DNA from: Acholoe squamosa
Lineage: Eukaryota; Annelida; Polychaeta; Phyllodocida; Polynoidae
Length of the DNA: 64,000 nucleotides
Assembly: GCA_949317995.1 (NCBI GenBank)
Contig: OX439045.1
Location: forward strand, 7,851,174-7,915,173
Direction: 5' to 3'
Shown: positions 1-64,000 of the stretch, in pieces
Layout of the letters: each line of letters begins with the position of its first letter
Numbering within the stretch: the first letter of the stretch is position 1
Program-made: the position numbers and the translations under genes
Notes under the pieces: model-generated
Databases searched by the model: none
What the model saw: only the letters and a program-made list of their open reading frames with translations
Told to the model about the DNA's origin: nothing

Positions 1-1058
1 CTCACCAGGGCTACATTTATGAGTTACTCACCAGGGCTACACGTATGAGTCACTCACCAGGACTACATGTATGAGTCACTCACCAGGGCTACATGTATGA
101 GTCACTCACCAGGGCTACATGTATGAGTCCCTCACCAGGGCTACACGTATGAGTCACTCACCAGGGCTACATTTATGAGTTACTCACCAGGGCTACATGT
201 ATGAGTCACTCACCAGGGCTACATTTATGAGTTACTCACCAGGGCTACATGTATGAGTTACTCACCAGGGCTACACGTATGAGTCACTCACCAGGGCTAC
301 ATTTATGAGTTACTCACCAGGGCTACATGTATGAGTCACTCACCAGGGCTACATGTATGAGTCACTCACCAGGGCTACATGTATCAGTCACTCACCAGGA
401 CTACATGTATCAGTCACTCACCAGGGCTACATGTACAAGTCACTCACCAGGGCAACATGTATGAGTCACTCACCAGGGCTACATGTATGAGTCACTCACC
501 AGGGCTACACGTATGAGTCTCTCACCAGGGCTATGTGTACGAGTCTCTCACCAGGGCTACATGTATGAGTCACTCACCAGGGCTACACGTATGAGTCTCT
601 CACCAGGGCTACATGTACGAGTCTCTCACCAGGGCTACATGTATGAGTCTCTCACCAGGGCTATGTGTACAAGTCTCTCACCAGGGCTACATGTATGAGT
701 CACTCACCAGGACTAGATGTATGAGTCACTCACCAGGGCTACACGTATGAGTCACTCACCAGGGCTACATGTATGAGTCCCTCACCAGGGCTATATGTAT
801 GAGTCCCTCACCAGGGCTACACGTATGAGTCACTCACCAGGGCTACATGTATCAGTCACTCACCAGGGCTACATGTATCAGTCACTCACCAGGACTACAT
901 GTATGAGTCACTCACCAGGGCTACACGTATGAGTTACTCACCAGGGCTATATGTACAAGTCCCTCACCAGGGCTACACGTATAAGTCACTCACCAGGGCT
1001 ACACGTATGAGTCACTCACTAGGGCTACATGTATGAGTCACTCACCAGGGCTACATGT
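1..1058 (+). repeat. 26-bp satellite (CTCACCAGGGCTACATGTAT type)
   Basis: About 40 head-to-tail copies of a 26-bp unit with variants at ACATG/ACACG/ATTTA and GAGTCA/GAGTTA. The array starts before the window. Its right edge runs directly into a fragment of the palindromic GCATCATG MITE (to about 1160), and the unit itself resembles that MITE's internal segment GAGTAACTCACCAGGGCTGC. This suggests the array grew from the MITE. Confidence 0.95.
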
Positions 1059-1439
1059 ATACATCATGACGCCTATGGGCATGTTCCATGAATGCAGCCC
1101 TTATAACTTACTCTCCAGGGCTGCATTCATGCATCATGCCCATTGGCTGCCATCAGTTAAACAAGGTAATATACCCAATACATGGGTGCACAATCTGCAG
1201 ACAGGGACGTGTACCGATGGCACAATGCGGGTTTGAATGGTGTCTGGGCCAAGAACAGATGTCGTAAATAGATCTATTAGATGAGTAATAGAGACGAGCC
1301 ATCACCATGGAAACAGATGGTATAATTATACCTGTCTGATTACGGAGCCAATTAACTATTTCGCAAAAGCCTGCATAGAATTTAAATGCCTGGCATAGGG
1401 CCTAGGCATAGGATGTCTTTAGTTGTCATGATGTGCTAC

Positions 1440-1744
1440 GGGAGTGATCATTTTTTAACAACGGGGGGGGGGGAGGGGCTGGTGGGTTGGGGGGGGGGCA
1501 GATATTTCTCTCGGGGAGGGGGGGGTCGAAATAATTTCACCTGTTTTCAGTGAAAAAGCCTGCACCTCTCTATAGGTTAAAAGGGCACGTTTGTGAGCAA
1601 TTTTCGTCCCCTATGGGTGTGGGTAGGTGGGGGGGGGGGGTAAAAATAATTTTACCCTTGAGAGGGGGGGGGGCAAAATTTTGTTCATGCATCCACGCAC
1701 AAACCCACCAGTCCCCCCCTGTTGTTAAGAAAATGATCACTCCC
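1440..1744. mobile_element. GGGAGTG MITE, copy 1
   Basis: 305-bp element with inverted termini (GGGAGTGATCATTTTTTAAC against GTTAAGAAAATGATCACTCC) around G/C-homopolymer-rich DNA. The flanks TAC/TAA are a degraded 3-bp duplication. Other copies lie at 15408, 42281 and 61094. The 3-bp TTA duplications of two copies suggest a PIF/Harbinger-like source. Confidence 0.8.
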
Positions 1745-1819
1745 TAATGAAGTGCCAGCTCAAGCAATAGCGGCCCCCCTCTTTTCCACCTGCGGCCTAT
1801 GGGTCTAAATTCCCTATCT

Positions 1820-2385
1820 CTTTAAGGGCTGCTAATGCATTAATCAGGGGTGTGAAATCCCAAAACCCATTTACTCTGAAGTGTAATATATGGCTTGCTA
1901 GTTAATGCTTTTATGTAGGATAAAGCTTAATTAAAGTGATTTAAATGGTGTTTGGGCAAAATATAACAACACTCTGATGTACAGGGATGTTTGGAATTAC
2001 AATTGGGAGGCCAACAATTCTCAATCTTGAATGACATTGGCAGAAATTCCAAGTCAGACCCCCCCCCTACAAATGGTAATTTCTTTTTTCACTGGATTTG
2101 CATAATCTCAAGAATGGTCTTTCTGAGCACCAAAAACGCGGATTTCCGCGGAGATTTCACACCCCTGATTAATCCATCGGGTCCATTGGTCGTCACGATG
2201 CCAGGGCTACACTCAATTTGAAGCATCATTCCAACCCTACAGGTTTGATACACTCCCAGAGTGTGGGCATGATGCTGCAATGAAGAGCTGGCGAGCACTT
2301 CATTGGTGCATCATGACAACTGTGCATCATGACAACTATTGGGCATGATGCACCCCTGCATTAGCGGCCCTTAAAGGGTCATACC
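1820..2385. mobile_element. Palindromic GCATCATG MITE, copy with nested insertion
   Basis: Ends resemble CTTTAAGGGCTGCTAATGCA on the left and TGCATTAGCGGCCCTTAAAG on the right. The inside carries the family's landmarks CACTTCATTGGTGCATCATG and GCATGATGC. A CAGGGGTGTGAAATC element (1845-2167) is inserted near its left end. Confidence 0.8.
1845..2167. mobile_element. CAGGGGTGTGAAATC TIR element, 6-bp TSD ATTAAT
   Basis: 323-bp element with terminal inverted repeats CAGGGGTGTGAAATC / GATTTCACACCCCTG. It is flanked by exact ATTAAT at 1839-1844 and 2168-2173 and is inserted in the palindromic MITE. No coding capacity, so it moves non-autonomously. Confidence 0.85.
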
Positions 2386-2815
2386 GTAAATTCTAGCGAA
2401 ACTCAAAGTGCGGCTTATAGGTGTAGCCCAAAGTAGGGGTGTGGCATATACAAGGCTATTTAGGACTATCGGGCTTCCCTAGCCCACTTAAAAGGGTCTA
2501 AATCTCCGCTTTCCTATCCCCTCGGGATGTGTGTAGTGCACATATGCGCGGCCGCTGACACATTCCTTTGTGAAATTGTGCAGTTTAGTAGTTCTCGCCA
2601 TAAATATGACCTTGGCTGTCGAAATGGCATTAAACATCTATTACTCACTCTCACTATTTAGGACTATGAAACAGTACTGGTTGTGCTTAACCAATTGTCA
2701 GGCCTCAGGTGCTGCCCATAGGCTTCTCCTAAAGTCAGGGTGCGGCTTTATTATACAACGGTGTGGCTTAGACAAGGGAATTTACAGTAGGGGGATGGTA
2801 CTTGGTGCACAGGAG
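2385..2815. mobile_element. Type-B (TACCGTAAATT/GCGGCTTAT) element split by a SINE
   Basis: Starts with TACCGTAAATTC at about 2384 and ends in a degraded form near 2790. The inside holds GCGGCTTATA motifs. The SINE at 2470-2653 interrupts it. The type-B family recurs across the window at about 6010, 7292, 9100, 16740, 17484, 18435, 19840, 22325, 23330, 24670, 50590 and 63885. Confidence 0.6.
2470..2653 (+). mobile_element. SINE-like retroposon, tail type 1
   Basis: 184-bp insert starting CGGGCTTCCCTAGCCCACTT and ending TTAAACATCTATTACTCACT plus a CTCAC-type tail. It is flanked by a perfect 14-bp duplication CTATTTAGGACTAT (2456-2469 and 2654-2667). Long duplications and a simple-repeat tail are the marks of LINE-driven retroposition. 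A convincing tRNA head is not visible. Confidence 0.85.
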
Positions 2816-3235
2816 CCCAGTGTGTTACTGTATACATAAGAACTGCTACCCAGGGCCCTGGTCGCCTGTCACACCCCAGTGCACATCCAGGTCAGTCTGG
2901 GACCCCTTCATGCATGTGGTCTGGTGACCAGCTTTACCACAACTCAGATATACAACCCCCTCAACCTGCCACTGCCCCCCCCCCCCTCACCTTCACCACT
3001 TTCCACTATGGAGACTGCCTGTGGAGGCCACCCAGCTGTCCCCAGGTTGGTGCCTCCTATGTATACACGATATGCTTCTAATGTGGATGGACTAGAATCA
3101 ATATTTGCCATTTATATACAACACCCATGTCCCTAATTTCAAAGGTGGAACCACAGACCTGAAAGACCTGTGGTGGAACTTGGGACGGAGGCAGGGGAAG
3201 GATTTTTTGCCAAAGGTGACCCTTGAATCTGGGCA

Positions 3236-4660
3236 GAACTGGGTACCATCAGGACCCTTAACTAGTTGTGGCAGGAATCTGGGTAGGACTAGGTACCATC
3301 AGGACACTTACCTAGTTGTGGCAGGAGTCTGGGTAGGACTAGGTACCATCAGGACCCTAACCTAGTTGTGGCAGGAGTCTGGGTAGGACCAGGTACCATC
3401 AGGACCCTTACCTAATTGTGGCAGGAGTGTGGGTAGGACTAGGTACCATCAGGACCCTTTCCTAGTTGTGGCAGGAGTCTGGGTAGGACTAGGTACCATC
3501 AGGACCCTTTCCTAGTTGTGGCAGGAGTCTGGGTAGGACTAGGTACCATCAGCACCCTTACCTAGTTGTGGCAGGAGTCTGGGTAGGACTAGGTACCATC
3601 AGGACCCTTACCTAATTGTGGCAGGAGTCTGGGTAGGAATAGGTACCATCAGGACCCTTACCTAATTGTGGCAGGAGTCTGGGTGGGACTAGGTACCATC
3701 AGGACCCTAACCTAGTTGTGGCAGGAGTCTGGGTAGGACTGGGTACCATCAGGACCCTCACCTAGTTAAGGCAGGAGGCTGCTAAGCACTAGGTACCATC
3801 AGGACCCTTACCTAATTGTGGCAGGAGTCTGGGTAGGAATAGGTACCATCAGGACCCTTACCTAGTTGTGGCAGGAGTCTGGGTAGGACTGGGTACCATC
3901 AGGACCCTTACCTAATTGTGGCAGGAGTCTGGGTAGGAATAGGTACCATCAGGACCCTTACCTAGTTGTGGCAGGAGTCTGGGTAGGAATAGGTACCATC
4001 AGGACCCTTACCTAATTGTGGCAGGAGTCTGGGTAGGAATAGGTACCATCAGGACCCTTACCTAGTTGTGGCAGGAGTGTAGGTAGAACAAGATACCATC
4101 AGGACCTTTACCTAGTTGTGGCAGGAGTCTGGGTAGGACTAGGTACTGTCAGGACCCTTACCTAGTTGTGGCAGGAGTCTGGGTAGGACTAGGTACTGTC
4201 AGGACCCTTACCTAGTTGTGGCAGGAGTCTGGGTAGGACTAGGTACCATCAGGACCCTTACCTAGTTGTGGCAGGAGTCCGGGTAGGACTAGGTGCCTTT
4301 AGGACCCTTACTAGTTGCGGCAGGAGTCTAGGTAGGATTATGTGCAATCAGGACCCTTACCTAGTTGTGGCAGGAGTCTGGGTAGGACTAGGTACCATCA
4401 GGACCCTTACCTAGTTGTGGCAGGAGTTTGGTTAGGACTAGGTGCCTTTAGGACCCTTACTAGTTGCGGCAGGAGTCTAGGTAGGATTATGTGCAATCAG
4501 GACCCTTATCTAGTTGTGGCAGGAGTCTGGGTAGGACTAGGTACCATCAGGACCCTTACCTAGTTGTGGCAGGAGTCTGGTTAGGACTAGTTGCCTTTAA
4601 GACCCTTACCTAGTTGTGGCAGGAGTCTGGGTAGGACTAAGTACCATCAGAATCCTTGCC
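3236..4660 (+). repeat. 50-bp satellite
   Basis: About 28 copies of a 50-bp unit containing GGTACCATCAGGACCCTTAC and TAGTTGTGGCAGGAGTCTGG. Variant units (GGTGCCTTTAGGACC, ATGTGCAATCAGG) recur in order near 4300 and 4440, so a multi-unit block was duplicated recently. No link to a mobile element was found. Confidence 0.95.
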
Positions 4661-5314
4661 TATTTCTGGACAGGGTTAATCCAGGCCTATAAAAGTTTGT
4701 CTCTCCCCAGGGGTTCTTGCCATATTTGATTTGATTTGATTTGTTTTGACTTTTATTGCAACAATTTATGCTACTTCCGTCACAAAATTTCATCAAGTTA
4801 AAATACAACAATATGTACAAAAACATTCTTTCATAACAATAGTTGGCTGATGATTTAGACATTTCATCCTAAAATATAGCAGCATTTTGAGTGTCTATTT
4901 CCTAAGCGGGATAGTAGAGGAATAAACTAGATGTTAGATGTTGGCTAATCCGTTGGGAGCACTAAAGCGACTGTGGGGAGTAGGTGGGAGGGAGACGGGT
5001 GGAAAGCCTGAGGGGGGAATTTCAACAAGTTGTCACAGAATTAAACGATCCTCCCATGGGGTCATGAATCTACCCTTTACCCCTCCCCTGCCCTCACCAT
5101 ACTATCAACACCTTGATACATGTACATGTAATACCCCGGTACTCCCACGGTACCAGTTTAGGCTACCGTAAAACCCCACATAGAAGCCACACCCTGAGTT
5201 TGAGAGAATGCTGAGTGAGATGGTTGCCATTCCTCCCCCCGGGGGAGGGGGTGGATGGGGAGGGACACTTAATTTTCTACTGACACGGGTGTGCGGCTGG
5301 ACCTGTGACTACCC
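4661..5314. other. No gene seen; short repeat fragments
   Basis: Mixed unique DNA with a GATTTGATTT run at about 4723 and a type-B end (TACCGTAAAACCCC) at about 5165. A homopolymer C/G stretch lies at 5235. No coding exon with splice signals was recognised. Confidence 0.5.
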
Positions 5315-5665
5315 TTACCCTTGGTGAGAGGGATTTTCACCAGAAGTGAAGCTTGCTGAGAGGGATTCTTTTGCCAAAAGTGACCCTTGCTGAGAGGGAT
5401 TTTTGCCAAAAGTGACCCTTGCTGAGAGGGTTTCTTTTCGCCAAAAGTGACCCTTGCTGAGAGGGATTTTTTTGCCAAAAGTGACCCTTGCTGAGAGGGA
5501 TTGTATTTTGCGAAAAGTGACCCTTGCTGAGAGGGATTTTCACCAAAAGTGACCCTTGCTGAGAGGGATTTTCACCAAAAGTGACCCTTGCTGAGAGGGA
5601 TTTTTTTTTTTGCCAAAAGTGACCCTTGCTGAGAGGGATTTTCACCAAAAGTGACCCTTGCTGAG

Positions 5666-5696
<31 letters not shown>

Positions 5697-5950
5697 GCCA
5701 AAAGTGACCCTTGCTGAGAGGGATTTTCACCAAAAGTGACCCTTGCTGAGAGGGATTTTTTTTTGCCAAAAGTGACCCTTGCTGAGAGGGATTTTCACTA
5801 AAAGCGACCCTTGCTGAGAGGGATTTTCACCAAAAGTGACCCTTGCTGAGAGGGATTTTCGCCAAAAGTGACCCTTGCTGAGAGGGATTTTCACCAAAAG
5901 TGACCCTTGCTGAGAGGGATTTTCACCAAAAGTGACCCTTGCTGAGGGGG
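5315..5950 (+). repeat. ~32-bp satellite with variable T-tracts
   Basis: About 19 copies of AAAAGTGACCCTTGCTGAGA followed by GGGATTTT(T)n and CACC or GCC. The T-run varies from 4 to about 26 bases (longest near 5671-5696), so unit length varies. The sequence is flanked on both sides by GGGTGTGCGGCTGG / CCAGCCGCACACCCGTGT, an inverted pair at about 5286 and 5966, so the array lies inside a small inverted-repeat element. Confidence 0.9.
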
Positions 5951-6009
5951 ATTTCAGCCTTGCCAGCCGCACACCCGTGTCTCCGACACATAGTGAGGTC
6001 CCCCCCTGG

Positions 6010-6155
6010 CATCCTTTAGTCTCTATGTACAAAACCCCTCATATAAGCCACACCCTGAGATCTGGAACATGCTATAAGCCGCACTAAGGGTCTGAAATGG
6101 TCTATAAGCCACGCCTTATAGGTGGGACTTTGCGGTATTGTAAAGGAGTCCTCAA
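6010..6155. mobile_element. Type-B element fragment
   Basis: Contains CCCCTCATATAAGCCACACC followed by two more TATAAGCC sub-repeats and ends GGACTTTGCGGTATTGTA. Same family as the element at 7292. Confidence 0.6.
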
Positions 6156-6180
6156 TTTATAATACTGTAAAAACCCTGGA

Positions 6181-6503
6181 CAGGGCTCGACAAATCCCTG
6201 TGCCCAATGCCCGAGACTCCAAATGGTATTATCCTTTGTTTATTGACTTGGTTTATGCTTATTCCACTACACTGCAACACAATTCCCGAGTGCATTTGTG
6301 CCCATCATCATCCTTATTTACTAGATAAAACTTTCTAATTGGTTCTGCACTGGCAATCATGCAATAAGCACTTTAATGCCACCATCTAGTTTTGAGTATA
6401 GAAAGCAAAGATGCTGGGCACAGAGCTTTTCATCTGGGCGCAACATTTTTTTGCCATTGTGCCTAGTGGGCACAGTGTCTCCAAACTGATTTGGCGGGCC
6501 CTG
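6181..6503. mobile_element. CAGGGCTCGACAAATC TIR element, 6-bp TSD CCTGGA
   Basis: 323-bp element with termini CAGGGCTCGACAAAT / ATTTGGCGGGCCCTG. Exact CCTGGA duplications lie at 6175-6180 and 6504-6509. The inside repeats GTGCCCA-type motifs in both orientations. A shorter relative lies at 29254-29451. Confidence 0.85.
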
Positions 6504-6509
6504 CCTGGA

Positions 6510-7291
6510 TATAAGCTTCTTGCAGCTTATAGCATATATTCCTGAAGTCGTGTGCAGCTTATAAATACTCATTTTCGTGTAAGATAGTAATAGTAATGAA
6601 TAGAAACCTTTCCAGACCTATGGTATGATTTTAAAAAATCTCTGAAAGTCAGGATGCAGCTTATATGTGGCTGCCGCTTATATACGCAGATTTGGAAAAA
6701 AGTATCATACACTTCTGTAATGAACTTGGTTATTTACTAACAAATTGACCTAAATAGCAGGACGATGATATCTAGATGTTCAAAATTTCACATGGGAGAA
6801 TGCCCTCAGACTCTCTGAAACACGATTCTCTGAATGACTGAGTGCTTCGCCCTTCTCCCCAAAGCCTAATTGCTTCTGGCCAAACTTTTGGTTCCATACA
6901 TACAAAAAGATATTCCGAGTTAGCAGGTCGCTCCATGGGCGCCGCCATTACTGGAGCTGGTTACCAGAGAGTTCTACTGATAAGACCTATCAGATGGGTA
7001 CCAGTCGGCCCCCAAGAGGACCGCAGTGAATCATTGAGCTTGTCTTATTGGCTAATAAATGATCCTGCTAAGTCTGTATAGAGCCTCTGTCACAGTATTG
7101 GATCACCCCAGCCCAATACAGCAGCTGAGGTAAGAGGTAGTGGTTGCGGTCATACCCCTGTGGGGAGTCACACAAGTCACACCACCTTTGTGGTCTACTC
7201 CTGTACCGTTAATCTATTCACCCTTCTATTTAAACCTCCCTGACTTTATGATTGAGGGCCGTGGGACTGTTTACAAACATAACTGTACCAC
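6510..7291. other. No gene seen
   Basis: Mostly unique sequence with type-B-like fragments at about 6650-6690 (GCAGCTTATATGTGGC). Open frames here lack splice signals or recognisable homology. Confidence 0.4.
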
Positions 7292-7511
7292 CGTAAATTC
7301 ACTTGTTATGCCGCGGCTTATACCAGAACCGATATCAAACTGCGGCTTATTGGAGGTTCCCAAACTAAGGCTGCGGCTTATAAAAGGGTATTTGACACCT
7401 TAGAAGAGTACTGAACCATCAATATCGAGGCTCCAGGTGCGGCTTATAACATTCTCCTTAACTCAATGCGCGGCTTATACAAGGATGCCGCTTATGAGAC
7501 AATTTACGCTA
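7292..7511. mobile_element. Type-B TIR element
   Basis: Termini ACCGTAAATTCACTTG and GAGACAATTTACGCTA. The interior has five GCGGCTTATA-type sub-repeats in one orientation on the right side. About 220 bp, non-coding. Confidence 0.7.
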
Positions 7512-7569
7512 CCCCATGTATAAGTAGTAGATAAGCTATGGGTTAACCAGGTTACATGAATATATACCC

Positions 7570-7760
7570 GGTGCGAAGCTCTAATTATATACATTGCGGG
7601 GGATGTTGTGGGGAAATTGGAAGGAGTGGTTAGTGTAGGTGGTTTAAAACAATGGGCCTATAACTGTTTTGGTTTCTATTATTGTATTGTTGTTGTATTT
7701 TAAAGACCCTGTTGACAGTCTATCATTATATAAATATATCGGCAAAAAAAGTCAATATAT
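7570..7760 (+). repeat. Dispersed repeat, partner of 19665-19845
   Basis: The block beginning GCTCTAATTATATACATTGC and running through CGGGGGATGTTGTGG and AACTGTTTTGGTTTCTATTA reappears in reverse complement at 19665-19845 with few differences. Class unknown. Confidence 0.75.
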
Positions 7761-8295
7761 AGGCATGTTTGGTATCAAATTAAAGCCCACAGTCTCACGA
7801 TTGCTACTACCAGTAGCTTGAAATAACCAACATTTTTATATTTTTTTTTAATTAAGTTGATATGTTGAGCCATGTTTTATATCATTTTTGGCAGTTTTCG
7901 GCATTCAAGAAATAAAAAAAAAATCTTAAAAAAAAAAAAAATCCGACTTACCTACCCTAATTTTTTTTAGCTATGTTACCGGTACCTGAACACAAGAATT
8001 TTGTTTTTAGGCCTAACCCACTTCAACTCATAATATTTCTGCTTTAAACCATGGTTCATGTTTGTCACACCTAGTGTATATGGGAGACATTTCTATACAC
8101 GAGGTTACGTGAGATGTTGAGTGAGATTCTTATGTTTTAAGGTGTGACCATGGTTTAAGGTGCGAGGATGGCCCCCTGGTGTGCCTTACAGGATCAGAAA
8201 AAGATAAGAGTATGCCTTCTACGTGATAATATCCAAGTATAGAATAGCATTGAGTCCATCTATATGCAGAGGATTAACTAGGCTATGACGATAGG
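7761..8295. other. No gene seen; AT-rich
   Basis: A/T-rich DNA with A- and T-runs at 7840-7945. No repeat partner or coding exon was recognised. Confidence 0.4.
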
Positions 8296-8533
8296 TACCG
8301 TAAACTCCCACGTAGAAGACGCAGTGCGCGTAGAGGACGCCCCCCTAACTTGTCAATGGTTATTTCGCATATAAGACGCACCTCTTAGGTACCAATTTTG
8401 TAAATTCAGTACATTTCTATAGTAAAATTACCCCTCGTATAAGACGCACCCCCAATTTCAGCACATCCTATAAGACCCCCCAGCATTTTGTTTGGCGTAG
8501 AGGACGCGTCTTATACGCGGGAGATTACGGTAA
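8296..8533. mobile_element. Type-A (CCGTAATCTCCCGCG) MITE
   Basis: Termini TACCGTAAACTCCCACG and CGCGGGAGATTACGGTA. The interior consists of GTAGAAGACGC / TATAAGACGCACC sub-repeats. It shares the internal segment with GTACATTTCTATAGTAAAA seen in other copies. Confidence 0.8.
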
Positions 8534-10363
8534 GTCCAATCCAAGATGCTGTTTATGCAATACCAGTTTATAAACTACCCTTGCCTCAGATTACTCCCCC
8601 CCCACCCCCCTCCATTTACTTCCCCTTTTTTCGTGCACAACATAATTTTCAAGTTTATGAAAACATCCTAGAAAACAGAAACTAAAAGGACGACATGACA
8701 TGTGGAATCCACATCAACTGTCCACCTCGAAGTAGGACATTGGGAGTATCTAAATATCTAGAGTTTTACAAATTGAGACTGTCGCAGGTACATCATCACC
8801 ACAGTGCTGCCGAAATATTTTTCTCAATGCAGGCCAAATTGGCCCTTAAAGGGTTAATTTTCTCGACCCGTCACTCGAGGGAAGGGAAGCAGGGTGAACC
8901 TAAATATGAAACATCCTTCTTTGAGAAGGGCTGGGAATTCCTACCTAAGGAGGAAACTGATCTCTCTGGAAGAGCTTTCAACATGCCAGCAACAACCAGG
9001 GGGCCGGGTATTCGGTAATACCCCCTAAAAAGTCGGCATGCATTTTGGAATTTTTTCAAAGTGTAGTGTGCACTAATTACGTCGAATATGGTACTGATGT
9101 TCCAAAGATTACTCTATATAAACTGCAGCTTATACGCAAACCAGAGGCCTCATAGTATGTGCCTAAAGTCAGGGTGCGGCTTATACTAGGGAATGTACGG
9201 TAGGCCGTATACCGCTGATGTAGCCTTTACTGTAGTAAATAATACACCTCGCTATGTTCCCCCGCTGGACACGGTCCAACCTTCTACATGCCAATTACAC
9301 CGACCACTCACTGCTCACTCTGTACCACACCGCTAACCAAACATCCAACCCATCCTACCACATACATGGCCTGTTGAGTTCTCCTTCTTTTTCGCCTCTT
9401 TTTGGTAATTTTTTTTCTTTTTCTATTTTTTTTTTTGTTCATCCCGGATCATGGTCATTCTTGACTCAAAGGTCCTATTCCAGTGCCTTCGGACCTGTTT
9501 AGTTCGGTTCGAGATGTGTTTTTTTTTCCTATGTACATATTTATGAACTTGACTCTCTGTTAGGCGTACATCTATTCTAGATATACATCTAGCCGCTATG
9601 TTATTTACACTGCTTGTAAGCTAAAGTTAAGGTATGATCTTGTCTTGTCTGAAATGATTAGTAGATGCTCTGAGCTAGAACATAGTATATGGGTATGCAT
9701 ATAATCATATCCACAGTCCGACCATATTTATGAAAATACCTTTTCCTTCAAAAATCTTATAAATATGAATATACTGTCACCAAGGAACAGAGCTCCCCTT
9801 TCATGAAACTTCCCTCTTACCGGTAATTCTATCATTTGAATTTTTTTTTTTTTTTTTTTTTTTTACTAAATCTGGGGTTTGACCCCCCAGAGGAAAAAAT
9901 TCCCAAAATAGATTACGGTACTTGCACATGTCTAGGGTGGAGTTTTGTAGGATCACATCCTGGTTTGCAATTTACCATGAAGCCTAAGGCCACCAATCTA
10001 TAGTATCCCCATGAGTGCAATATATGTGTGTGTACAATTATGACCATACCCCATACTGGGGGGGGGGGGTATATAGAGCTATTACATCTAGTGTGATTGG
10101 GTGTCCATGGATTGGGACTCACTATGGCCATCACTGTGATGGTATATGGCATACATGTGTATGACAGTAGTTCTATAGCCTCATATATAAAGTGCTGATT
10201 TTTTTCACACTGGGATAAGACCTTTAGGGCCCTTCCTCCTGAAAAGGCTTAACATCTTATTTCTCCTATAGCGCTGAATCGGGAGCAGACTAGTTCCCGA
10301 GCCCACCAGGCGGATGCTGACATCAGCGACTGGCACTGATCTCACACCACACTTGTTCCTGGC
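8534..10363. other. No gene seen; type-B fragment and T-tracts
   Basis: A type-B fragment lies at about 9100-9205, ending GGGAATGTACGGTAGG. There are T-runs at 9410-9440 and 9840-9864, and a palindromic-MITE end (GGCCCTTAAAGGGTTAA) at about 8840. The rest is unique, probably intron of the minus-strand ARHGAP-like gene. Confidence 0.45.
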
Positions 10364-10717
10364 ATGTCAATTGTGAAGCAGTTTGAAAGTATGATAACCA
10401 TCTCAATATCGCAAGATATTCAGATATCAGAACTACTATGGCCGCGCATGTGGAACAGACTAAAAGAAGAGGGTCTTCATACTGAATATTACATGTACCA
10501 AGATACCACACTTAATCATATATTGCCTTCATATGAAAATGCACTGTGCTTCTATTCTTTTGGGGAAAGGCCTCCGGACCACTTGTACAAGGAAATCTTC
10601 CTGTTACCAGTATACAGAAATTTTAGTATAGAGGAAATCCTTATTAAATCTGAAGAATTACAAAGTCTCAAGGTTAGATTCCCTACAAACGGTCATAACA
10701 TTGCATGGGTAGGATAA
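10364..10717 (+). other. Unidentified 117-codon open frame
   Basis: Plus-strand frame with a balanced composition (aromatic and charged residues, motifs such as RPPDHLYKEIFLLP), preceded by an acceptor-like CTCCTATAG at about 10270. No family was recognised. It overlaps no repeat seen elsewhere in the window and lies just downstream of the minus-strand ARHGAP-like exon. It could be a degraded element or a genuine exon; the call is weak. Confidence 0.2.
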
Positions 10718-10768
10718 GTCAGCCATGGGCATAATGGGAGAGGTGAATCATATTTTACATGTACATAC

Positions 10769-11317
10769 CAGTTTTGGAGGTTTCTTTGATGCTTGTCGTA
10801 TCGTCTCTAGGTTGGCGTATTCCGGTGCTTCGTACTTATCCACCATGTTTTTCACACGACTCCCGACTCCAGCCCCCTCCAGGGCTTCCATCTCTGGATC
10901 AACATCCACGATACGATCCAAGCTGTCATCGCTTGCTGTCATCTTGGCACGTATACTGTCACTGTCATGCTCCGACGTGTCACAACTTCCGCTCCCGTTT
11001 TGAAATGCATCATCATTTTGGAGCAAATCTTCCGAGCTCGACCTGGATTTTTCATCCTCGGCAACATCCTCAACTGAGCCTCCATGTCTCCGGAGTCCTT
11101 TCACTTTACTCCGTTTTCCATCATCTAGCTCGACGACATAGTTAGCTGGGACATATATTGGCTTTTTCTCACCATGTTTGATAACGCTCCACCATTCCGA
11201 ATTAGTCTTTTTTAATAACAAACATTTGTCGCCTTCCTTTATTGTGATGTTCTTGCCGTGGGAGTCGTACTTGTAGTCGTAGAGCACCCGGACATATTTA
11301 CCCTGACGCCCGGCCAT
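10769..11317 (-). CDS. ARHGAP12/15/27-like, first coding exon (SH3)
   Basis: Minus-strand exon of 183 codons. The first true ATG is at 11317. The frame ends at a donor, CCAAAACTG|GTATGT, at 10769/10768. Residues 8-64 form an SH3 domain (LYDYKY, EGD, EWW at 41-43, YVPANYV at 55-61). A Ser/Asp-rich acidic linker follows, then PEYANL (165-170) and a KKPP motif. The N-terminal SH3 with YVPA-x-YV followed by a YANL motif is characteristic of ARHGAP12, 15 and 27, which continue with WW, PH and RhoGAP domains and inactivate Rac/Cdc42-type GTPases. No WW, PH or GAP exon was found in the 10.7 kb downstream (lower coordinates), so the first intron must be long and the remaining exons lie outside. Confidence 0.8.
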
Positions 11318-13235
11318 GCCTGCACCATGTCTCAATCACAGCTGCTGTGTGAATTACATGCTCCCCTCCATACTGCCTGGAATCAAGCGCTATCTGGAAG
11401 AGAAAATGTGACATTTGACACTCTTCAATACATTTACGGTCATGGCCTGTATAAGCGCCTGGCCGTGGGAACTCATCGATTTCAATCCCACTGGACCCCT
11501 AGAGCTTATTCAAGACCAGCGCTAATTGAGACCCTGACACTTAAACGGGTGATTAATTCAATAACGGATTGAACTTTGTGAAAAAATAGATGCACGGTAC
11601 CGGTACTCTACAAGCACTCCAAAATGTTTCGCTTGTGTATTTGTGTCATTATTTTTTTCCCATTCTCCCTGTTAGGTCCTGTCCATGTAAATATTGATAT
11701 GATTAAGAATGTTAATATTGACAATCATGTACTTAATTTATAAATCTTAGTGACACCTGTTAGTATTAAAGGAAGAACCAGATTCTAATGAAGTATCACT
11801 GCACTGCAAGCAATGATATTAAATATAAATGAACTCTATATTTAGGCATGTTGCATAGATAACTATGTGACTATGTCACTTCTGTGGAGTGTGGTTGATA
11901 TATCATATACTCATAGGCATGTTGCCCCGGCATGTTGCATAGATAGATCTAGTCCTACTATAATTTGACCCAGTCCCACATCCCCAAAACACCTCACCAA
12001 AAGTTCAAAGCCTTGCCACATGTTGCCATTGTTGACAGATCTCATTTAGATTTTAGTCATTATCTGTCACTCACTGTGACACTGAGCAAGTGGATTCAAG
12101 GAAGTTGGTGTATTTTGCACCTTCCTCAGTTCTTACATAGACATCTATCTACATTCACTAACCACAAAATGCACCACTGCACGGCTACAAAATGTCTCTT
12201 CAGCCTGACACAACTAGAAATGTGTGTTACTCTCAGAGAGAGACTTCACTATCTAAACAAGGAAAGGGAAACCACCTTGCTTGACGTGCCTGTGTAGAAT
12301 TATGTAGGTCGTTCCGTCAATCATTCATGTCAAAACACAACTTAGTGACAGCGTACTCCAATGCCGCGTTCCAGCAATCCGTCCTGGACTCTTCAACTCA
12401 CTTCTCCAACTGCTGCCGGGGATGCAATTTGCATTTTCACCTCAGAATCCGCCACTTTCCACTCAAAACATTGTGCTACGAACTTTACTCAGTACCAAGT
12501 TTTTAAGGCTCGCCCACTGCCCAAGGCCGCGCGACTTAATTTTCGTCCCGAAGGTCGGCCGTAAGGATGGTCGTGATTGGTCATTTTAGGGGGGAACCCC
12601 CTCTAAGGGCCAATCAATGCAAGTTTGACAATACACAACCACCAGAAATCTACTCTTTCTTTTTCTCCCTTCTAAAATATTGTACGAAGGAAAGACATAG
12701 GTAAATATGAATAACTGCTTCCATTTAGGCTTTGAGTAACAGTTAAGATATGATTTATTTGGAGAAACCCGTCAGGTGAGTTGACATAGCTCAACTTGTT
12801 GCTCATTATTTAGAGCACGCACCTGCAGAGGGGATTCCCTCTTTTCCATTTTATGACACAAGGTGGCGCCCCATGCTTAACGCTGGTGGCGCCGTCTGAT
12901 GACCATGGTTGGAATAAGAGGCCAGAGATGGGGACGTTCGGATACTTGTACTTAACCAGGGAAGATGTAAAGGGCAGCCTGAAAAAAAAAAAGCTAGTGA
13001 AGTAGAAAGATAGCAGAATGCGATCCCGGGATGCGATCACAGGTGATAGAAAGTGGAGCATAATTATGTGTAGACTGTTTTAACATCGGGAGGGGGAGGG
13101 GCTGGTGAAATTTTGTGCGTGTGGAGCGAAAAATTTTCCATCCTCCTCGCCCTCGGAGGGGTCTGAAATTATCCCGTACCCACTTTTATTCTTAAGTTTT
13201 TCGCTTAAAAGGTGTGAACCCCCCCCCCGCCCCAA
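11318..13235. other. Upstream region of the ARHGAP-like gene; no exon recognised
   Basis: Mostly unique, AT-rich to 12.3 kb. TGCATAGATA and GGCATGTTGC short repeats lie at about 11845-11945. The 12361-12564 stretch is GC-richer and may hold the promoter. No other repeat with a partner was seen. Confidence 0.4.
12460..12640 (-). promoter_or_regulatory. Possible ARHGAP-like promoter area
   Basis: GC-richer island about 1.2 kb upstream of the ARHGAP-like start. It has two convergent CCAAT-type boxes: TGATTGGTC near 12575 and CCAATCA near 12611, around a short inverted repeat of GGGGGAACCCCC type. Placement upstream of the gene is the only functional hint. No TATA box or transcript evidence is visible, and the inverted repeat could be a small element. 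Confidence 0.2.
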
Positions 13236-13241
13236 GAGAGC

Positions 13242-13555
13242 CATACATGCCAACATTTCAGGGGAAAAAACCGGGAGACCCCGGGTATTTCCCAAATGCC
13301 CTATAGGCTATACAGAGTTTATCAAGCATTTTCACAATTTTTGGTATCCTTTGAATGCTTTTCTCAGCCTGAAAATCCCAAGGCATATCAAAATCTGGGA
13401 GATTTTATATGTTTGAAGTGCATAAACCTGTCAAAATCCGGGAGAAGTGTGAAAATCCGGGAGATTTAAGGGGAGAACTTCAATCCGGGAGAAACCATAA
13501 AAAATTGTCAAAATCCGGGAGTCTCCCGGCCAATCCGGGAGTGTTGGCATGTATG
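13242..13555. mobile_element. CATACATGCCAACA TIR element, 6-bp TSD GAGAGC
   Basis: 314-bp element with termini CATACATGCCAACA / TGTTGGCATGTATG and exact GAGAGC flanks (13236-13241, 13556-13561). The inside has five AATCCGGGAG sub-repeats. Elements with these ends are common in marine animal genomes (from memory, no name assigned). Confidence 0.85.
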
Positions 13556-13561
13556 GAGAGC

Positions 13562-14359
13562 TCAGTTATTCTGTTCCCCTCCAAGACACCCCCCCCCATG
13601 TTAAAAAAAACAACAAAAAAAACTGTCTGACAGTTGTGAGGGCCTGGATGGAAAGGGTGGATAAACTATCTTTTGGTCTGCAAAATAAAAAAGAAACAAA
13701 TAGACTATCCACTGGTTGCAAATCTCGGGCCTTATCTCGTCCTTTCACGCCCTCTTAGTCAGGTTCCATGCACTTTTTCCTCTATGTGATGTTTACTTTC
13801 CACTCATATATCAGGCATGGACGCAATCTACCCAGTCTACGAACAGCAAGCTCGCAATGCGTCTTTAGATATCCAGCCGCTTATGACATTAAAAATAATA
13901 AAATAAATTCAAAATAACTGTAATTAACATTTATGGCCAGTGTAGTTCTACGGCGTAGGGACAGTATCACTAGGGTTGTTGTTTTTTTTCAAATTCTATT
14001 AGATCTTGAAGGATGTTATCATGGTTTTAACCCCATCTCTATATTTCTATTTTTAGAACTATAAGGGGCCCCCAGTCGGCAAAGTTCGTAGACCGGGTAG
14101 AAACGTAGTGGGTCCCATATATCTCAATAAACACACATATTTAATCATCCAATGATGTATATGCACTAAGAAGAGTCATTCTACATCCAAATATGTGCAG
14201 ATATAATGTGAGAAATAAATGGGTATTTTGTCAGAAGTCATAGAAGTAAACATTACAAAGAGGGAAAAATGTATAGAACCTGACTAGGAGGTGCGTGAAC
14301 TCACGAGATAATGGAGAGATTTGGTGACTGGTGGAGACTCTATTAATGTTCTTAGGCAA
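13562..14359. other. No gene seen
   Basis: Unique sequence with A-runs at 13600-13620. No exon, RNA gene or repeat partner was recognised. Confidence 0.4.
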
Positions 14360-14800
14360 AATCCCGGGGGGGGGGGCACTCCCTATATGACCCATAGTAA
14401 CCATGTGCGTACAAAAAGTAGAGGGAAAGGGGTACTCTTTAATGGTTTAGGGCGGGTCCGGCCGTATCCGTTAAAAGGGGTACTTTTTTGGGCATTTTGG
14501 GCTAAAAGGTGTAGGTTTTTAGGCCCAAAAACTGAACCAATTTTTCAAAATTGTCAGTGAAGGGGGGGTATATTTTGAGCAGTTTTAATAAATGGTATTA
14601 CATTAAAAGGGGTACATTTTTTTGCAAATAAAGGGTAGTCCCGCCATAAGGGGTATGATTTCTTTCAATTATTTGAGGGAAACCAGCCCATAGGGGGGTG
14701 TTTTATTGAAATTTTGCCCCTCTAAAAGGGGTACCCCTCTCAGGGTGATGTACACACATGGTTTCCATAAATTTAAGAGTGCTCCCCCCCCGGGGGGCAA
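14360..14800. mobile_element. G-run TIR element with AAAAGGGGTA sub-repeats
   Basis: The left end has CCCGGGGGGGGGGGCACTCC and the right end GAGTGCTCCCCCCCCGGGG, so the ends are inverted repeats. The inside carries several AAAAGGGGTAC motifs in both orientations. About 440 bp, non-coding. The element at 16168-16607 has the same G-run/CACTC(C/T)CTAT architecture with different internal repeats. Confidence 0.7.
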
Positions 14801-15404
14801 AATATACTCAGAACACTTGTCCCTATAAATAATAAGTGATTCTTGATTCCAGAACTTCTGGGGTCTTGACCCGGGGGTCTTGAATCACCTTCTGGCGGAA
14901 GGGGACTAAGAGAGAGAAGGAAGGAGGGGGATGGAGAAAAGGGAGAAATCATTTTCTTGGTCTGCCCTAATAATTTTTATTCATTTGTCAGTGGACAGAT
15001 CCCCACGTTAATGTGTGTTTACTTGCTCCAGTAAATCCATTAATTTTTGTTGACTTTCACTCCCTGCAATCACTTGAACAGTGTTTCGGGACACGCTCAC
15101 TCCCAGATTACCTCCGATTACCCAAACAGTCGCTTCACGAACGAGCCCGGATGGTGGTTGTTTTGGAGAATCCACATTTCTTCAACCAGTTTGCCAAAGG
15201 GAATGTTTCCAGCGCCCTGCATGCACGTAGAGATTCTCAGACAACAAACTTCACCTCCAAACATCGGTAACACCCAGGTATTTTCACATTTCATCCATTT
15301 GCCCTAATTTAAGGTAGATTTATCGGAATGTCTACTGTGTTTTGGGCGGGGTATGGGCGCTTGACTTGGCTGTCAGTGCAGTTTGGCAGTGTCAAAAAAG
15401 TGAC
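14801..15404. other. No gene seen
   Basis: Unique sequence with a purine-rich AGAGAGAAGGAAGG stretch at 14910. The open frames at 15013-15307 have no recognisable homology or splice framework. Confidence 0.4.
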
Positions 15405-15407
15405 TTA

Positions 15408-15735
15408 GGGAGTGGTCATTATTTATCAACAGGGGGGGGTGGTGGGTTTTCATGCGGACGCGCGGATATTTTTTACGCCCCCCCCCCCCCTCGACAGCAG
15501 TCAAAATTTTTTGCGCCCCCCCCCCCGCGCCGGAGGCGCGGAGAGTTTTCGCGCCCCTCTTTGATCTATAGTAGCGCTCGGGCTTTTTTTGCTAAAAAGA
15601 GGGTGAATTTTTTTAGCCCCCCCCCTCAAGAGGGGTCAAAATTTTTTTAGCCCCCCCCTCGGGAGGGGTCTGAAAATTTTACGCCCCCCCTCAAACCCTC
15701 CCTCCCCCCCCTGTTGATAAATAATGACCACTCCC
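15408..15735. mobile_element. GGGAGTG MITE, copy 2, TSD TTA
   Basis: 328 bp with near-perfect termini GGGAGTGGTCATTATTTATC / GATAAATAATGACCACTCCC. TTA lies at 15405-15407 and 15736-15738. The interior has C-runs and GGGGTCAAAATTTTTT repeats. Three-base TTA duplications suggest PIF/Harbinger mobilisation. Confidence 0.85.
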
Positions 15736-16167
15736 TTATGCTAGACTTTAGAGGCAGCCAGGGTTCAGATTTGTCATGTGATGGTGTTTTTGATATGTTG
15801 ATTTACCTAAAAGTCTTTCAGAGAACACCAACAGTGTAGGGTTACTTGCAAAATACTTTAGGTTCACCGTAGTTATGACAATTAGAGACTAAATAATAAT
15901 GTTGGGCTGTTGACATGTCGACTGAGTCTGAGGAACATAGGCCTAGACTCTAGTCACATGTACACATGTACATACAGTTGGTAAGTTGGCCTATATCATC
16001 GCATATCATCATGTACTGCTTGTCAAAGTATGATGCTAATATGCCAAGGTTTGGTTGATATATAGAAACCATGCAAGCCCTGCATTTATTATTGTGGCTA
16101 AAATTTTAGTCTAGCCTAGGGAAAAGAGTCTATCAACATATTGATTTTTGTAGGGAGACACTCATAC

Positions 16168-16607
16168 CCGGGGGGGGGGGGCACTCTCTATGTAATGTAT
16201 ACACATATGTGCGACTGGCAAGGGTACTTTTTCAAGGAAAAGTCCCTAGCAAGCCTCCTGTTTCAGCCACAAATAACCCTAGCAAGGGTCTACATTTGAG
16301 CAAAATGTCCGTAGCAAGGGTCAACTTTAAGCAAAATACCCCGATTTATGCAGGAAATTTTGAAATTTTCTTGGACATCAGCACAGTTTTCATGAAAATA
16401 GCATGAACCAAATTCAATTTTCTCCCCAATCACTGTAAATTTAAGATATTTTGAAACAAATCCAGGATTATTGAGTCAAAAGTGCTCTAGCAAGGGTAGG
16501 CTTTTGAAGAAAATCCCCGTGAGTGAGTGCCCTAGCAAGGGTAAGGGTTGTGGTGGGTTCAGCCACACACACATATCAAAAAAATTGAAGTGCCCCCCCC
16601 CCCGGGG
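16168..16607. mobile_element. G-run TIR element with CTAGCAAGGGT sub-repeats
   Basis: Ends CCCGGGGGGGGGGGGCACTC and AAGTGCCCCCCCCCCCCGGGG. Six or more AGCAAGGGT units lie inside at 25-40 bp spacing. The motif resembles the inverse of the TGACCCTTGCTGAGAGGG satellite unit at 5315-5950. Confidence 0.7.
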
Positions 16608-16739
16608 ACTCCAACAGTACTACGGGTATTGCACAATACAGATAACCAGTGCTTCGTATGTGATATTGGTAGTAAAGGGGAGGGGCATGTACAGTGACTT
16701 CACATGGCTGAAGACTGACAGTGATACATGGTACGGCAT

Positions 16740-16930
16740 ATAGGCTATTTAGGTGCGGCTTATAACACACAAGGATGGCTCCGGGGGATGGCTCCAGCTG
16801 CGTCTTATAGAATAGAATAGTCCCAAAGTCAGGGTGCACCATATAAGGGTATGTTACATTTGATTAATCCCAAACTTCTCAAAATGAAAGTCAGGGTACA
16901 CCATATATTCGAGGTGCCAACTCTGCCCTG
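16740..16930. mobile_element. Type-B fragments
   Basis: GTGCGGCTTATAAC, TGCGTCTTATAG and two AGTCAGGGTRCACCATATA units. Truncated copies without clear ends. Confidence 0.5.
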
Positions 16931-16972
16931 CCAGGTATACCTACCCTAACTTCTCACATTTAAGTTGCAGAT

Positions 16973-17216
16973 ACCGTAATCTCCCGCGTATAAGGCGCGT
17001 CTTATACGCCAAACAAAATGCTGCTGGGTCTTATACGTGGGAGGTAAATTGCCTTGAGTTTGGGGTGCGCCTTATAGGGGGGTACCTTAACTATAGAACA
17101 CTACTACATTAACAAAAATCTGCTCTCAGAGGTGCGCCTTATACGTTATAACAGACCTCCCTGAGTTGGGGGTGCGCCTTATAGGCGAGGTGCGCCTTAT
17201 ACGCGAGAGATTACAG
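16973..17216. mobile_element. Type-A MITE
   Basis: Termini TACCGTAATCTCCCGCGTAT and CGCGAGAGATTACAGTA. The interior has four TGCGCCTTATA sub-repeats. About 88% similar by eye to the copy at 22762-23007, including GGTCTTATACGTGGGAGG. Confidence 0.85.
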
Positions 17217-17483
17217 TAGTTTGAGAACCAGACCCAAGTGGGTGGAGGGAGGATGGTGGTTAGGGGTTAGATCCGACACATACCAAATATTTTCCCAATT
17301 TCCCAAGCATCTCAATCTCTAAATGTCTGGAGCCCGGGTCTGGAGACCCAGGACTTCCTGATTAGACTGGCTCTACCTGCCAGGCAGGATGCAATGTAGT
17401 TTTTTCGCCATTAATATAGAACTTTAATAGCTGTCAGGGGCATACACTGCTATCGATCCTGCTCTGTCCGTTCTGGGCTATAC

Positions 17484-17580
17484 CTACCGTAAAAGCCTGT
17501 GTACAAGCCACACCCACGTATAACTATAAGCTTCATGCCTAACTTTTGATATCAGGGATTTTCAAGTTCCTAAGCCTGGA
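17484..17580. mobile_element. Type-B fragment
   Basis: Begins TACCGTAAAAGCCTGTGTAC and has AAGCCACACC; the right end is missing. Confidence 0.5.
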
Positions 17581-17656
17581 CATTACTATATATGGAAAGC
17601 TTATATTTTAGGGGTTGAGTGTTCTAATTGAGCTTTTCGGGAATATCCCTGAAGCG

Positions 17657-17800
17657 CAGGGGCGTAGGAAAAGGGGGGGCCCGGGCCCCCCCAATAATGA
17701 AGAGGTTCCCTATATAAGCCTATATAAAAATATAGCGGGCCCTCCCAACCGAGACCCCTGGGCCCCCCCCCCCAATAAAAATTTGCTTCCTAAGCCCCTG
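17657..17800. mobile_element. CAGGGGCGTAGGAA TIR element, 10-bp TSD
   Basis: 144 bp with ends CAGGGGCGTAGGAA / TTCCTAAGCCCCTG. Exact CCCTGAAGCG lies at 17647-17656 and 17801-17810. A 10-bp duplication is longer than hAT's usual 8. A larger relative is at 43023-43389. Confidence 0.85.
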
Positions 17801-18109
17801 CCCTGAAGCGGCACCAGATGCATGGAAATTTCAATTTTAGTGCTAATCTATAGCATCAAGACTCGGGTACTAAACAACTGTACCAGATTGCACCATTTGG
17901 CCTCTAGATGTTCAAAAATTTCTTGGGCTCCTGGGGGATGCCCCCCCCAGACCCCCATTATATTCACAAACATCCTTTTCCAAGTGTATCTTGTGCCCTT
18001 GAATACCCTATATTGAGACTTCAAAAATCTTCCTACATTTGGGCGATTTTCAAATCACATCCCTGATAAGGTGCGGCTTATATGCCGAGTTTGAGGGTAC
18101 ACATCGATA

Positions 18110-18345
18110 TATCATGGCCATTGGTCAGCATGATGCATGAATGCAGTCCGGGTGAGTAACTTGCCAGGACTACATTCATGCATCATGCAGACCCTACGGG
18201 GTCAATACACAAACTCCTGGAGGGTCGGCATGATGCACCAATAACATGCTGGCGAGCAGACTCACCAGCACTTCATTGGTGCATCATGACGACCAATGTT
18301 CGTGATGCATTAATGCCTCAGCGGCCCGTAACGGGTTAAGCGTTT
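18110..18345. mobile_element. Palindromic GCATCATG MITE copy
   Basis: Contains CATGGCCATTGGTCAGCATG, GGTGAGTAACTTGCCAGG, CACTTCATTGGTGCATCATG and the right end CAGCGGCCCGTAACGGGTTA. Typical order of the family. Confidence 0.85.
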
Positions 18346-18434
18346 AACTGACTCTAAAATGGTGAAAAATTGGTCTTTTTCTAGTCTGAAAAAAAGCACC
18401 AAAAAGGGGAAGGGGCCCTTATTATGTCGAATAC

Positions 18435-18500
18435 GGTACCTTAAACTCTCTCATATAAGCTGCACCTTTGTATAAGCCGCACCCTGAAAGGAAGGCTCTA
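18435..18500. mobile_element. Type-B fragment
   Basis: GGTACCTTAAACTCTCTCAT then AAGCTGCACC and AAGCCGCACC. The right end is lost. Confidence 0.5.
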
Positions 18501-18664
18501 AGCCTATTCAGTGTCACCCACTGTTATGATATCCCCGGTCCACTTCTGGTTTGTATCTAATTATAGTAACTGATTCAGACTTAGCGTTTTAATACTACAA
18601 ACACAGTAGTGGAGGAAGAGAGCTTGTTACGTGCACTTTGGACTTGTGTGTCTCTGTGGTATTC

Positions 18665-18893
18665 TACTGTAATCTCCCGCGTATAACACGCACGTCGCAT
18701 ATAAGGCTCACCCCGAGTTGAAGGAAATGCTATAAGGTGCACCTGGGGCTCGATTTTGAAGAAGTTAGTACTGTTCTATAGGGAAACTACCCAGTCTATA
18801 AGTCACACCTAGACTTTGGGCTGATTCTATAAGGGACAGGGGGGTCAAATTCACATATAAGACGCGCCTTATATACGGGAGATTTACAGTATC
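18665..18893. mobile_element. Type-A MITE
   Basis: Ends TACTGTAATCTCCCGCGTAT and ACGGGAGATTTACAGTA. Contains the shared core GTACTGTTCTATAGGGAAA. Confidence 0.8.
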
Positions 18894-19216
18894 CATTTGA
18901 TTCCTGCCACAAATCATGGTAGGTGTGGTTTATACAAGCTTATATACCCATAGTTTACATATCAAACCATGAAAGGATATAATGGGTGTGTGACAACTAA
19001 ACTTTTTCCTGCTTTTACAAGTGTAGGCATACTGGCATAAAAAGATAACTGAAATTAGCAAATTTCTTTTTGTGCTGCTGACCTTGGTTATTTCTCGACT
19101 AAAACAAAATGCTGACATGGCAGGGATACATTAGACATTAAGTAAACAAAAGAAAAAACTAATTAGTAATTAGATACTTTTGTACCTTGCATATATGGCA
19201 CAGCTTATGCATAAAA

Positions 19217-19438
19217 CTACTGTAATCTCCCGCGTATAAGACGTGTCTTATACACCACTCAGATGTCTACTGCAGCCTATATAGCCTTCCAAAAGAGGGG
19301 GTGCGTCTTATAGGCGGGGTACTTTTACTATAGAACAGTACTATACCTTCAAAATCAAGCCCCAGATACACCTCATTCTCTTCAACTCAGGGTGCGTCTT
19401 AAACGTAGGATGCGTCTTTTACGTGGGAGATTACGGTA
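19217..19438. mobile_element. Type-A MITE
   Basis: Ends TACTGTAATCTCCCGCGTAT and ACGTGGGAGATTACGGTA. The core TTTTACTATAGAACAGTACT is in the opposite orientation to the copy at 18665. Confidence 0.85.
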
Positions 19439-19664
19439 GCACTTGCTTCATTGTACAAGACCACTTAAAGTCAAGATGGGCAGTATATGAGGGTATTAGA
19501 TTAGAACTGAAATCAACCTTCATTTTCACCTGAAATATTTCTGTGGATATCAAGGTGCACCTTATAACATGCATGTAGGCTCGCCATGAACCCAAGGTAC
19601 CGCGGTATTTCAGACCATCCCAGATTGATCCAAAAGTTTCCTATCGTCAAACCCACGGACACTG

Positions 19665-19845
19665 TGGTTTTGAAATATATTTATATAATAATAGACTCTC
19701 AACCAAAGCTTTGAAAACAACAATGATACAATAACAGAAACCAAAACAGTTATCGGCCCATTGTTTTATACCACCTACACTAACCACTCCTTCCGATTTT
19801 CCCCACGACATCCCCCGCAATGTATATAATTAGAGCACCGTAACA
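19665..19845 (-). repeat. Dispersed repeat, inverse copy of 7570-7760
   Basis: Reverse-complement match ending GCAATGTATATAATTAGAGC. It sits next to a type-B start (GCACCGTAACAACCTGCATA) at about 19838. Confidence 0.75.
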
Positions 19846-19924
19846 ACCTGCATATACGCCGCACCCTCAAATCAGCTGCACCCTCACTTTGGGGAAAAGC
19901 TATAAGCCCCACCCATGGCCTGAA

Positions 19925-20010
19925 TTGGTTGGCATTCCTTCCTATTGGCTGAAAGCGGGTCCGGAGCTGGTTCTGGTGACATGCACTGATAATAACTGTT
20001 ATACCACGAT
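19925..20010 (+). repeat. Dispersed repeat shared with 26550-26610
   Basis: TATTGGCTGAAAGCGGGTCC and GGAGCTGGTTCTGGTGAC recur at 26558-26605 with small changes (TGGCTGGAAGCGGGTCTGG). Class unknown. Confidence 0.7.
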
Positions 20011-20116
20011 TTCTGGCTTACACAGTGCTTTTTGGGGTCTATTCCCATCCACATATCTGTCGATATTGCACACCCTGTAGGCTGTAACATCAATTTTGGA
20101 AGGCGTGAGGTTATCC

Positions 20117-20206
20117 TGGATAACAGCACGCCTTACATGGATAACAGCACGCCTTACATGGATAACAGCACGCCTTACATGGATGACAGCACGCCTTCCA
20201 AATCAT
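20117..20206 (+). repeat. 21-bp tandem repeat x 4
   Basis: Four copies of GGATAACAGCACGCCTTACAT minus its last base, the last copy diverged (GGATGACAGCACGCCTTCCA). Similar in plan to the GGATAACATGCCTCCTTACA pair at 33810-33850 next to the second composite element. Confidence 0.9.
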
Positions 20207-20215
20207 ATAGGGTAA

Positions 20216-21388
20216 AGTGACCATGAGTCGTCCACCTGGGCCTCTTTACAACCTATTAGTTATTCTAGGATCTTTGCAATAGTGGGAAAACTTGCAGGGG
20301 TCATCTAAAAATGGATATAAATATTACCAAGATGTCTTACTCTTTCCATCCAGCAATGTTACAACTTTCATACCCATAGTCATGGAGCTCTTTGAGCACC
20401 CATTATTTAATAGATGTGAATTTTCTTTCATCAGTACCATGAGTCGGCCACTGTGGTACCTTGAGTCAGCCACATCATAAAATGACTCAACTAATTCCTA
20501 GTAAAGAGTGTACTTTTGAAGCAATACAAGGAAAACGTTTATTCCCAGCTGACTGACATTGGTCAGAGTGTTTCTGTAATGATTTTACAAATTACAATGC
20601 TGATTAACACTGTTCCTTGGGTGAACATAAATTATAGCAAACTTATCCCCATTTATCCGCTGTCCGTCATTTCAAAGTGGCTGTCAATCTATCAGAAGAC
20701 CCCTCTACCTAATTGGTAGAATAAAGTTAATTTTGTTGAAAAATAATGGATAGTGCTAGATTCACTTTCCCAAAGATGGAAAGATAGCAGATGTTACAGC
20801 TCAACATATTCTAGCTGTATAAATAACTTAGAAACCAATGAAATGGTAACTACTAAGTTCATTTTTGACCAAATGCAATAGTGGCCGACTCAAGGTACAT
20901 GTATAGTGGCCGACTCAAGGTACCTGTGTTTCTCAAAGACACCTTGGGTCAGTCTTATCATACCATGAGTCAACTTTGACAGAGCAGATTGTTGACTTTT
21001 GTACTGAACACTATAAAAGGAATAATTTCAAGTTAAATGATGTTTGACAGAGTATGAATGCAATGCTTTATTTCAATTTTAGTTAGGTTTAACTCTGTTA
21101 CTTGGTCAATATATCATTATCACTAATCTATCATTTTGTTGCTGGAAAATCATCAGAAACCTTTATCTTACTTCAAGAATAATTGACAAACTCTAGTGTC
21201 ACCCAGAGCTCCAGGAATGTACTAGACTTATATTCCAAAAGATGCTTAGATAGCTTATAGCATATCTTGCCATATAGCACCAGTGCAAATAGCTTAGAAT
21301 CCACTAATATATTCATTAACAATTTCATTTTGGGCCCAACACCAAGCAAAATGGCCGACTCAAGGTACCTGGACGACTCAAGGTCACT
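20216..21388. mobile_element. 1.17-kb TIR element with CGACTCAAGGTACC repeats
   Basis: Ends AGTGACCATGAGTCGTCCA and TGGACGACTCAAGGTCACT are inverted repeats with one mismatch. Inside, GGCCGACTCAAGGTAC or its complement recurs at about 20436, 20880, 20907 and 21352. The flanking TA on each side (GGTA-A, C-TA) is suggestive of a TA duplication but is one base off. No transposase frame was found. Confidence 0.7.
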
Positions 21389-21397
21389 CTACTCTAT

Positions 21398-22185
21398 TAC
21401 ATGTTAAAACCCACGAAATTTTCCAGGCCAGGGTAGGGATCGAACCTGCAGTCTCACATCCCAAATCCAACTCCCTATGCACTGCGCCACAGGGACTGAC
21501 GAGATACGCTCGGTTCGAACCAAATCTGGATATGATACAAAGCCGTGTGCGCTGTCGCTGTCCGCTGCCGGGCGACGAGGTGAATTATACACAAACATAA
21601 CCGCGACATGCAGTCAACAGAGAAGGCGCGGTGGCCTAGCGGTTAGCACTTTGCGCTCAGCCGTGAGAGGTACATGGATCGCGCCCCGGTCCGGGCGCAT
21701 CTTTTTTCGCCGTGTGCGCTGTCGCTGTCCGCTGCCGGGCGACGAGGTGTATTATACACAAACATAACCGCGAGAAGCATCTTTTTTCGCCGTGTGAGCT
21801 GTCCGCTGCCGGCGAGGAGGTGTATTTTATACACAAACATAACAGCGAGACGCATTGAAATCTTTCGCCTTGTGCCGCTGCCTGTCCAAGCCGAGACCGG
21901 GGCTGTCGCTGTCCGCTGCCGGGCACTGAGGTGTATGTACCTGTGTACACACAATGGCTGGCATCGAGTCCCGGGGAGGGGGAATAATTTTTGTTTTCAA
22001 CTTGAATTTATTGGTATAATATTGATTATTTATTGGTTTCGTGGTATAAAATAAGTAGACAATGGATAACTCATGACTTGTGTGTGTTAGCAAAGGCTAA
22101 TAACACTCGGCCTACGGCCTCGTGTCATTATCCTTCACTAACACACACGCGTCATGAGTTATCCATTGATTACTTGTTCAATAAC
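21398..22185. mobile_element. Composite element with two tRNA-like modules and a hairpin, copy 1
   Basis: Order: minus-strand tRNA-like module (21430-21500; B-box GGTTCGATCCC, A-box TGGCGCAGTGCATAGG on the minus strand), plus-strand tRNA-like module (21627-21705; A-box TGGCCTAGCGGTTAGC), three tandem copies of a CGCTGTCCGCTGCCGGGCGA block, then a long hairpin (22060-22180; ATGGATAACTCATGAC against GTCATGAGTTATCCAT). The same parts occur in reverse order and orientation at 33200-33785. Confidence 0.75.
21627..21705 (+). other. tRNA-derived module (not a functional tRNA)
   Basis: GGTGGCCTAGCGGTTAGCAC is a good A-box/D-arm, followed by TTTGCGCTCAGC and a degraded B-box region around GGATCGCGCCCC. 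Acceptor arms do not pair, so a tRNA-derived pol III promoter is likelier than a working tRNA. Confidence 0.6.
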
Positions 22186-22189
22186 ATGG

Positions 22190-22315
22190 GACCAGCATGT
22201 CCCTGGAAGTGGGTGTTACCCAGGGACAAGGTACCCATCATGGTATGTCCTGTCAGTGGGGTTTACCTCAACCAGCAAAATTCAAAATGGTAGACCCACA
22301 GGACGATACTAAGCC
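22190..22315 (+). repeat. Dispersed repeat shared with 26612-26945
   Basis: AACATGGGACCAGCATGTCC through GGTGTTACCCAGGGACAAGG and CCTCAACCAGCAAAATTCAA is nearly identical to 26612-26683 plus 26857-26945. That second copy is interrupted by a TIR element, so this locus is its empty site. Confidence 0.9.
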
Positions 22316-22324
22316 CTATAGTCT

Positions 22325-22742
22325 ATGTATACAAAATCCCTCATATAAGGCCACACCAAAAAAATAAGTTGGTCTACGGATTTCCCTCTCCATATTTTCG
22401 GAAATACAATTTTTTTTTTCTTTGAAAAAAATCTCGTCTACGGATTTCGCTCGCTTCACTTTCTACAAGTTTTCTCTTTGTGATGTTTGGCAAATTTTTT
22501 TTTAAATAAATTTTTTTCGCTCACTTCACTTTTCCAGCAAGGAATCCATTGGACATAAAAAAATTCTTTAAAATTTCACTCGCTCGCACCTTCTTTTCAA
22601 AACCAAAATCCGTAGACCAACTTATTTTTTTGGTGTGGCCTAAGCTGTACCTTAAATTAAGCTCATCTTTATTTCCTAGGAGCTGTACCAGGGATCTGAA
22701 TTAGTCTATAAACCATGACTTATACGCAGGGTTTTACAGTAG
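22325..22742. mobile_element. Type-B element split by a Harbinger-like MITE
   Basis: Left part ACAAAATCCCTCATATAAG and right part CTTATACGCAGGGTTTTACA form the inverted ends. The MITE at 22349-22640 sits in the left arm. Confidence 0.7.
22349..22640. mobile_element. PIF/Harbinger-like MITE, TSD TAA
   Basis: 292 bp with ~35-bp near-perfect inverted ends beginning GGCCACACCAAAAAAATAAG, and TAA at 22346-22348 and 22641-22643. Termini of the GGCC type and a 3-bp TAA duplication are typical of PIF/Harbinger. Confidence 0.88.
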
Positions 22743-22761
22743 CATAAATATTACCAGTACC

Positions 22762-23007
22762 ATAATCTCCCGCGTATGAGGCGTGTCTTATAGGCCAAAC
22801 AAAATGCTGCTGGGTCTTATACGTGGGAGGTAAATTGCCTTGAGTTTGGGGTGCGCCTTATAGGGGGGGGTATTTTTACTATAGAACAGTACTAAACTAA
22901 CAAAAATCTGCCCTCAGAGGTGCGCCTTATACGTGAAACAGACCTTCCTGAGTTGGGGGTGCGCCTTATAGGCGAGCTGCGCCTTATACGCGAGAGATTA
23001 CGGTAGA
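22762..23007. mobile_element. Type-A MITE
   Basis: Ends CATAATCTCCCGCGTATGAG and CGCGAGAGATTACGGTA. Close relative of 16973-17216. Confidence 0.85.
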
Positions 23008-23274
23008 TACTAACTATATGTAACCATGGGTCTGTATGTGTGGGGGCGGCTACTGGTCATGATGTCAAGTTATCAGCTTGTTAAGGTGGAGATTATACAG
23101 TGTTCTTTTACTGTATACAGTATATGTATTATGTGTGGTCAGCAGTCTTGTGTTGACAATGTGTGACACTCTGTGTTTAGAAACTGTCAGCATGTTTATA
23201 AAGTATCTGTGTCATACTGAGTGGTCATTGACTTGTGTGATGTGAATTATGACGCTTCTTGACTACCGTAGTCC

Positions 23275-23840
23275 CTTGCGTATAAGGCGCATCCTGTGTA
23301 TTAGACGCACCCTGAATTAGTTCCAGACCTACCGTAAATTCCCTCATATAAGCTGCATCCTTGTATAAGCCACCCCCTGAGTTTGTGGAAAGTTCTAAAA
23401 ATTTCAAAATGGTTTAACTTTTTTTTTTCATAATGGATCTTCAAAATTCAAAAGGCAACAGGGTCCTAGCCCCACCGGGGCCCCCTGTGGCGTTTGAAGA
23501 GTTGGGAAAATATTGGGTATGTCATATCTGGCTCCTACCCTCCACCTCCTGAGTTGGGTTCTGGGACTAGCTGCGGCTTCTATGAGAGAATTTTGCGGTA
23601 TAAGGTACAGCTTGATTTTGCCCAGTTTGGTACCGTAATCTCCCGTGTATAAGCCACGTCTTATATGCTGTGGCCCCCCTGTGTCTTATTGAATCACCAC
23701 AGGCTCTGTCTTATAGGCGTGGTATTTTTCTAAAGAACAATATTACATCTTCAAAAACCTAGCCCAAGGTGTGCCTTATAGGTTTCCTTCAACTCAGGGT
23801 GTAACTTATTCGCGGGATGTGCCTTATGGAAAGGAGTTTG
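23275..23840. mobile_element. Type-A and type-B fragments, nested
   Basis: TACCGTAAATTCCCTCATAT (23329) starts a type-B copy that ends near 23600 (AGAGAATTTTGCGGTAT). TACCGTAATCTCCCGTGTAT (23630) starts a type-A copy ending near 23840 without a clean terminus. Confidence 0.65.
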
Positions 23841-24069
23841 CGCTAGTAGTCAAATGTGATTTTACCCAGTGCACCATCACTTTTGGAGCCTTAGATTCAT
23901 ATATATGCGAGGTATCATGCCCCCCCCCCTCCGCCTGTCCTTTCAGACCACACAGAAATGGTAGAGAACTCATTCTGACGGCTTAGCAATAGGGACACAT
24001 GATCTAAGTCCCACAGATATAAAGATACAGCCATGTTTTTATATTGATGTGCCCAGTCTACATACCAGT

Positions 24070-24293
24070 AGTACCGTTATCTCTCGCGTATAAGACGCGT
24101 CTTCTACGCCAAACAAATGCCTGGTGGGTCTTATAGGAATTTGGGGGTGCGTCTTATATGGAAGGTTTTTTTTTGTAATAGAAATGTACTAATCTTACAA
24201 AATTCAGCCTTAAGGGGTGCCTCTTATATGCGAAACAGCCATTGGCAAGTTAGGGTACGCACACTGCGTCTTATACGCGGGAGATTACGGTAG
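24070..24293. mobile_element. Type-A MITE
   Basis: Ends TACCGTTATCTCTCGCGTAT and CGCGGGAGATTACGGTA, with the CTTACAAAATTCAGCC core. About 224 bp. Confidence 0.85.
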
Positions 24294-24423
24294 TAATAGT
24301 ACTTAAAGCTGACCAGGAAGTTAGATAACTATACCTCTTAGTTACGTTTTCTGTATCTTTTATACCTTTTGACCCACTGAGTTACTGTATATGGTGTATT
24401 CATTGGTGTTTTAGAATTTGACT

Positions 24424-25740
24424 GCCGTAATCTCCTGCTTATAAGGTGCATCCCACATATACGATGCACCTAGAGTTTAAGAATATATGGTAAAAATAAT
24501 AAATTCAAACCTTTTGTTCTACTGAATGGATTTTTCAAATTTCAAAAAGCTATGTGGAGCTAGGGTCCCCTGACATAGGGGGTTCCAACCTAAGTCTACA
24601 TTTATGGATCACGTCAACAAAGGATCATTATGCATTAATAATGCATCATACCTATTGCTTAGGCCATCATGCAATTGAGGGTATTTGGTACTATAGAACA
24701 GTACTCAACCCACTATTTTCAATCTCCAGATACACCTTATAAGGAGGGGTGCGGCTTATATGAGGGGTGTGGCTTATATGAGGGGTGCGGCTTATATGAG
24801 GGGTGTGGCTTATATGAGGGGTGTGGCTTATATGAGGGGTGCGGCTTATATGAGGGGTGTGGCTTATATGAGGGGTGTGGCTTATATGAGGGGTGTGGCT
24901 TATATGAGGGGTGTGGCTTATATGAGGGGTGTGGCTTATATGAGGGGTGCGGCTTATATGAGGGGTGTGGCTTATATGAGGGGTGTGGCTTATATGAGGG
25001 GTGTGGCTTATATGAGGGGTGCGGCTTATATGAGGGGTGCAGCTTATATGAGGGCTGCGGCTTATATGAGGGGTGCGGTTTATATGAGGGGTGCGGCTTA
25101 TATGAGGGCTGCGGCTTATATGAGGGGTGCGGCTTATATGAGGGGTGCGGCTTATATGAGGGTTGCGGCTTATATGAGGGTTGCGGCTTATATGAGGGGT
25201 GCGGCTTATATGAGGGTTGCGGCTTATATGAGGGGTGTGGCTTATATGAGGGGTGCGGCTTATATGAGGGGTGTGGCTTATATGAGGGGTGCGGCTTATA
25301 TGAGGGGTGCGGCTTATATGAGGGGTGTGGCTTATATGAGGGGTGCGGCTTATATGAGGGGTGCGGCTTATATGAGGGGTGTGGCTTATATGATGGGTGT
25401 GGCTTATATGAGAGGTGTGGCTTATATGAGGGGTGCAGCTTATGAAGGTTGCGGCTTATATGAGGGGTGCGGCTTATATGAGGGGTGCAGCTTATGAAGG
25501 TTGCGGCTTATATGAGGGGTGCGGCTTATATGAGGGGTGCAGCTTATGAAGGTTGCGGCTTATATGAGGGGTGCGGCTTATATGAGGGGTGCAGCTTATG
25601 AAGGTTGCGGCTTATATGAGGGGTGCGGCTTATATATGAGGGGTGCGGCTTATATGAGGGGTGTGCTTATATGAGGGGTGCGGCTTATATGAGGGGTGCA
25701 GCTTATGAAGGTTGCGGCTTATATGAGAGAATTTACGGTA
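24424..25740. mobile_element. Type-A/B element whose interior expanded into an 18-bp array
   Basis: Begins TGCCGTAATCTCCTGCTTAT, includes the shared core GGTACTATAGAACAGTACTC at 24688, and ends with the type-B terminus TATGAGAGAATTTACGGTA at 25722-25740. Between them lies the 18-bp array, so the array is inside the element. Confidence 0.75.
24742..25735 (+). repeat. 18-bp array GAGGGGTGCGGCTTATAT x ~54
   Basis: Head-to-tail 18-bp units with C/T variation (GTGCGG/GTGTGG). From about 25430 a 52-bp higher-order unit (18+18+16, marked by GAAGGTTGCGG at 25444, 25496, 25548, 25600) is repeated. Because 18 is a multiple of three, long open frames exist, but they are by-products. Confidence 0.95.
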
Positions 25741-26107
25741 TGCATCATGGTGACCCCCAGTGGTGACCCTAGAGGGACGATGTGCTCCCAGATCATTGGC
25801 ACGATGCACCAATTAACATGGTACAGTATTAGTAGTCTTTTAAACTTAAAGTGTCCATCTTTTTTTATAAATATTGATGGTAGAATCTACATGTACATTG
25901 CACCATAAACAGACAGGGAAGTTACACGTCAAGATAAGATCTGTGACTTTTTATATCCTTTTCTCCTTCTAAGAACATAATACATTTTGTGTATACTGAT
26001 AATTGGAATGTTAGCATACCTTATAACAAGAAAGCTCAGATTGATACTTCCATTGGCAAATTATACAAATTAATGCAGTTTGCTGATTAAAAATAAATGA
26101 GAGATGA
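25741..26107. other. No gene seen
   Basis: Palindromic-MITE fragments at 25780-25815 (CATTGGCACGATGCACCAAT), otherwise AT-rich unique DNA. Confidence 0.4.
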
Positions 26108-26400
26108 ACATGATAATGTATTAATGCAGCCTTGGTGAATAGATTCACCCATGCAGCATGAATGCAGCCTTGGTGAGTAAATCACATATGCAGCATGAAT
26201 GCAGCCTTGGTGAGTAAATCACCCATGCAGCATGAATGCAGCCTTGGTGAGTAAATCACCCATGCAGCATGAATGCAGCCTTGGTGAGTAAATCACCCAT
26301 GCAGCATGAATGCAGCCTTGGTGAGTAAATCACCCATGCAGCATGAATGCAGCCTTGGTGAGTAAATCACCCATGCAGCATGAATGCAGGCCTGGCAAAT
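26108..26400 (+). repeat. 37-bp array GCATGAATGCAGCCTTGGTG
   Basis: About seven copies of a 37-bp unit (GCATGAATGCAGCCTTGGTG then AGTAAATCACCCATGCA). The unit equals the left inner arm of the palindromic MITE (GCATGAATGCAGCCCTGGTG, AGTAACTCACC). Confidence 0.93.
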
Positions 26401-26439
26401 AGATTTACTAGGGCTTCAATCCCATGATATTGATACACA

Positions 26440-26500
26440 TCAACACGGTAAAAGGTACGCCCGGGAGGGGGTGCGCAGGCGTACCTTTTACCGTGTTGAT
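26440..26500. other. Perfect 22-bp-arm hairpin
   Basis: TCAACACGGTAAAAGGTACG, a 16-20-base G-rich loop, then CGTACCTTTTACCGTGTTGA. Flanks TACACA/TACACG suggest a tiny inverted-repeat insertion into the TTGATACAC segment of a palindromic MITE. Confidence 0.75.
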
Positions 26501-26611
26501 ACACGTAAAGGAATTGCGTCGTGCTCAGTTGCATTGACCCCTGGGAACTGACTGACTCTATTGGCTGGAAGCGGGTCTGGAGCTGGTTTCTGGTGGCATG
26601 CACTGATAAGA

Positions 26612-26945
26612 ACTGATAACATGGGACCAGCATGTCCCTGGAAGTGGGTGTTACCCAGGGACAAGGTACCCATCATAGTAATTCAGGGATGTAAGTCTTC
26701 AGGATTTATCAGGATTTCCTGATTTCTGAAAATTTTGAATGCCAAGTACTTTCCTTATACGAGTGGTAAGTGGGGATGTTTGGAAAAATAGAAGGTTTTT
26801 ATATCAAGTAAATGTATGCCTTCCTGATTTTTGTCCATGCCTGACTTACTTCCCTGTAGTATGTCTTATCAGTGGGGTTTACCTCAACCAGCAAAATTCA
26901 AAATGGCGGACCCACAGGATGTCAATACTAAGCCCTATACGGATA
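26612..26945 (+). repeat. Dispersed repeat, interrupted copy
   Basis: Second copy of the 22190-22315 repeat, split at 26684-26856 by a CAGGGATGTAAG element. Confidence 0.88.
26684..26856. mobile_element. CAGGGATGTAAG TIR element, copy 1
   Basis: 173 bp, ends CAGGGATGTAAGTC / GACTTACTTCCCTG. The flanks TAGTAATT/TAGTATGT are a degraded duplication. The empty site at about 22240 reads TGGTATGT. Copies 2 and 3 are at 42407 and 59457. Confidence 0.85.
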
Positions 26946-27590
26946 GTGTCTAATTTGACAAGGTTGGTTCATAGACGTGCATTTTCTGCCTATTCTATGA
27001 GATCCTGGCTGATAAAGGATATAGAGTTGAGACCATGTCACGACCATACTGATAATAACAGAGGGCTATTTTCAGTTTCACACCCACTGACACCAGTAGC
27101 CAAACTGGTCTCAAAATAATTATTACTCACTTTGTGGACATATTAAGAGCATGTTGTTATCTAATGACATCTATACAAAAAAAAGACTACTGTTAGAAAA
27201 TGATGGGAGTGAAATCCATTTACATTAGATTTATTTCTAACAATATCCCCTTATCATTAGCAGAATGATTTGAATGCAGCTCTATAACTGTTAAGACTTA
27301 AGTAATTGTATTGTTGCATGATGAGTGGAGTTGAATTCAACTATTTCTATAGGGTATGCCTGTGATCAATGTTAGCATAAAAAGGACAAGGGCACCAAAA
27401 AATCTGCATATCGTCACCTTAGCACAAGAAGGTTGTAACTGACATTTTTGCAAAATTAAGTTTTCTTCAGTTTTAACACCTATTGACTCTTATCTACCTA
27501 ATGTGGAAGTACTGGAGCTCTATGATATGTGTGCCTGCAGGCCCCGGTACAATATTGCTGTTTAATTCATGTTGATATGCCCGAGATACT
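26946..27590. other. No gene seen
   Basis: AT-rich, largely unique sequence; no recognisable exon or repeat. Confidence 0.4.
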
Positions 27591-27594
27591 GACA

Positions 27595-27900
27595 GCCCAT
27601 AGCTCTAGCAGTCGAGGGCCGTATCGCACACCCCCCGTGCAATAACCCGCGAAAATATCACACGCCGAGGTCACGTGACCATTTGATGACGTCATAGGTC
27701 CAAGATGGTGATGTAAACAGTGCGCACGGGGAGTCATTCTGGTAAATTTAATTCTATTTATCTGATTTAGATGAAAATAACATGAAATAAATGCAAAGGC
27801 ACACTCGTTGGAGGAATGTCTGGGGGTTATCGCACTTGCCGATCAGTTGCCGGCAACTGATCGGCGCGTGCGATAACCCCCCGACACTCGTGAACCTTTG
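27595..27900. mobile_element. GATAACCC inverted-repeat element with CRE and E-box
   Basis: Contains GTCACGTGAC (palindromic E-box) at about 27671 and TGACGTCA (consensus CRE) at about 27687. A hairpin at 27822-27884 has arms GGGGGTTATCGCACTTGCCG / CGCGTGCGATAACCCCC around GATCAGTTGCCGGCAACTGATC. A left-hand CGTATCGCAC near 27620 may be a diverged end. Mobile origin is inferred from the inverted repeats. Confidence 0.55.
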
Positions 27901-28525
27901 CTTATATCCACTTGGGACTTCTTTTTTTTTTAGAAAATCTTTATTGACCGATCCACGACGTGCTGTAGTGATAATACGTGTCAGTTAACTGTGTGGCTAG
28001 CCAATTTCATTTTGGACTTTTATGAAGAAAAGGAAAAATCAAAATATACACCAAGGTAAAGAAGAAAAATGATTTAGAAAATCAAGTGGGTACCAGAAAT
28101 AACCCAGTAGGCTTTAGGATACATACGTACAAATAGATACAACAGAGAAAAGGAACTATACATAATATACAATAATATTGGCAATTATGTGCCTTTTAGA
28201 GCAATTGCATAACAATTTTGATAGGGAGACTGCGCATTTGATGATTAAGCATGTCAGAACAATCACAGTAGACAAAGAATAGGGAACTCATGTTTCAATT
28301 GAAGCATGTATGGACACAATAAATATTAGTTGCAGTAAGATAGAGACCAAAGGAGAGTGATGACGACAAGTGTATGACCAGTTAGCCACACAGTTGATGT
28401 TGAAACAATATCATTCAATTAATAAACTCTGACAGTTTGCACTAACACATGGCAGATATCATTAGTCTTCAATAACAAGAGACTCATTATTTAGAATGCT
28501 CTCAGAGGTAATGTCAACATCTGCA
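27901..28525. other. No gene seen; AT-rich
   Basis: A/T-rich unique DNA. GTGTGGCTAGCCAATT at 27990 and GTTAGCCACACAG at 28382 are short inverse matches, possibly ends of an old element. Confidence 0.35.
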
Positions 28526-28836
28526 CAGGGTTCCCACTGGTCAGTTAAAAGTCAGTTAAATCTATTTTTCTATAAAGATCAGTTAAAAGTAAATTAAAGC
28601 AGTACTTTTGGGAAAAAGTCAGTTAAAAGTCAGTTAAAAATGAAATTTTGTCTAATTTAGGGAGTTAATTGTCAAATTCCACGCGAATTCACAAAATTTC
28701 TGAAATACTCGTGTGTGAGAGTGGATAAAATTTTTTTGTGGGCGCCGTAAATCATCTGCTATTTGGTCAGTTAAAAGTCGATAAATGTCAGGTAAAAGTC
28801 AGTTAAAACCATGATCCATAAATAGTGGGAACCCTG
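28526..28836. mobile_element. CAGGGTTCCCACT TIR element, 6-bp TSD TCTGCA
   Basis: 311 bp, ends CAGGGTTCCCACT / AGTGGGAACCCTG, TCTGCA at 28520-28525 and 28837-28842. GTCAGTTAAAAGTCAGTTAA sub-repeats lie near both ends. Confidence 0.88.
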
Positions 28837-29219
28837 TCTGCAGGTTTGTTGCTATTTTTGTGCAGATCTCTGATTCTCGAGATACGACTCTTGAACTGTT
28901 TTGTTTGACTCTTTTGGTACCAACCATCGAGGTTATCCCATAGTTTGATGCCCCTGCACCAAGGTGAACATTTGTAAAAATCCCTTATAGGACGCTTAAC
29001 ACTAAAGCGAACCTTGTGTGTACTGCGTGTAACTCTTTCTTCAGGGCATGGCATATATAAGTGTTTGCCAGTATTTGGAACACTATTTTGCCTCTCATGT
29101 AAAACTTGAAAAATTCATTTATGCATGCCTTCACACTCAGGGTGCGCCTTATACGCAGGATGCCTCTTGTACGCGAGGTATAAGTTACAGTACGTCCATT
29201 TCATTAATCCTCTAAGGGT

Positions 29220-29660
29220 GGCAGATGCAGAAGTGCATCATGGCCATTGGTCATAGGGCTCGACAAATCCCTGTGTCCAGTGCCTGGGAGGCAAGTTATT
29301 TTTCAAGTCGTGCCCATTGGACACATTTGCCAAGCCAGGTTTATACAGAGAATTAAAGGACTGGGTACAAAACATTTCCCTGCTGGACACAACTTGATTT
29401 CTCATTGTGCCCAGTGGATACAATGATTCAGAACTGATTTGTGGAGCCCTGGGTCAGCATGATGCACCAATGAAGTGCTGGCAAGACTGCTCGTCAGCAT
29501 TTCATTGGAGCATCATGCCGACACTACAGGGTCAATACATAAACTCCCAGAAGGTCGGCATGATGCTCCAATGAAGTACTGGCGAGCAGTCTCGCCAGCA
29601 CTTCATTGGTGTATTATGCCGACCATTAATGCATCAGCGGCCGTTAAAGGGTTAATGGGG
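29220..29660. mobile_element. Palindromic GCATCATG MITE copy with nested insertion
   Basis: CATCATGGCCATTGGTC on the left, then the 29254-29451 insertion, then GCATGATGCACCAATGAAGT, CACTTCATTGGTGTATTATG and the end CAGCGGCCGTTAAAGGGTTA. Confidence 0.85.
29254..29451. mobile_element. CAGGGCTCGACAAATC-type element, short copy
   Basis: 198 bp, left end (T)AGGGCTCGACAAAT and right end ATTTGTGGAGCCCTG. GGTCA flanks both sides (29249-29253, 29452-29456). Inserted in the palindromic MITE, whose intact sequence GGTCGGCATGATG is known from other copies. Confidence 0.8.
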
Positions 29661-30334
29661 GAGGTATGGTAATGGTGACCGTGTACGTGGGAAGGAGTTG
29701 GGACTCCTGAAAGCAGAAACAAAATTGAGGACTGCTACAGTTCTTGGATAACATCCAACACCATTTATCAAGTCTATCCTGAGGCATTGTTCCTGTTCAT
29801 ATTAAAAACCTCTGAACAGGTTAACTTCTTTTATCAACTACCACTATATATTCTCTTTAAGGCAGTGTAGCCGTAAAACAAATCTCAAAGCAGGCCAAGG
29901 TGGCCTGCGTTATGGCATATTATGTAGGCCATTTCTATCTAACGCAGGCCATATGAATATTGATGTTTTAAGGTTCCCATGTAAAAGTCATTGTAGTTCA
30001 GGAAAAATCAGGAAATGTCTGAATATATAAATCAAATTCTCAAAAATTGCCCTATTTGAAAAGTTCTTTCACCATTAGAAACCTAAGATCATGCCAGGTC
30101 ATTGTGGCCTGCATCCAAAGGGCCTAACCAGGCCATTTAGATTGTACACTGGCTTTTTCCTACATGCCTTCATATTGGTCCATTCATGCAACACGATAAC
30201 AAGTGGACATCACCACGGGATTAACCTGTCTTTACGGTGATACTTGTAAAACGTATCGTTTGAATAAACACTTGTCTAGTATAATGAGGCGGGGTACAGG
30301 GGACTCAAAATCATCTCATTGAAGACCGCTAAGG
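29661..30334. other. No gene seen; GGCCTG short repeats
   Basis: Several GCAGGCCA/TGGCCTGC motifs at 29893-30140. CAGTGTA/TACACTG at 29866 and 30147 might be ends of a 280-bp element, but no duplication flanks them. Confidence 0.35.
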
Positions 30335-30545
30335 AAAGAGTGCATCATCTCCATTGATGGTTATGATGCAATGAAGTGCTGAAAAGTGAACTTACCAACA
30401 CTTCATTAATGCATCATGCCGACCCTCTGAGAGTGTATCAACCCCGCGGGGCTGTCATGATGCCTGAATGTAAACCCTGGCGAGTAACTCGCCAGGGCTG
30501 CATTCATGCAACATGATGAGCAATAGGCATGGTGCATTGATTCAA
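30335..30545. mobile_element. Palindromic GCATCATG MITE copy
   Basis: Contains TGATGCAATGAAGTGCTG, CACTTCATTAATGCATCATG, and the inner hairpin CCTGGCGAGTAACTCGCCAGG. Confidence 0.85.
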
Positions 30546-30959
30546 TATGGAGCCCAAGTCTCGTGATAAACTATGTCGTAAAAAAATTTCTGATTTGGAA
30601 TTAAAATGACCAATATTTGAATTGACCCGGAGGCCCACCATATATGAAATTTTAAGGCTCAACTCTCATTCTTAAAAAAGTTATGCTAGGCCTAAAATAT
30701 TCCCCTATCCTTTAAGCCTGCGGGCGATAATATGCTGAGCTCAGAATCCGCCCGCATGTGATGTGACTTCGCCTCCCTGTATAACTTATAAGTCTTTTAA
30801 AGGTTGAGCAGGGCCTCAGCATATTTTGGACAGAGATAAATACAAAGATAAAAAAACCCAAAAAACTGTACAAACAGACATACATCCTGGCCAGTGATGA
30901 GCGAGAGTCGTGACTCGCTGAGTCGTCAAAACATGTATAACCATTCTTATACCTCTTAA

Positions 30960-31165
30960 GGGCCTCATGATGCCTCCAGGTTCATGTTCCTTTGTACTCA
31001 CCACTACTGCATTGATGCATCATGATCTAGACGGGACACAGCATTGAGCCAGTCTGCCCCTCAGCACTCGTTGAAAATTTCTTTTGCATCATTGCGAGTG
31101 TATCGATCCCATAGGGTTGGCGTGAGGCACAAATGCAGCAGCGATGAGTTACTCGCCAGTGCTGC
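30960..31165. mobile_element. Palindromic GCATCATG MITE copy, seed of the next array
   Basis: TGATGCATCATG and TGAGTTACTCGCCAGTGCTG followed immediately by the first GCTGCATTCATGCATCATAC unit. Confidence 0.75.
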
Positions 31166-32370
31166 ATTCATGCATCATACTGACGCTACAGGGCTGCATT
31201 CATGCATCATACACTGACCCTACAGTGCTGCATTCATGCATCATAATCCGACCCTACAATGCTGCATTCATGCATCATACTCTAACCCTACAGTGCTGCA
31301 TTCATGCATCATACTGACCCTACAGTGCTTCATTCATGCATCATACTGACCCTACAGTGCTGCATTCATGCATCATACTCCGACCCTACAGTCCTGCATT
31401 CATGCATCATACTCTGACCCTACAGTGCTGCATTCATGCATCATACTCCGACCCTACAGTCCTGCATTCATGTATCATACTCTAACTAACCCTACAGGGC
31501 TGCATTCATGCATCATACTGACGCTACAGGGCTGCATTCATGCATCATACTCTAACTAAACCTACAGTGCTGCATTCATGCATCATACTCTAACTAACCC
31601 TACATTGCTGCATTCATGCATCATACTCTAACTAACCCTACAGGGCTGCATTCATGCATCATACTCCGACCCTACAGTGCTGCATTCATGCATCATACTC
31701 TGACCCTACAGTGCTGCATTCATGCATCATATTCTAACAAACCCTACAGTGCTGCATTCATGCATCATACTCTAACTTACCCTACAGTGCTGCATTCCTG
31801 CATCATACTCTAACTAACCCTACAGTGCTGCATTCATGCATCATACTCCGACCCTACAGTGCTGCATTCATGCATCATACTCTGACCCTACAGTGCTGCA
31901 TTCATGCATCATATTCTAACTAACCCTACAGTCCTGCATTCATGCATCATACTCTAACTAACCCTACATGGCTGCATTCATGCATCATACTCTAACTTAC
32001 CCTACATGGCTGCATTCATGCATCATACTCTAACTTACCCTACATGGCTGCATTCATGCATCATACTCTGACCCTACAGTGCTGCATTCATGCATCATAT
32101 TCTAACTAACCCTACAGTCCTGCATAATACTCTAACTAACCCTACAGTGCTGCATTCATGCATCATACTCTGACCCTACAGTCCTGCATTCATGCATCAT
32201 ACTCCTACCCTACAGTCCTGCATTCATGCATCATACTCTAACCCTACAGTGCTGCATTCATGCATCATACTCTAACTAACCCTACAGTGCTGCATTCATG
32301 CATCATACTCTAACCCTACAGTCCTGCATTCATGCATCATACTCTAACTAACCCTACAGGGCTGCATTCT
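31155..32370 (+). repeat. 30-38-bp array GCTGCATTCATGCATCATAC
   Basis: About 35 units, GCTGCATTCATGCATCATAC plus a variable spacer (TGACCCTACAGT, TCTGACCCTACAGT or TCTAACTAACCCTACAGT). The unit is the inner right arm of the palindromic MITE plus its CTGACCCTACAGG spacer. Confidence 0.95.
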
Positions 32371-32679
32371 ATATTAGGTTGATATGCTCCTGAGGCATTA
32401 ACGTAGGATGCATCTATCGTTTGTGCCTATGGTTTGACAATAGGATATGGCTCCATTCCAATTGCCGGGTAGATAGGTTGATTCTCAGAAGATCTAATAT
32501 GTAAAATGGCACAAGTCTACCAGTAGTACAAGATTTTAACTTCCTTGTTTTAGTTGTCATGCTGTATAGGGTTGACCCAGGATACATTATTAACCAATCA
32601 GGTCATTCCCTATATTCACAGCAGAATTTCTTGGGTACATAATGTAACATCTTGTACCCATCATACTGGTTCTTATCAG
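32371..32679. other. No gene seen
   Basis: Unique sequence; no repeat partner or exon was recognised. Confidence 0.4.
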
Positions 32680-32900
32680 TGCTTATCTCGCCAGGTGCCA
32701 GATCAAGCAATGGCGGCCCCACTAGGCCTCCATACTGAGCCCTATAGGTCCTGTATACATCAAAGTAGGAAGGGTCATGTTCTTGTCATGTTGTCATTAT
32801 GTACCAGTGCAGATCTGGCGAGTAACTCGCCAGCACTGCATTAATGCATCATGCTGATCTTATATAAGATTGATGCACTCCTGGAAGGAAGGTTTGATGC
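32680..32900. mobile_element. Palindromic GCATCATG MITE fragment
   Basis: TGGCGAGTAACTCGCCAGCA then CTGCATTAATGCATCATGCT and a TTGATGCACTCCTGG segment. The ends are unclear. Confidence 0.7.
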
Positions 32901-33199
32901 AGTAAAGGCGAGTTACTTACATTCTATGCCTAGCAGACAAGATGGCGAGTGTGTTTTGGAGACTTTAAGAAAGGAATTTGGAGTTTGGTGGTTGGGGGGT
33001 ATCTATAAGGGCAATTTATGATACCCTTCTGCGTATAAGATGTAGTGCACGTATAAGACGCACCTAGAGTTTTGGATTATGCTAAAAAAAAATTAAAAAT
33101 TCATAACTTTTCTTCTACTGAATGGATTTTTAAAATTTAAACATCGATGTGTAGCTTAAACCCCCTGGACCCCTATGCCATATTATAACTTACGGGTAG

Positions 33200-33785
33200 T
33201 GTTATATTGAACAAGTAATTAATGGATATGTCATGACGCGTAACTGATATCCAACAATATGTTATTGTTGGATATCAGTCACAAGTCATGACATATCCAT
33301 TAACTACTTATTTTATTACACGATTAATCAATAGATATTCTATAGAAAATCAATAAATATAATTTGAAAACAAAAATCTTTCCCTCCGCGGTACTCGAAG
33401 CCAGCCATAGTGTGTGTACACACGGCGAAAAAAAACGTTCGCCGGGACTCATCCCGCCTACCTGTAGAAGCTGAGCGCAATGCGCTACCCACTAGACCAA
33501 CGGGTACACACACCTTGGAGCCCAGCTTGGCTTGGTTTGAACGCGTCCAGCAGTCCTCTATAATTAGAATGCTATTCTATTAAACCTTGTGCATGTGAGA
33601 GTTGTTGTGGGGGTCACAGCCATATCAATGACTTATATAGACCTGGTTCTAACCAAGCGTTTCTCGTCAGTCCCTGTGGCGCAATGCATAGGGAGTTGGA
33701 TTTGGGATCAGGAGACTGCAGGTTCGACCCCTACCCTGGCAATGAAAATTTCGTAGGTTTTAACATGTAACATATGACATGTATG
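33200..33785. mobile_element. Composite tRNA-like element, copy 2 (inverse of 21398)
   Basis: Hairpin (33226-33301; ATGGATATGTCATGAC against GTCATGACATATCCAT), then a minus-strand tRNA-like module (33455-33512), then a plus-strand module (33668-33750; TGGCGCAATGCATAGG, GGTTCGACCCC), then TTTTAACATGTAACAT. All parts match copy 1 in reverse. Confidence 0.75.
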
Positions 33786-33852
33786 ACATGTAAGGAGGCA
33801 TGTTATCCATGGATAACATGCCTCCTTACATGGATAACATGCCTCCTTACAA
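33785..33852. other. Palindrome with GGAGGCATGTTATCCAT arms
   Basis: GTAAGGAGGCATGTTATCCA followed by TGGATAACATGCCTCCTTAC, then one extra direct copy of the right arm. It adjoins composite copy 2. Confidence 0.85.
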
Positions 33853-34151
33853 AAGTCATGATCCATGCATCATATAGTGCAATGTCGACAGGTATGTGCA
33901 TGGGAATATCCAGAAAAAGCACCCAAAATCACAGAAGTCGTGTAATAAATCAAATTAAAGCTCTTGGTGCCCCCCTTGCAGATCCAGAGAGAACTAAAAC
34001 CCCTGTTTAAAGGAAATCTTATATGCGGGAGTAGGTTGCAGGGTATAGCCAAAGTACATCTTATAGGCTAAGTTTTATGCCATACAATAATAAAATCAGG
34101 GACATCTCCATTAAAAGATTAATTTCTTCGTTCTTCCACAGATATGCGGTG

Positions 34152-36369
34152 ATGAATCCAGCCTACCTTCCCGCCCCACGAGGGGGGCGGACAGCAGACG
34201 ACGAGACCTTTCTTAAAGAAAGCTTCGACCCAGCCCCTAGGGAAGAAAAGCAGGATGCGCCAAAACCCGATTTGACACAGCCAGCAGAAGCGCAGACAAC
34301 AGAATTTACTAGCACTTCATTATTGCATGATGATCATGATGCTGGCTACACATATTCAGGGCCCGCTTCAGATGACTCTGAGATGACGAGTATGAAAGAA
34401 CGCTGTTTAAGGCTTCAAGCTGTGGGTGTTGATATCGGAGCACAGAGCCAATCACTTGAAATCAAGAACCTGAAAAACAAGAAGATTATGCAGAACAGTA
34501 GAATTAGCAGTTTAGTGTGTGCTTGTGGAATAGGCCAGAGGGTGGTGAACAAGGAAAAGGAAAGCAGGATTATTTTAGATTGCGAGCCAGAAGATTACAG
34601 GAAAGGCGGCCTGCGTCAGATCAAGAAGGACAAAGGTTTCATGATGAAAGCCAGAAAATCCAAGAGACAAGAGAAGAAAGTTAGCAAAATGGACCAAAAT
34701 TCTGATCATCAGAAGCAAACCCTCATGAAAGAGAAGTATGGCGAGTCGAGTCATGATGTCGAGAAACAAGACACAGAGAAGAGCGTGACGAGTCCCAAAC
34801 AGAGCCTGAATCAAGCACTGTGGATGGAAACTGAGTCTGATGCTAACCCTGAACAGAGCCCTTGGAGAATGTCTGATAAGGTTGTAGTGAATCCCACACT
34901 AAAAGTGTCAGATAGAGATTTCATGCACTACAAAAAGCCTGTATTCATTGAGAGTGAGGTGATGCTCATTGGAAAGAGGCCCGCTGATAAAAGGACTGAT
35001 GAACATGAAGAACCAGTGAAGAAAGCTATGAGGAAATCAGAATATCTCATAGAAGGAACTTCAAAGAGCAAAAATGCCATGAACCCTAAGGAATCCCAGC
35101 CAGAAGAGAAAGAAGTGGATGCGTGTGAGGCAGCAGCTTCCCCAAAGGTGCATGAAAGAGAGCCCTGCAGCAAAATATCTGATTCAGAGTTCTACAAAAT
35201 ACAAAAGAGAAAACTTATTTCCCGTAAAATGCCTAAGAGTGAGCTTCCCAACAAAATGCCTGAGGAAAAGTTTTCCGACACAATGCCTGAGGGACAGGTT
35301 TCCAACAAAATGCCTGAGGGAGAACTTTCTAACAAAATGCCTGAGATAGATCTTTCCAACAAGATGCCTGAGAGAGAGCTTTCCAACAAAATGCCTGAGA
35401 GAAAGCTTTCCAACAAAATGCCCGAGGGAGAGCTTGTCAACCAAAAGCCTGTTGGAGAGGTTTCGAACAAAATGGTTGCGAACAAGAGAATTGAGGGAGG
35501 AGTAAATAAGAACTGTCCCGGTTTAGAGTTCTCCACAAGGAGAAAACAAAGCAACGATTCCCAGAATATTGCAATAGTATTAGCTTCTCACAACCAGATC
35601 AGGAACAAAAACCATCCACTAAAAAGCAACAAAAACAGCTACAATTGTGACCTTAAGAATAACAACAGCAACAAAAACTGTGCAGATATGCTAGCACCTG
35701 AACACAAGATCAGCAACAAAGACCCAACAAGCAACAGCAACAAAGACATGCCCAACAACATCAGCAACAACAACAATGACTTGTTGAATACCTTGTACCA
35801 GAACATAACGAGGCGATGCGGAGCCGACAAACGGATGTTGTTGGTGTACAAGATCGTCCTGCAGAACCCGGATTTGATTCAGATCGCCTACAAACTGGAA
35901 GACGGTCCTAATTGTCTCCTTCCAAACAAGGCGCAACGGGCTGGTGGAAAGGTCGAGGATGAGGTCATATCCAAAGGTCAGCACGACCAGATGAAGAACG
36001 AAAAGGACAGAGACAAAGATAAAGGAGAAGATATTGACCCTGTAGAGGCAGATTCGATGACATGGCATCTTGAAGAAGATGTGTATGAGAAACCTGACCT
36101 TCCAGAGAAGATTTCATGCTCCAAGGTCACAGTTACAGATCTTAAGGTCACAAAACCCAAGGTTGAAGATCATATGGTCAAAAGTCCCAAGGCTACACAG
36201 CCCAATGCCAAAGGCCCCAAGGTCACACAGTCCAAGGTCAAAGATCCCTGGGTCAAAGGGCCCAAGGTCACACATCCCAAGGTCAAAAAGCCCAAGGTCA
36301 AAGAGCCCAAGGACACACAACCTAAGGTCACACAACCTAAGGTCAAATCCACGGAATATGCTTCAACAG
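34152..36369 (+). CDS. NIK-like gene, exon 1: low-complexity N-terminus
   Basis: Encodes residues 1-739 plus one base of codon 740. A pyrimidine-rich tract and CAG ending at 34141 form a good acceptor, so translation probably starts at the ATG at 34152, ten bases into this exon. An out-of-frame ATG-CGG-TGA lies at 34144 just before it. The donor is ACAG|GTGAGC. The protein is hydrophilic and Lys/Glu/Asn-rich with no membrane segment. Residues 359-439 hold nine 9-residue repeats of the NKMPEGELS type. Residues about 455-543 are Asn-rich. A less biased block at about 544-590 (starting LLNTLYQNITRRCGADKR) looks the most foldable part. Residues about 672-733 are repeats of PKVTQ/PKVKD type. No known domain was recognised. 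The long intact frame (2.2 kb) argues strongly for coding. Confidence 0.75.
35226..35468 (+). repeat. Coding minisatellite, 27-bp unit x 9
   Basis: Nine head-to-tail 27-bp units in frame within exon 1. Each encodes nine residues with a conserved Met-Pro-Glu core preceded by Asn-Lys and followed by a Leu/Val/Phe-Ser pair. Units differ by a few bases, with charge-swapping changes (Gly/Arg/Ile/Glu after MPE). The unit length is a multiple of three, so copy-number change would keep frame. Confidence 0.9.
36166..36347 (+). repeat. Coding 15-bp repeat encoding Pro-Lys-Val units
   Basis: Approximate 15-bp units (consensus CCCAAGGTCACACAG / CCCAAGGTCAAAGAG) encoding PKVTQ or PKVKE pentapeptides near the end of exon 1. 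The repeat alternates hydrophobic, basic and proline residues, as in many disordered scaffold tails. Confidence 0.85.
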
Positions 36370-36831
36370 GTGAGCAGTGTTAACTTTTACTAACATGAAA
36401 TAGCGATTATGATTAGTCGATTCAGTGAAGGGATGAGAAGAGATGACCAGTGATCTGAAATGTATTTTTGTGAAGTTTTGCGTTCATTGAATACTGGGGG
36501 AAATGCTTCTTATCTTGCTGACACTAATGACATGTACATTGGATACCGAGTAAAAGTGCAGACTTAAGTTTGAAAGCCTAGAAATTTTTGCATTTTTAAA
36601 AAAACAACAACATTTAATTGAGGGATTTTTAAACATTTTGCTGCTCAATTATTTCTTACTCGAAGCTGACGTGCACAGAATCTCTATTACTTGAAAATGA
36701 AAATAACAATTCTGAAAATAAAAATATCTGCCTACTGCCTACTATGTAGACCAAGATGTACCTTTTTGTTGATCTGACCTAACCTTGATAAGCATTAGGG
36801 TTTTACAACTGAATTTCATATGACTTTACAG
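36370..36831 (+). other. Intron 1 of NIK-like gene
   Basis: 462 bases, GTGAGC to TTTACAG, AT-rich, no repeats recognised. Intron 2 (37021-37286) is similar. Confidence 0.65.
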
Positions 36832-37020
36832 TGAAACAAGGTCAGAGAAGTACAAAAAGAGGGAGGAGGAGCAGGGGACATTCTCGCAATGGACAGAGAC
36901 GTAACAAGAAGAACAAACAAACAAGGATTCCTTACAAGAAGGAAACGACAGACCAGAGAGAACCCCGCGAGTCACTGGTAGAGAGAGATAAAGAAACTCC
37001 AAGTAATGGCTCAGGATTCG
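36832..37020 (+). CDS. NIK-like gene, exon 2: basic cluster
   Basis: Acceptor TTTACAG ends at 36831 and donor TTCG|GTAAGT starts at 37021. Phase 1 on both sides joins with exons 1 and 3. Encodes residues 740-803. It is rich in Arg and Lys (GRRSRGHSRNGQRRNKKNKQ), a likely nuclear localisation signal. Human NIK also has a Lys/Arg-rich nuclear signal in its N-terminal part, so the feature is consistent with the family, but basic clusters are common. Confidence 0.65.
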
Positions 37021-37286
37021 GTAAGTGGATTATGTTGCTCTTATGCACCATATTTCAAAGTTTTCAGAATTTTCCTGATTTTAGAATTTTCTGGAGTTTG
37101 ATATGCCTATGGATTTACCCAAAATCAAAAAATGATTTTTTCTTTACTCCTTTAATATCGAGAATAAATAACCCAGTCTTGAAGAAAGCTACATCCTATG
37201 CTTTTAACATAGCCAGGTGAGAAAAAGAAATTGTCATTTGACTGTGAAGGTGGGTAACACAATGATTGTGATTTCCTCAAAAATAG

Positions 37287-37762
37287 GTAATGAGAAGGGC
37301 CACAGACCCAAGTCTTGTGTCATAAAGTACAACAAAACCTCACCAAGGGAATCCAAAGGCGCACGTCGCACACACATTGCCGGGGACCGACCGCTAAATG
37401 ACCCCGACAGTTCAACGTCTTCCAACAATCCATCAAACCACAGCTCTGATTCCAGCCAGACAGCAAGTGCCCAAACTGCACCTTATCACCCCTCGTCTTC
37501 AGAATCTGGCAGCTCCAAGATGGCTCTGACTTTGCGGCGCTGGGCGTCCTCTGAGAATCCCGCGGGTGACTCGGCAAGTGGTGGAGGTGACGGGGAAAAG
37601 GTTGGTCGAGGCCGGCCGTGCTCCAACCTCCCCCCGGGTAGCGGCAATACGGGCGCTATCGGGGGTGGACATGGGCAGGAACAACAGCAGAACGGGCTCT
37701 CGGACAATGGGGAGAGCGAGAAGGGGAAAGATGGAGGCGGGAGTCGACGCGGGTCTGATCAG
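37287..37762 (+). CDS. NIK-like gene, exon 3: Ser/Gly-rich linker
   Basis: Acceptor AAATAG ends at 37286 and donor GATCAG|GTGAGT starts at 37763. The exon enters in phase 1 and leaves in phase 0. Encodes residues 803-961: a basic start, then Ser/Asn/Asp/Gly-rich sequence without a recognised domain. GC content and CpG use are higher than in the flanking introns, and both splice sites are strong, which supports coding. Confidence 0.65.
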
Positions 37763-38112
37763 GTGAGTGTATTGATAATGCTTTTAGTTAATTTTAAACT
37801 GTTGAAAATATCTTAGATGTTCCCTCAGACCAAATGTTGGTGTTTGGCAAAAAATAAGACTATCATAATCTGTTGTGTCTTATACGCAAATCAGATCGAG
37901 GCTGTGCCTCATAGGTTCTCAATCGGGAAATAATCTTATACTACCAGTAAATCCTTCCTTATCTAGGTCAGGGCAGTATACTGACTAAAACCAACCTAAA
38001 AATATGTGAAGTCTGGCGGTGATACCCTTTCCCTATCTTAGGCTACAGTAGTTTCCTATCTAAAGCAAGCTAGAAATGTGTGAAGTGTAGTGGTAACACC
38101 CCTTCCCCCAAG

Positions 38113-38370
38113 CTACCGTAATCTCCCGCGTAGAAGGCGCAGCTCGCATAGAAGGCGCCCCCCCCCCAACTCACAGGGGGGGGGGTGTTTCACGTAGAAG
38201 GCACCCCCCTGAGGGCAGATTTTTGTAGTTTAGTACTGTTCTATAGTAAAAATACCCCCCCCCCAATAAGGCGCACCCCAAACTCAAGGCAATGCCCCTC
38301 CCACGTATAAGACCCAGCAGCATTTTGTTTGGCGTAGAAGACGCGCCTTCTACGCGGGAGATTACGGTAA
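38113..38370. mobile_element. Type-A MITE in intron 3
   Basis: Ends TACCGTAATCTCCCGCGTAG and CGCGGGAGATTACGGTAA. Core GTACTGTTCTATAGTAAAAA. Further type-A fragments lie at 37865-37960 and 38400-38550. Confidence 0.85.
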
Positions 38371-39129
38371 ATGCATTTACATCTAGTACATTGCTCTGAA
38401 AATATCACATGGGTGCGCCTTATATGCAGGGTTTTTCAAAATACCAAACTAGAGGACATGGGTGCGTCCTATACGCGGACCAAGCATTGACGAATTTAGT
38501 GTGTGCTTTATATGCTAGCTGCGTCTCATACGCGGGATATAATGGTATATCACAACTGAACTTAATAACTTGAAAAAAATGTTTTTAAGCTAAGCATGCA
38601 TGTTAGTCCTTTTAATGTCATCTGTAATTCTGGGGAAGTGAGTTAGAAATCAGTGATCAAAGTAATTTTGTGGACTAAATAAAGACAAGTATATCCACTC
38701 AAAAACCACCCCAAAATAGCTTAACATTTGCATTGTTTTCAAAATTTAAGAAATATGCTATGGATGACCCCTCTTTTACTAGTCGAGGTCCTTTTTTGTC
38801 ACTATTCATTCTATCCGTGAATTATCATCTGATACAACAAGATTGAGTTTTTAATAGAAAATACACCATTACGTTATAGGCCAATGTATACGTAGCGTCC
38901 ATCAAACCATATCTTGTGACATCAGCTATTCAATGGAATTACATTTGTCTGTGTATACTGTTTGAATGTGATATCTAATATGTCATGAATGCTGACCTTA
39001 AAGTCAGATTAACTGTGTACAGTCACTTAGTGGTTATCCACCATAGCCCATGGTTGTACATGTCATGATATCGACCAGAAGTTTACTTTTAGGGGAGGGG
39101 GTGGTAAAATAGATTAAGTTTATATGAAG

Positions 39130-39510
39130 ACATCTTCTTTAGGTAACAGACAATGAAAAACAAGAATAAACTTTCCATTTTGATTATTTTCTTCAATTAG
39201 ATATCTAAGAGTTTGAGTAAACCTTTACAAAATAGCAATGCTTTTTGTTCTATGCTGTAAAAACCTTCCTTATTGTCTGATTTGCTTGCCGTAAAAACTG
39301 GTATGTACCATAAGGTCTTCAGATAACAGCCAGATAGTTTGTCCAGTATGCTGACGATTCCTGCCGGCCCGGCATACGTTTTGCCGGCTATAGCTGGTGT
39401 TCGGTGGGTTTTCATATTGACTGAAGTTCTGATATGAAAGGCACATTTCAGTCACAGTGGCATATCTCAAATTAGAGCAAAATCGGTCGGGGAGAGGCTT
39501 AGATTTTAAC
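39130..39510. repeat. Dispersed repeat shared with 63095-63445
   Basis: ACAATGAAAAACAAGAATAA, GCAATGCTTTTTGTTCTATG and CTGTAAAAACC recur in order at 63140-63235 in the last intron. It continues into a CCGGC-rich part with GCCGGCTATAGCTGGTGTTC, matched by GCTGGCAAAAGCTGATGTCC. Confidence 0.7.
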
Positions 39511-39769
39511 GCATAATGCAACTTGCACTGGCATATGAAGGGGGGGGGCAGCCTAACCCCAACCCCCCCCCCCCTCCTCGCCATCAACACCACAAATAAT
39601 GGACGACCCCCTTTATAAGCTTACATGAACACATGGTGTACCCCCCCCCCCAAAAAAAAAAAAAAAAAAAATGAAATTTTGGTTCTTATGCTAGTCCTCA
39701 TGATGTTTTCTCTAATAATAGTTTGACCAATTTTTTTTTCAAACTCCGACCTATGATCAATGATTGTAC

Positions 39770-42025
39770 AGTATAGGATAGGTCAGTCCATACAGTCCTA
39801 TAGTGAAGGCCAACCCCCCTTTACCCCCCCATGAAACTAGGTGACCTTGTGTGTTCAGTATTGGGCCCTATATAGGATAAGGGGGTTTATGGAGCTATCA
39901 TGTATCTTCCTGAAAGGGATACCAAATGAAATGAAGAGACCATCTAAGCCAAAAAATCCTGCTGAATCCAAAAATGTTGGTCTTTCTTATCAAAATTTGA
40001 CCAAAAGTACCCGAAAATGATGTTTGATGAGGGGAATACTTTTAAAAATGTACAAAAATGATATTGAAAATGATTGCAAATCTTTAAATATAGAACACAT
40101 AAATCAGAGTTAATACCTCAATCCACATACCCAAATGTCTGCCTTTCTCTCAGTCAGGCAAGTTCTGGGCCTGTGCATTACTCTGCCTATCCCACATACA
40201 GCATATCAATTGTGTACCTATCACTCATCCTGCCTATCTCTTCAATCTGAAACATTGACAGTTCAATCTGGTTATCTCTTAAAAGGCCTAACTTATAATG
40301 CTTACCCCTCACCTTACCTTATCTCATTTGTTCCTTCTTTCCTTTAGTCTACCTATCCTCAATCTGCCTATCATTCATTTTACCTATCCCTCATGGTGAC
40401 TATCCCTCAGACCATCATGTTTAATCTGCGCTGTTTGTCTGCTATATAAGCCTTTATTGTTTAACGGTACATTCCTTACCATGTCTACTATTTCAATTTT
40501 ACCTATCCCTGATAATGCCTATCATGTAGCCTACCTATCCCTCATTGTGCCTATCCCTCAACTCTGCACATCCCTCATATTTGACTTGCATATCTGTCCC
40601 TAGGATGCATGTTTTTTTTGTTGTTTTTTTTTACGTTTGCTCATCTTACAAGGTACTCTGTGCCTATTCCTTAAATTGCTAATTGCTCATACTGCCTATC
40701 CCTCTTGCTACCCATCCTTACCTATCCCCCATGCACTCTATACAGCTCTCTTACCCATCTCACCTCTCTTACCTACCTATGTCACAACCAACCTTCATTA
40801 TGATGACCATTTCTTAGTCACCTTAACATACTGGTTACAGTCCACCTTATTTATACATCTACCTATCATTCATGCTGCATATCTTTCAGTTTACCTATAT
40901 AATGATATGAATGGAGGATAGGCATAATGGGGGATAGGTATATTTCACAAGGCATAGACCTGGAGACAGGTGGAAGAAATTGAACACAAGCTGAGATATG
41001 TATAGAGAGAGCGAGTTAGATTGACTGAGCTGACCTGGTAAGAAAACCATATGGACAGCATGAGGGATAGGTATTCAAAAGGATTGGTAGCAAGGGGGAT
41101 AGGTAGCATGTGCAATATCTAGTTTGAGGGATAGGCACAGGGCGTACCTTGTAAGATGAGCAAATGTAAAACAAGAAAACATGGGTGGTAGTGACAGATG
41201 GGCAAGTCAAATATGAGGGATATGCAGAGTTGGGGGATAGGTATAATGAAGGATAGGTAGGCTTTATGATAGGCATTGTTAAGGATAGGTAGGATCAAAA
41301 TGATAGACATGATAAGCAATGTAACTGTTAACCATTAGGGCCTAAATAAACAGATGAACAATACAGTTTAAACATGGTGGTCTTAGGGATAGTCACATGA
41401 GGGATAGGTAAAATGAATGATAGGAAGACTGAGGATAGGTATACTATGGGAAACTTGGACCAGAGAAGATTAGCTAAAGTAAGGAGTAAGCTTTAGTATC
41501 TAGGTCTTTTGGGAGATAGCCTTACTTCAAGATGCTTTAGATTTAAGAGATAGGCAGTATGAGTGATAGGTAGACTAAGGGATAGGCAGTATGTGAGATA
41601 GGCAGAGTAATGCACAGTTAGAATACTTGTCAAATTGGGAGATAGGCAGACATTTGGAAATGTGCATTGAGGTACTAACTCTGGTTTATGTGTGTCTATG
41701 AAGACTTCTCATTATTTTGAATATTATTTTTGTACATCTTTAAAATATTTTCTTCATCAAACCTCATTTTCGGGTACTTTTAGTCAATTTCTGAGAATCA
41801 TGATAAAAAATTTGGATTCATCAGGATTTTCTGGTCCAGGTGGTTTCTTCTTCCCCTTTAGTATCACCCTGATAAAGGAATACCACAGCTCCATAAACCA
41901 CCTAATCCTCTACAGAAATCAACAATGAAAACCCAGGGGCACCTAGTTTCATGGGGGGGTAGAGGGGGGTGGCCTGTCACACTCTACCCATAGACTATGC
42001 TCTCAGTGACCTCTCCTATAGTATA
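39770..42025. mobile_element. 2.2-kb foldback element
   Basis: Two ~1.1-kb inverted arms meet near 40930. Left landmarks CCATGAAACTAGGTGACC, CCCGAAAATG and CCAAATGTCTGCCT are matched on the right by GGGCACCTAGTTTCATGG, CATTTTCGGG and GGCAGACATTTGG in mirror order. Inner halves consist of degenerate 18-20-bp CTATCCCTCAT..TGC units (left) and their complement (right). No coding frame was found. Confidence 0.85.
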
Positions 42026-42280
42026 AGCTTCTTGCTATGATGCTTTCCTGACCTATTTGAAAATGTTTTTAATGTCATCGTTTCGGTCCCTTTGTGTTTT
42101 TGTTGTATATTTGTATGGGCCTGCACCTATTCATCCATGGCTAATGTAGTTTCCTTGCCATGATTATGACTTTAACTGCATATTGTTCACCCCCCTCCCC
42201 TTCCAAGCCAACCCTCCTACCACACATATCGCTACACTTCCATGGATTTTCTTGCACTTTGACCAACACCCCCTGCCTAA

Positions 42281-42730
42281 GGGAGTGGCATTTTTTTTAA
42301 ACTTAGGAGGGGGGGGATCTTTTTCGACTCCTTGACTGGGAGGGCGCAAAAGTTTTTCAACCCATCTGAATAATTTTTAAAGAGCCCCACTCTTCATTTT
42401 TTAAAGCAGGGATGTAAGTCTTCAGGTTTTATCAGGATTTCCTGATTTCTGAAAATGTTGAATGATATGTATTTTCCTTAATATACGCGTGGTAAGGAGG
42501 GCTGTGTGGAAAAATAGAAGGCTTTATATCAAGTAATTGTATGGCTTCCTGATTTTTACCCATGCCTGGCTTACATCCCTGTTAAAGGGCGTGTTTGTGC
42601 ACGTTTTTGGCTCCTCGGTGAGGGGGGAAATAAGACCCTCGAGGGGGGGGGGGAGAAAAATCTTTTCGTGCATCCATGCAAACACTCACTGCCGCCCCCC
42701 CCCCATTATTAAAAAAAAAGATCACTCCCC
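42281..42730. mobile_element. GGGAGTG MITE, copy 3, with nested insertion
   Basis: Left end GGGAGTGGCATTTTTTTTAA, right end AAAAAGATCACTCCCC. The 42407-42581 element lies inside, bounded by TTAAAG. Confidence 0.8.
42407..42581. mobile_element. CAGGGATGTAAG TIR element, copy 2, 6-bp TSD TTAAAG
   Basis: 175 bp, ends CAGGGATGTAAGTC / GGCTTACATCCCTG, TTAAAG at 42401-42406 and 42582-42587. Roughly 80% identical by eye to copy 1. Confidence 0.9.
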
Positions 42731-43022
42731 AATGTTACCAGTGGAATGTGGCTCAATGACTAACCTTATCTTGTGGTTATGGATATAGAGGGATATCCTG
42801 ACTGACCTAGATGGCTCAGGGTGGGGTTGTCCTCAGTATATGAGTCACAGTATTGGTCATGACTCATAGGAGGTTTCCGTATCTCTAGACTTGAACCAGT
42901 CCACTACAAATATTTGTCAATTTTATGAAATCTGTTAGAATTCGGCAATATTTAAAACAAAAATAGAATAAGGATATTCCAAGAACTCCTACAATACTTT
43001 CTGAAATTTTCTCATCCATGTG

Positions 43023-43389
43023 CAGGCGCGTAGGAAAGGGGGGGGGCAGGGGGCAATCACAAAACAGGTGGGGCCTGAATATGTCTGCCCCCCCCCCCAA
43101 AAAAAAAAATAAATAAATAAATAAATTAATTAAAAAATGCCAAGACCTCATTATTATAATGTGCATTAGAATAATGCCACACATCTCAAATAGATCAATG
43201 TGGAAATGGGATAGAGAAGTGCGGCCTGAGGCTAAAATCACAGCTAGACACCACCGAAAATAACTCTTGCAAACAAATTCTATATAGGCATGTATAGGTG
43301 GTACCGAGCTTAAGCAGACAATTTGAATTCGTATTGATGTGTCCCCCCACTGGGCCCCCGTCAATAAAGATTTGCTTCCTACGCCTCTG
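43023..43389. mobile_element. CAGGGGCGTAGGAA-type element, long copy
   Basis: 367 bp, ends CAGGCGCGTAGGAA and TTCCTACGCCTCTG, with the shared AATAAAGATTTGCTTCCTA right end. The 43100-43130 stretch is an (AAAT)n run. Target duplications are not clear here. Confidence 0.75.
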
Positions 43390-43733
43390 AATGTGTTTGT
43401 CCACGTGACCTCAACCTATGAATTAACACACGTTCAATTCTTTCTTGGATCAATTTTTTTTTTCCAGTGAATTCAAAATTTCTATTTGGATGAATTTCTG
43501 ATCTGAATTCAGCTAAAAAAAATAGAGGGGTGCGTTTGTGATAATTACCTTGAATTCAGTGAGCCTAGATTCATGCTAAATAATGTACCATAATATTGCA
43601 CATCAGATGCATCTGTCAATATGAAAACCCACTTGACACTAACTTTAGCGGGGCTAACTGCTGCCTTGCCGGCATATACAGCTGAGCCCAGGCTATTGAA
43701 CTGGTATCAATAGCCGCTGGTCGAGACTGATTA

Positions 43734-44590
43734 CCGTAATCTCTCGCGTATAAGGCGTAGCTCGCCTATAAGGCACATCCCCAACTCAGGGACATCTGTT
43801 ATAATGTATAAGGCGCACCTCTGAGGGCAGATTTTTCTTAATTTAGTACTGTTCTATAGTAAAAAATACCCCCCCTACCGTAATCTCCCGCGTAGAAGGC
43901 GCGTCTTCTACGCCAAACAAAATGCTGCTGGGTCTTATACGCGGGAGGTAAATTGCCTTGAGTTTGGGGTGCGCCTTATACGCGGGTTTTTCCAACATCT
44001 CATTTGGGAAAATGCGCCGATGACAGCTTGAACTCATAGCGCCAGCACCACGGCAGACCGGGAGCTGTCGACGCACTCGCCGGGGATAAGGCCCACCATG
44101 CGCCGATGACAGCTTGAACTCATAGCGCCAGCACCACGGCAGACCGGGAGCCGCGACGCGCTTGGCGGGTTCAAGCCGACCGTGTGCCGATGACAGCTTG
44201 AACTCATATAGCCAGCAGCGCGGCAGCCCGGTCGCTGTAGATTTGCTCGGCGGGGAATACGCCCACCATGCGCCGATGACAGCTTGAACTCATAGAGGTG
44301 GGTGGGGAGGGGGGGCGCCTTCTACGCAAAACAGCCCCCCTGTGAGTTGGGGGGGCGCCTTATACGCGGGTTTTTCCGGAAATCGATCCAGAATAGGTAC
44401 GTGCGCCTTCTACGTGAAAAGGCCTCCTCTGAGTTGGGGGGGCGCCTTCTACGCGAGCTGCGCCTTCTACGCGGGAGATTACGGTATAAGGCGCACCCCA
44501 AACTCAAGGCAATTTCCCTCCCATGTATAAGACCCAGCAGCATTTTGTTTGGCCTATAAGACGCGCCTTATACGCGGAAGATTACGGTAG
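43734..44590. mobile_element. Nest of type-A MITEs
   Basis: At least three TACCGTAATCT-type left ends (43734, 43877) and right ends (AGATTACGGTA at 44475 and 44578). An 86-bp tandem repeat sits between them. The order of insertion cannot be resolved by eye. Confidence 0.75.
44014..44300 (+). repeat. ~86-bp tandem repeat x 3.3 inside the MITE nest
   Basis: GCGCCGATGACAGCTTGAAC recurs at 44014, 44100, 44184 (variant) and 44270. The unit also holds AGCACCACGGCAGACCGGGA. Much more GC-rich than its surroundings. Confidence 0.9.
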
Positions 44591-44985
44591 GTCACATATC
44601 TGCGTATAAGCCGCAACTTATTGAATTATTTTCATATATGAAAATAATTCATTCACATGTAACACCACGCGCTAGAATTTTGTCCACGTCCTTCTCCTAG
44701 CCAGTCATAGACTTGCCATGGCCTTTCACTTATTCATTTTTTTTCTGTCCCTGCATAGGTATAGTATTTAAGACCTCGCCTCAGACTAAATAGGCAATAA
44801 CAAAACGGATTTATATAAGACCTATGCAAGTCTATGTTTGTCACAGGTGGTTCTGGGCCACCTGGTCGTCTTGGGGCCGCCTGATAGCTTTTCTTGTTGA
44901 TTTCATGAAGCTGAGAAAGCCTTCCATTAACCCCACTTATTAGAAGGCCAGGTACCTAAACTCACCCTCACTGACCTCCCCCCCC
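44591..44985. other. No gene seen in this part of intron 3
   Basis: A TTTTCATATATGAAAA palindrome at 44629; otherwise unique. Confidence 0.4.
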
Positions 44986-45625
44986 CCAACCCACTTATAC
45001 AACACCAATAGACTCCTCTGAAGCCGTTCTATTGAGCCCTTACCACCCCACACAATTTAGTACCTGTACAACGCCAATAGACCGCTCTGAAGCCGTTCTA
45101 CTGAGCCCTAACCATCTCACACAGGTTAGTACCTGTACAACGCCAATAGACCCCTCTGAAGCCTTTCTATTGAACCCTAACCATCTCACACAATTTAGTA
45201 CCTGTACAACGCCAATAGACCGTTCTACTGAGCCCTAACCACCCCACACAGTTTAGTACCTGTACAACGCCAATAGACTCCTCTGAAGCCGTTCTACTGA
45301 GCCCTAACCATCTCACACAGTTTAGTACCTGTACAACGCCAATAGACCCCTCTGAAGCCGTTCTACTGAGCCCTAACCACCCCACACAGTTTAGTACCTG
45401 TAAAACGCCAATAGACCACTCTGAAGCCGTTCTACTGAGCCCTAACCATCTCACACAGTTTAGTACCTGTACAACGCCAATAGACCCCTCTGAAGCCGTT
45501 CTACTGAGCCCTAACCACCCCACACAGTTTAGTACCTGTACAACGCCAATAGACCCCTCTGAAGCTGTTCTACTGAGCCCTAACCACCCCAAACAGTTTA
45601 GTACCTGTACAACTCCAATGAATTA
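44986..45625 (+). repeat. 69-bp satellite
   Basis: About nine units containing TTTAGTACCTGTACAACGCC and TCTGAAGCCGTTCTACTGAG. CACCCC/CATCTC variants alternate, hinting at a two-unit higher-order repeat. One unit (about 45215) has lost the CTCTGAAGC part. Confidence 0.93.
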
Positions 45626-46589
45626 TTTGTCTTTAAAAGATCGCTAAATAGGCCTAAAATATCGCTAGGTTGGTATAATAGACTCTACACATTAATATAA
45701 GCTGAGAGACCCTTAGACCACCTGTCATTTTATTCCATAAGGTCAGCGTGATGCACCAATGCATTTATTTTTCCTTAAAAGATCGCTAAGTTGGTGATAA
45801 CTTTGTTCCCATTGTGCATATTTGAAAATAAAGACCGCCATGACGTTCGCCAGCTCGAGCTACCCTTTATCTATAGGTCACACTATGCGAAACTCCTATT
45901 ATTAAGGGAGATACGATTTATTTTGTAAAACTGCCAGTTCTTGGACCTCTCTGCCAGTGCCTGGACTGGCGTCTGCCCCCGCGTCCCAAAAAAGCCTATA
46001 TTTCGATCCATTCCTTCCTCAAACCTGCCCTTTTTCGCCGGTGACACTTAAAACAGATCGGTTTTGGCTGGAGGTAGGGCACAGGTGGACCAGCTCAGGC
46101 CGAAAAGGCCGCAAGTCAAAAAAATTATTTCGCTTATTCTTTTCTGAAACAAATTTTTGAGGGGGGCATGTCCTTTAGGGGGACGAAACACCCCAGATTG
46201 ATACCAAACATTCCATATCCGCGCATATTATTTGCATAATTAGCATAATTATGCAGTATCTTGGTACTGTTCAATACAATATAGCTATGTTCCATTGGTC
46301 CCTTATAGAATTCATATGCTTGTAAGTATAAACTATTGACTGCACCTAGTGACTAGTGGAATCTGAACAGTAGAAAAGAAAGACCCCTCCTCTACCTTTG
46401 TATAGCATCAAACAAGTTGTTCAATGGAGGCAGCCATTGCTTGATCACATGCTTAAACCTTTTAGATCCAAATGCTAGTTACCAGTGCATTATCACTGTT
46501 GATAAGCTTCACACATCAATACCTGCGCAAGCCCTGTTTGCACTGAATGGATCTTTAAAAAGATTAATGGCATTTTAATCATTTGTGCA
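45626..46589. other. No gene seen
   Basis: Unique intronic sequence. AAAGATCGCTAA occurs at 45636 and 45778 with an intervening segment, perhaps a small duplication. Confidence 0.4.
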
Positions 46590-48700
46590 TCATGCCCAGA
46601 TTGATATGATGCACTCACATTTTGTCAGTAATTAGTCAATATATGTCAGAAATAATGCATGATTTGTCAGCAATTAGTCAATATATGTCAGTACTTAGTC
46701 ACTGAATATCACCAATTATCAATACATGTTAGTAATTACTCACTATTTGTCAGCAATTAGTCTATATGTTAGTAATTGCTCACTATTTGTCAGCAATTAT
46801 TCAATATATATTAGTAAATACTCACTATCTGTCACAGTTAATCAATATATGTTAGTATTTACTCACTATCTTTAAGCAATTAGTCAATATATGTCAGTAC
46901 TTAGTCACTCTATAACAGCAATTATCAATGCATGTCAGTATTTACTCACAATCTGTCAGCAATTAGTCAATATATAACAGAGAAATAGCCACTGATTCAA
47001 TTATGCATCCTGCCTTGACTGGTATTTGTCAAAATATGTCAGTATCTATGGACTATTTTTAGTTAATATATGTGATAAAAGAAAATATTCCCAAAACCCT
47101 CCTCGGGTTTTATTTTCCCAGAAATTATAACTCTTTGAGGCAAAGTATGGTCTGAGTGTCAACGTTTCGAGTTAATATATATTAGTAATTATTCACTATT
47201 TGTCAGCAATTAGTCAATACATGGTAGTAGTTACTTACATTTTATCAGCATTTAGTCAATATATGTTGGTAATTGCTCACTATTTATCACGGGCTTCCCT
47301 AGCCCACTTAAAAGGGTCTATATCTCCTCTTTCCTATCCCCTCAGGATGTGTGTGGTGCACATATGCGCGGGCACTGACACATTCCTCTGTTAAATTATC
47401 AACCTGTGAAGCACGGGATAGCCACTTAGTGCCGCTAAAGTGCTGTGAAACACAAATCAATCAATCAATCACTATTTATCAGCAATTAGTCTATGTTAGT
47501 AATTGCTCACTATTTGTCAGCAATCATTCAATATATATATTAGTAATTACTCACAATTTGTCAGCAATTAGTCAATATATATCAGTATTTACTCACACTT
47601 TGTCAGCAATTAGTCAATATACGTCAGTACTTAGTCACTCTATATCAGCAATTATCAATGCATGTCAGTATTTACTCACAATCTTTCAGCAAATAGTCAA
47701 TATATAACAGAGAAATAGCCATTGATTCAATTATGCATCCTGCCTTGACTGGTATTTGTCAAGATATGTCAGAATCTTTGGACTATTTGTCAGCAATTAG
47801 TTAATATATATTAGTAATTATTCACTATTTGTCAGCAATTTGTCAATACATGATAGTAGTTACTTACATTTTATCAGCATTTAGTCAATATATGTTAGTA
47901 ATTGCTCACTATTGACTAATATCTGACAAATTGTGAGTAATTACTGACATATATGGACTAAGTGTTGTTTTATAATGACTAAGTACTGGCATATATGTCA
48001 GTACTAAGTGACTAAATATCAGCAATTAGTCAATATATGTTAGTAATTACTCACTATTTGTCAGCAATTAGTCAATATACATCAGTACTTAGTCACTGAA
48101 TGTCAGCAATTATCAATACATGTCATTATTTACTCACAATCTGACAGCCAATAGTCAATATATAACAGAGAAATAGCCATTGATTCAATTGTGCATCCTG
48201 CCTTGACTGGTATTTGTCAAGATATGTCAGTATCTTTGGACTATTTGTCAGCAATTAGTTAATATATATTAGTAATTATTCACTATTTGTCAGCAATTAG
48301 TCAATACATGATAGTAGTTACTTACATTTTATCAGCATTTAGTCAATATATGTTAGTAATTGCTCACTATTGACTAATATCTGACAAATTGTGAGTAATT
48401 ACTGACATATATTGACTAAGTATTGTTTTATAATGACTAAGTACTGGCATATATTGACTGATTGCTGACAAATAGTGAGTAATTACTGACACATATTGAC
48501 TAATTGCTTACAAAGAGTGAGTAATTACTGACATATATTGACTAATTTCTGATAAATAGTGATTAATTACTTACATATATATTGACTAATTGCTGACAAA
48601 GTGAGTAATTACTGATGTATATTGACTAATTGCTGTTATACAGTGACTAAGTACTAACATATATTGACTAATTGCTGACAAATAGTGAGCAATTACTCAT
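46590..48700. repeat. AT-rich ~42-bp array with orientation flips
   Basis: Units such as GTCAGCAATTAGTCAATATA and GTTAGTAATTACTCACTATT. Orientation changes near 47914, 47991 and 48369 (reverse units read ATTGACTAATTGCTGACAAA). A larger block starting GAGAAATAGCCATTGATTCA recurs at 46981, 47711 and 48171, i.e. a ~460-bp higher-order period. A SINE interrupts it at 47290-47470. Confidence 0.9.
47290..47470 (+). mobile_element. SINE-like retroposon, tail type 2
   Basis: 181 bp. The first ~110 bases match the SINE at 2470 (CGGGCTTCCCTAGCCCACTT to GACACATTCCTCTG). The tail instead reads GTGCCGCTAAAGTGCTGTGA and ends (AATC)n. ACTATTTATCA duplications lie at 47279-47289 and 47471-47481. Confidence 0.88.
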
Positions 48701-48895
48701 CCGATCATAAGTACATAAATCTAGATGATACGACCAAGCAGCTATTACAGCAATGCTGTATTTCTTTATCGAAATATAATATCCAATCATAAGTACACAA
48801 ACCTAGATGATACGACCGAGCAGTTATTACAGCAATGCTGTATTTCTATATCGATATATATTAAATGATCATAAATACATAAATCTAGATTAAAG
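48700..48895 (+). repeat. ~84-bp tandem repeat x 2.3
   Basis: ATCATAAGTACATAAATCTA then GATGATACGACC and TTACAGCAATGCTGTATTTC, repeated once fully and once in part. Confidence 0.88.
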
Positions 48896-50095
48896 AGTCA
48901 TGATAATGATCATTGAGTCATGATAAAGAGTATAGAATCATGGGAGTCCTCGTTGGTACATCATGCCTTGACTGGTATAGTCAAAATATGTCAGTACCTA
49001 TGCACTATTTGTCAGCAATTAAAATGTGTCGTAATTATGTACTATTTGTTAGCAATTAGTCAAAACATGTCAGCACTTACTATTTTTCTGCAGTTAGTCA
49101 TTATATGTCAGTAATTATGCATTTTTTGTCAGCAATTAGTCAAAATATGTCAGTAACTATGAATGAATGAATTACTGAAAGGACTTCATCATGGCCTAAG
49201 TGGTCTAGGTCATGGTCTAATGATTTCAATAGATGACCTATTGGTCTAAATTTTAGCGAGAGGGAACCTATTCAAATATTCTAGTCATCAACTTTGGCAA
49301 AATAATTCATCACAGCTATGCTGTGCTTTCCTCAAGGTTTTCCTCAAGTCATCAAAAACAGGCTTCCTCGTACTGGTAGGTCAGGTACTAAGGTATGTAT
49401 TTTGAAGTTAGACTAGATTCCCACTTGTGGCATAGTAACAGCCATTAGAATTGGCAAGGGTCTTAAGCTCGTCTACCCTCTATTGTCAAGGCCCATAGAG
49501 TAGTATATTCATGTAAAAAAAATGATCTGAGAGTTAATTATATAACCAGGATACTGGTTCATGTGTCTCTCACCCTGTTTCTGCACAACAAAATGCTATT
49601 GATGAGTCACTTAAGAAGTATATATATACACAGCCAGAACTATATTAGTCTCCATTTTTGGTGCAAAAGTAGACTTGTCTAGAGATACATGGCTGGACGC
49701 AGAGAGAGATACAAAGAGAGAAAGCAGATAGCATAGACCAAGGGACCCATTTAAAAAGGCAATTTGCTGCATTTTACAGGAATTTCCTTATTTTTAATCC
49801 TGGATTTTATCCATCAATTACATCGAATTCCTAGAGGAAATGGACCCGTACTGGAAGATGTGGAGCTACTGAGGGAGAGAAGTAGACATAGACGCCACTT
49901 CTCCTAACTTTTTGGGAATTCCGAATCTTTGGCTGTGATTCCTAAAATCATTTCCCATCGGAAAAAAATTGGGATAATTTCCGAAATATCAGAGACTAGT
50001 GAGAAGAGATGGTGATACCTGTTCTATTGATACCTGAGGTATATTATCATATTACGCAAAGTCTATTATCATATTCTTATACGCAAATCTGAGGC
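48896..50095. other. No gene seen
   Basis: The end of the 42-bp family recurs weakly to 49160. The rest is unique intronic DNA. Confidence 0.4.
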
Positions 50096-50334
50096 ATACC
50101 GTATTCATTCTAATAAGCTCACGTGTGGAAAATGAATTGTTAGATGCTGAATTCCTTAAAAATTAATTCTAATAAGCGCACCCCCTAATGCCATAAAATG
50201 GTTGTTTCTGCCCTAAAAAGTCTTTATTTTTACACATCTTTTATGTAAATTGACATCAGGGGGGTGCACTCATGACCCCAAAAAGAGGGTGTGCGCTTAT
50301 TAGAGCATGTGCCCTTATTAGAATGATACGGTAT
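50096..50334. mobile_element. Type-D (ATACCGTATTCATTCTAATAAG) MITE
   Basis: 239 bp, ends ATACCGTATTCATTCTAATA / TATTAGAATGATACGGTAT with internal TAAGCGCACCCCC and TGTGCGCTTATTAGAG sub-repeats. Confidence 0.85.
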
Positions 50335-50589
50335 TGCACCTTAAAGAACTTACCAAAATAGAGGGTGCGCCTTACAGCAGAGATTTCACACCCTCAGAGT
50401 CAGAGCTTGATCTATTTTCAGAGATTCAGAGGCCCATAAAATTTAGACTTCCGTGCAGTAAGTAGAGACATCCTTGCACTTGTGGAATGTCAATGGGCCC
50501 TAAAATTTTCTGTTATAGGTTGGATATATTTGATATAGAAAAGTACTAGAGGTGGCCAAGATCAAGCCCAAGTAGCACCTTATAGCTTG

Positions 50590-50890
50590 TACTATAAAAT
50601 CCCTCGTATTAGCCGCACCCTGATGTTAAGAGGAGGCTATAAGCCGCATCTGGGGCTTGAAGATGGAGAGTTTAGTACTGTTCTATGTTGTAAAAACCCC
50701 TCTCATAAACCGCACCCTGACTTTGGGCTGAACCTATGAGCCTCATTTTGATCTGGGATTTATTTTCCGTCTCAGATTTTAGAGTGATTTCTGAACTCAG
50801 TCTGGTTTTTTTTATACCGGTATTCAAAAATACCCTAGTCAGGCGAGTGTGGGTTCTGGTATAAGCTAAAGTGAGACAATTTACGGTACT
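50590..50890. mobile_element. Type-B element
   Basis: Left ATAAAATCCCTCGTATTAGC, right GTGAGACAATTTACGGTA. Several AGCCGCACCCTGA sub-repeats and the core GTACTGTTCTATGTTGTAAA. Confidence 0.7.
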
Positions 50891-50894
50891 CAGG

Positions 50895-51920
50895 GTATGT
50901 CTTGTAGAGTCGGCATGATGCACCAGTTACTGCTGACATATATCATGTAGAGTCGGCATGATGCACCAGTCACTGCTGACATGTATCATGTAGAGTCGGC
51001 ATGATGCACCAGTCACTGCTGACATGTATCATGTAGTCGGCATGGTGCACCAGTCACTGCTGACATGTATCATGTAGAGTCGGCATGGTGCACCAGTCAC
51101 TGCTGACATGTATCGTGTAGAGTCGGCATGGTGCACCAGTTACTGCTGACATGTATCGTGTAGAGTCGGCATAATGCACCAGTCACTGCTGACATGTATC
51201 GTGTAGAGTCGGCATGGTGCACCAGTCACTGCTGACATGTATCGTGTAGAGTCGGCATGGTGCACCAGTTACTGCTGACATGTATCGTGTAGAGTCGGCA
51301 TGGTGCACCAGTTACTGCTGACATGTATCGTGTAGAGTCGGCATGGTGCACCAGTCACTGCTGACATGTATCGTGTAGAGTCGGCATGGTGCACCAGTCA
51401 CTGCTGACATGTATCGTGTAGAGTCGGCATGGTGCACCAGTCACTGCTGACATGTATCGTGTAGAGTCGGCATGGTGCACCAGTCACTGCTGACATGTAT
51501 CGTGTAGAGTCGGCATGGTGCACCAGTCACTGCTGACATGTATCGTGTAGAGTCGGCATGATGCACCAGTCACTGCTGACATGTATCGTGTAGAGTCGGC
51601 ATGGTGCACCAGTCACTGCTGACATGTATCGTGTAGAGTCGGCATGGTGCACCAGTCACTGCTGACATGTATCGTGTAGAGTCGGCATGATGCACCAGTC
51701 ACTGCTGACATGTATCGTGTAGAGTCGGCATGATGCACCAGTCACTGCTGACATGTATCGTGTAGAGTCGGCATGGTGCACCAGTCACTGCTGACATGTA
51801 TCGTGTAGAGTCGGCATGGTGCACCAGTCACTGCTGACATGTATCGTGTAGAGTCGGCATGGTGCACCAGTTACTGCTGACATGTATCGTGTAGAGTCGG
51901 CATGGTGCACCAGTTACTCG
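50895..51920 (+). repeat. 43-bp satellite GTCGGCATGATGCACCAGTC
   Basis: About 24 copies of GTCGGCATGRTGCACCAGTC followed by ACTGCTGACATGTATCGTGT and AGA. GTCGGCATGATGCACCA is an exact segment of the palindromic MITE. The left units carry ATCATG, the right ones ATCGTG, so the two parts were homogenised separately. Confidence 0.95.
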
Positions 51921-52117
51921 CGAGGTGAATCAGGGCAGCAGATAATCATGAATCTGTAATCAAAGGTTTTCTTTTTCTTTCATTTATTTATTCATTTTAT
52001 TTTTTGAAGCATGATAGCAAACTTCCCTGTTATAAGAACAGTGGAATGAGTCATATTTCTATCCAAGCAGACCCTACTCATGCAGCTGGTGTGGCTGTCC
52101 AGGAACTGGTTCACACA

Positions 52118-52350
52118 CTAACTGTAATATCCCGCGTATAAGATGCGCCATGTACATGAATCAAAAGCTCCCCGCACCTTGTAGAGCCATCCCAATGTCA
52201 GGATGCATCTTATATGCGAGGTATTTTTACTATAGAACAGTACTGAACCTTCAAAAATTCGCCCCTAGATGAACCTTACAGATTATTCTTCAACTCAGGG
52301 TGTGTCTTATACGTGAGGTGCGTCTTATACGCGGGAGATTTAGTACTACA
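52118..52350. mobile_element. Type-A MITE
   Basis: Ends ACTGTAATATCCCGCGTATA and CGCGGGAGATTTAGTA, core TTTTTACTATAGAACAGTAC. Confidence 0.8.
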
Positions 52351-53146
52351 GTGTGGGAGATATTTGTCTTAGAACTAGTTCACAATCCCCAGACCACAGT
52401 CATGCATCTGCTTCCATCAAAAAAGATATATGAATAAAACTACCACTCCCTTACTATTTTTAAAATAGAAATTGTAACAACATATTTTGAAATATTTCAG
52501 TTTGGACTATGTGCACCTACATACAACATTTCCGTCACTCAGCTCAGTTCCTGGTGTTTATGGTGTGTGTATTTATAACATTTCACTCCCAAAGTGTAGT
52601 AAACTAACAACACTTGAGACTTGTGGTCCCCAAAATCCCACCGTGGTTTTATGTGGGAGAGTACTAGACGGTCTTAACTCCCACTTAGTTTTACTCTATA
52701 TCTATAGAGCAAGTATTAATGAAGGGAGGTACTTTGATAACTTAGCTCAGCTCCCATACCAAATTTGGTTTGAATCGCTGCACTCTCGCGCTGTACTCTG
52801 TACATAGGACCAGTTACTAGAGAAGACAAGGCTGGTATCAATTTGGCTCTGTTCTCAATCTGGAGCTGGGACCACTTTGACTCTCAGCTCTTGCAGCGAA
52901 CCTTACTAGGCTGGTACCACGTTGATCCCTACTACCTTGGTTCTGCCCTCACAGCGAACCTTACTGGGCTCGTCCCACCTTGACTCTGCTCTCGCAGCAA
53001 ACCTGACTACGCTAGTACCATTTTGGTTCTGCTCTTGCAGTAAAACTGACTAGGCTGCTACCACCTTGGCTATGCTCTCATAAAGAACTTCACTAGGCGG
53101 GTACCATTTTGGCTCTGTTCTCATCCCAAACCTTGTCTTAATGCAG
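52351..53146 (+). other. End of intron 3; GGTACCA-type degenerate repeat
   Basis: From 52820, GCTGGTACCACNTTGG / CTCTGCTCTCGCAGCAAACC recurs five times at ~60 bp, an old tandem repeat running up to the exon 4 acceptor. The frame 52487-52807 has no recognised homology. Confidence 0.5.
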
Positions 53147-53368
53147 AGCCCAAACCAGGAGGACCAAACTGATGCGGGAGGAGGCGGGAGAGAGGAAGAA
53201 GGAGACCCGGGGAGAGATGGAGAGAAAGGCGGAGGAGGGGATGGAGGAGGAGAGAAAGTGGGAGAGACAGAAGAGGGAAGAGAAGGAGAGAGAGGAGACC
53301 AGGGAGATGACGTAGTGAAGAGGCCCATCTCCAACCCACACCCCTGGCCACCTCCTACTGTACAAGGG
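53147..53368 (+). CDS. NIK-like gene, exon 4: Gly/Glu-rich linker
   Basis: Acceptor CTTAATGCAG ends at 53146 and donor CAAGGG|GTAAGT starts at 53369. Phase 0 both sides, residues 962-1035. Glu/Gly/Arg-rich low-complexity sequence that ends with a Pro-rich stretch (RPISNPHPWPPPTVQG). The 15.4-kb intron before it makes linkage to exon 3 the weakest junction in the model, although the phases match. Confidence 0.55.
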
Positions 53369-53420
53369 GTAAGTTTTGTCTACTTGTTCACTTCAGCTTC
53401 TCCACAGACTTAAAATCCAT

Positions 53421-53583
53421 ACCGTAGTGGCCCATTATAAGCGCCCGGGCACCCATTGATTTCAATTCTGCTGTACCTGCGGCGCTTATACAAGACAGGC
53501 GCTTATTTGAATACGGGTTTAGTGCTTAAGATTAATTTCAATACTCCTATACCCCCAGCGTTTAAACGGGCCATTACTGTATT
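53421..53583. mobile_element. Type-C (ACCGTAGTGGCCCATTATAAGC) MITE
   Basis: Left ACCGTAGTGGCCCATTATAA, right ACGGGCCATTACTGTAT. The interior has GGCGCTTATACAAG and GGCGCTTATTTGAATACGGG. Confidence 0.75.
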
Positions 53584-53683
53584 TAGAAACCTAGCTGGTC
53601 AACATACCAAACTGCATTGATTTCCCTTTATTAGCTCCTAACTATGGCATAAATTTTGTGAATATCGATGGATATCAAACCCA

Positions 53684-53936
53684 CCGTAATCTCCTGTGTA
53701 TAAGGTGCAACCCGCGTATAAGGCGCACCCCCAACTAAGGGAGGCCTGTCCCACGTATAAGGCGCACCCCTAAGGGCAGATTTTTGTTAATTTAGTACTG
53801 TTCTATAGTAAAAATCCCCCCCCCCTTCCTATAAGGCGCACCCCAAACTCAAGGCAATATCCCTCCCACGTATAAGACTCAGCAGCATTTTGTTTGGCGT
53901 ATAAGACGTCCCTTATACGCGGGAGATTACGGCAGT
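53684..53936. mobile_element. Type-A MITE in intron 4
   Basis: Ends ACCGTAATCTCCTGTGTATA and CGCGGGAGATTACGG, core GTACTGTTCTATAGTAAAAA. Confidence 0.85.
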
Positions 53937-54357
53937 ATTTAAAATTTGGTTGTTAGTAAATCGTTTTGACCAGAAATGTCAAGAGAGTGTTACAGCCGAC
54001 ATTGCACTTTTACCAATGTTCCTGCTGTAAAACCATGCAAATTAGTTATTATCTGCACCTGTATATAAGGTGCACTCTGAGTTAATGAGGAAGCCATGAG
54101 TCACACCTGGTACTTGGAAATTGACTGGTGTGAACTCAGGGTGCCTGTTATAATCAACTAGTTAAAAGACCGAAAACTCATATAGGTTAAAAAAAACTCC
54201 TTCGTCCTGATCAGAAATACCTCTTATTAAGATGTAGATTATTAAAGCTCTAATTAAAATAATTTCTCTTTTGTATTTTAGGAGGGTTTAATTACTGTTC
54301 AATTGCTGAGAGATCAGATCTATATTTCAATGCGTTAAACTTTTTCTTCTGTCATAG

Positions 54358-54408
54358 GCCGGTGGTGGTGCGTCATGTGGAATCGGGGCCCGACCGAAGG
54401 ATATCAAG
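54358..54408 (+). CDS. NIK-like gene, exon 5 (17 codons)
   Basis: Small exon with acceptor TTCTGTCATAG and donor ATCAAG|GTAACA. Phase 0 both sides, residues 1036-1052. Supported by splice signals, frame compatibility and its position between exons 4 and 6. A microexon of this kind could be alternatively used. Confidence 0.5.
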
Positions 54409-55544
54409 GTAACAGGGCCTTTTAAATTGAGTTCTAGATAGTGCTTCATCGTAGAATTTCATTCATTATCTTGTGAGATCTATAAGACCCATTTCAACGA
54501 CACATAAGACGAGTTTTAAAGGTCATTTAGGTCTACAGTCAGTGGTCATACGTTGAGACTGCTGATAAGATAGGTGTGAACTTTAAAGATAAGAGTCCAT
54601 CTGGGGCTCCCTACCACTGGCCCCCATCTGCCCATTATTCTAATACAGGGTGGTTTTACTGAATAACCTTATCTTTCTTTTCAATTTTCACATAAAAATA
54701 TCCTAGTTATATTGCAATGTTTCAGTGATCTTTCTCTCTGATTTTCATAACTTGTTGTATAATTTCTATATATCTTTTGATATTTATTATGACCCAGAGG
54801 TATAGAGCCCCACTCTCTCAGCCCACCCCACCCTCCCCAGTGGGGAGGGTCCAAAACGACTGACCACTGACTGTCTAGTTTAACTTTAAAACAGCTTTCT
54901 TCCAATCTGAGGTAATTGAATCCATGTGTAATTTTAACCCACATTTTAAGGTCATAAAAGACAATTGAAGGCCATTGAGCTCCATTAGCAGGTCATTCAG
55001 GAAAGTCTTAAATAAGATGATTTTAAGGTCTTTAAAGGGGAAATTTTCGTTAGTGTACCTACGACCTGGAGTCCTGCTGTGCCCTCCCAGCAGGTCTTAT
55101 GCCGCCTCCACACAGAGATGCTAATTTTTATTGCCCTGCAGGGGGTCCTGTTTGAAGTTTGGTGTGTCTGGAGTCATTAGGGTTAGGGGTGGTGGCTGGA
55201 GCTGCTCCATAAAATGACCACTGACCAGACAACAGGGGGTGGGTATATATTGATGGAACAGCTAGATGTCAAAAGGTTGACATTTGGGGAAAATAAGAAA
55301 CCCATTTTCTGAGTGTTTTATTTATCAAAAGGAGATAATTTTAGCTGTATCTGCCAATTAGGTAATCCCACACATGCTATGCATCTTAGAGAAATTAGTA
55401 TACACTAAAGACATAGATATTCAGGATACATTGAAATATTTGACCAGAGCTCTTTACCCCACCATATATGAGACCCCCTGTGGGTTCACAGGCTGTTCCG
55501 TCCTACTTATAACCTCCCTTCCCCTTTAAGACCCAGACTAACCC
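54409..55544. other. Intron 5, left part: nothing recognised
   Basis: Unique AT-rich DNA with a CCCCACCCTCCCCAGTGGGG short inverted repeat at 54826. Confidence 0.4.
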
Positions 55545-55775
55545 TGTAAGGCCAGCTGATGCATTAATACATGATGTCCATTACTCATTATAATGCATGA
55601 ATGCAGCCCTGGTGAGTAACTCACCAGGGCTGCATTCATGCATTATGCTGACCCTATGGAGTAGATCAGACCCCATAGGGTCGGCATGATGCGCTGGTGA
55701 GCAGTCTCGCCAGCACTTCATTGGTGCATCATGCCAACCAGTGGGTATGCTTGCAGCAGCGGCTCTTATAGAGAA
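55545..55775. mobile_element. Palindromic GCATCATG MITE copy in intron 5
   Basis: GCCAGCTGATGCATTAATAC, inner hairpin CCTGGTGAGTAACTCACCAGG, CACTTCATTGGTGCATCATG, end CAGCGGCTCTTATAGAG. It ends 48 bases before exon 6. A good full-length reference copy. Confidence 0.88.
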
Positions 55776-55823
55776 TATGTCATCACTTCTTATCTAACCA
55801 ACCATTAATTGTTTTTGTTCCAG

Positions 55824-55877
55824 AAGAGGCCGGGACAGGACCACTGCCAGGGGCCCTACAAGGACTTCTACTGTCTG
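55824..55877 (+). CDS. NIK-like gene, exon 6 (18 codons)
   Basis: Acceptor TTTTTGTTCCAG and donor TGTCTG|GTATGT. Phase 0 both sides, residues 1053-1070 (KRPGQDHCQGPYKDFYCL). Short, but both splice sites are close to consensus and the reading frame is kept. Its His and two Cys may belong to the Cys/His-rich domain that starts in the next exon. Confidence 0.55.
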
Positions 55878-56203
55878 GTATGTATCAATGTATAAATGTA
55901 ATAGGGCCGAGTCATTTATTGCCAGGTGGGGAGGGGGGGGGGACTTGTTAGATATAGGGTCATTTTGTAAAACCCAATAAACCTTCACACTGGAGAGGGG
56001 GGGGGGGGGTCAAAGCTTAATATGGACATTTCAAGTACTCATTGTGACGCATCATTCCACATGCGTATCCACATTTTGGGGGGTTATTTTGCAAAATTGG
56101 TGGGGGGGGGGGGGTCACTATAACTTTTATCTCATTGGTGAGAAAAAATTTGCTGATCCGCCAAAATCCATCAAGCCCCCCCCCCCTTGAACTCTTCCTA
56201 TTA

Positions 56204-56690
56204 ATTAACTTGAAAAGCGAGTTATAAGGAGACACCCTGGGGCCCCACACTTTCAGTCATTTTGGTGGTGTGAATAAGTTAAAAAAAAATATGGAAATTT
56301 TATATATATAAGAGGCAGAATTACTTAATGAATTTGTAGTGCCATTAAAGGAGGAGATGTAGGCGTTTTGCAGGAAAAGGTATTTCATTACCAAATATTG
56401 TAAATTTTGAGTAATTGTCTATATTCTACAGAGTCAGTTGGTTGGCGGCCATAAGACACTTTTTGCCTCCAATGGTAAAGGTATATGATGTAGATCCATG
56501 TATCAACTTTCTCACCTTTATTGGCAATGTGGTGCGAATAGCGCAGTTTTGGCGGGAGTTATGCGAATAGTGGCTTGGTGGTGCGAATAACCTGGGTGAG
56601 GGAGTGCTGATGCAGGAGGATGAGTGCACAACTCATGGGAGCCAATCACAGGCTTTTCATTTTTCGAGTTATCAGCAATTTACATTGCTG
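56204..56690. mobile_element. Dispersed element shared by introns 6 and 12, copy 1
   Basis: TTACTTAATGAATTTGTAGT, GCCATTAAAGGAGGAGATGT and AGTCAGTTGGTTGGCGGCCA match 62628-63065. The ends (ACTTGAAAAGCGAGTTAT and TTTTCGAGTTATCAGC) look like degraded inverted repeats. Confidence 0.8.
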
Positions 56691-56799
56691 CATTATATTT
56701 ATGCACCACCTCTCCCTATTTAGTACATTCCCTTTTTATACCTCCTCCTATTGTCTATCATCTTCTCATTGTTGAACCTCTTCTTATTGGTTGTTGCAG

Positions 56800-57678
56800 C
56801 TGAAGAGGAAGCGGCAGAAGTCTGGCGCCAGTCGGGAAGAATTTAACCGAGCTTGCTCCGAACTCGAGAAGTGCCTTGTGAAATGCCTCCACCGAGACAA
56901 GGATAAACATTGTGCGGCTTGTGGACTCCTGCACGCCGCACTTAAACATGTGGCGAAATGTCCCAAGTCGTTCTGGACCGAGTGTAGGGACTGCTCACCT
57001 ATAGCAGACGTGCTTATATACCATGTAGAGGTCTGCCTAGCGCATACCTATGCGGCACCCGTAGGGGGCGGGTGTGTGGACCGTGGGAGGCTCTGTAGGA
57101 ACAATCTTAAACTGTGCAGGAATTTGGTTTATAAAATCACCGATCGCTGTGAACGGGTCGCGCCTCATGAACAGACCGGTCACACCATCAAGCACGCCAT
57201 TGATGAAGTATGGAGAACCCCTGGGGTTTGGACCCGTATCAAAACCTACCTCCGTAAAGTCTTTGACATATCACTGGCACTAAACGACAGTCCCCCAGAG
57301 GCCTTCCAATCAGGGTTTGGTGACCAACTCATATCAGTCCCAAATTTCCTCTCCGTACAAATTGCGTCCATGAGAGATGCTCAGCTCTCGATCTTGTCGT
57401 CGGTGGCACTGCAGCAAATCATCGCAGCTGGGAGTGAAACTGAGGATCTGTCGCAGGCCGGCCAGGAATACCATTCAGGTTATTCGTCCAGTCAGGAGTG
57501 GGAGCTGCGAGCACTGCCCTCAGACAATGTTAAATACGGGAGCCAGGCTGATCTGATCGCTGTGGGGCAGATGTGGAAGCAGCTGAAGGAGGCACGCAGT
57601 AGACCGGGCTGGTCTACCAAACACTCACGGGAGGAGGACGAGATGGAACATGGTGTTATCCTAGCACAACATGCACGG
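56800..57678 (+). CDS. NIK-like gene, exon 7: TAZ-like Cys/His domain and linker
   Basis: Acceptor GGTTGTTGCAG ends at 56799 and donor GCACGG|GTAAGG starts at 57679. Phase 0, residues 1071-1363. Residues 1095-1149 hold an ordered set of possible metal ligands: C1095, C1099, H1101, H1107-C1108, C1111, H1120, C1124, C1132, C1135, H1145 and C1149, with C1162 and C1169 further on. The spacing (HC-x2-C, H-x3-C, C-x2-C, H-x3-C) resembles the TAZ zinc finger of CBP/p300 and plant BT proteins. After it come about 200 residues with predicted helical and acidic stretches leading to the kinase domain. The domain call is by eye; an unrelated zinc-binding fold is possible. Confidence 0.75.
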
Positions 57679-57925
57679 GTAAGGCACCTAGTGAGGCCTA
57701 ATAAAGGAAAAATGGTGTTTCAGGTGATCCATCTCAATCCAGCAAAACTAGGCTGACCGTAGCTTTTTTCATATCATTTTGGTCACTTTTGGGTGACTCT
57801 TTAGTCCATTTTTAATAGCAATGTAAGATAATTCTTGAGTCATTGAAGCATGGAAAGAAATTTCACAAATAGAAAAATAGATGAAATTGTGACCTATCTT
57901 ATCTAAATTTTTCACTTTTTGATAG

Positions 57926-58066
57926 AACATGAAGGTGCAATACCCGGGTGGCCGGTACAGACGCGGGGTGCAGTGGGAGCTGGGGCCTGTCCTAGGGGCC
58001 GGTATGTCAGGACGGTGCTCGTTGGCGCTCGACAGTAACACAGGCTTCAAGTTTTGTGTAAAAGAG
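57926..58066 (+). CDS. NIK-like gene, exon 8: kinase N-lobe, glycine loop and lysine
   Basis: Acceptor TTTTTGATAG, donor AAAGAG|GTGAGT, phase 0, residues 1364-1410. Contains the glycine-rich loop LGAGMSGR (G1387, G1389, G1392) and the ATP-anchoring lysine in FCVKE (K1409). The block from GVQW through TGFKFCVKE matches NIK closely; human NIK has EVHW, LGRGSFGE and TGFQCAVKK in the same order. Confidence 0.85.
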
Positions 58067-58739
58067 GTGAGTTATCACACATAATGATTACCTAATGTGA
58101 TACTTTGCATAAAAGTGGCAACCACATGAAAGCTGCAACCTGGCTTGTTGTAATCCCTAATCTGGGTCCTGCAGGTGCCATTCCTTACTTGGTTCCAGCA
58201 CGTAAACACACCCTGAGGTCCTATAAGCCACAGTAACTCTCTGTAAATAGCATAGTACGGTAGGCGTAGTTTTTGCTGTATTTGTGGTAGTGCTTTTTCA
58301 TATGTGGAATTTTTCATCAACCTAACTTTCAACACTATAAAGATTTTTGAATAAAAAAAAAATTTGAATATACTTTTCTTCGTTTTTTTGGTTTTTTTTT
58401 TTCATTATTTTTGGAGATGCCCTTAGCATCTCCATTATATTCACATGGGAGGTCGATTGCACACCAAATCGGACAGTCCAATAACCCTTGAGTCGAACTG
58501 TGAAATTGTAAATTACCTTACTTGATAATTTCTGTATAGAAATTTAGTCAAATTACAACTGTTTTATATTGCTTATATGGACACATTATTCATCTTAATT
58601 TTCAAAGTGTATACAAAGCTTCATTTTACTATTTTGTTGGTTCATTTTGTTCTCATAAGACTGGTCGTAACAGGATGATACTACCCTCCACCCAGGCAAT
58701 GCTCCCACTAATCATAGCTTTGTCCACTAGAGTCCCTAA

Positions 58740-59015
58740 GTGTTTGTGAATGTGAACGACCTGTTGGTGGTATTTACACTAGTAGAAGTGTGCTTAGCCT
58801 TACTTACCAATGCACCCATAATTAGGGTGAATGTGAACGACCTGTTGGTGGTATTTACACTAGTAGAAGTGTCCTTAGTCTTACTCACCAATGCACCCAT
58901 AATTAGGGTGAATGTGAACGACCTGTTGATGGTATTTACACTAGTAGAAGTGTCCTTAGTCTTACTCACCAATGCACCCATAATTAGGGTGAATGTGAAC
59001 GACCTGCTGGCGTGT
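58740..59015 (+). repeat. 81-bp tandem repeat x 3.4 in intron 8
   Basis: AATGTGAACGACCTGTTGGT and TACTCACCAATGCACCCATA recur every 81 bases. Confidence 0.93.
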
Positions 59016-59910
59016 TGAACTTACACTGTCTAGCTTCTCTCTACCACCAACCCCCCCCTCCCTACACTGTAAAAAATGTGTGTTGAACTTACACTGTCTA
59101 GCTTCTCTCCTCCACCCTTCCTACACTGTAAAAAATGTGTGTTGAACTTACAATGTCTAGCTTCTCTCCACTGCCACCCTTCCTACACTGTAAATAATGT
59201 GTGTTGAACGTACACTGTCTAGCTTCTCTCCACCACCACCCTTCCCACACTATAAAAAATGTGTGTTGAACTTACACTGTCTAGCTTCTCTCCACTGCCA
59301 CCCTTCCTACACTGTAAAAAATGTGTGTTGAACTTACACTGTCTAGCTTCTCTCCACCACCACCCTTCCCACACTATAAAAAATGTGTGTTGAACTTACA
59401 CTGTCCAGCTTCTCTCCACCACCACCCTTCCTACACTGTTAAAAATGTGTGTTGAACAGGGATGTAAGTTTTCAGAATTTTATCTGATTTCAGAATTTTT
59501 GAAGTCCAACATGTCAATAGATTTGCCCAAATTTCCTTTCTTAGTTTATAGATTTGCAGTGTTTTACAATGAATTTGGAATTTCTATGTACAGTTTCAGA
59601 ATTTTTCATACACTCTGACTTACATCCCTGGTTGAACTTACACTGTCTAGCTTCTCTCCACCACCACCCTTCCCACACTGTAAAAAAGAAATGTGTGTTG
59701 AACTTACACTGTCTAGCTTCTCTCCACCACCACCCTTCCCACACTGTAAAAAAGAAATGTGTGTTGAACTTACACTGTCTAGCTTCTCTCCACCACCACC
59801 CTTCCCACACTGTAAAAAAGAAATGTGTGTTGAACTTACACTGTCTAGCTTCTCTCCACCACCACCCTTCCCACACTGTAAAAAAGAAATGTGTGTTGAA
59901 CTTACACTGG
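59016..59910 (+). repeat. 62-68-bp array in intron 8
   Basis: About 12 units of GTGTTGAACTTACACTGTCT and AGCTTCTCTCCACCACCACC. The left set ends TAAAAAATGT, the right set TAAAAAAGAAATGT. A CAGGGATGTAAG element interrupts it at 59457-59630 and separates the two sets. Confidence 0.93.
59457..59630. mobile_element. CAGGGATGTAAG TIR element, copy 3, 6-bp TSD GTTGAA
   Basis: 174 bp, ends CAGGGATGTAAG / CTTACATCCCTG, GTTGAA at 59451-59456 and 59631-59636. Neighbouring array units show the empty site GTGTGTTGAACTTACAC. Confidence 0.92.
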
Positions 59911-59987
59911 GTTTTACATCGAGGGCATCTCCTTAGGACTAATTCCTTCACCTGTGACATTTTTTCTTAATTATTTTCATTCCACAG

Positions 59988-60117
59988 GTGATCCTGGATA
60001 AGTTTGAGCTGACGGAGATGGAGATCTTGACACGACTCCGGCACCCAGGGATCTGTCTGTGTTACGGCGCCGTGCTGATTGGAGACTCCATCTACATGTT
60101 TATGGAGTATGTAGAAG
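59988..60117 (+). CDS. NIK-like gene, exon 9: kinase alpha-C helix and hinge
   Basis: Acceptor TTCCACAG, donor GAAG|GTATGT, enters in phase 0 and leaves in phase 1, residues 1411-1454. Contains the alpha-C helix with probable salt-bridge Glu1422, the RLRHPGI motif, the strand YGAVLIGDSIYMF and the hinge MEYVEG. The order YGAV...F-ME-x2-EG is shared with NIK. Confidence 0.85.
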
Positions 60118-60129
60118 GTATGTACTGAT

Positions 60130-60560
60130 ATGGGTGCATCATGCAGGAGTGCATCATGCCCATTGGTCGGCATGATGCACCAATGAAGTGCTGGCGAGTC
60201 TGCTCGCCAGCACTTCATTGGTGCATCATGCTGACTGCAGCAGAGATGCCACTTTTCCTGGTTTACCAAGAATTCATGGTTTTTGATTCCAAGATTTCTG
60301 TATGAATTTATATGTGAAATTCCTGGGGGAAATGTGTCCAAAGTCCAGTTTTCCTATTTTTGTCGGCCAGTGAGTGGCATCTCTGCTGCAGGAAGTGAAC
60401 AAGTATCAAGCACATAGGGTCGGCATAAGGTATGACTAGCCCTGGTGAGTAACTCACCAGGCCTGGTGAGTTACTCACCAGGCCTGGTGAGTTACTCACT
60501 AGGCCCGGTGAGTAACTCACCAGGGCCCGGCTACATTCATGCATCATGATGGCCAATGGA
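60130..60560. mobile_element. Palindromic GCATCATG MITE with nested insertion, intron 9
   Basis: GGTCGGCATGATGCACCAAT and CACTTCATTGGTGCATCATG form the left hairpin. Four GGTGAGTNACTCACCAGG hairpins near 60445-60520 are a local tandem expansion of the central palindrome. The 60241-60385 element is inserted between. Confidence 0.85.
60241..60385. mobile_element. CAGAGATGCCACT TIR element, 6-bp TSD CTGCAG
   Basis: 145 bp, ends CAGAGATGCCACT / AGTGGCATCTCTG, CTGCAG at 60235-60240 and 60386-60391. Smallest of the CAGRG-ended elements here. Confidence 0.9.
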
Positions 60561-60683
60561 CATGATGCGAGGGAGGGAAGACAAGGTGGGAAAAATCGAG
60601 TAGTGAGGGAAAGATGTACACAGATTTGATACATATTTTCCAACATGATCTATTAAGACAAACATCACCATCTATGGCCTAGA

Positions 60684-60780
60684 TCTTCCCTAGCCCATAT
60701 TCAAAGGGTCTTGATCTCATCTTTTCTGGCCCCTCTCTGTTTGGTTAACATGTGTGTAGACACGGACTCATAAGTTCACT
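60684..60780 (+). mobile_element. Diverged SINE head fragment
   Basis: CTTCCCTAGCCCATATTCAA then AGGGTCTTGATCTCATCTTT matches the SINE 5' region loosely. No tail. Confidence 0.5.
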
Positions 60781-60906
60781 AATTGATGCCTAACGTATTT
60801 TTTTTATCCATTAAGATATCCTAACTAAAAAAATTGCATCAAAGAAACTGACCCCGTAACTGTCTATCTGAGGCAGGAATAAAGTGTACTATATTGTATA
60901 ATGCAG

Positions 60907-61038
60907 GGTGCTCTCTACAGAGTCACATAGCGGGGTTAACGCGTCTCAACGACATGACAGCACTCGTCTACTTCAAACAGCTGATACAAGTCTTACAGTA
61001 CCTCCAGAACCAGGGCATCCTCCATGAAGACATCAAAT
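60907..61038 (+). CDS. NIK-like gene, exon 10: catalytic loop
   Basis: Acceptor AATGCAG, donor CAAAT|GTAAGA, phase 1 both sides, residues 1454-1498. Contains the alpha-E helix (YFKQLIQVLQYL) and the catalytic loop ILHEDIK with D1495 and K1497. The usual HRD arginine is glutamate here (HED). NIK has glycine at this position (HGD), so loss of the arginine is consistent with the family. Confidence 0.85.
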
Positions 61039-61093
61039 GTAAGATATATTCTGTATATAGATACCAACAGGGGATATAGCCAGGGCTATATTA

Positions 61094-61358
61094 GGGAATG
61101 GTATTTACTTACCAACTTGGGGCGTTGTGAGTTTTCGGGCATATATGCAAATATCTTTAAGACCCCCCCCCTTGTGACAGCAGTCAAAATCTTTGTGCCC
61201 ACACCAGAGACACGCTAGATTATTACGCCCCTCTTTAATCTTTAGTAGCGTGCAGGCTTTTTCACTGAAAAAAGGCTCAACATTTGACACCCCACTCAGG
61301 AGGGGTCAAAAATTGTTATGCCCCCCCCCCTCCCTGTTGATAAATAATGACTACTCCC
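61094..61358. mobile_element. GGGAGTG MITE, copy 4, TSD TTA, intron 10
   Basis: Ends GGGAATGGTATTTACTTACC (diverged) and GATAAATAATGACTACTCCC. TTA at 61091-61093 and 61359-61361. Confidence 0.8.
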
Positions 61359-61437
61359 TTAGTGTATCATACCAAACTCTACGAGGCAGATACATATTCA
61401 ATCGCAGAAGGCCTTCATGTTGCACCTATAAAGTACT

Positions 61438-61712
61438 GAAGAATCTACCCGCCAGCACTTCATTGGTGCATCATGACGACCAGTGGACGGGCTTCCCTAG
61501 CCCACTTAAATGGGTCTATATCTCCTCTTTCCTATCCCCTCGGATGTGTGGTGCACATGTGCGGGCACCAACACATTCCTCTGTGAATTTGTGTGATATA
61601 GTTCTCGCCATGAATATGACCATAGCTGTCGAAATGGCGTTAAACATCTATTACTCACTCACTCACGACCAGTGGACATGATGCACTGCTGCATTAGCGG
61701 TCCTTAAAGGGT
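61438..61712. mobile_element. Palindromic GCATCATG MITE with nested SINE, intron 10
   Basis: Left part CACTTCATTGGTGCATCATG, then the SINE 61488-61664, then CATGATGCACTGCTGCATTA and the end GCGGTCCTTAAAGGGTTAAA. Confidence 0.88.
61488..61664 (+). mobile_element. SINE-like retroposon, tail type 1
   Basis: 177 bp, CGGGCTTCCCTAGCCCACTT to TTAAACATCTATTACTCACT. Exact ACGACCAGTGGA duplications lie at 61476-61487 and 61665-61676. Same tail as the copy at 2470. Confidence 0.9.
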
Positions 61713-61879
61713 TAAAGTCTTTCTTTCCTGACAATGATGATTGTGAGATATTTGGTCCTGCCGAAATCAATCCGCGCCTGCAGAACAATAAAACCTCCAA
61801 AACTGTTAAACCATACCTCAAAAACTTTTTGTATAGACTGCTCGACAGGGTATTAATATCTGTGCTTTGCCGCCAACAG

Positions 61880-61968
61880 CTGAGAACATCTTGCTGCGGT
61901 CAGGGACGACTCAACTCGTGCTGATAGACTTTGGTCTCGCACGGCAGGTATCTGCGACATATCCACAG
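61880..61968 (+). CDS. NIK-like gene, exon 11: DFG motif
   Basis: Acceptor GCCAACAG, donor CCACAG|GTGGGT, residues 1498-1527. The codon split across the junction gives Ser, making IKSENILL. N1500 is the metal-binding Asn and D1514 is the Asp of DFG (LIDFGLAR). A second donor-like GGCAG|GTATCT lies inside the exon at 61947-61948 but would break the frame. Confidence 0.85.
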
Positions 61969-62322
61969 GTGGGTTTCACACATGTTTTGAATTGTGTGTA
62001 CTACTTCTGATGAGAAAGATTTGACCAGTAGAGTGAAAGTTACTCCCAGCTAAGGTGTTTGTTCCCAACGCCATGGTGTGTATCTATCATACATGTTACA
62101 ACTTAAAAATGCCAAAATCCTGCGTATAAGGATTGCTTTGCATTCAAAGGTGTGTAACCTCTTTTCTCGCAAGTGAATTTTCAAAATTGGGGGGGGAAGC
62201 AATAAAGGTGCTACAATAACCTCTTCCCCACCCCCCCCCCCCATATCTGAAATGGTCGATAAGCTGCAGCAGCTTATATATCTGGTTTATTCTAATAACA
62301 ATATACATTAACATCCTTACAG

Positions 62323-62502
62323 GTAGCAGCTAACGAGCCCCCGGTGGGGTCCCAGACACAGTGGAGTCCTGAGAAAGCTGAGTGCTGTGGTTACGGCTTC
62401 CCATCGGACGTGTGGGCAGCGGCGTGCGTCCTGCTGGAGATGGTGACTGGATCGCCACCATGGTTAAAACGCTACTCACAGGCTGCAAGCCTCATCTATG
62501 TG
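62323..62502 (+). CDS. NIK-like gene, exon 12: activation segment and alpha-F
   Basis: Acceptor TCCTTACAG, donor TATGTG|GTATGT, phase 0, residues 1528-1587. Contains the end of the activation segment with SPE (1542-1544) in place of APE, and the alpha-F motif SDVWAAACVLLEM with structural D1556. The segment PVGSQTQWSPE lines up with the NIK segment IPGTETHMAPE. The insert NEPP before it has few phosphorylatable residues, as in constitutively folded NIK. Confidence 0.85.
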
Positions 62503-62627
62503 GTATGTAGTATTGTATAGGACTCAAGACAGAAGGAATTACTTAGCAAGGCCAAGCCAAATAACTCAGACGATATGAAGTTTTTCCCCTTGCAGGCCAT
62601 TCTGGCCTGGAGATTTTTAACTCGAAA

Positions 62628-63065
62628 AGAGTTATAGGTCATATTGGCGGTGCGAATAAGTTTAAAAAAAGATGGAAATCTTATATATAAGAGACAGAAT
62701 TACTTAATGAATTTGTAGTGCCATTAAAGGAGGAGATGTAGGGGTCTTGCAGGAAAAGGTATTTCAGTACCAACTATTGTAAATTTTGAGTAATTGTCTA
62801 TATTCTACAGAGTCAGTTGGTTGGCGGCCATAAGACGCTTTTTGCCTGTAATGGTGAAGGTATATGATGTTTATCCATGTATCAACTTTCCCGCCTTTTT
62901 TGGCAATGTGGTGCAAATAGGTCAGTTTTGGCAGGAGTTATGCAAATAGTGGCTTGGTTTTGCCAATAACTGGGTGAGGGAGTGCTGATGTCAGACCACA
63001 AGCTAGACTTGCTCAAGGCTATTGTTTTATTTCTTTTCGAGTTACAAGCAATGCAAATTGCTGGC
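62628..63065. mobile_element. Dispersed element, copy 2, intron 12
   Basis: Matches 56204-56690 across TTACTTAATGAATTTGTAGT and AGTCAGTTGGTTGGCGGCCA, with ends AACTCGAAAAGAGTTATAGG and CTTTTCGAGTTACAAGC. Confidence 0.8.
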
Positions 63066-63094
63066 CTATATTATCATTCCGCTGGCCTGGATTG

Positions 63095-63445
63095 ATTTTG
63101 GCAGGACCGAATATATCAAGATTATTATTGTCAGGAAAGAAATAATGAAAAACAAGAATTAACTCACTATTCCAATCGTTTAACTCTTTAAAATTGAACA
63201 AAAAGTAATGCCTTTTGTTTTAGGCTGTAAAAACCTCAATAATGGTCCGATTTACAACCCTTAAAAAATAAAATGTAGCCCAAGCTCCCACAATTTCAGC
63301 CAGACATTCGGTCTGGCAGTTTTGCAATTCCCCCCACCCCAGCAGCGATTTTGCTGGCAAAAGCTGATGTCCGATGAGTTTTTGTATAGACTGAAAACTT
63401 ATTGATGTTTTCCTTAAGAACACATGTATATCTGTTCTAAAATTC
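63095..63445. repeat. Dispersed repeat shared with 39130-39510
   Basis: AATGAAAAACAAGAATTAAC, GTAATGCCTTTTGTTTTAGG and CTGTAAAAACC as at 39150-39270. The left edge TTGGCAGGACCGAATATATC is mirrored at 61725-61770, so the family has more copies. Confidence 0.65.
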
Positions 63446-63490
63446 AGTGTGACAGTCTATACTTACAACCATTTATCTTTTATGTACCAG

Positions 63491-63643
63491 ATCCCAATGA
63501 ATGCCCCTCCGCTAGCAGACATCCACGACTATGTGTCTGAGTCAATGCGGGACCTCATCGTGTGGTTGTGGACGATGGAGCCTGAACGTCGCCCCGTGCC
63601 CGAAAACATTCTGCAGCATCATGCCTTCTCTCTGATTGGTTAG
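63491..63643 (+). CDS. NIK-like gene, exon 13: kinase C-lobe end
   Basis: Acceptor TTTTATGTACCAG, phase 0, residues 1588-1637. Contains the last kinase helices, with the RRPVPENILQHHAF motif that normally closes the domain (EPERRP carries the conserved Arg). The frame ends ATT-GGT-TAG at 63643, but ATTG|GTTAGT at 63639 is also a plausible donor. If it splices, a C-terminal tail lies beyond the window, as in vertebrate NIK. No AATAAA follows within the remaining 357 bases. Confidence 0.8.
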   Translation: MPMNAPPLADIHDYVSESMRDLIVWLWTMEPERRPVPENILQHHAFSLIG

Positions 63644-63654
63644 TTTAAAAACTT

Positions 63655-63865
63655 CTAATCACTGGTCAAATGCAGCCCTGATGAATTACTCGCCGGGGCT
63701 ACATTCATGATCCATGCTGACCGGACAGAGATAATACACTCCCGGAGGGTCGTCATAACGCACCAATGAAGTGCTGATGAGTCTGCACCTCATTGAAGCA
63801 TCATAACGAGCTATGGGCATGATGCACTACTACGTCAGTGACCCTCAAAGGGCTAATATTTTGTG
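63655..63865. mobile_element. Palindromic GCATCATG MITE copy
   Basis: AATGCAGCCCTGATGAATTA, CGGGGCTACATTCATG, GCACCAATGAAGTGCTGATG and the end GTGACCCTCAAAGGGCTAAT. A type-B fragment follows at 63885-63935 (GCATACAAGCCGCACCCTGA). Confidence 0.8.
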
Positions 63866-64000
63866 AACTTAGATATGATGGAGTAAATGTGCCGTATATA
63901 ATATGCACCTGCATACAAGCCGCACCCTGACTTTACGAAGCTACTAGTATATACACGTGTATGCTGTATTTGTGACTTGAAAAATGGTAGTCTGTTCTAA

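Follow-up and report, generated by a model that had tools for sequence, protein, structure and literature searches.

Tandem arrays derived from different pieces of one palindromic MITE family in the genome of Acholoe squamosa

Tandem arrays related to transposable elements have been described in several organisms. The Xstir/Xmix MITE of Xenopus (Hikosaka & Kawahara 2004) includes tandem arrays formed from MITE internal sequence, and occurs as MITE, array and composite forms (PMC12628747, PMC9659126, PMC2872659); it is termed a piggyBac-MITE in PMC2872659. In Xenopus tropicalis, the miDNA4 MITE (Scalvenzi & Pollet 2014) hosts arrays of variable length, the expansion of which is attributed to direct repeats of at least 5 bp (PMC12628747, PMC9659126). 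CMITE, identified in Acropora corals, is a piggyBac-type TTAA MITE which forms tandem arrays, and slippage has been proposed for it (PMC2872659). Internal repeats of the foldback element Tetris, and TIR-220, turned into satellite arrays in Drosophila virilis (PMC4079207), and nine satellites of Lathyrus sativus have been traced to short tandem arrays found in LTR retrotransposons (PMC7004042).

The stretch of A. squamosa DNA analysed here (the window) measures 64 kb. According to the initial annotation, four of its tandem arrays repeat different pieces of one palindromic MITE. Both the arrays and the element were followed from the window to the whole genome.

The element and its copies

MITEs are short (less than about 500 bp), noncoding, present in many copies, and bounded by terminal inverted repeats (TIRs). 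The element described here agrees with this definition in length, ends, lack of coding capacity and copy number. Its consensus, made from 20 genome copies, is 262 nt long and TTAA-flanked, and features two hairpins (A and B) and a spacer between 49-nt inverted ends, nt 1–49 being the exact reverse complement of the final 49. The longest open stretch measures 59 codons. A first look at the 1.48-Gb genome gave 4,746 candidates, and words from the hairpin A arm number 31,727. TTAA, as read from the copy ends alone, is present at both ends in 9 of the 20 copies and at one end or more in 16. The termini beside it read CCCTTT...AAAGGG, CCC being conserved in 11/20 left ends and GGG in 13/20 right ends; the rule for the piggyBac superfamily is a terminal CC[C/T]T motif (PMC2872659). 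By target-site duplication and terminal motif, the 262-nt element thus classifies as a putative non-coding piggyBac-type MITE. The word GCATCATG was counted 39 times, 2.9 being expected, and a scan of viral contigs for the B-foot word gave 0 matches. The element was represented by an assembly of the window copies at first, by separate module references later, and by the 20-copy genome consensus in the end.

Dispersed copies of the element are found in the window at 2160–2400 (containing a 2-copy 16-bp duplication, 2306–2337), 18101–18339 (the most complete of the window, ordered A-spacer-B), 55539–55749 and 63669–63856 on the forward strand, and at 30319–30547 on the reverse strand. Two more forward copies are interrupted by inserts, one of B-spacer-B type at 29204–29655 (insert at about 29254–29447), the other at 61396–61715 (insert at about 61490–61668). 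One MITE half, made by the 5' TIR and hairpin B, resides at 60141–60235 (forward), and a fragment, to which no strand was assigned, at 32790–32901. The copies initially placed near 18110, 55545, 61438 and 63655 are real.

Arrays of the window

TRF confirmed the four arrays at their places, and a fifth, absent from the initial annotation, was added. Array 1 (1–1060, no strand assigned, left end outside the window) consists of 40.8 copies of a 26-bp unit spanning offsets -4 to +21 from the apex of hairpin A. MITE sequence carries on at its right side, as a reverse-strand remnant (1061–1160) made by the 5' end and hairpin A. Array 2 (26108–26421, forward; 26123–26389 by TRF) contains 7.2 copies of a 37-bp unit corresponding to the left arm and apex of hairpin A (A-29 to A+7); it terminates in a degenerate full hairpin, and its flanks have no significant MITE match. 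Array 3 (31157–32369, forward) is made by 34 units of 30–38 bp, measuring 34 (n=15), 38 (n=14), 32 (n=4) and 30 bp (n=1), which span the right arm of hairpin A and the start of the spacer; the 32-bp form aligns to the MITE gap-free. The array starts from a reverse-strand remnant (30995–31184) including the B half, spacer and hairpin A. The earlier remark that two arrays abut MITE remnants is thus true: the remnants adjoin array 1 on its right and array 3 on its left. Array 4 (50895–51919, reverse; 50903–51918 by TRF) has 23.7 copies of a 43-bp unit from the right arm of hairpin B and the spacer start. It is the weakest match, as the unit maps to B arm and spacer with gaps, and MITE sequence is at neither flank. 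Array 5 (60441–60524, no strand assigned) repeats 4.0 times a 21-bp unit from the tip of hairpin A (A-10 to A+10), and is contained in a forward MITE half (60413–60568; spacer, hairpin A, 3' TIR), with MITE sequence at both sides.

The origin of the units was assessed on 33 units picked from 65 TRF rows, against the MITE reference built from window copies. For each of the five arrays 0/200 dinucleotide shuffles scored as high (z 5.9 to 10.7), and the derivation of the four noted arrays from different pieces of one palindromic MITE is upheld. None of the other 28 units gave 0/200, the nearest being an 81-bp unit at 58746 (1/200) and a 16-bp unit at 40910 (4/200). This reference carried the spacer reversed. 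When retested against the genome consensus with 40 shuffles, the five arrays passed again (z 5.2 to 7.8), as did the duplication at 2306–2337 (z 5.1). An 86-bp unit at 44012 scored 0/40, but was not counted as MITE-derived because its z was only 2.9 and 24/200 shuffles had scored as high in the first test.

Of the 22 arrays in the window that reach 3 copies, 5 are MITE-derived; the MITE makes up 4.09% of the DNA outside arrays (binomial P 0.0017, in a window picked for this). Units at the edges are not closer to the MITE than middle units in arrays 1–3, and weakly so in array 4 (P 0.04). MITE likeness follows a one-way gradient along arrays 1 and 3 (rho -0.47 and -0.42).

Diversity, flanks and breakpoints of the arrays in the genome

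Satellite DNA forms arrays kb to Mb long, usually heterochromatic or centromeric. The arrays seen in the window and at the listed C1 loci range from about 80 bp to 2.4 kb, are scattered, and are nearer to minisatellites. Their units span about 18–97 bp. In C1, about 14 unit types were found at 22 A-arm loci, and the B-arm list (12 loci) adds about 10. The 36 mapped units jointly cover 229 of the 262 MITE bases (40/49, 63/63, 37/37, 64/64 and 25/49 bases of the five modules), and 24 of them align to the MITE over the whole unit or all but one base; in the L007 unit, 90 of 97 consensus letters were mapped. Six of the 22 A-arm loci (2305k, 3350k, 4000k, 4780k, 4802k, 4934k) were left unmapped as repeats of unit types, and C1:7294k was excluded, not being an array. 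Loci 1305k, 4441k, 6568k, 1826k (as given in the list of pairs), 2316k, 3912k and 4868k rest on a single pair each.

MITE sequence was found outside the array at 16 of 32 array edges tested; in 14 arrays both ends were tested, and 6 of these have it on either side. Sorted by flank, 18 arrays have MITE sequence at both sides (6), at one side (4), or at none of the tested edges (8). At C1:4780k, 7578k and 6487k the array is readable by eye inside an otherwise ordered MITE. Part of the arrays are MITE-derived internal tandem repeats of the Xstir/Tetris kind, in that the unit comes from the element and the element flanks it.

In the genome, a hairpin A word has 4,934 same-strand recurrences at a distance of up to 62 nt, against the 31,727 single hits; the word of a control element has 50, against 15,739 single hits. 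The ratio of tandem pairs per word is 49, in a comparison with one family counted genome-wide. The 50 control rows correspond to 23 loci, 22 of the rows being a single array, and counted by loci the contrast drops to roughly 23-fold, as extrapolated from the start of C1. The ratio of pairs to single words in the MITE, 15.6%, may be an overestimate, since the counts of single words are minimum values. GGTGCGCCTTATAC, a third control word, was discarded, as the element it comes from contains it more than once by itself. A random 200-kb sample of the genome yielded 15 arrays of 3 or more copies, one of them derived from the MITE, which makes up 1.07% of the non-array DNA there; these numbers are by themselves too few to show enrichment, and a further 30 kb contained zero MITE-derived arrays by eye. 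The genome-wide counts support the conclusion that a single MITE family has given rise to many different arrays, at a rate far above that of the one control element.

Unit boundaries were analysed in 11 one-piece units of the A list, the anchor being required within the unit and boundaries mirrored where necessary; five A-list units not mapping in one piece (186k, 663k, 1826k, 2316k, 4868k) were excluded. The suggestion that breakpoints cluster at hairpin feet was not borne out, as 6/11 units end near a foot vs 3.66 expected (P 0.09). A hot spot at the apex, suspected by eye, was dropped because the same placement test gave 4/11 vs 5.64 expected (P 0.92). Microhomology was discarded as a general rule for 16 contiguous units, Fisher P being 0.10 (all starts), 0.018 (all periods) and 0.93 (nearby starts). 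Unit periods follow the self-homology of the MITE when 15 periods (P 0.0022) or A-list loci (P 0.0001) are counted, marginally with one entry per unit type (P 0.046), and do not track it once the 34-, 71- and 72-bp units are removed (P 0.77). These units account for 7/22 A-arm loci, and their periods are those with the three strongest self-matches inside the MITE when periods 15–80 are compared. Internal direct repeats account for the 34- and 71/72-bp units only.

Origin of the arrays and comparison with known systems

A MITE with long TIRs and two hairpins is probably a hot spot of local tandem duplication, where arrays would be born by folding or stalling, grow by slippage or unequal exchange, and spread in a minority of cases. 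During replication or break repair a MITE copy would stall or fold; its nascent strand, or a broken end, would then re-engage close by within that copy, and the stretch in between would be duplicated. Long internal direct repeats, where present, would let identical units (34 bp, 71/72 bp) arise repeatedly; elsewhere, the joins display little homology. Two copies may then become an array through slippage or unequal exchange, and a minority of units may move to other loci. That the hairpin itself promotes slippage, as supposed initially, is plausible, the fold of the whole MITE having a z of -30 vs -0.9 for the control element, the one control family compared. Chances are about even that the fully self-folding MITE works as a general source of satellites, nearly any 18–97 bp stretch being tandemised in place, at perhaps a thousand or more loci, into dozens to hundreds of unit types of mostly separate birth.

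Several births took place separately: the pieces that expanded differ between MITE copies, and MITE sequence is still present on both sides. The many loci might alternatively reduce to few births, if few array-bearing copies arose once and then spread via transposition or recombination. Some units seem indeed to have spread. By eye, the 43-bp unit at C1:3317k and 4935k features a derived GTTACC variant common to both loci, the 48-bp unit at C1:2151k and 2305k an odd junction common to both, and a 69-bp unit recurs at C1:607k and 3350k. Since derived variants of the 43-bp unit, and of the 48-bp unit, are each common to two loci with different flanks, not each locus is an independent birth, and the initial claim of independent births stands for several arrays and not for all. 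The number of A-arm and B-arm unit types in C1, and the different positions of embedded arrays in differently arranged MITE copies, make few births unlikely as a general explanation. Rolling-circle amplification was the other route initially envisaged; excised MITE pieces would be amplified in this way, or as extrachromosomal circles, and then reinserted. The arrays at C1:607k, 186k and the left side of 514k, which lack MITE flanks, are compatible with it. The 6 of 14 arrays with MITE at both sides are taken as born inside MITE copies, and not by reinsertion; circles are disfavoured for these embedded arrays, may fit the stand-alone ones, and appear improbable overall.

It is also doubtful that the element is unremarkable, all abundant repeats of an array-rich genome seeding arrays and the window being a chance cluster. 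An 18-bp array at 24744–25727 derives from another dispersed family, and most arrays of 3 or more copies are not MITE-derived (17 of 22 in the window, 14 of 15 in the random 200 kb); against this, the one control family shows 49-fold fewer tandem pairs per word. Capture of pre-existing satellites by the MITE, suggested for miDNA4 in Xenopus (PMC12628747), is very improbable here, as the units derive from hairpins, spacer and TIRs of the MITE itself, and array-first capture fits poorly with units in TIR and hairpins alike.

How a satellite gains its initial two or three copies is difficult to follow, since most satellites are ancient and homogenised. One short sequence tandemised many times in one genome provides a natural set of satellite births. 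The source element still surrounds a fair share of the arrays, and origin, breakpoint and growth can therefore be compared over many replicates. Arrays per element copy is a measurable trait, on which the proneness of self-folding DNA to tandem duplication may be tested.

The present arrays resemble those of Xstir/Xmix in being made of MITE internal sequence; Xstir/Xmix is one repeat family in the passages describing it, whereas dozens of unit types come from most parts of the A. squamosa MITE. As in miDNA4, arrays of varying length reside within the MITE. By the accounts cited, miDNA4 differs in being a Tc1/mariner MITE with a single monomer, proposed to be a captured repeat. CMITE is likewise a piggyBac-type TTAA MITE forming tandem arrays, but these are described as arrays of full-sized elements, and its published 60-bp consensus does not match the present MITE (87/200 shuffles score as high). 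The foldback-like Tetris similarly turned internal sequence into satellite arrays, with one 220-bp unit, in the TIR, in the source cited. Satellites of L. sativus also originate from transposable elements, and differ, as reported, in having a retrotransposon source with short arrays already within the element. MITE-born satellites are already known; what is new is their number and variety from one MITE.

Structure of the element

A consensus of the palindromic MITE, built from twenty further genome copies, measures 262 nt and is made of five modules: the 5' inverted repeat (consensus 1-49), hairpin A (50-112), a spacer (113-149), hairpin B (150-213) and the 3' inverted repeat (214-262). The outer 49 nt form a perfect inverted repeat. 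TTAA is found at both ends in 9 of the 20 copies, and at one or both ends in 16. The termini fit the piggyBac rule given in PMC2872659, which suggests a piggyBac-type element. Folded as single-stranded DNA, the MITE reaches -147.2 kcal/mol, versus a shuffle mean of -40.2. The copy at 29.2 kb of the window is ordered B-spacer-B. Two copies are interrupted by foreign inserts (window 29254-29447 and 61490-61668); the latter insert, by eye, belongs to the dispersed family used below as control, further copies of which lie near 2470 and 47289.

Arrays in the window and in random stretches

The window (C11:7851174-7915173) belongs to an assembly that measures 1.48 Gb in 63 contigs. The four arrays described in the initial annotation as made of MITE pieces were all located, at 1-1060 (26 bp), 26123-26389 (37 bp), 31157-32369 (30-38 bp) and 50903-51918 (43 bp), and their origin was confirmed. 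Thirty-three units, selected from 65 TRF rows, were rotated and aligned to both strands of the MITE, and the scores of the four were matched by 0/200 dinucleotide shuffles. A fifth array (60441-60524), made by four copies of a 21-bp unit from the tip of hairpin A, was also equalled by 0/200 shuffles; the runner-up, an 81-bp unit at 58746, was equalled by 1/200. All five pass again against the genome-consensus reference. With the latter, an 86-bp unit at 44012 scored 0/40 shuffles, but its z was only 2.9 and 24/200 shuffles equalled it in the 200-shuffle test, and it was not counted. Many units of the 31157-32369 array carry CTAACCCTA, telomere-like in appearance; set beside neighbouring units, it reads by eye as an altered spacer start (GACCCTA). 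The window looks animal, judging from kinase-like and SH3-like coding pieces noticed by eye.

Twenty 10-kb stretches, drawn at random from 12 contigs and landing on 11, contain 15 arrays of at least 3 copies. One of these, L031 2573-3864 (42 bp x 31), derives from the MITE, which accounts for 1.07% of the sample's DNA outside arrays; a single hit falls short of demonstrating enrichment of MITE arrays. No MITE array was seen by eye in three further stretches (30 kb). Since random stretches hold few MITE arrays and less MITE, the window, with 4% MITE and five MITE arrays, is unusually rich. Among the 8 best MITE hits, a non-random sample, three (L002, L007, L008) have MITE arrays in their 3-kb surroundings.

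Other arrays coexist with these. The 18-bp unit GAGGGGTGCGGCTTATAT, repeated about 55 times at window 24744-25727, has matches at 10 scattered loci in the window, which belong to a different repeat family; therefore a second element seeds arrays too. A large 21/42-bp complex at 46613-49161 (TGTCAGCAATTAGTCAATATA), present in both orientations, makes long inverted repeats, and its similarity to the MITE was not significant in the 200-shuffle test. Sizeable 32-bp and 42-bp arrays in a random genome stretch (L050 8130-10000 and 1713-2640) are not obviously of MITE origin by eye.

Abundance and variety of the units

Tandem pairs were defined as a 14-nt word of the hairpin A arm found twice on one strand, 2-62 nt apart. 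Genome-wide, such pairs number 1,829 + 3,105 = 4,934 (reversed pattern, 0), and single words 14,833 + 16,894 = 31,727 (reversed word, 1). Pairs of a hairpin B arm word number 1,444 + 1,426 = 2,870 (reversed, 0). The control word GACAGCTAAGGTCAT occurs 7,782 + 7,957 = 15,739 times singly and 15 + 35 = 50 times in pairs. The pair/single ratio is thus 15.6% for the A arm and 0.32% for the one control family counted, a 49-fold difference to be taken as approximate, as single-word counts are lower bounds (places in the pair list, such as one near C1:2151k, are absent from them).

Among the first 100 matches listed, 22 A-arm and 12 B-arm loci were recognized, scaling to roughly 1,085 and 344 loci, a rough guide as all these matches come from the start of contig C1. 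The 50 control pairs, all listed, make 23 loci; per word, this is ~23-fold below the A-arm figure extrapolated from the start of C1. The first 4.94 Mb of C1 hold 100 of the 4,934 A-arm pairs, versus about 16 expected if even, single A-arm words being merely ~1.7x denser there; arrays may prefer chromosome ends, of which one was viewed.

A-arm periods listed in C1:0-4.94 Mb measure 18, 27, 28, 34, 43, 44, 48, 60, 62, 64, 69, 71/72, 73 and 75-77 bp; 11 of the 12 B-arm loci listed in C1:0-8.19 Mb are arrays or duplications of 21-76 bp. Thirty-six units were mapped on the MITE; the window supplied 5 of them, the random sample 1, the A and B lists 16 and 11, and flanks of MITE copies 3. For 24 units the alignment leaves out at most one base of the printed unit. 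Together the 36 cover 229/262 MITE bases: 40/49 in the 5' inverted repeat, 63/63 in hairpin A, 37/37 in the spacer, 64/64 in hairpin B and 25/49 in the 3' inverted repeat.

Location and birth of the arrays

The DNA just beyond 32 array edges (18 arrays, 14 of them tested at both edges and 4 at one) was compared with the MITE over at most 150 bases, using 60 shuffles and 400 random-genome stretches as background. MITE sequence lies outside the array at 16 of the 32 edges: at both edges in 6 arrays, at one in 4 and at none in 8. Among the one-edge arrays, the 26-bp window array and that at C1:4935k were tested at a single edge, and that at 514k is borderline (19/400 background stretches equally high). 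By eye, C1:4780k reads TIR-B-spacer-A-[34-bp array]-TIR and C1:7578k TIR-A-[24-bp array]-spacer-B-TIR (TIR, terminal inverted repeat). Arrays lodged within MITE copies are what in-place tandem duplication predicts. Some loci are probably not separate births, judging from sequences shared between places with different surroundings (by eye): a derived variant of the 43-bp unit is common to C1:3317k and 4935k, and a peculiar junction of the 48-bp unit to C1:2151k and 2305k. The MITE copy bearing the 48-bp array at C1:2151k is adjoined, by eye, by a 32-bp array (CCCTACAAGGACTCTTTGTCCACAATGTGTCA; L052 1-390).

The 34- and 71/72-bp units, found at 7 of the 22 A-arm loci, are predicted by internal direct repeats of the MITE. 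Period correlates with self-homology when loci are counted (P 0.0001), but only marginally if each unit type is entered once (P 0.046), and shows no relation once the 34/71/72-bp units are removed (P 0.77); joins of the varied units feature little homology (scores 0-5). Because homology accounts for the 34- and 71/72-bp units but not for the rest, births seem to be of two sorts, one homology-guided and recurrent, the other giving varied units whose joins are poor in homology. The suggested clustering of array breakpoints at hairpin feet did not reach significance in a placement test. Most likely, a MITE copy that folds strongly suffers replication or repair errors, and slippage or unequal exchange then enlarges the resulting duplications. 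The link from strong folding to frequent duplication is inferred from a single comparison, that with the non-folding control element (fold z -0.9).

No report of one MITE yielding units from most of its parts at such scale was found in a literature search that mostly could not reach subscription papers. Satellites born from MITEs and other transposable elements are listed in two reviews (PMC12628747, PMC9659126), the second including Messor ants, with 'a number of different types'. Element-derived arrays are also described for the Tetris foldback element of Drosophila virilis (PMC4079207) and for LTR retrotransposons of Lathyrus sativus (PMC7004042). According to PMC2872659, piggyBac MITEs of corals form tandem arrays, and Xenopus arrays made of partial piggyBac-MITE sequence are cited there.
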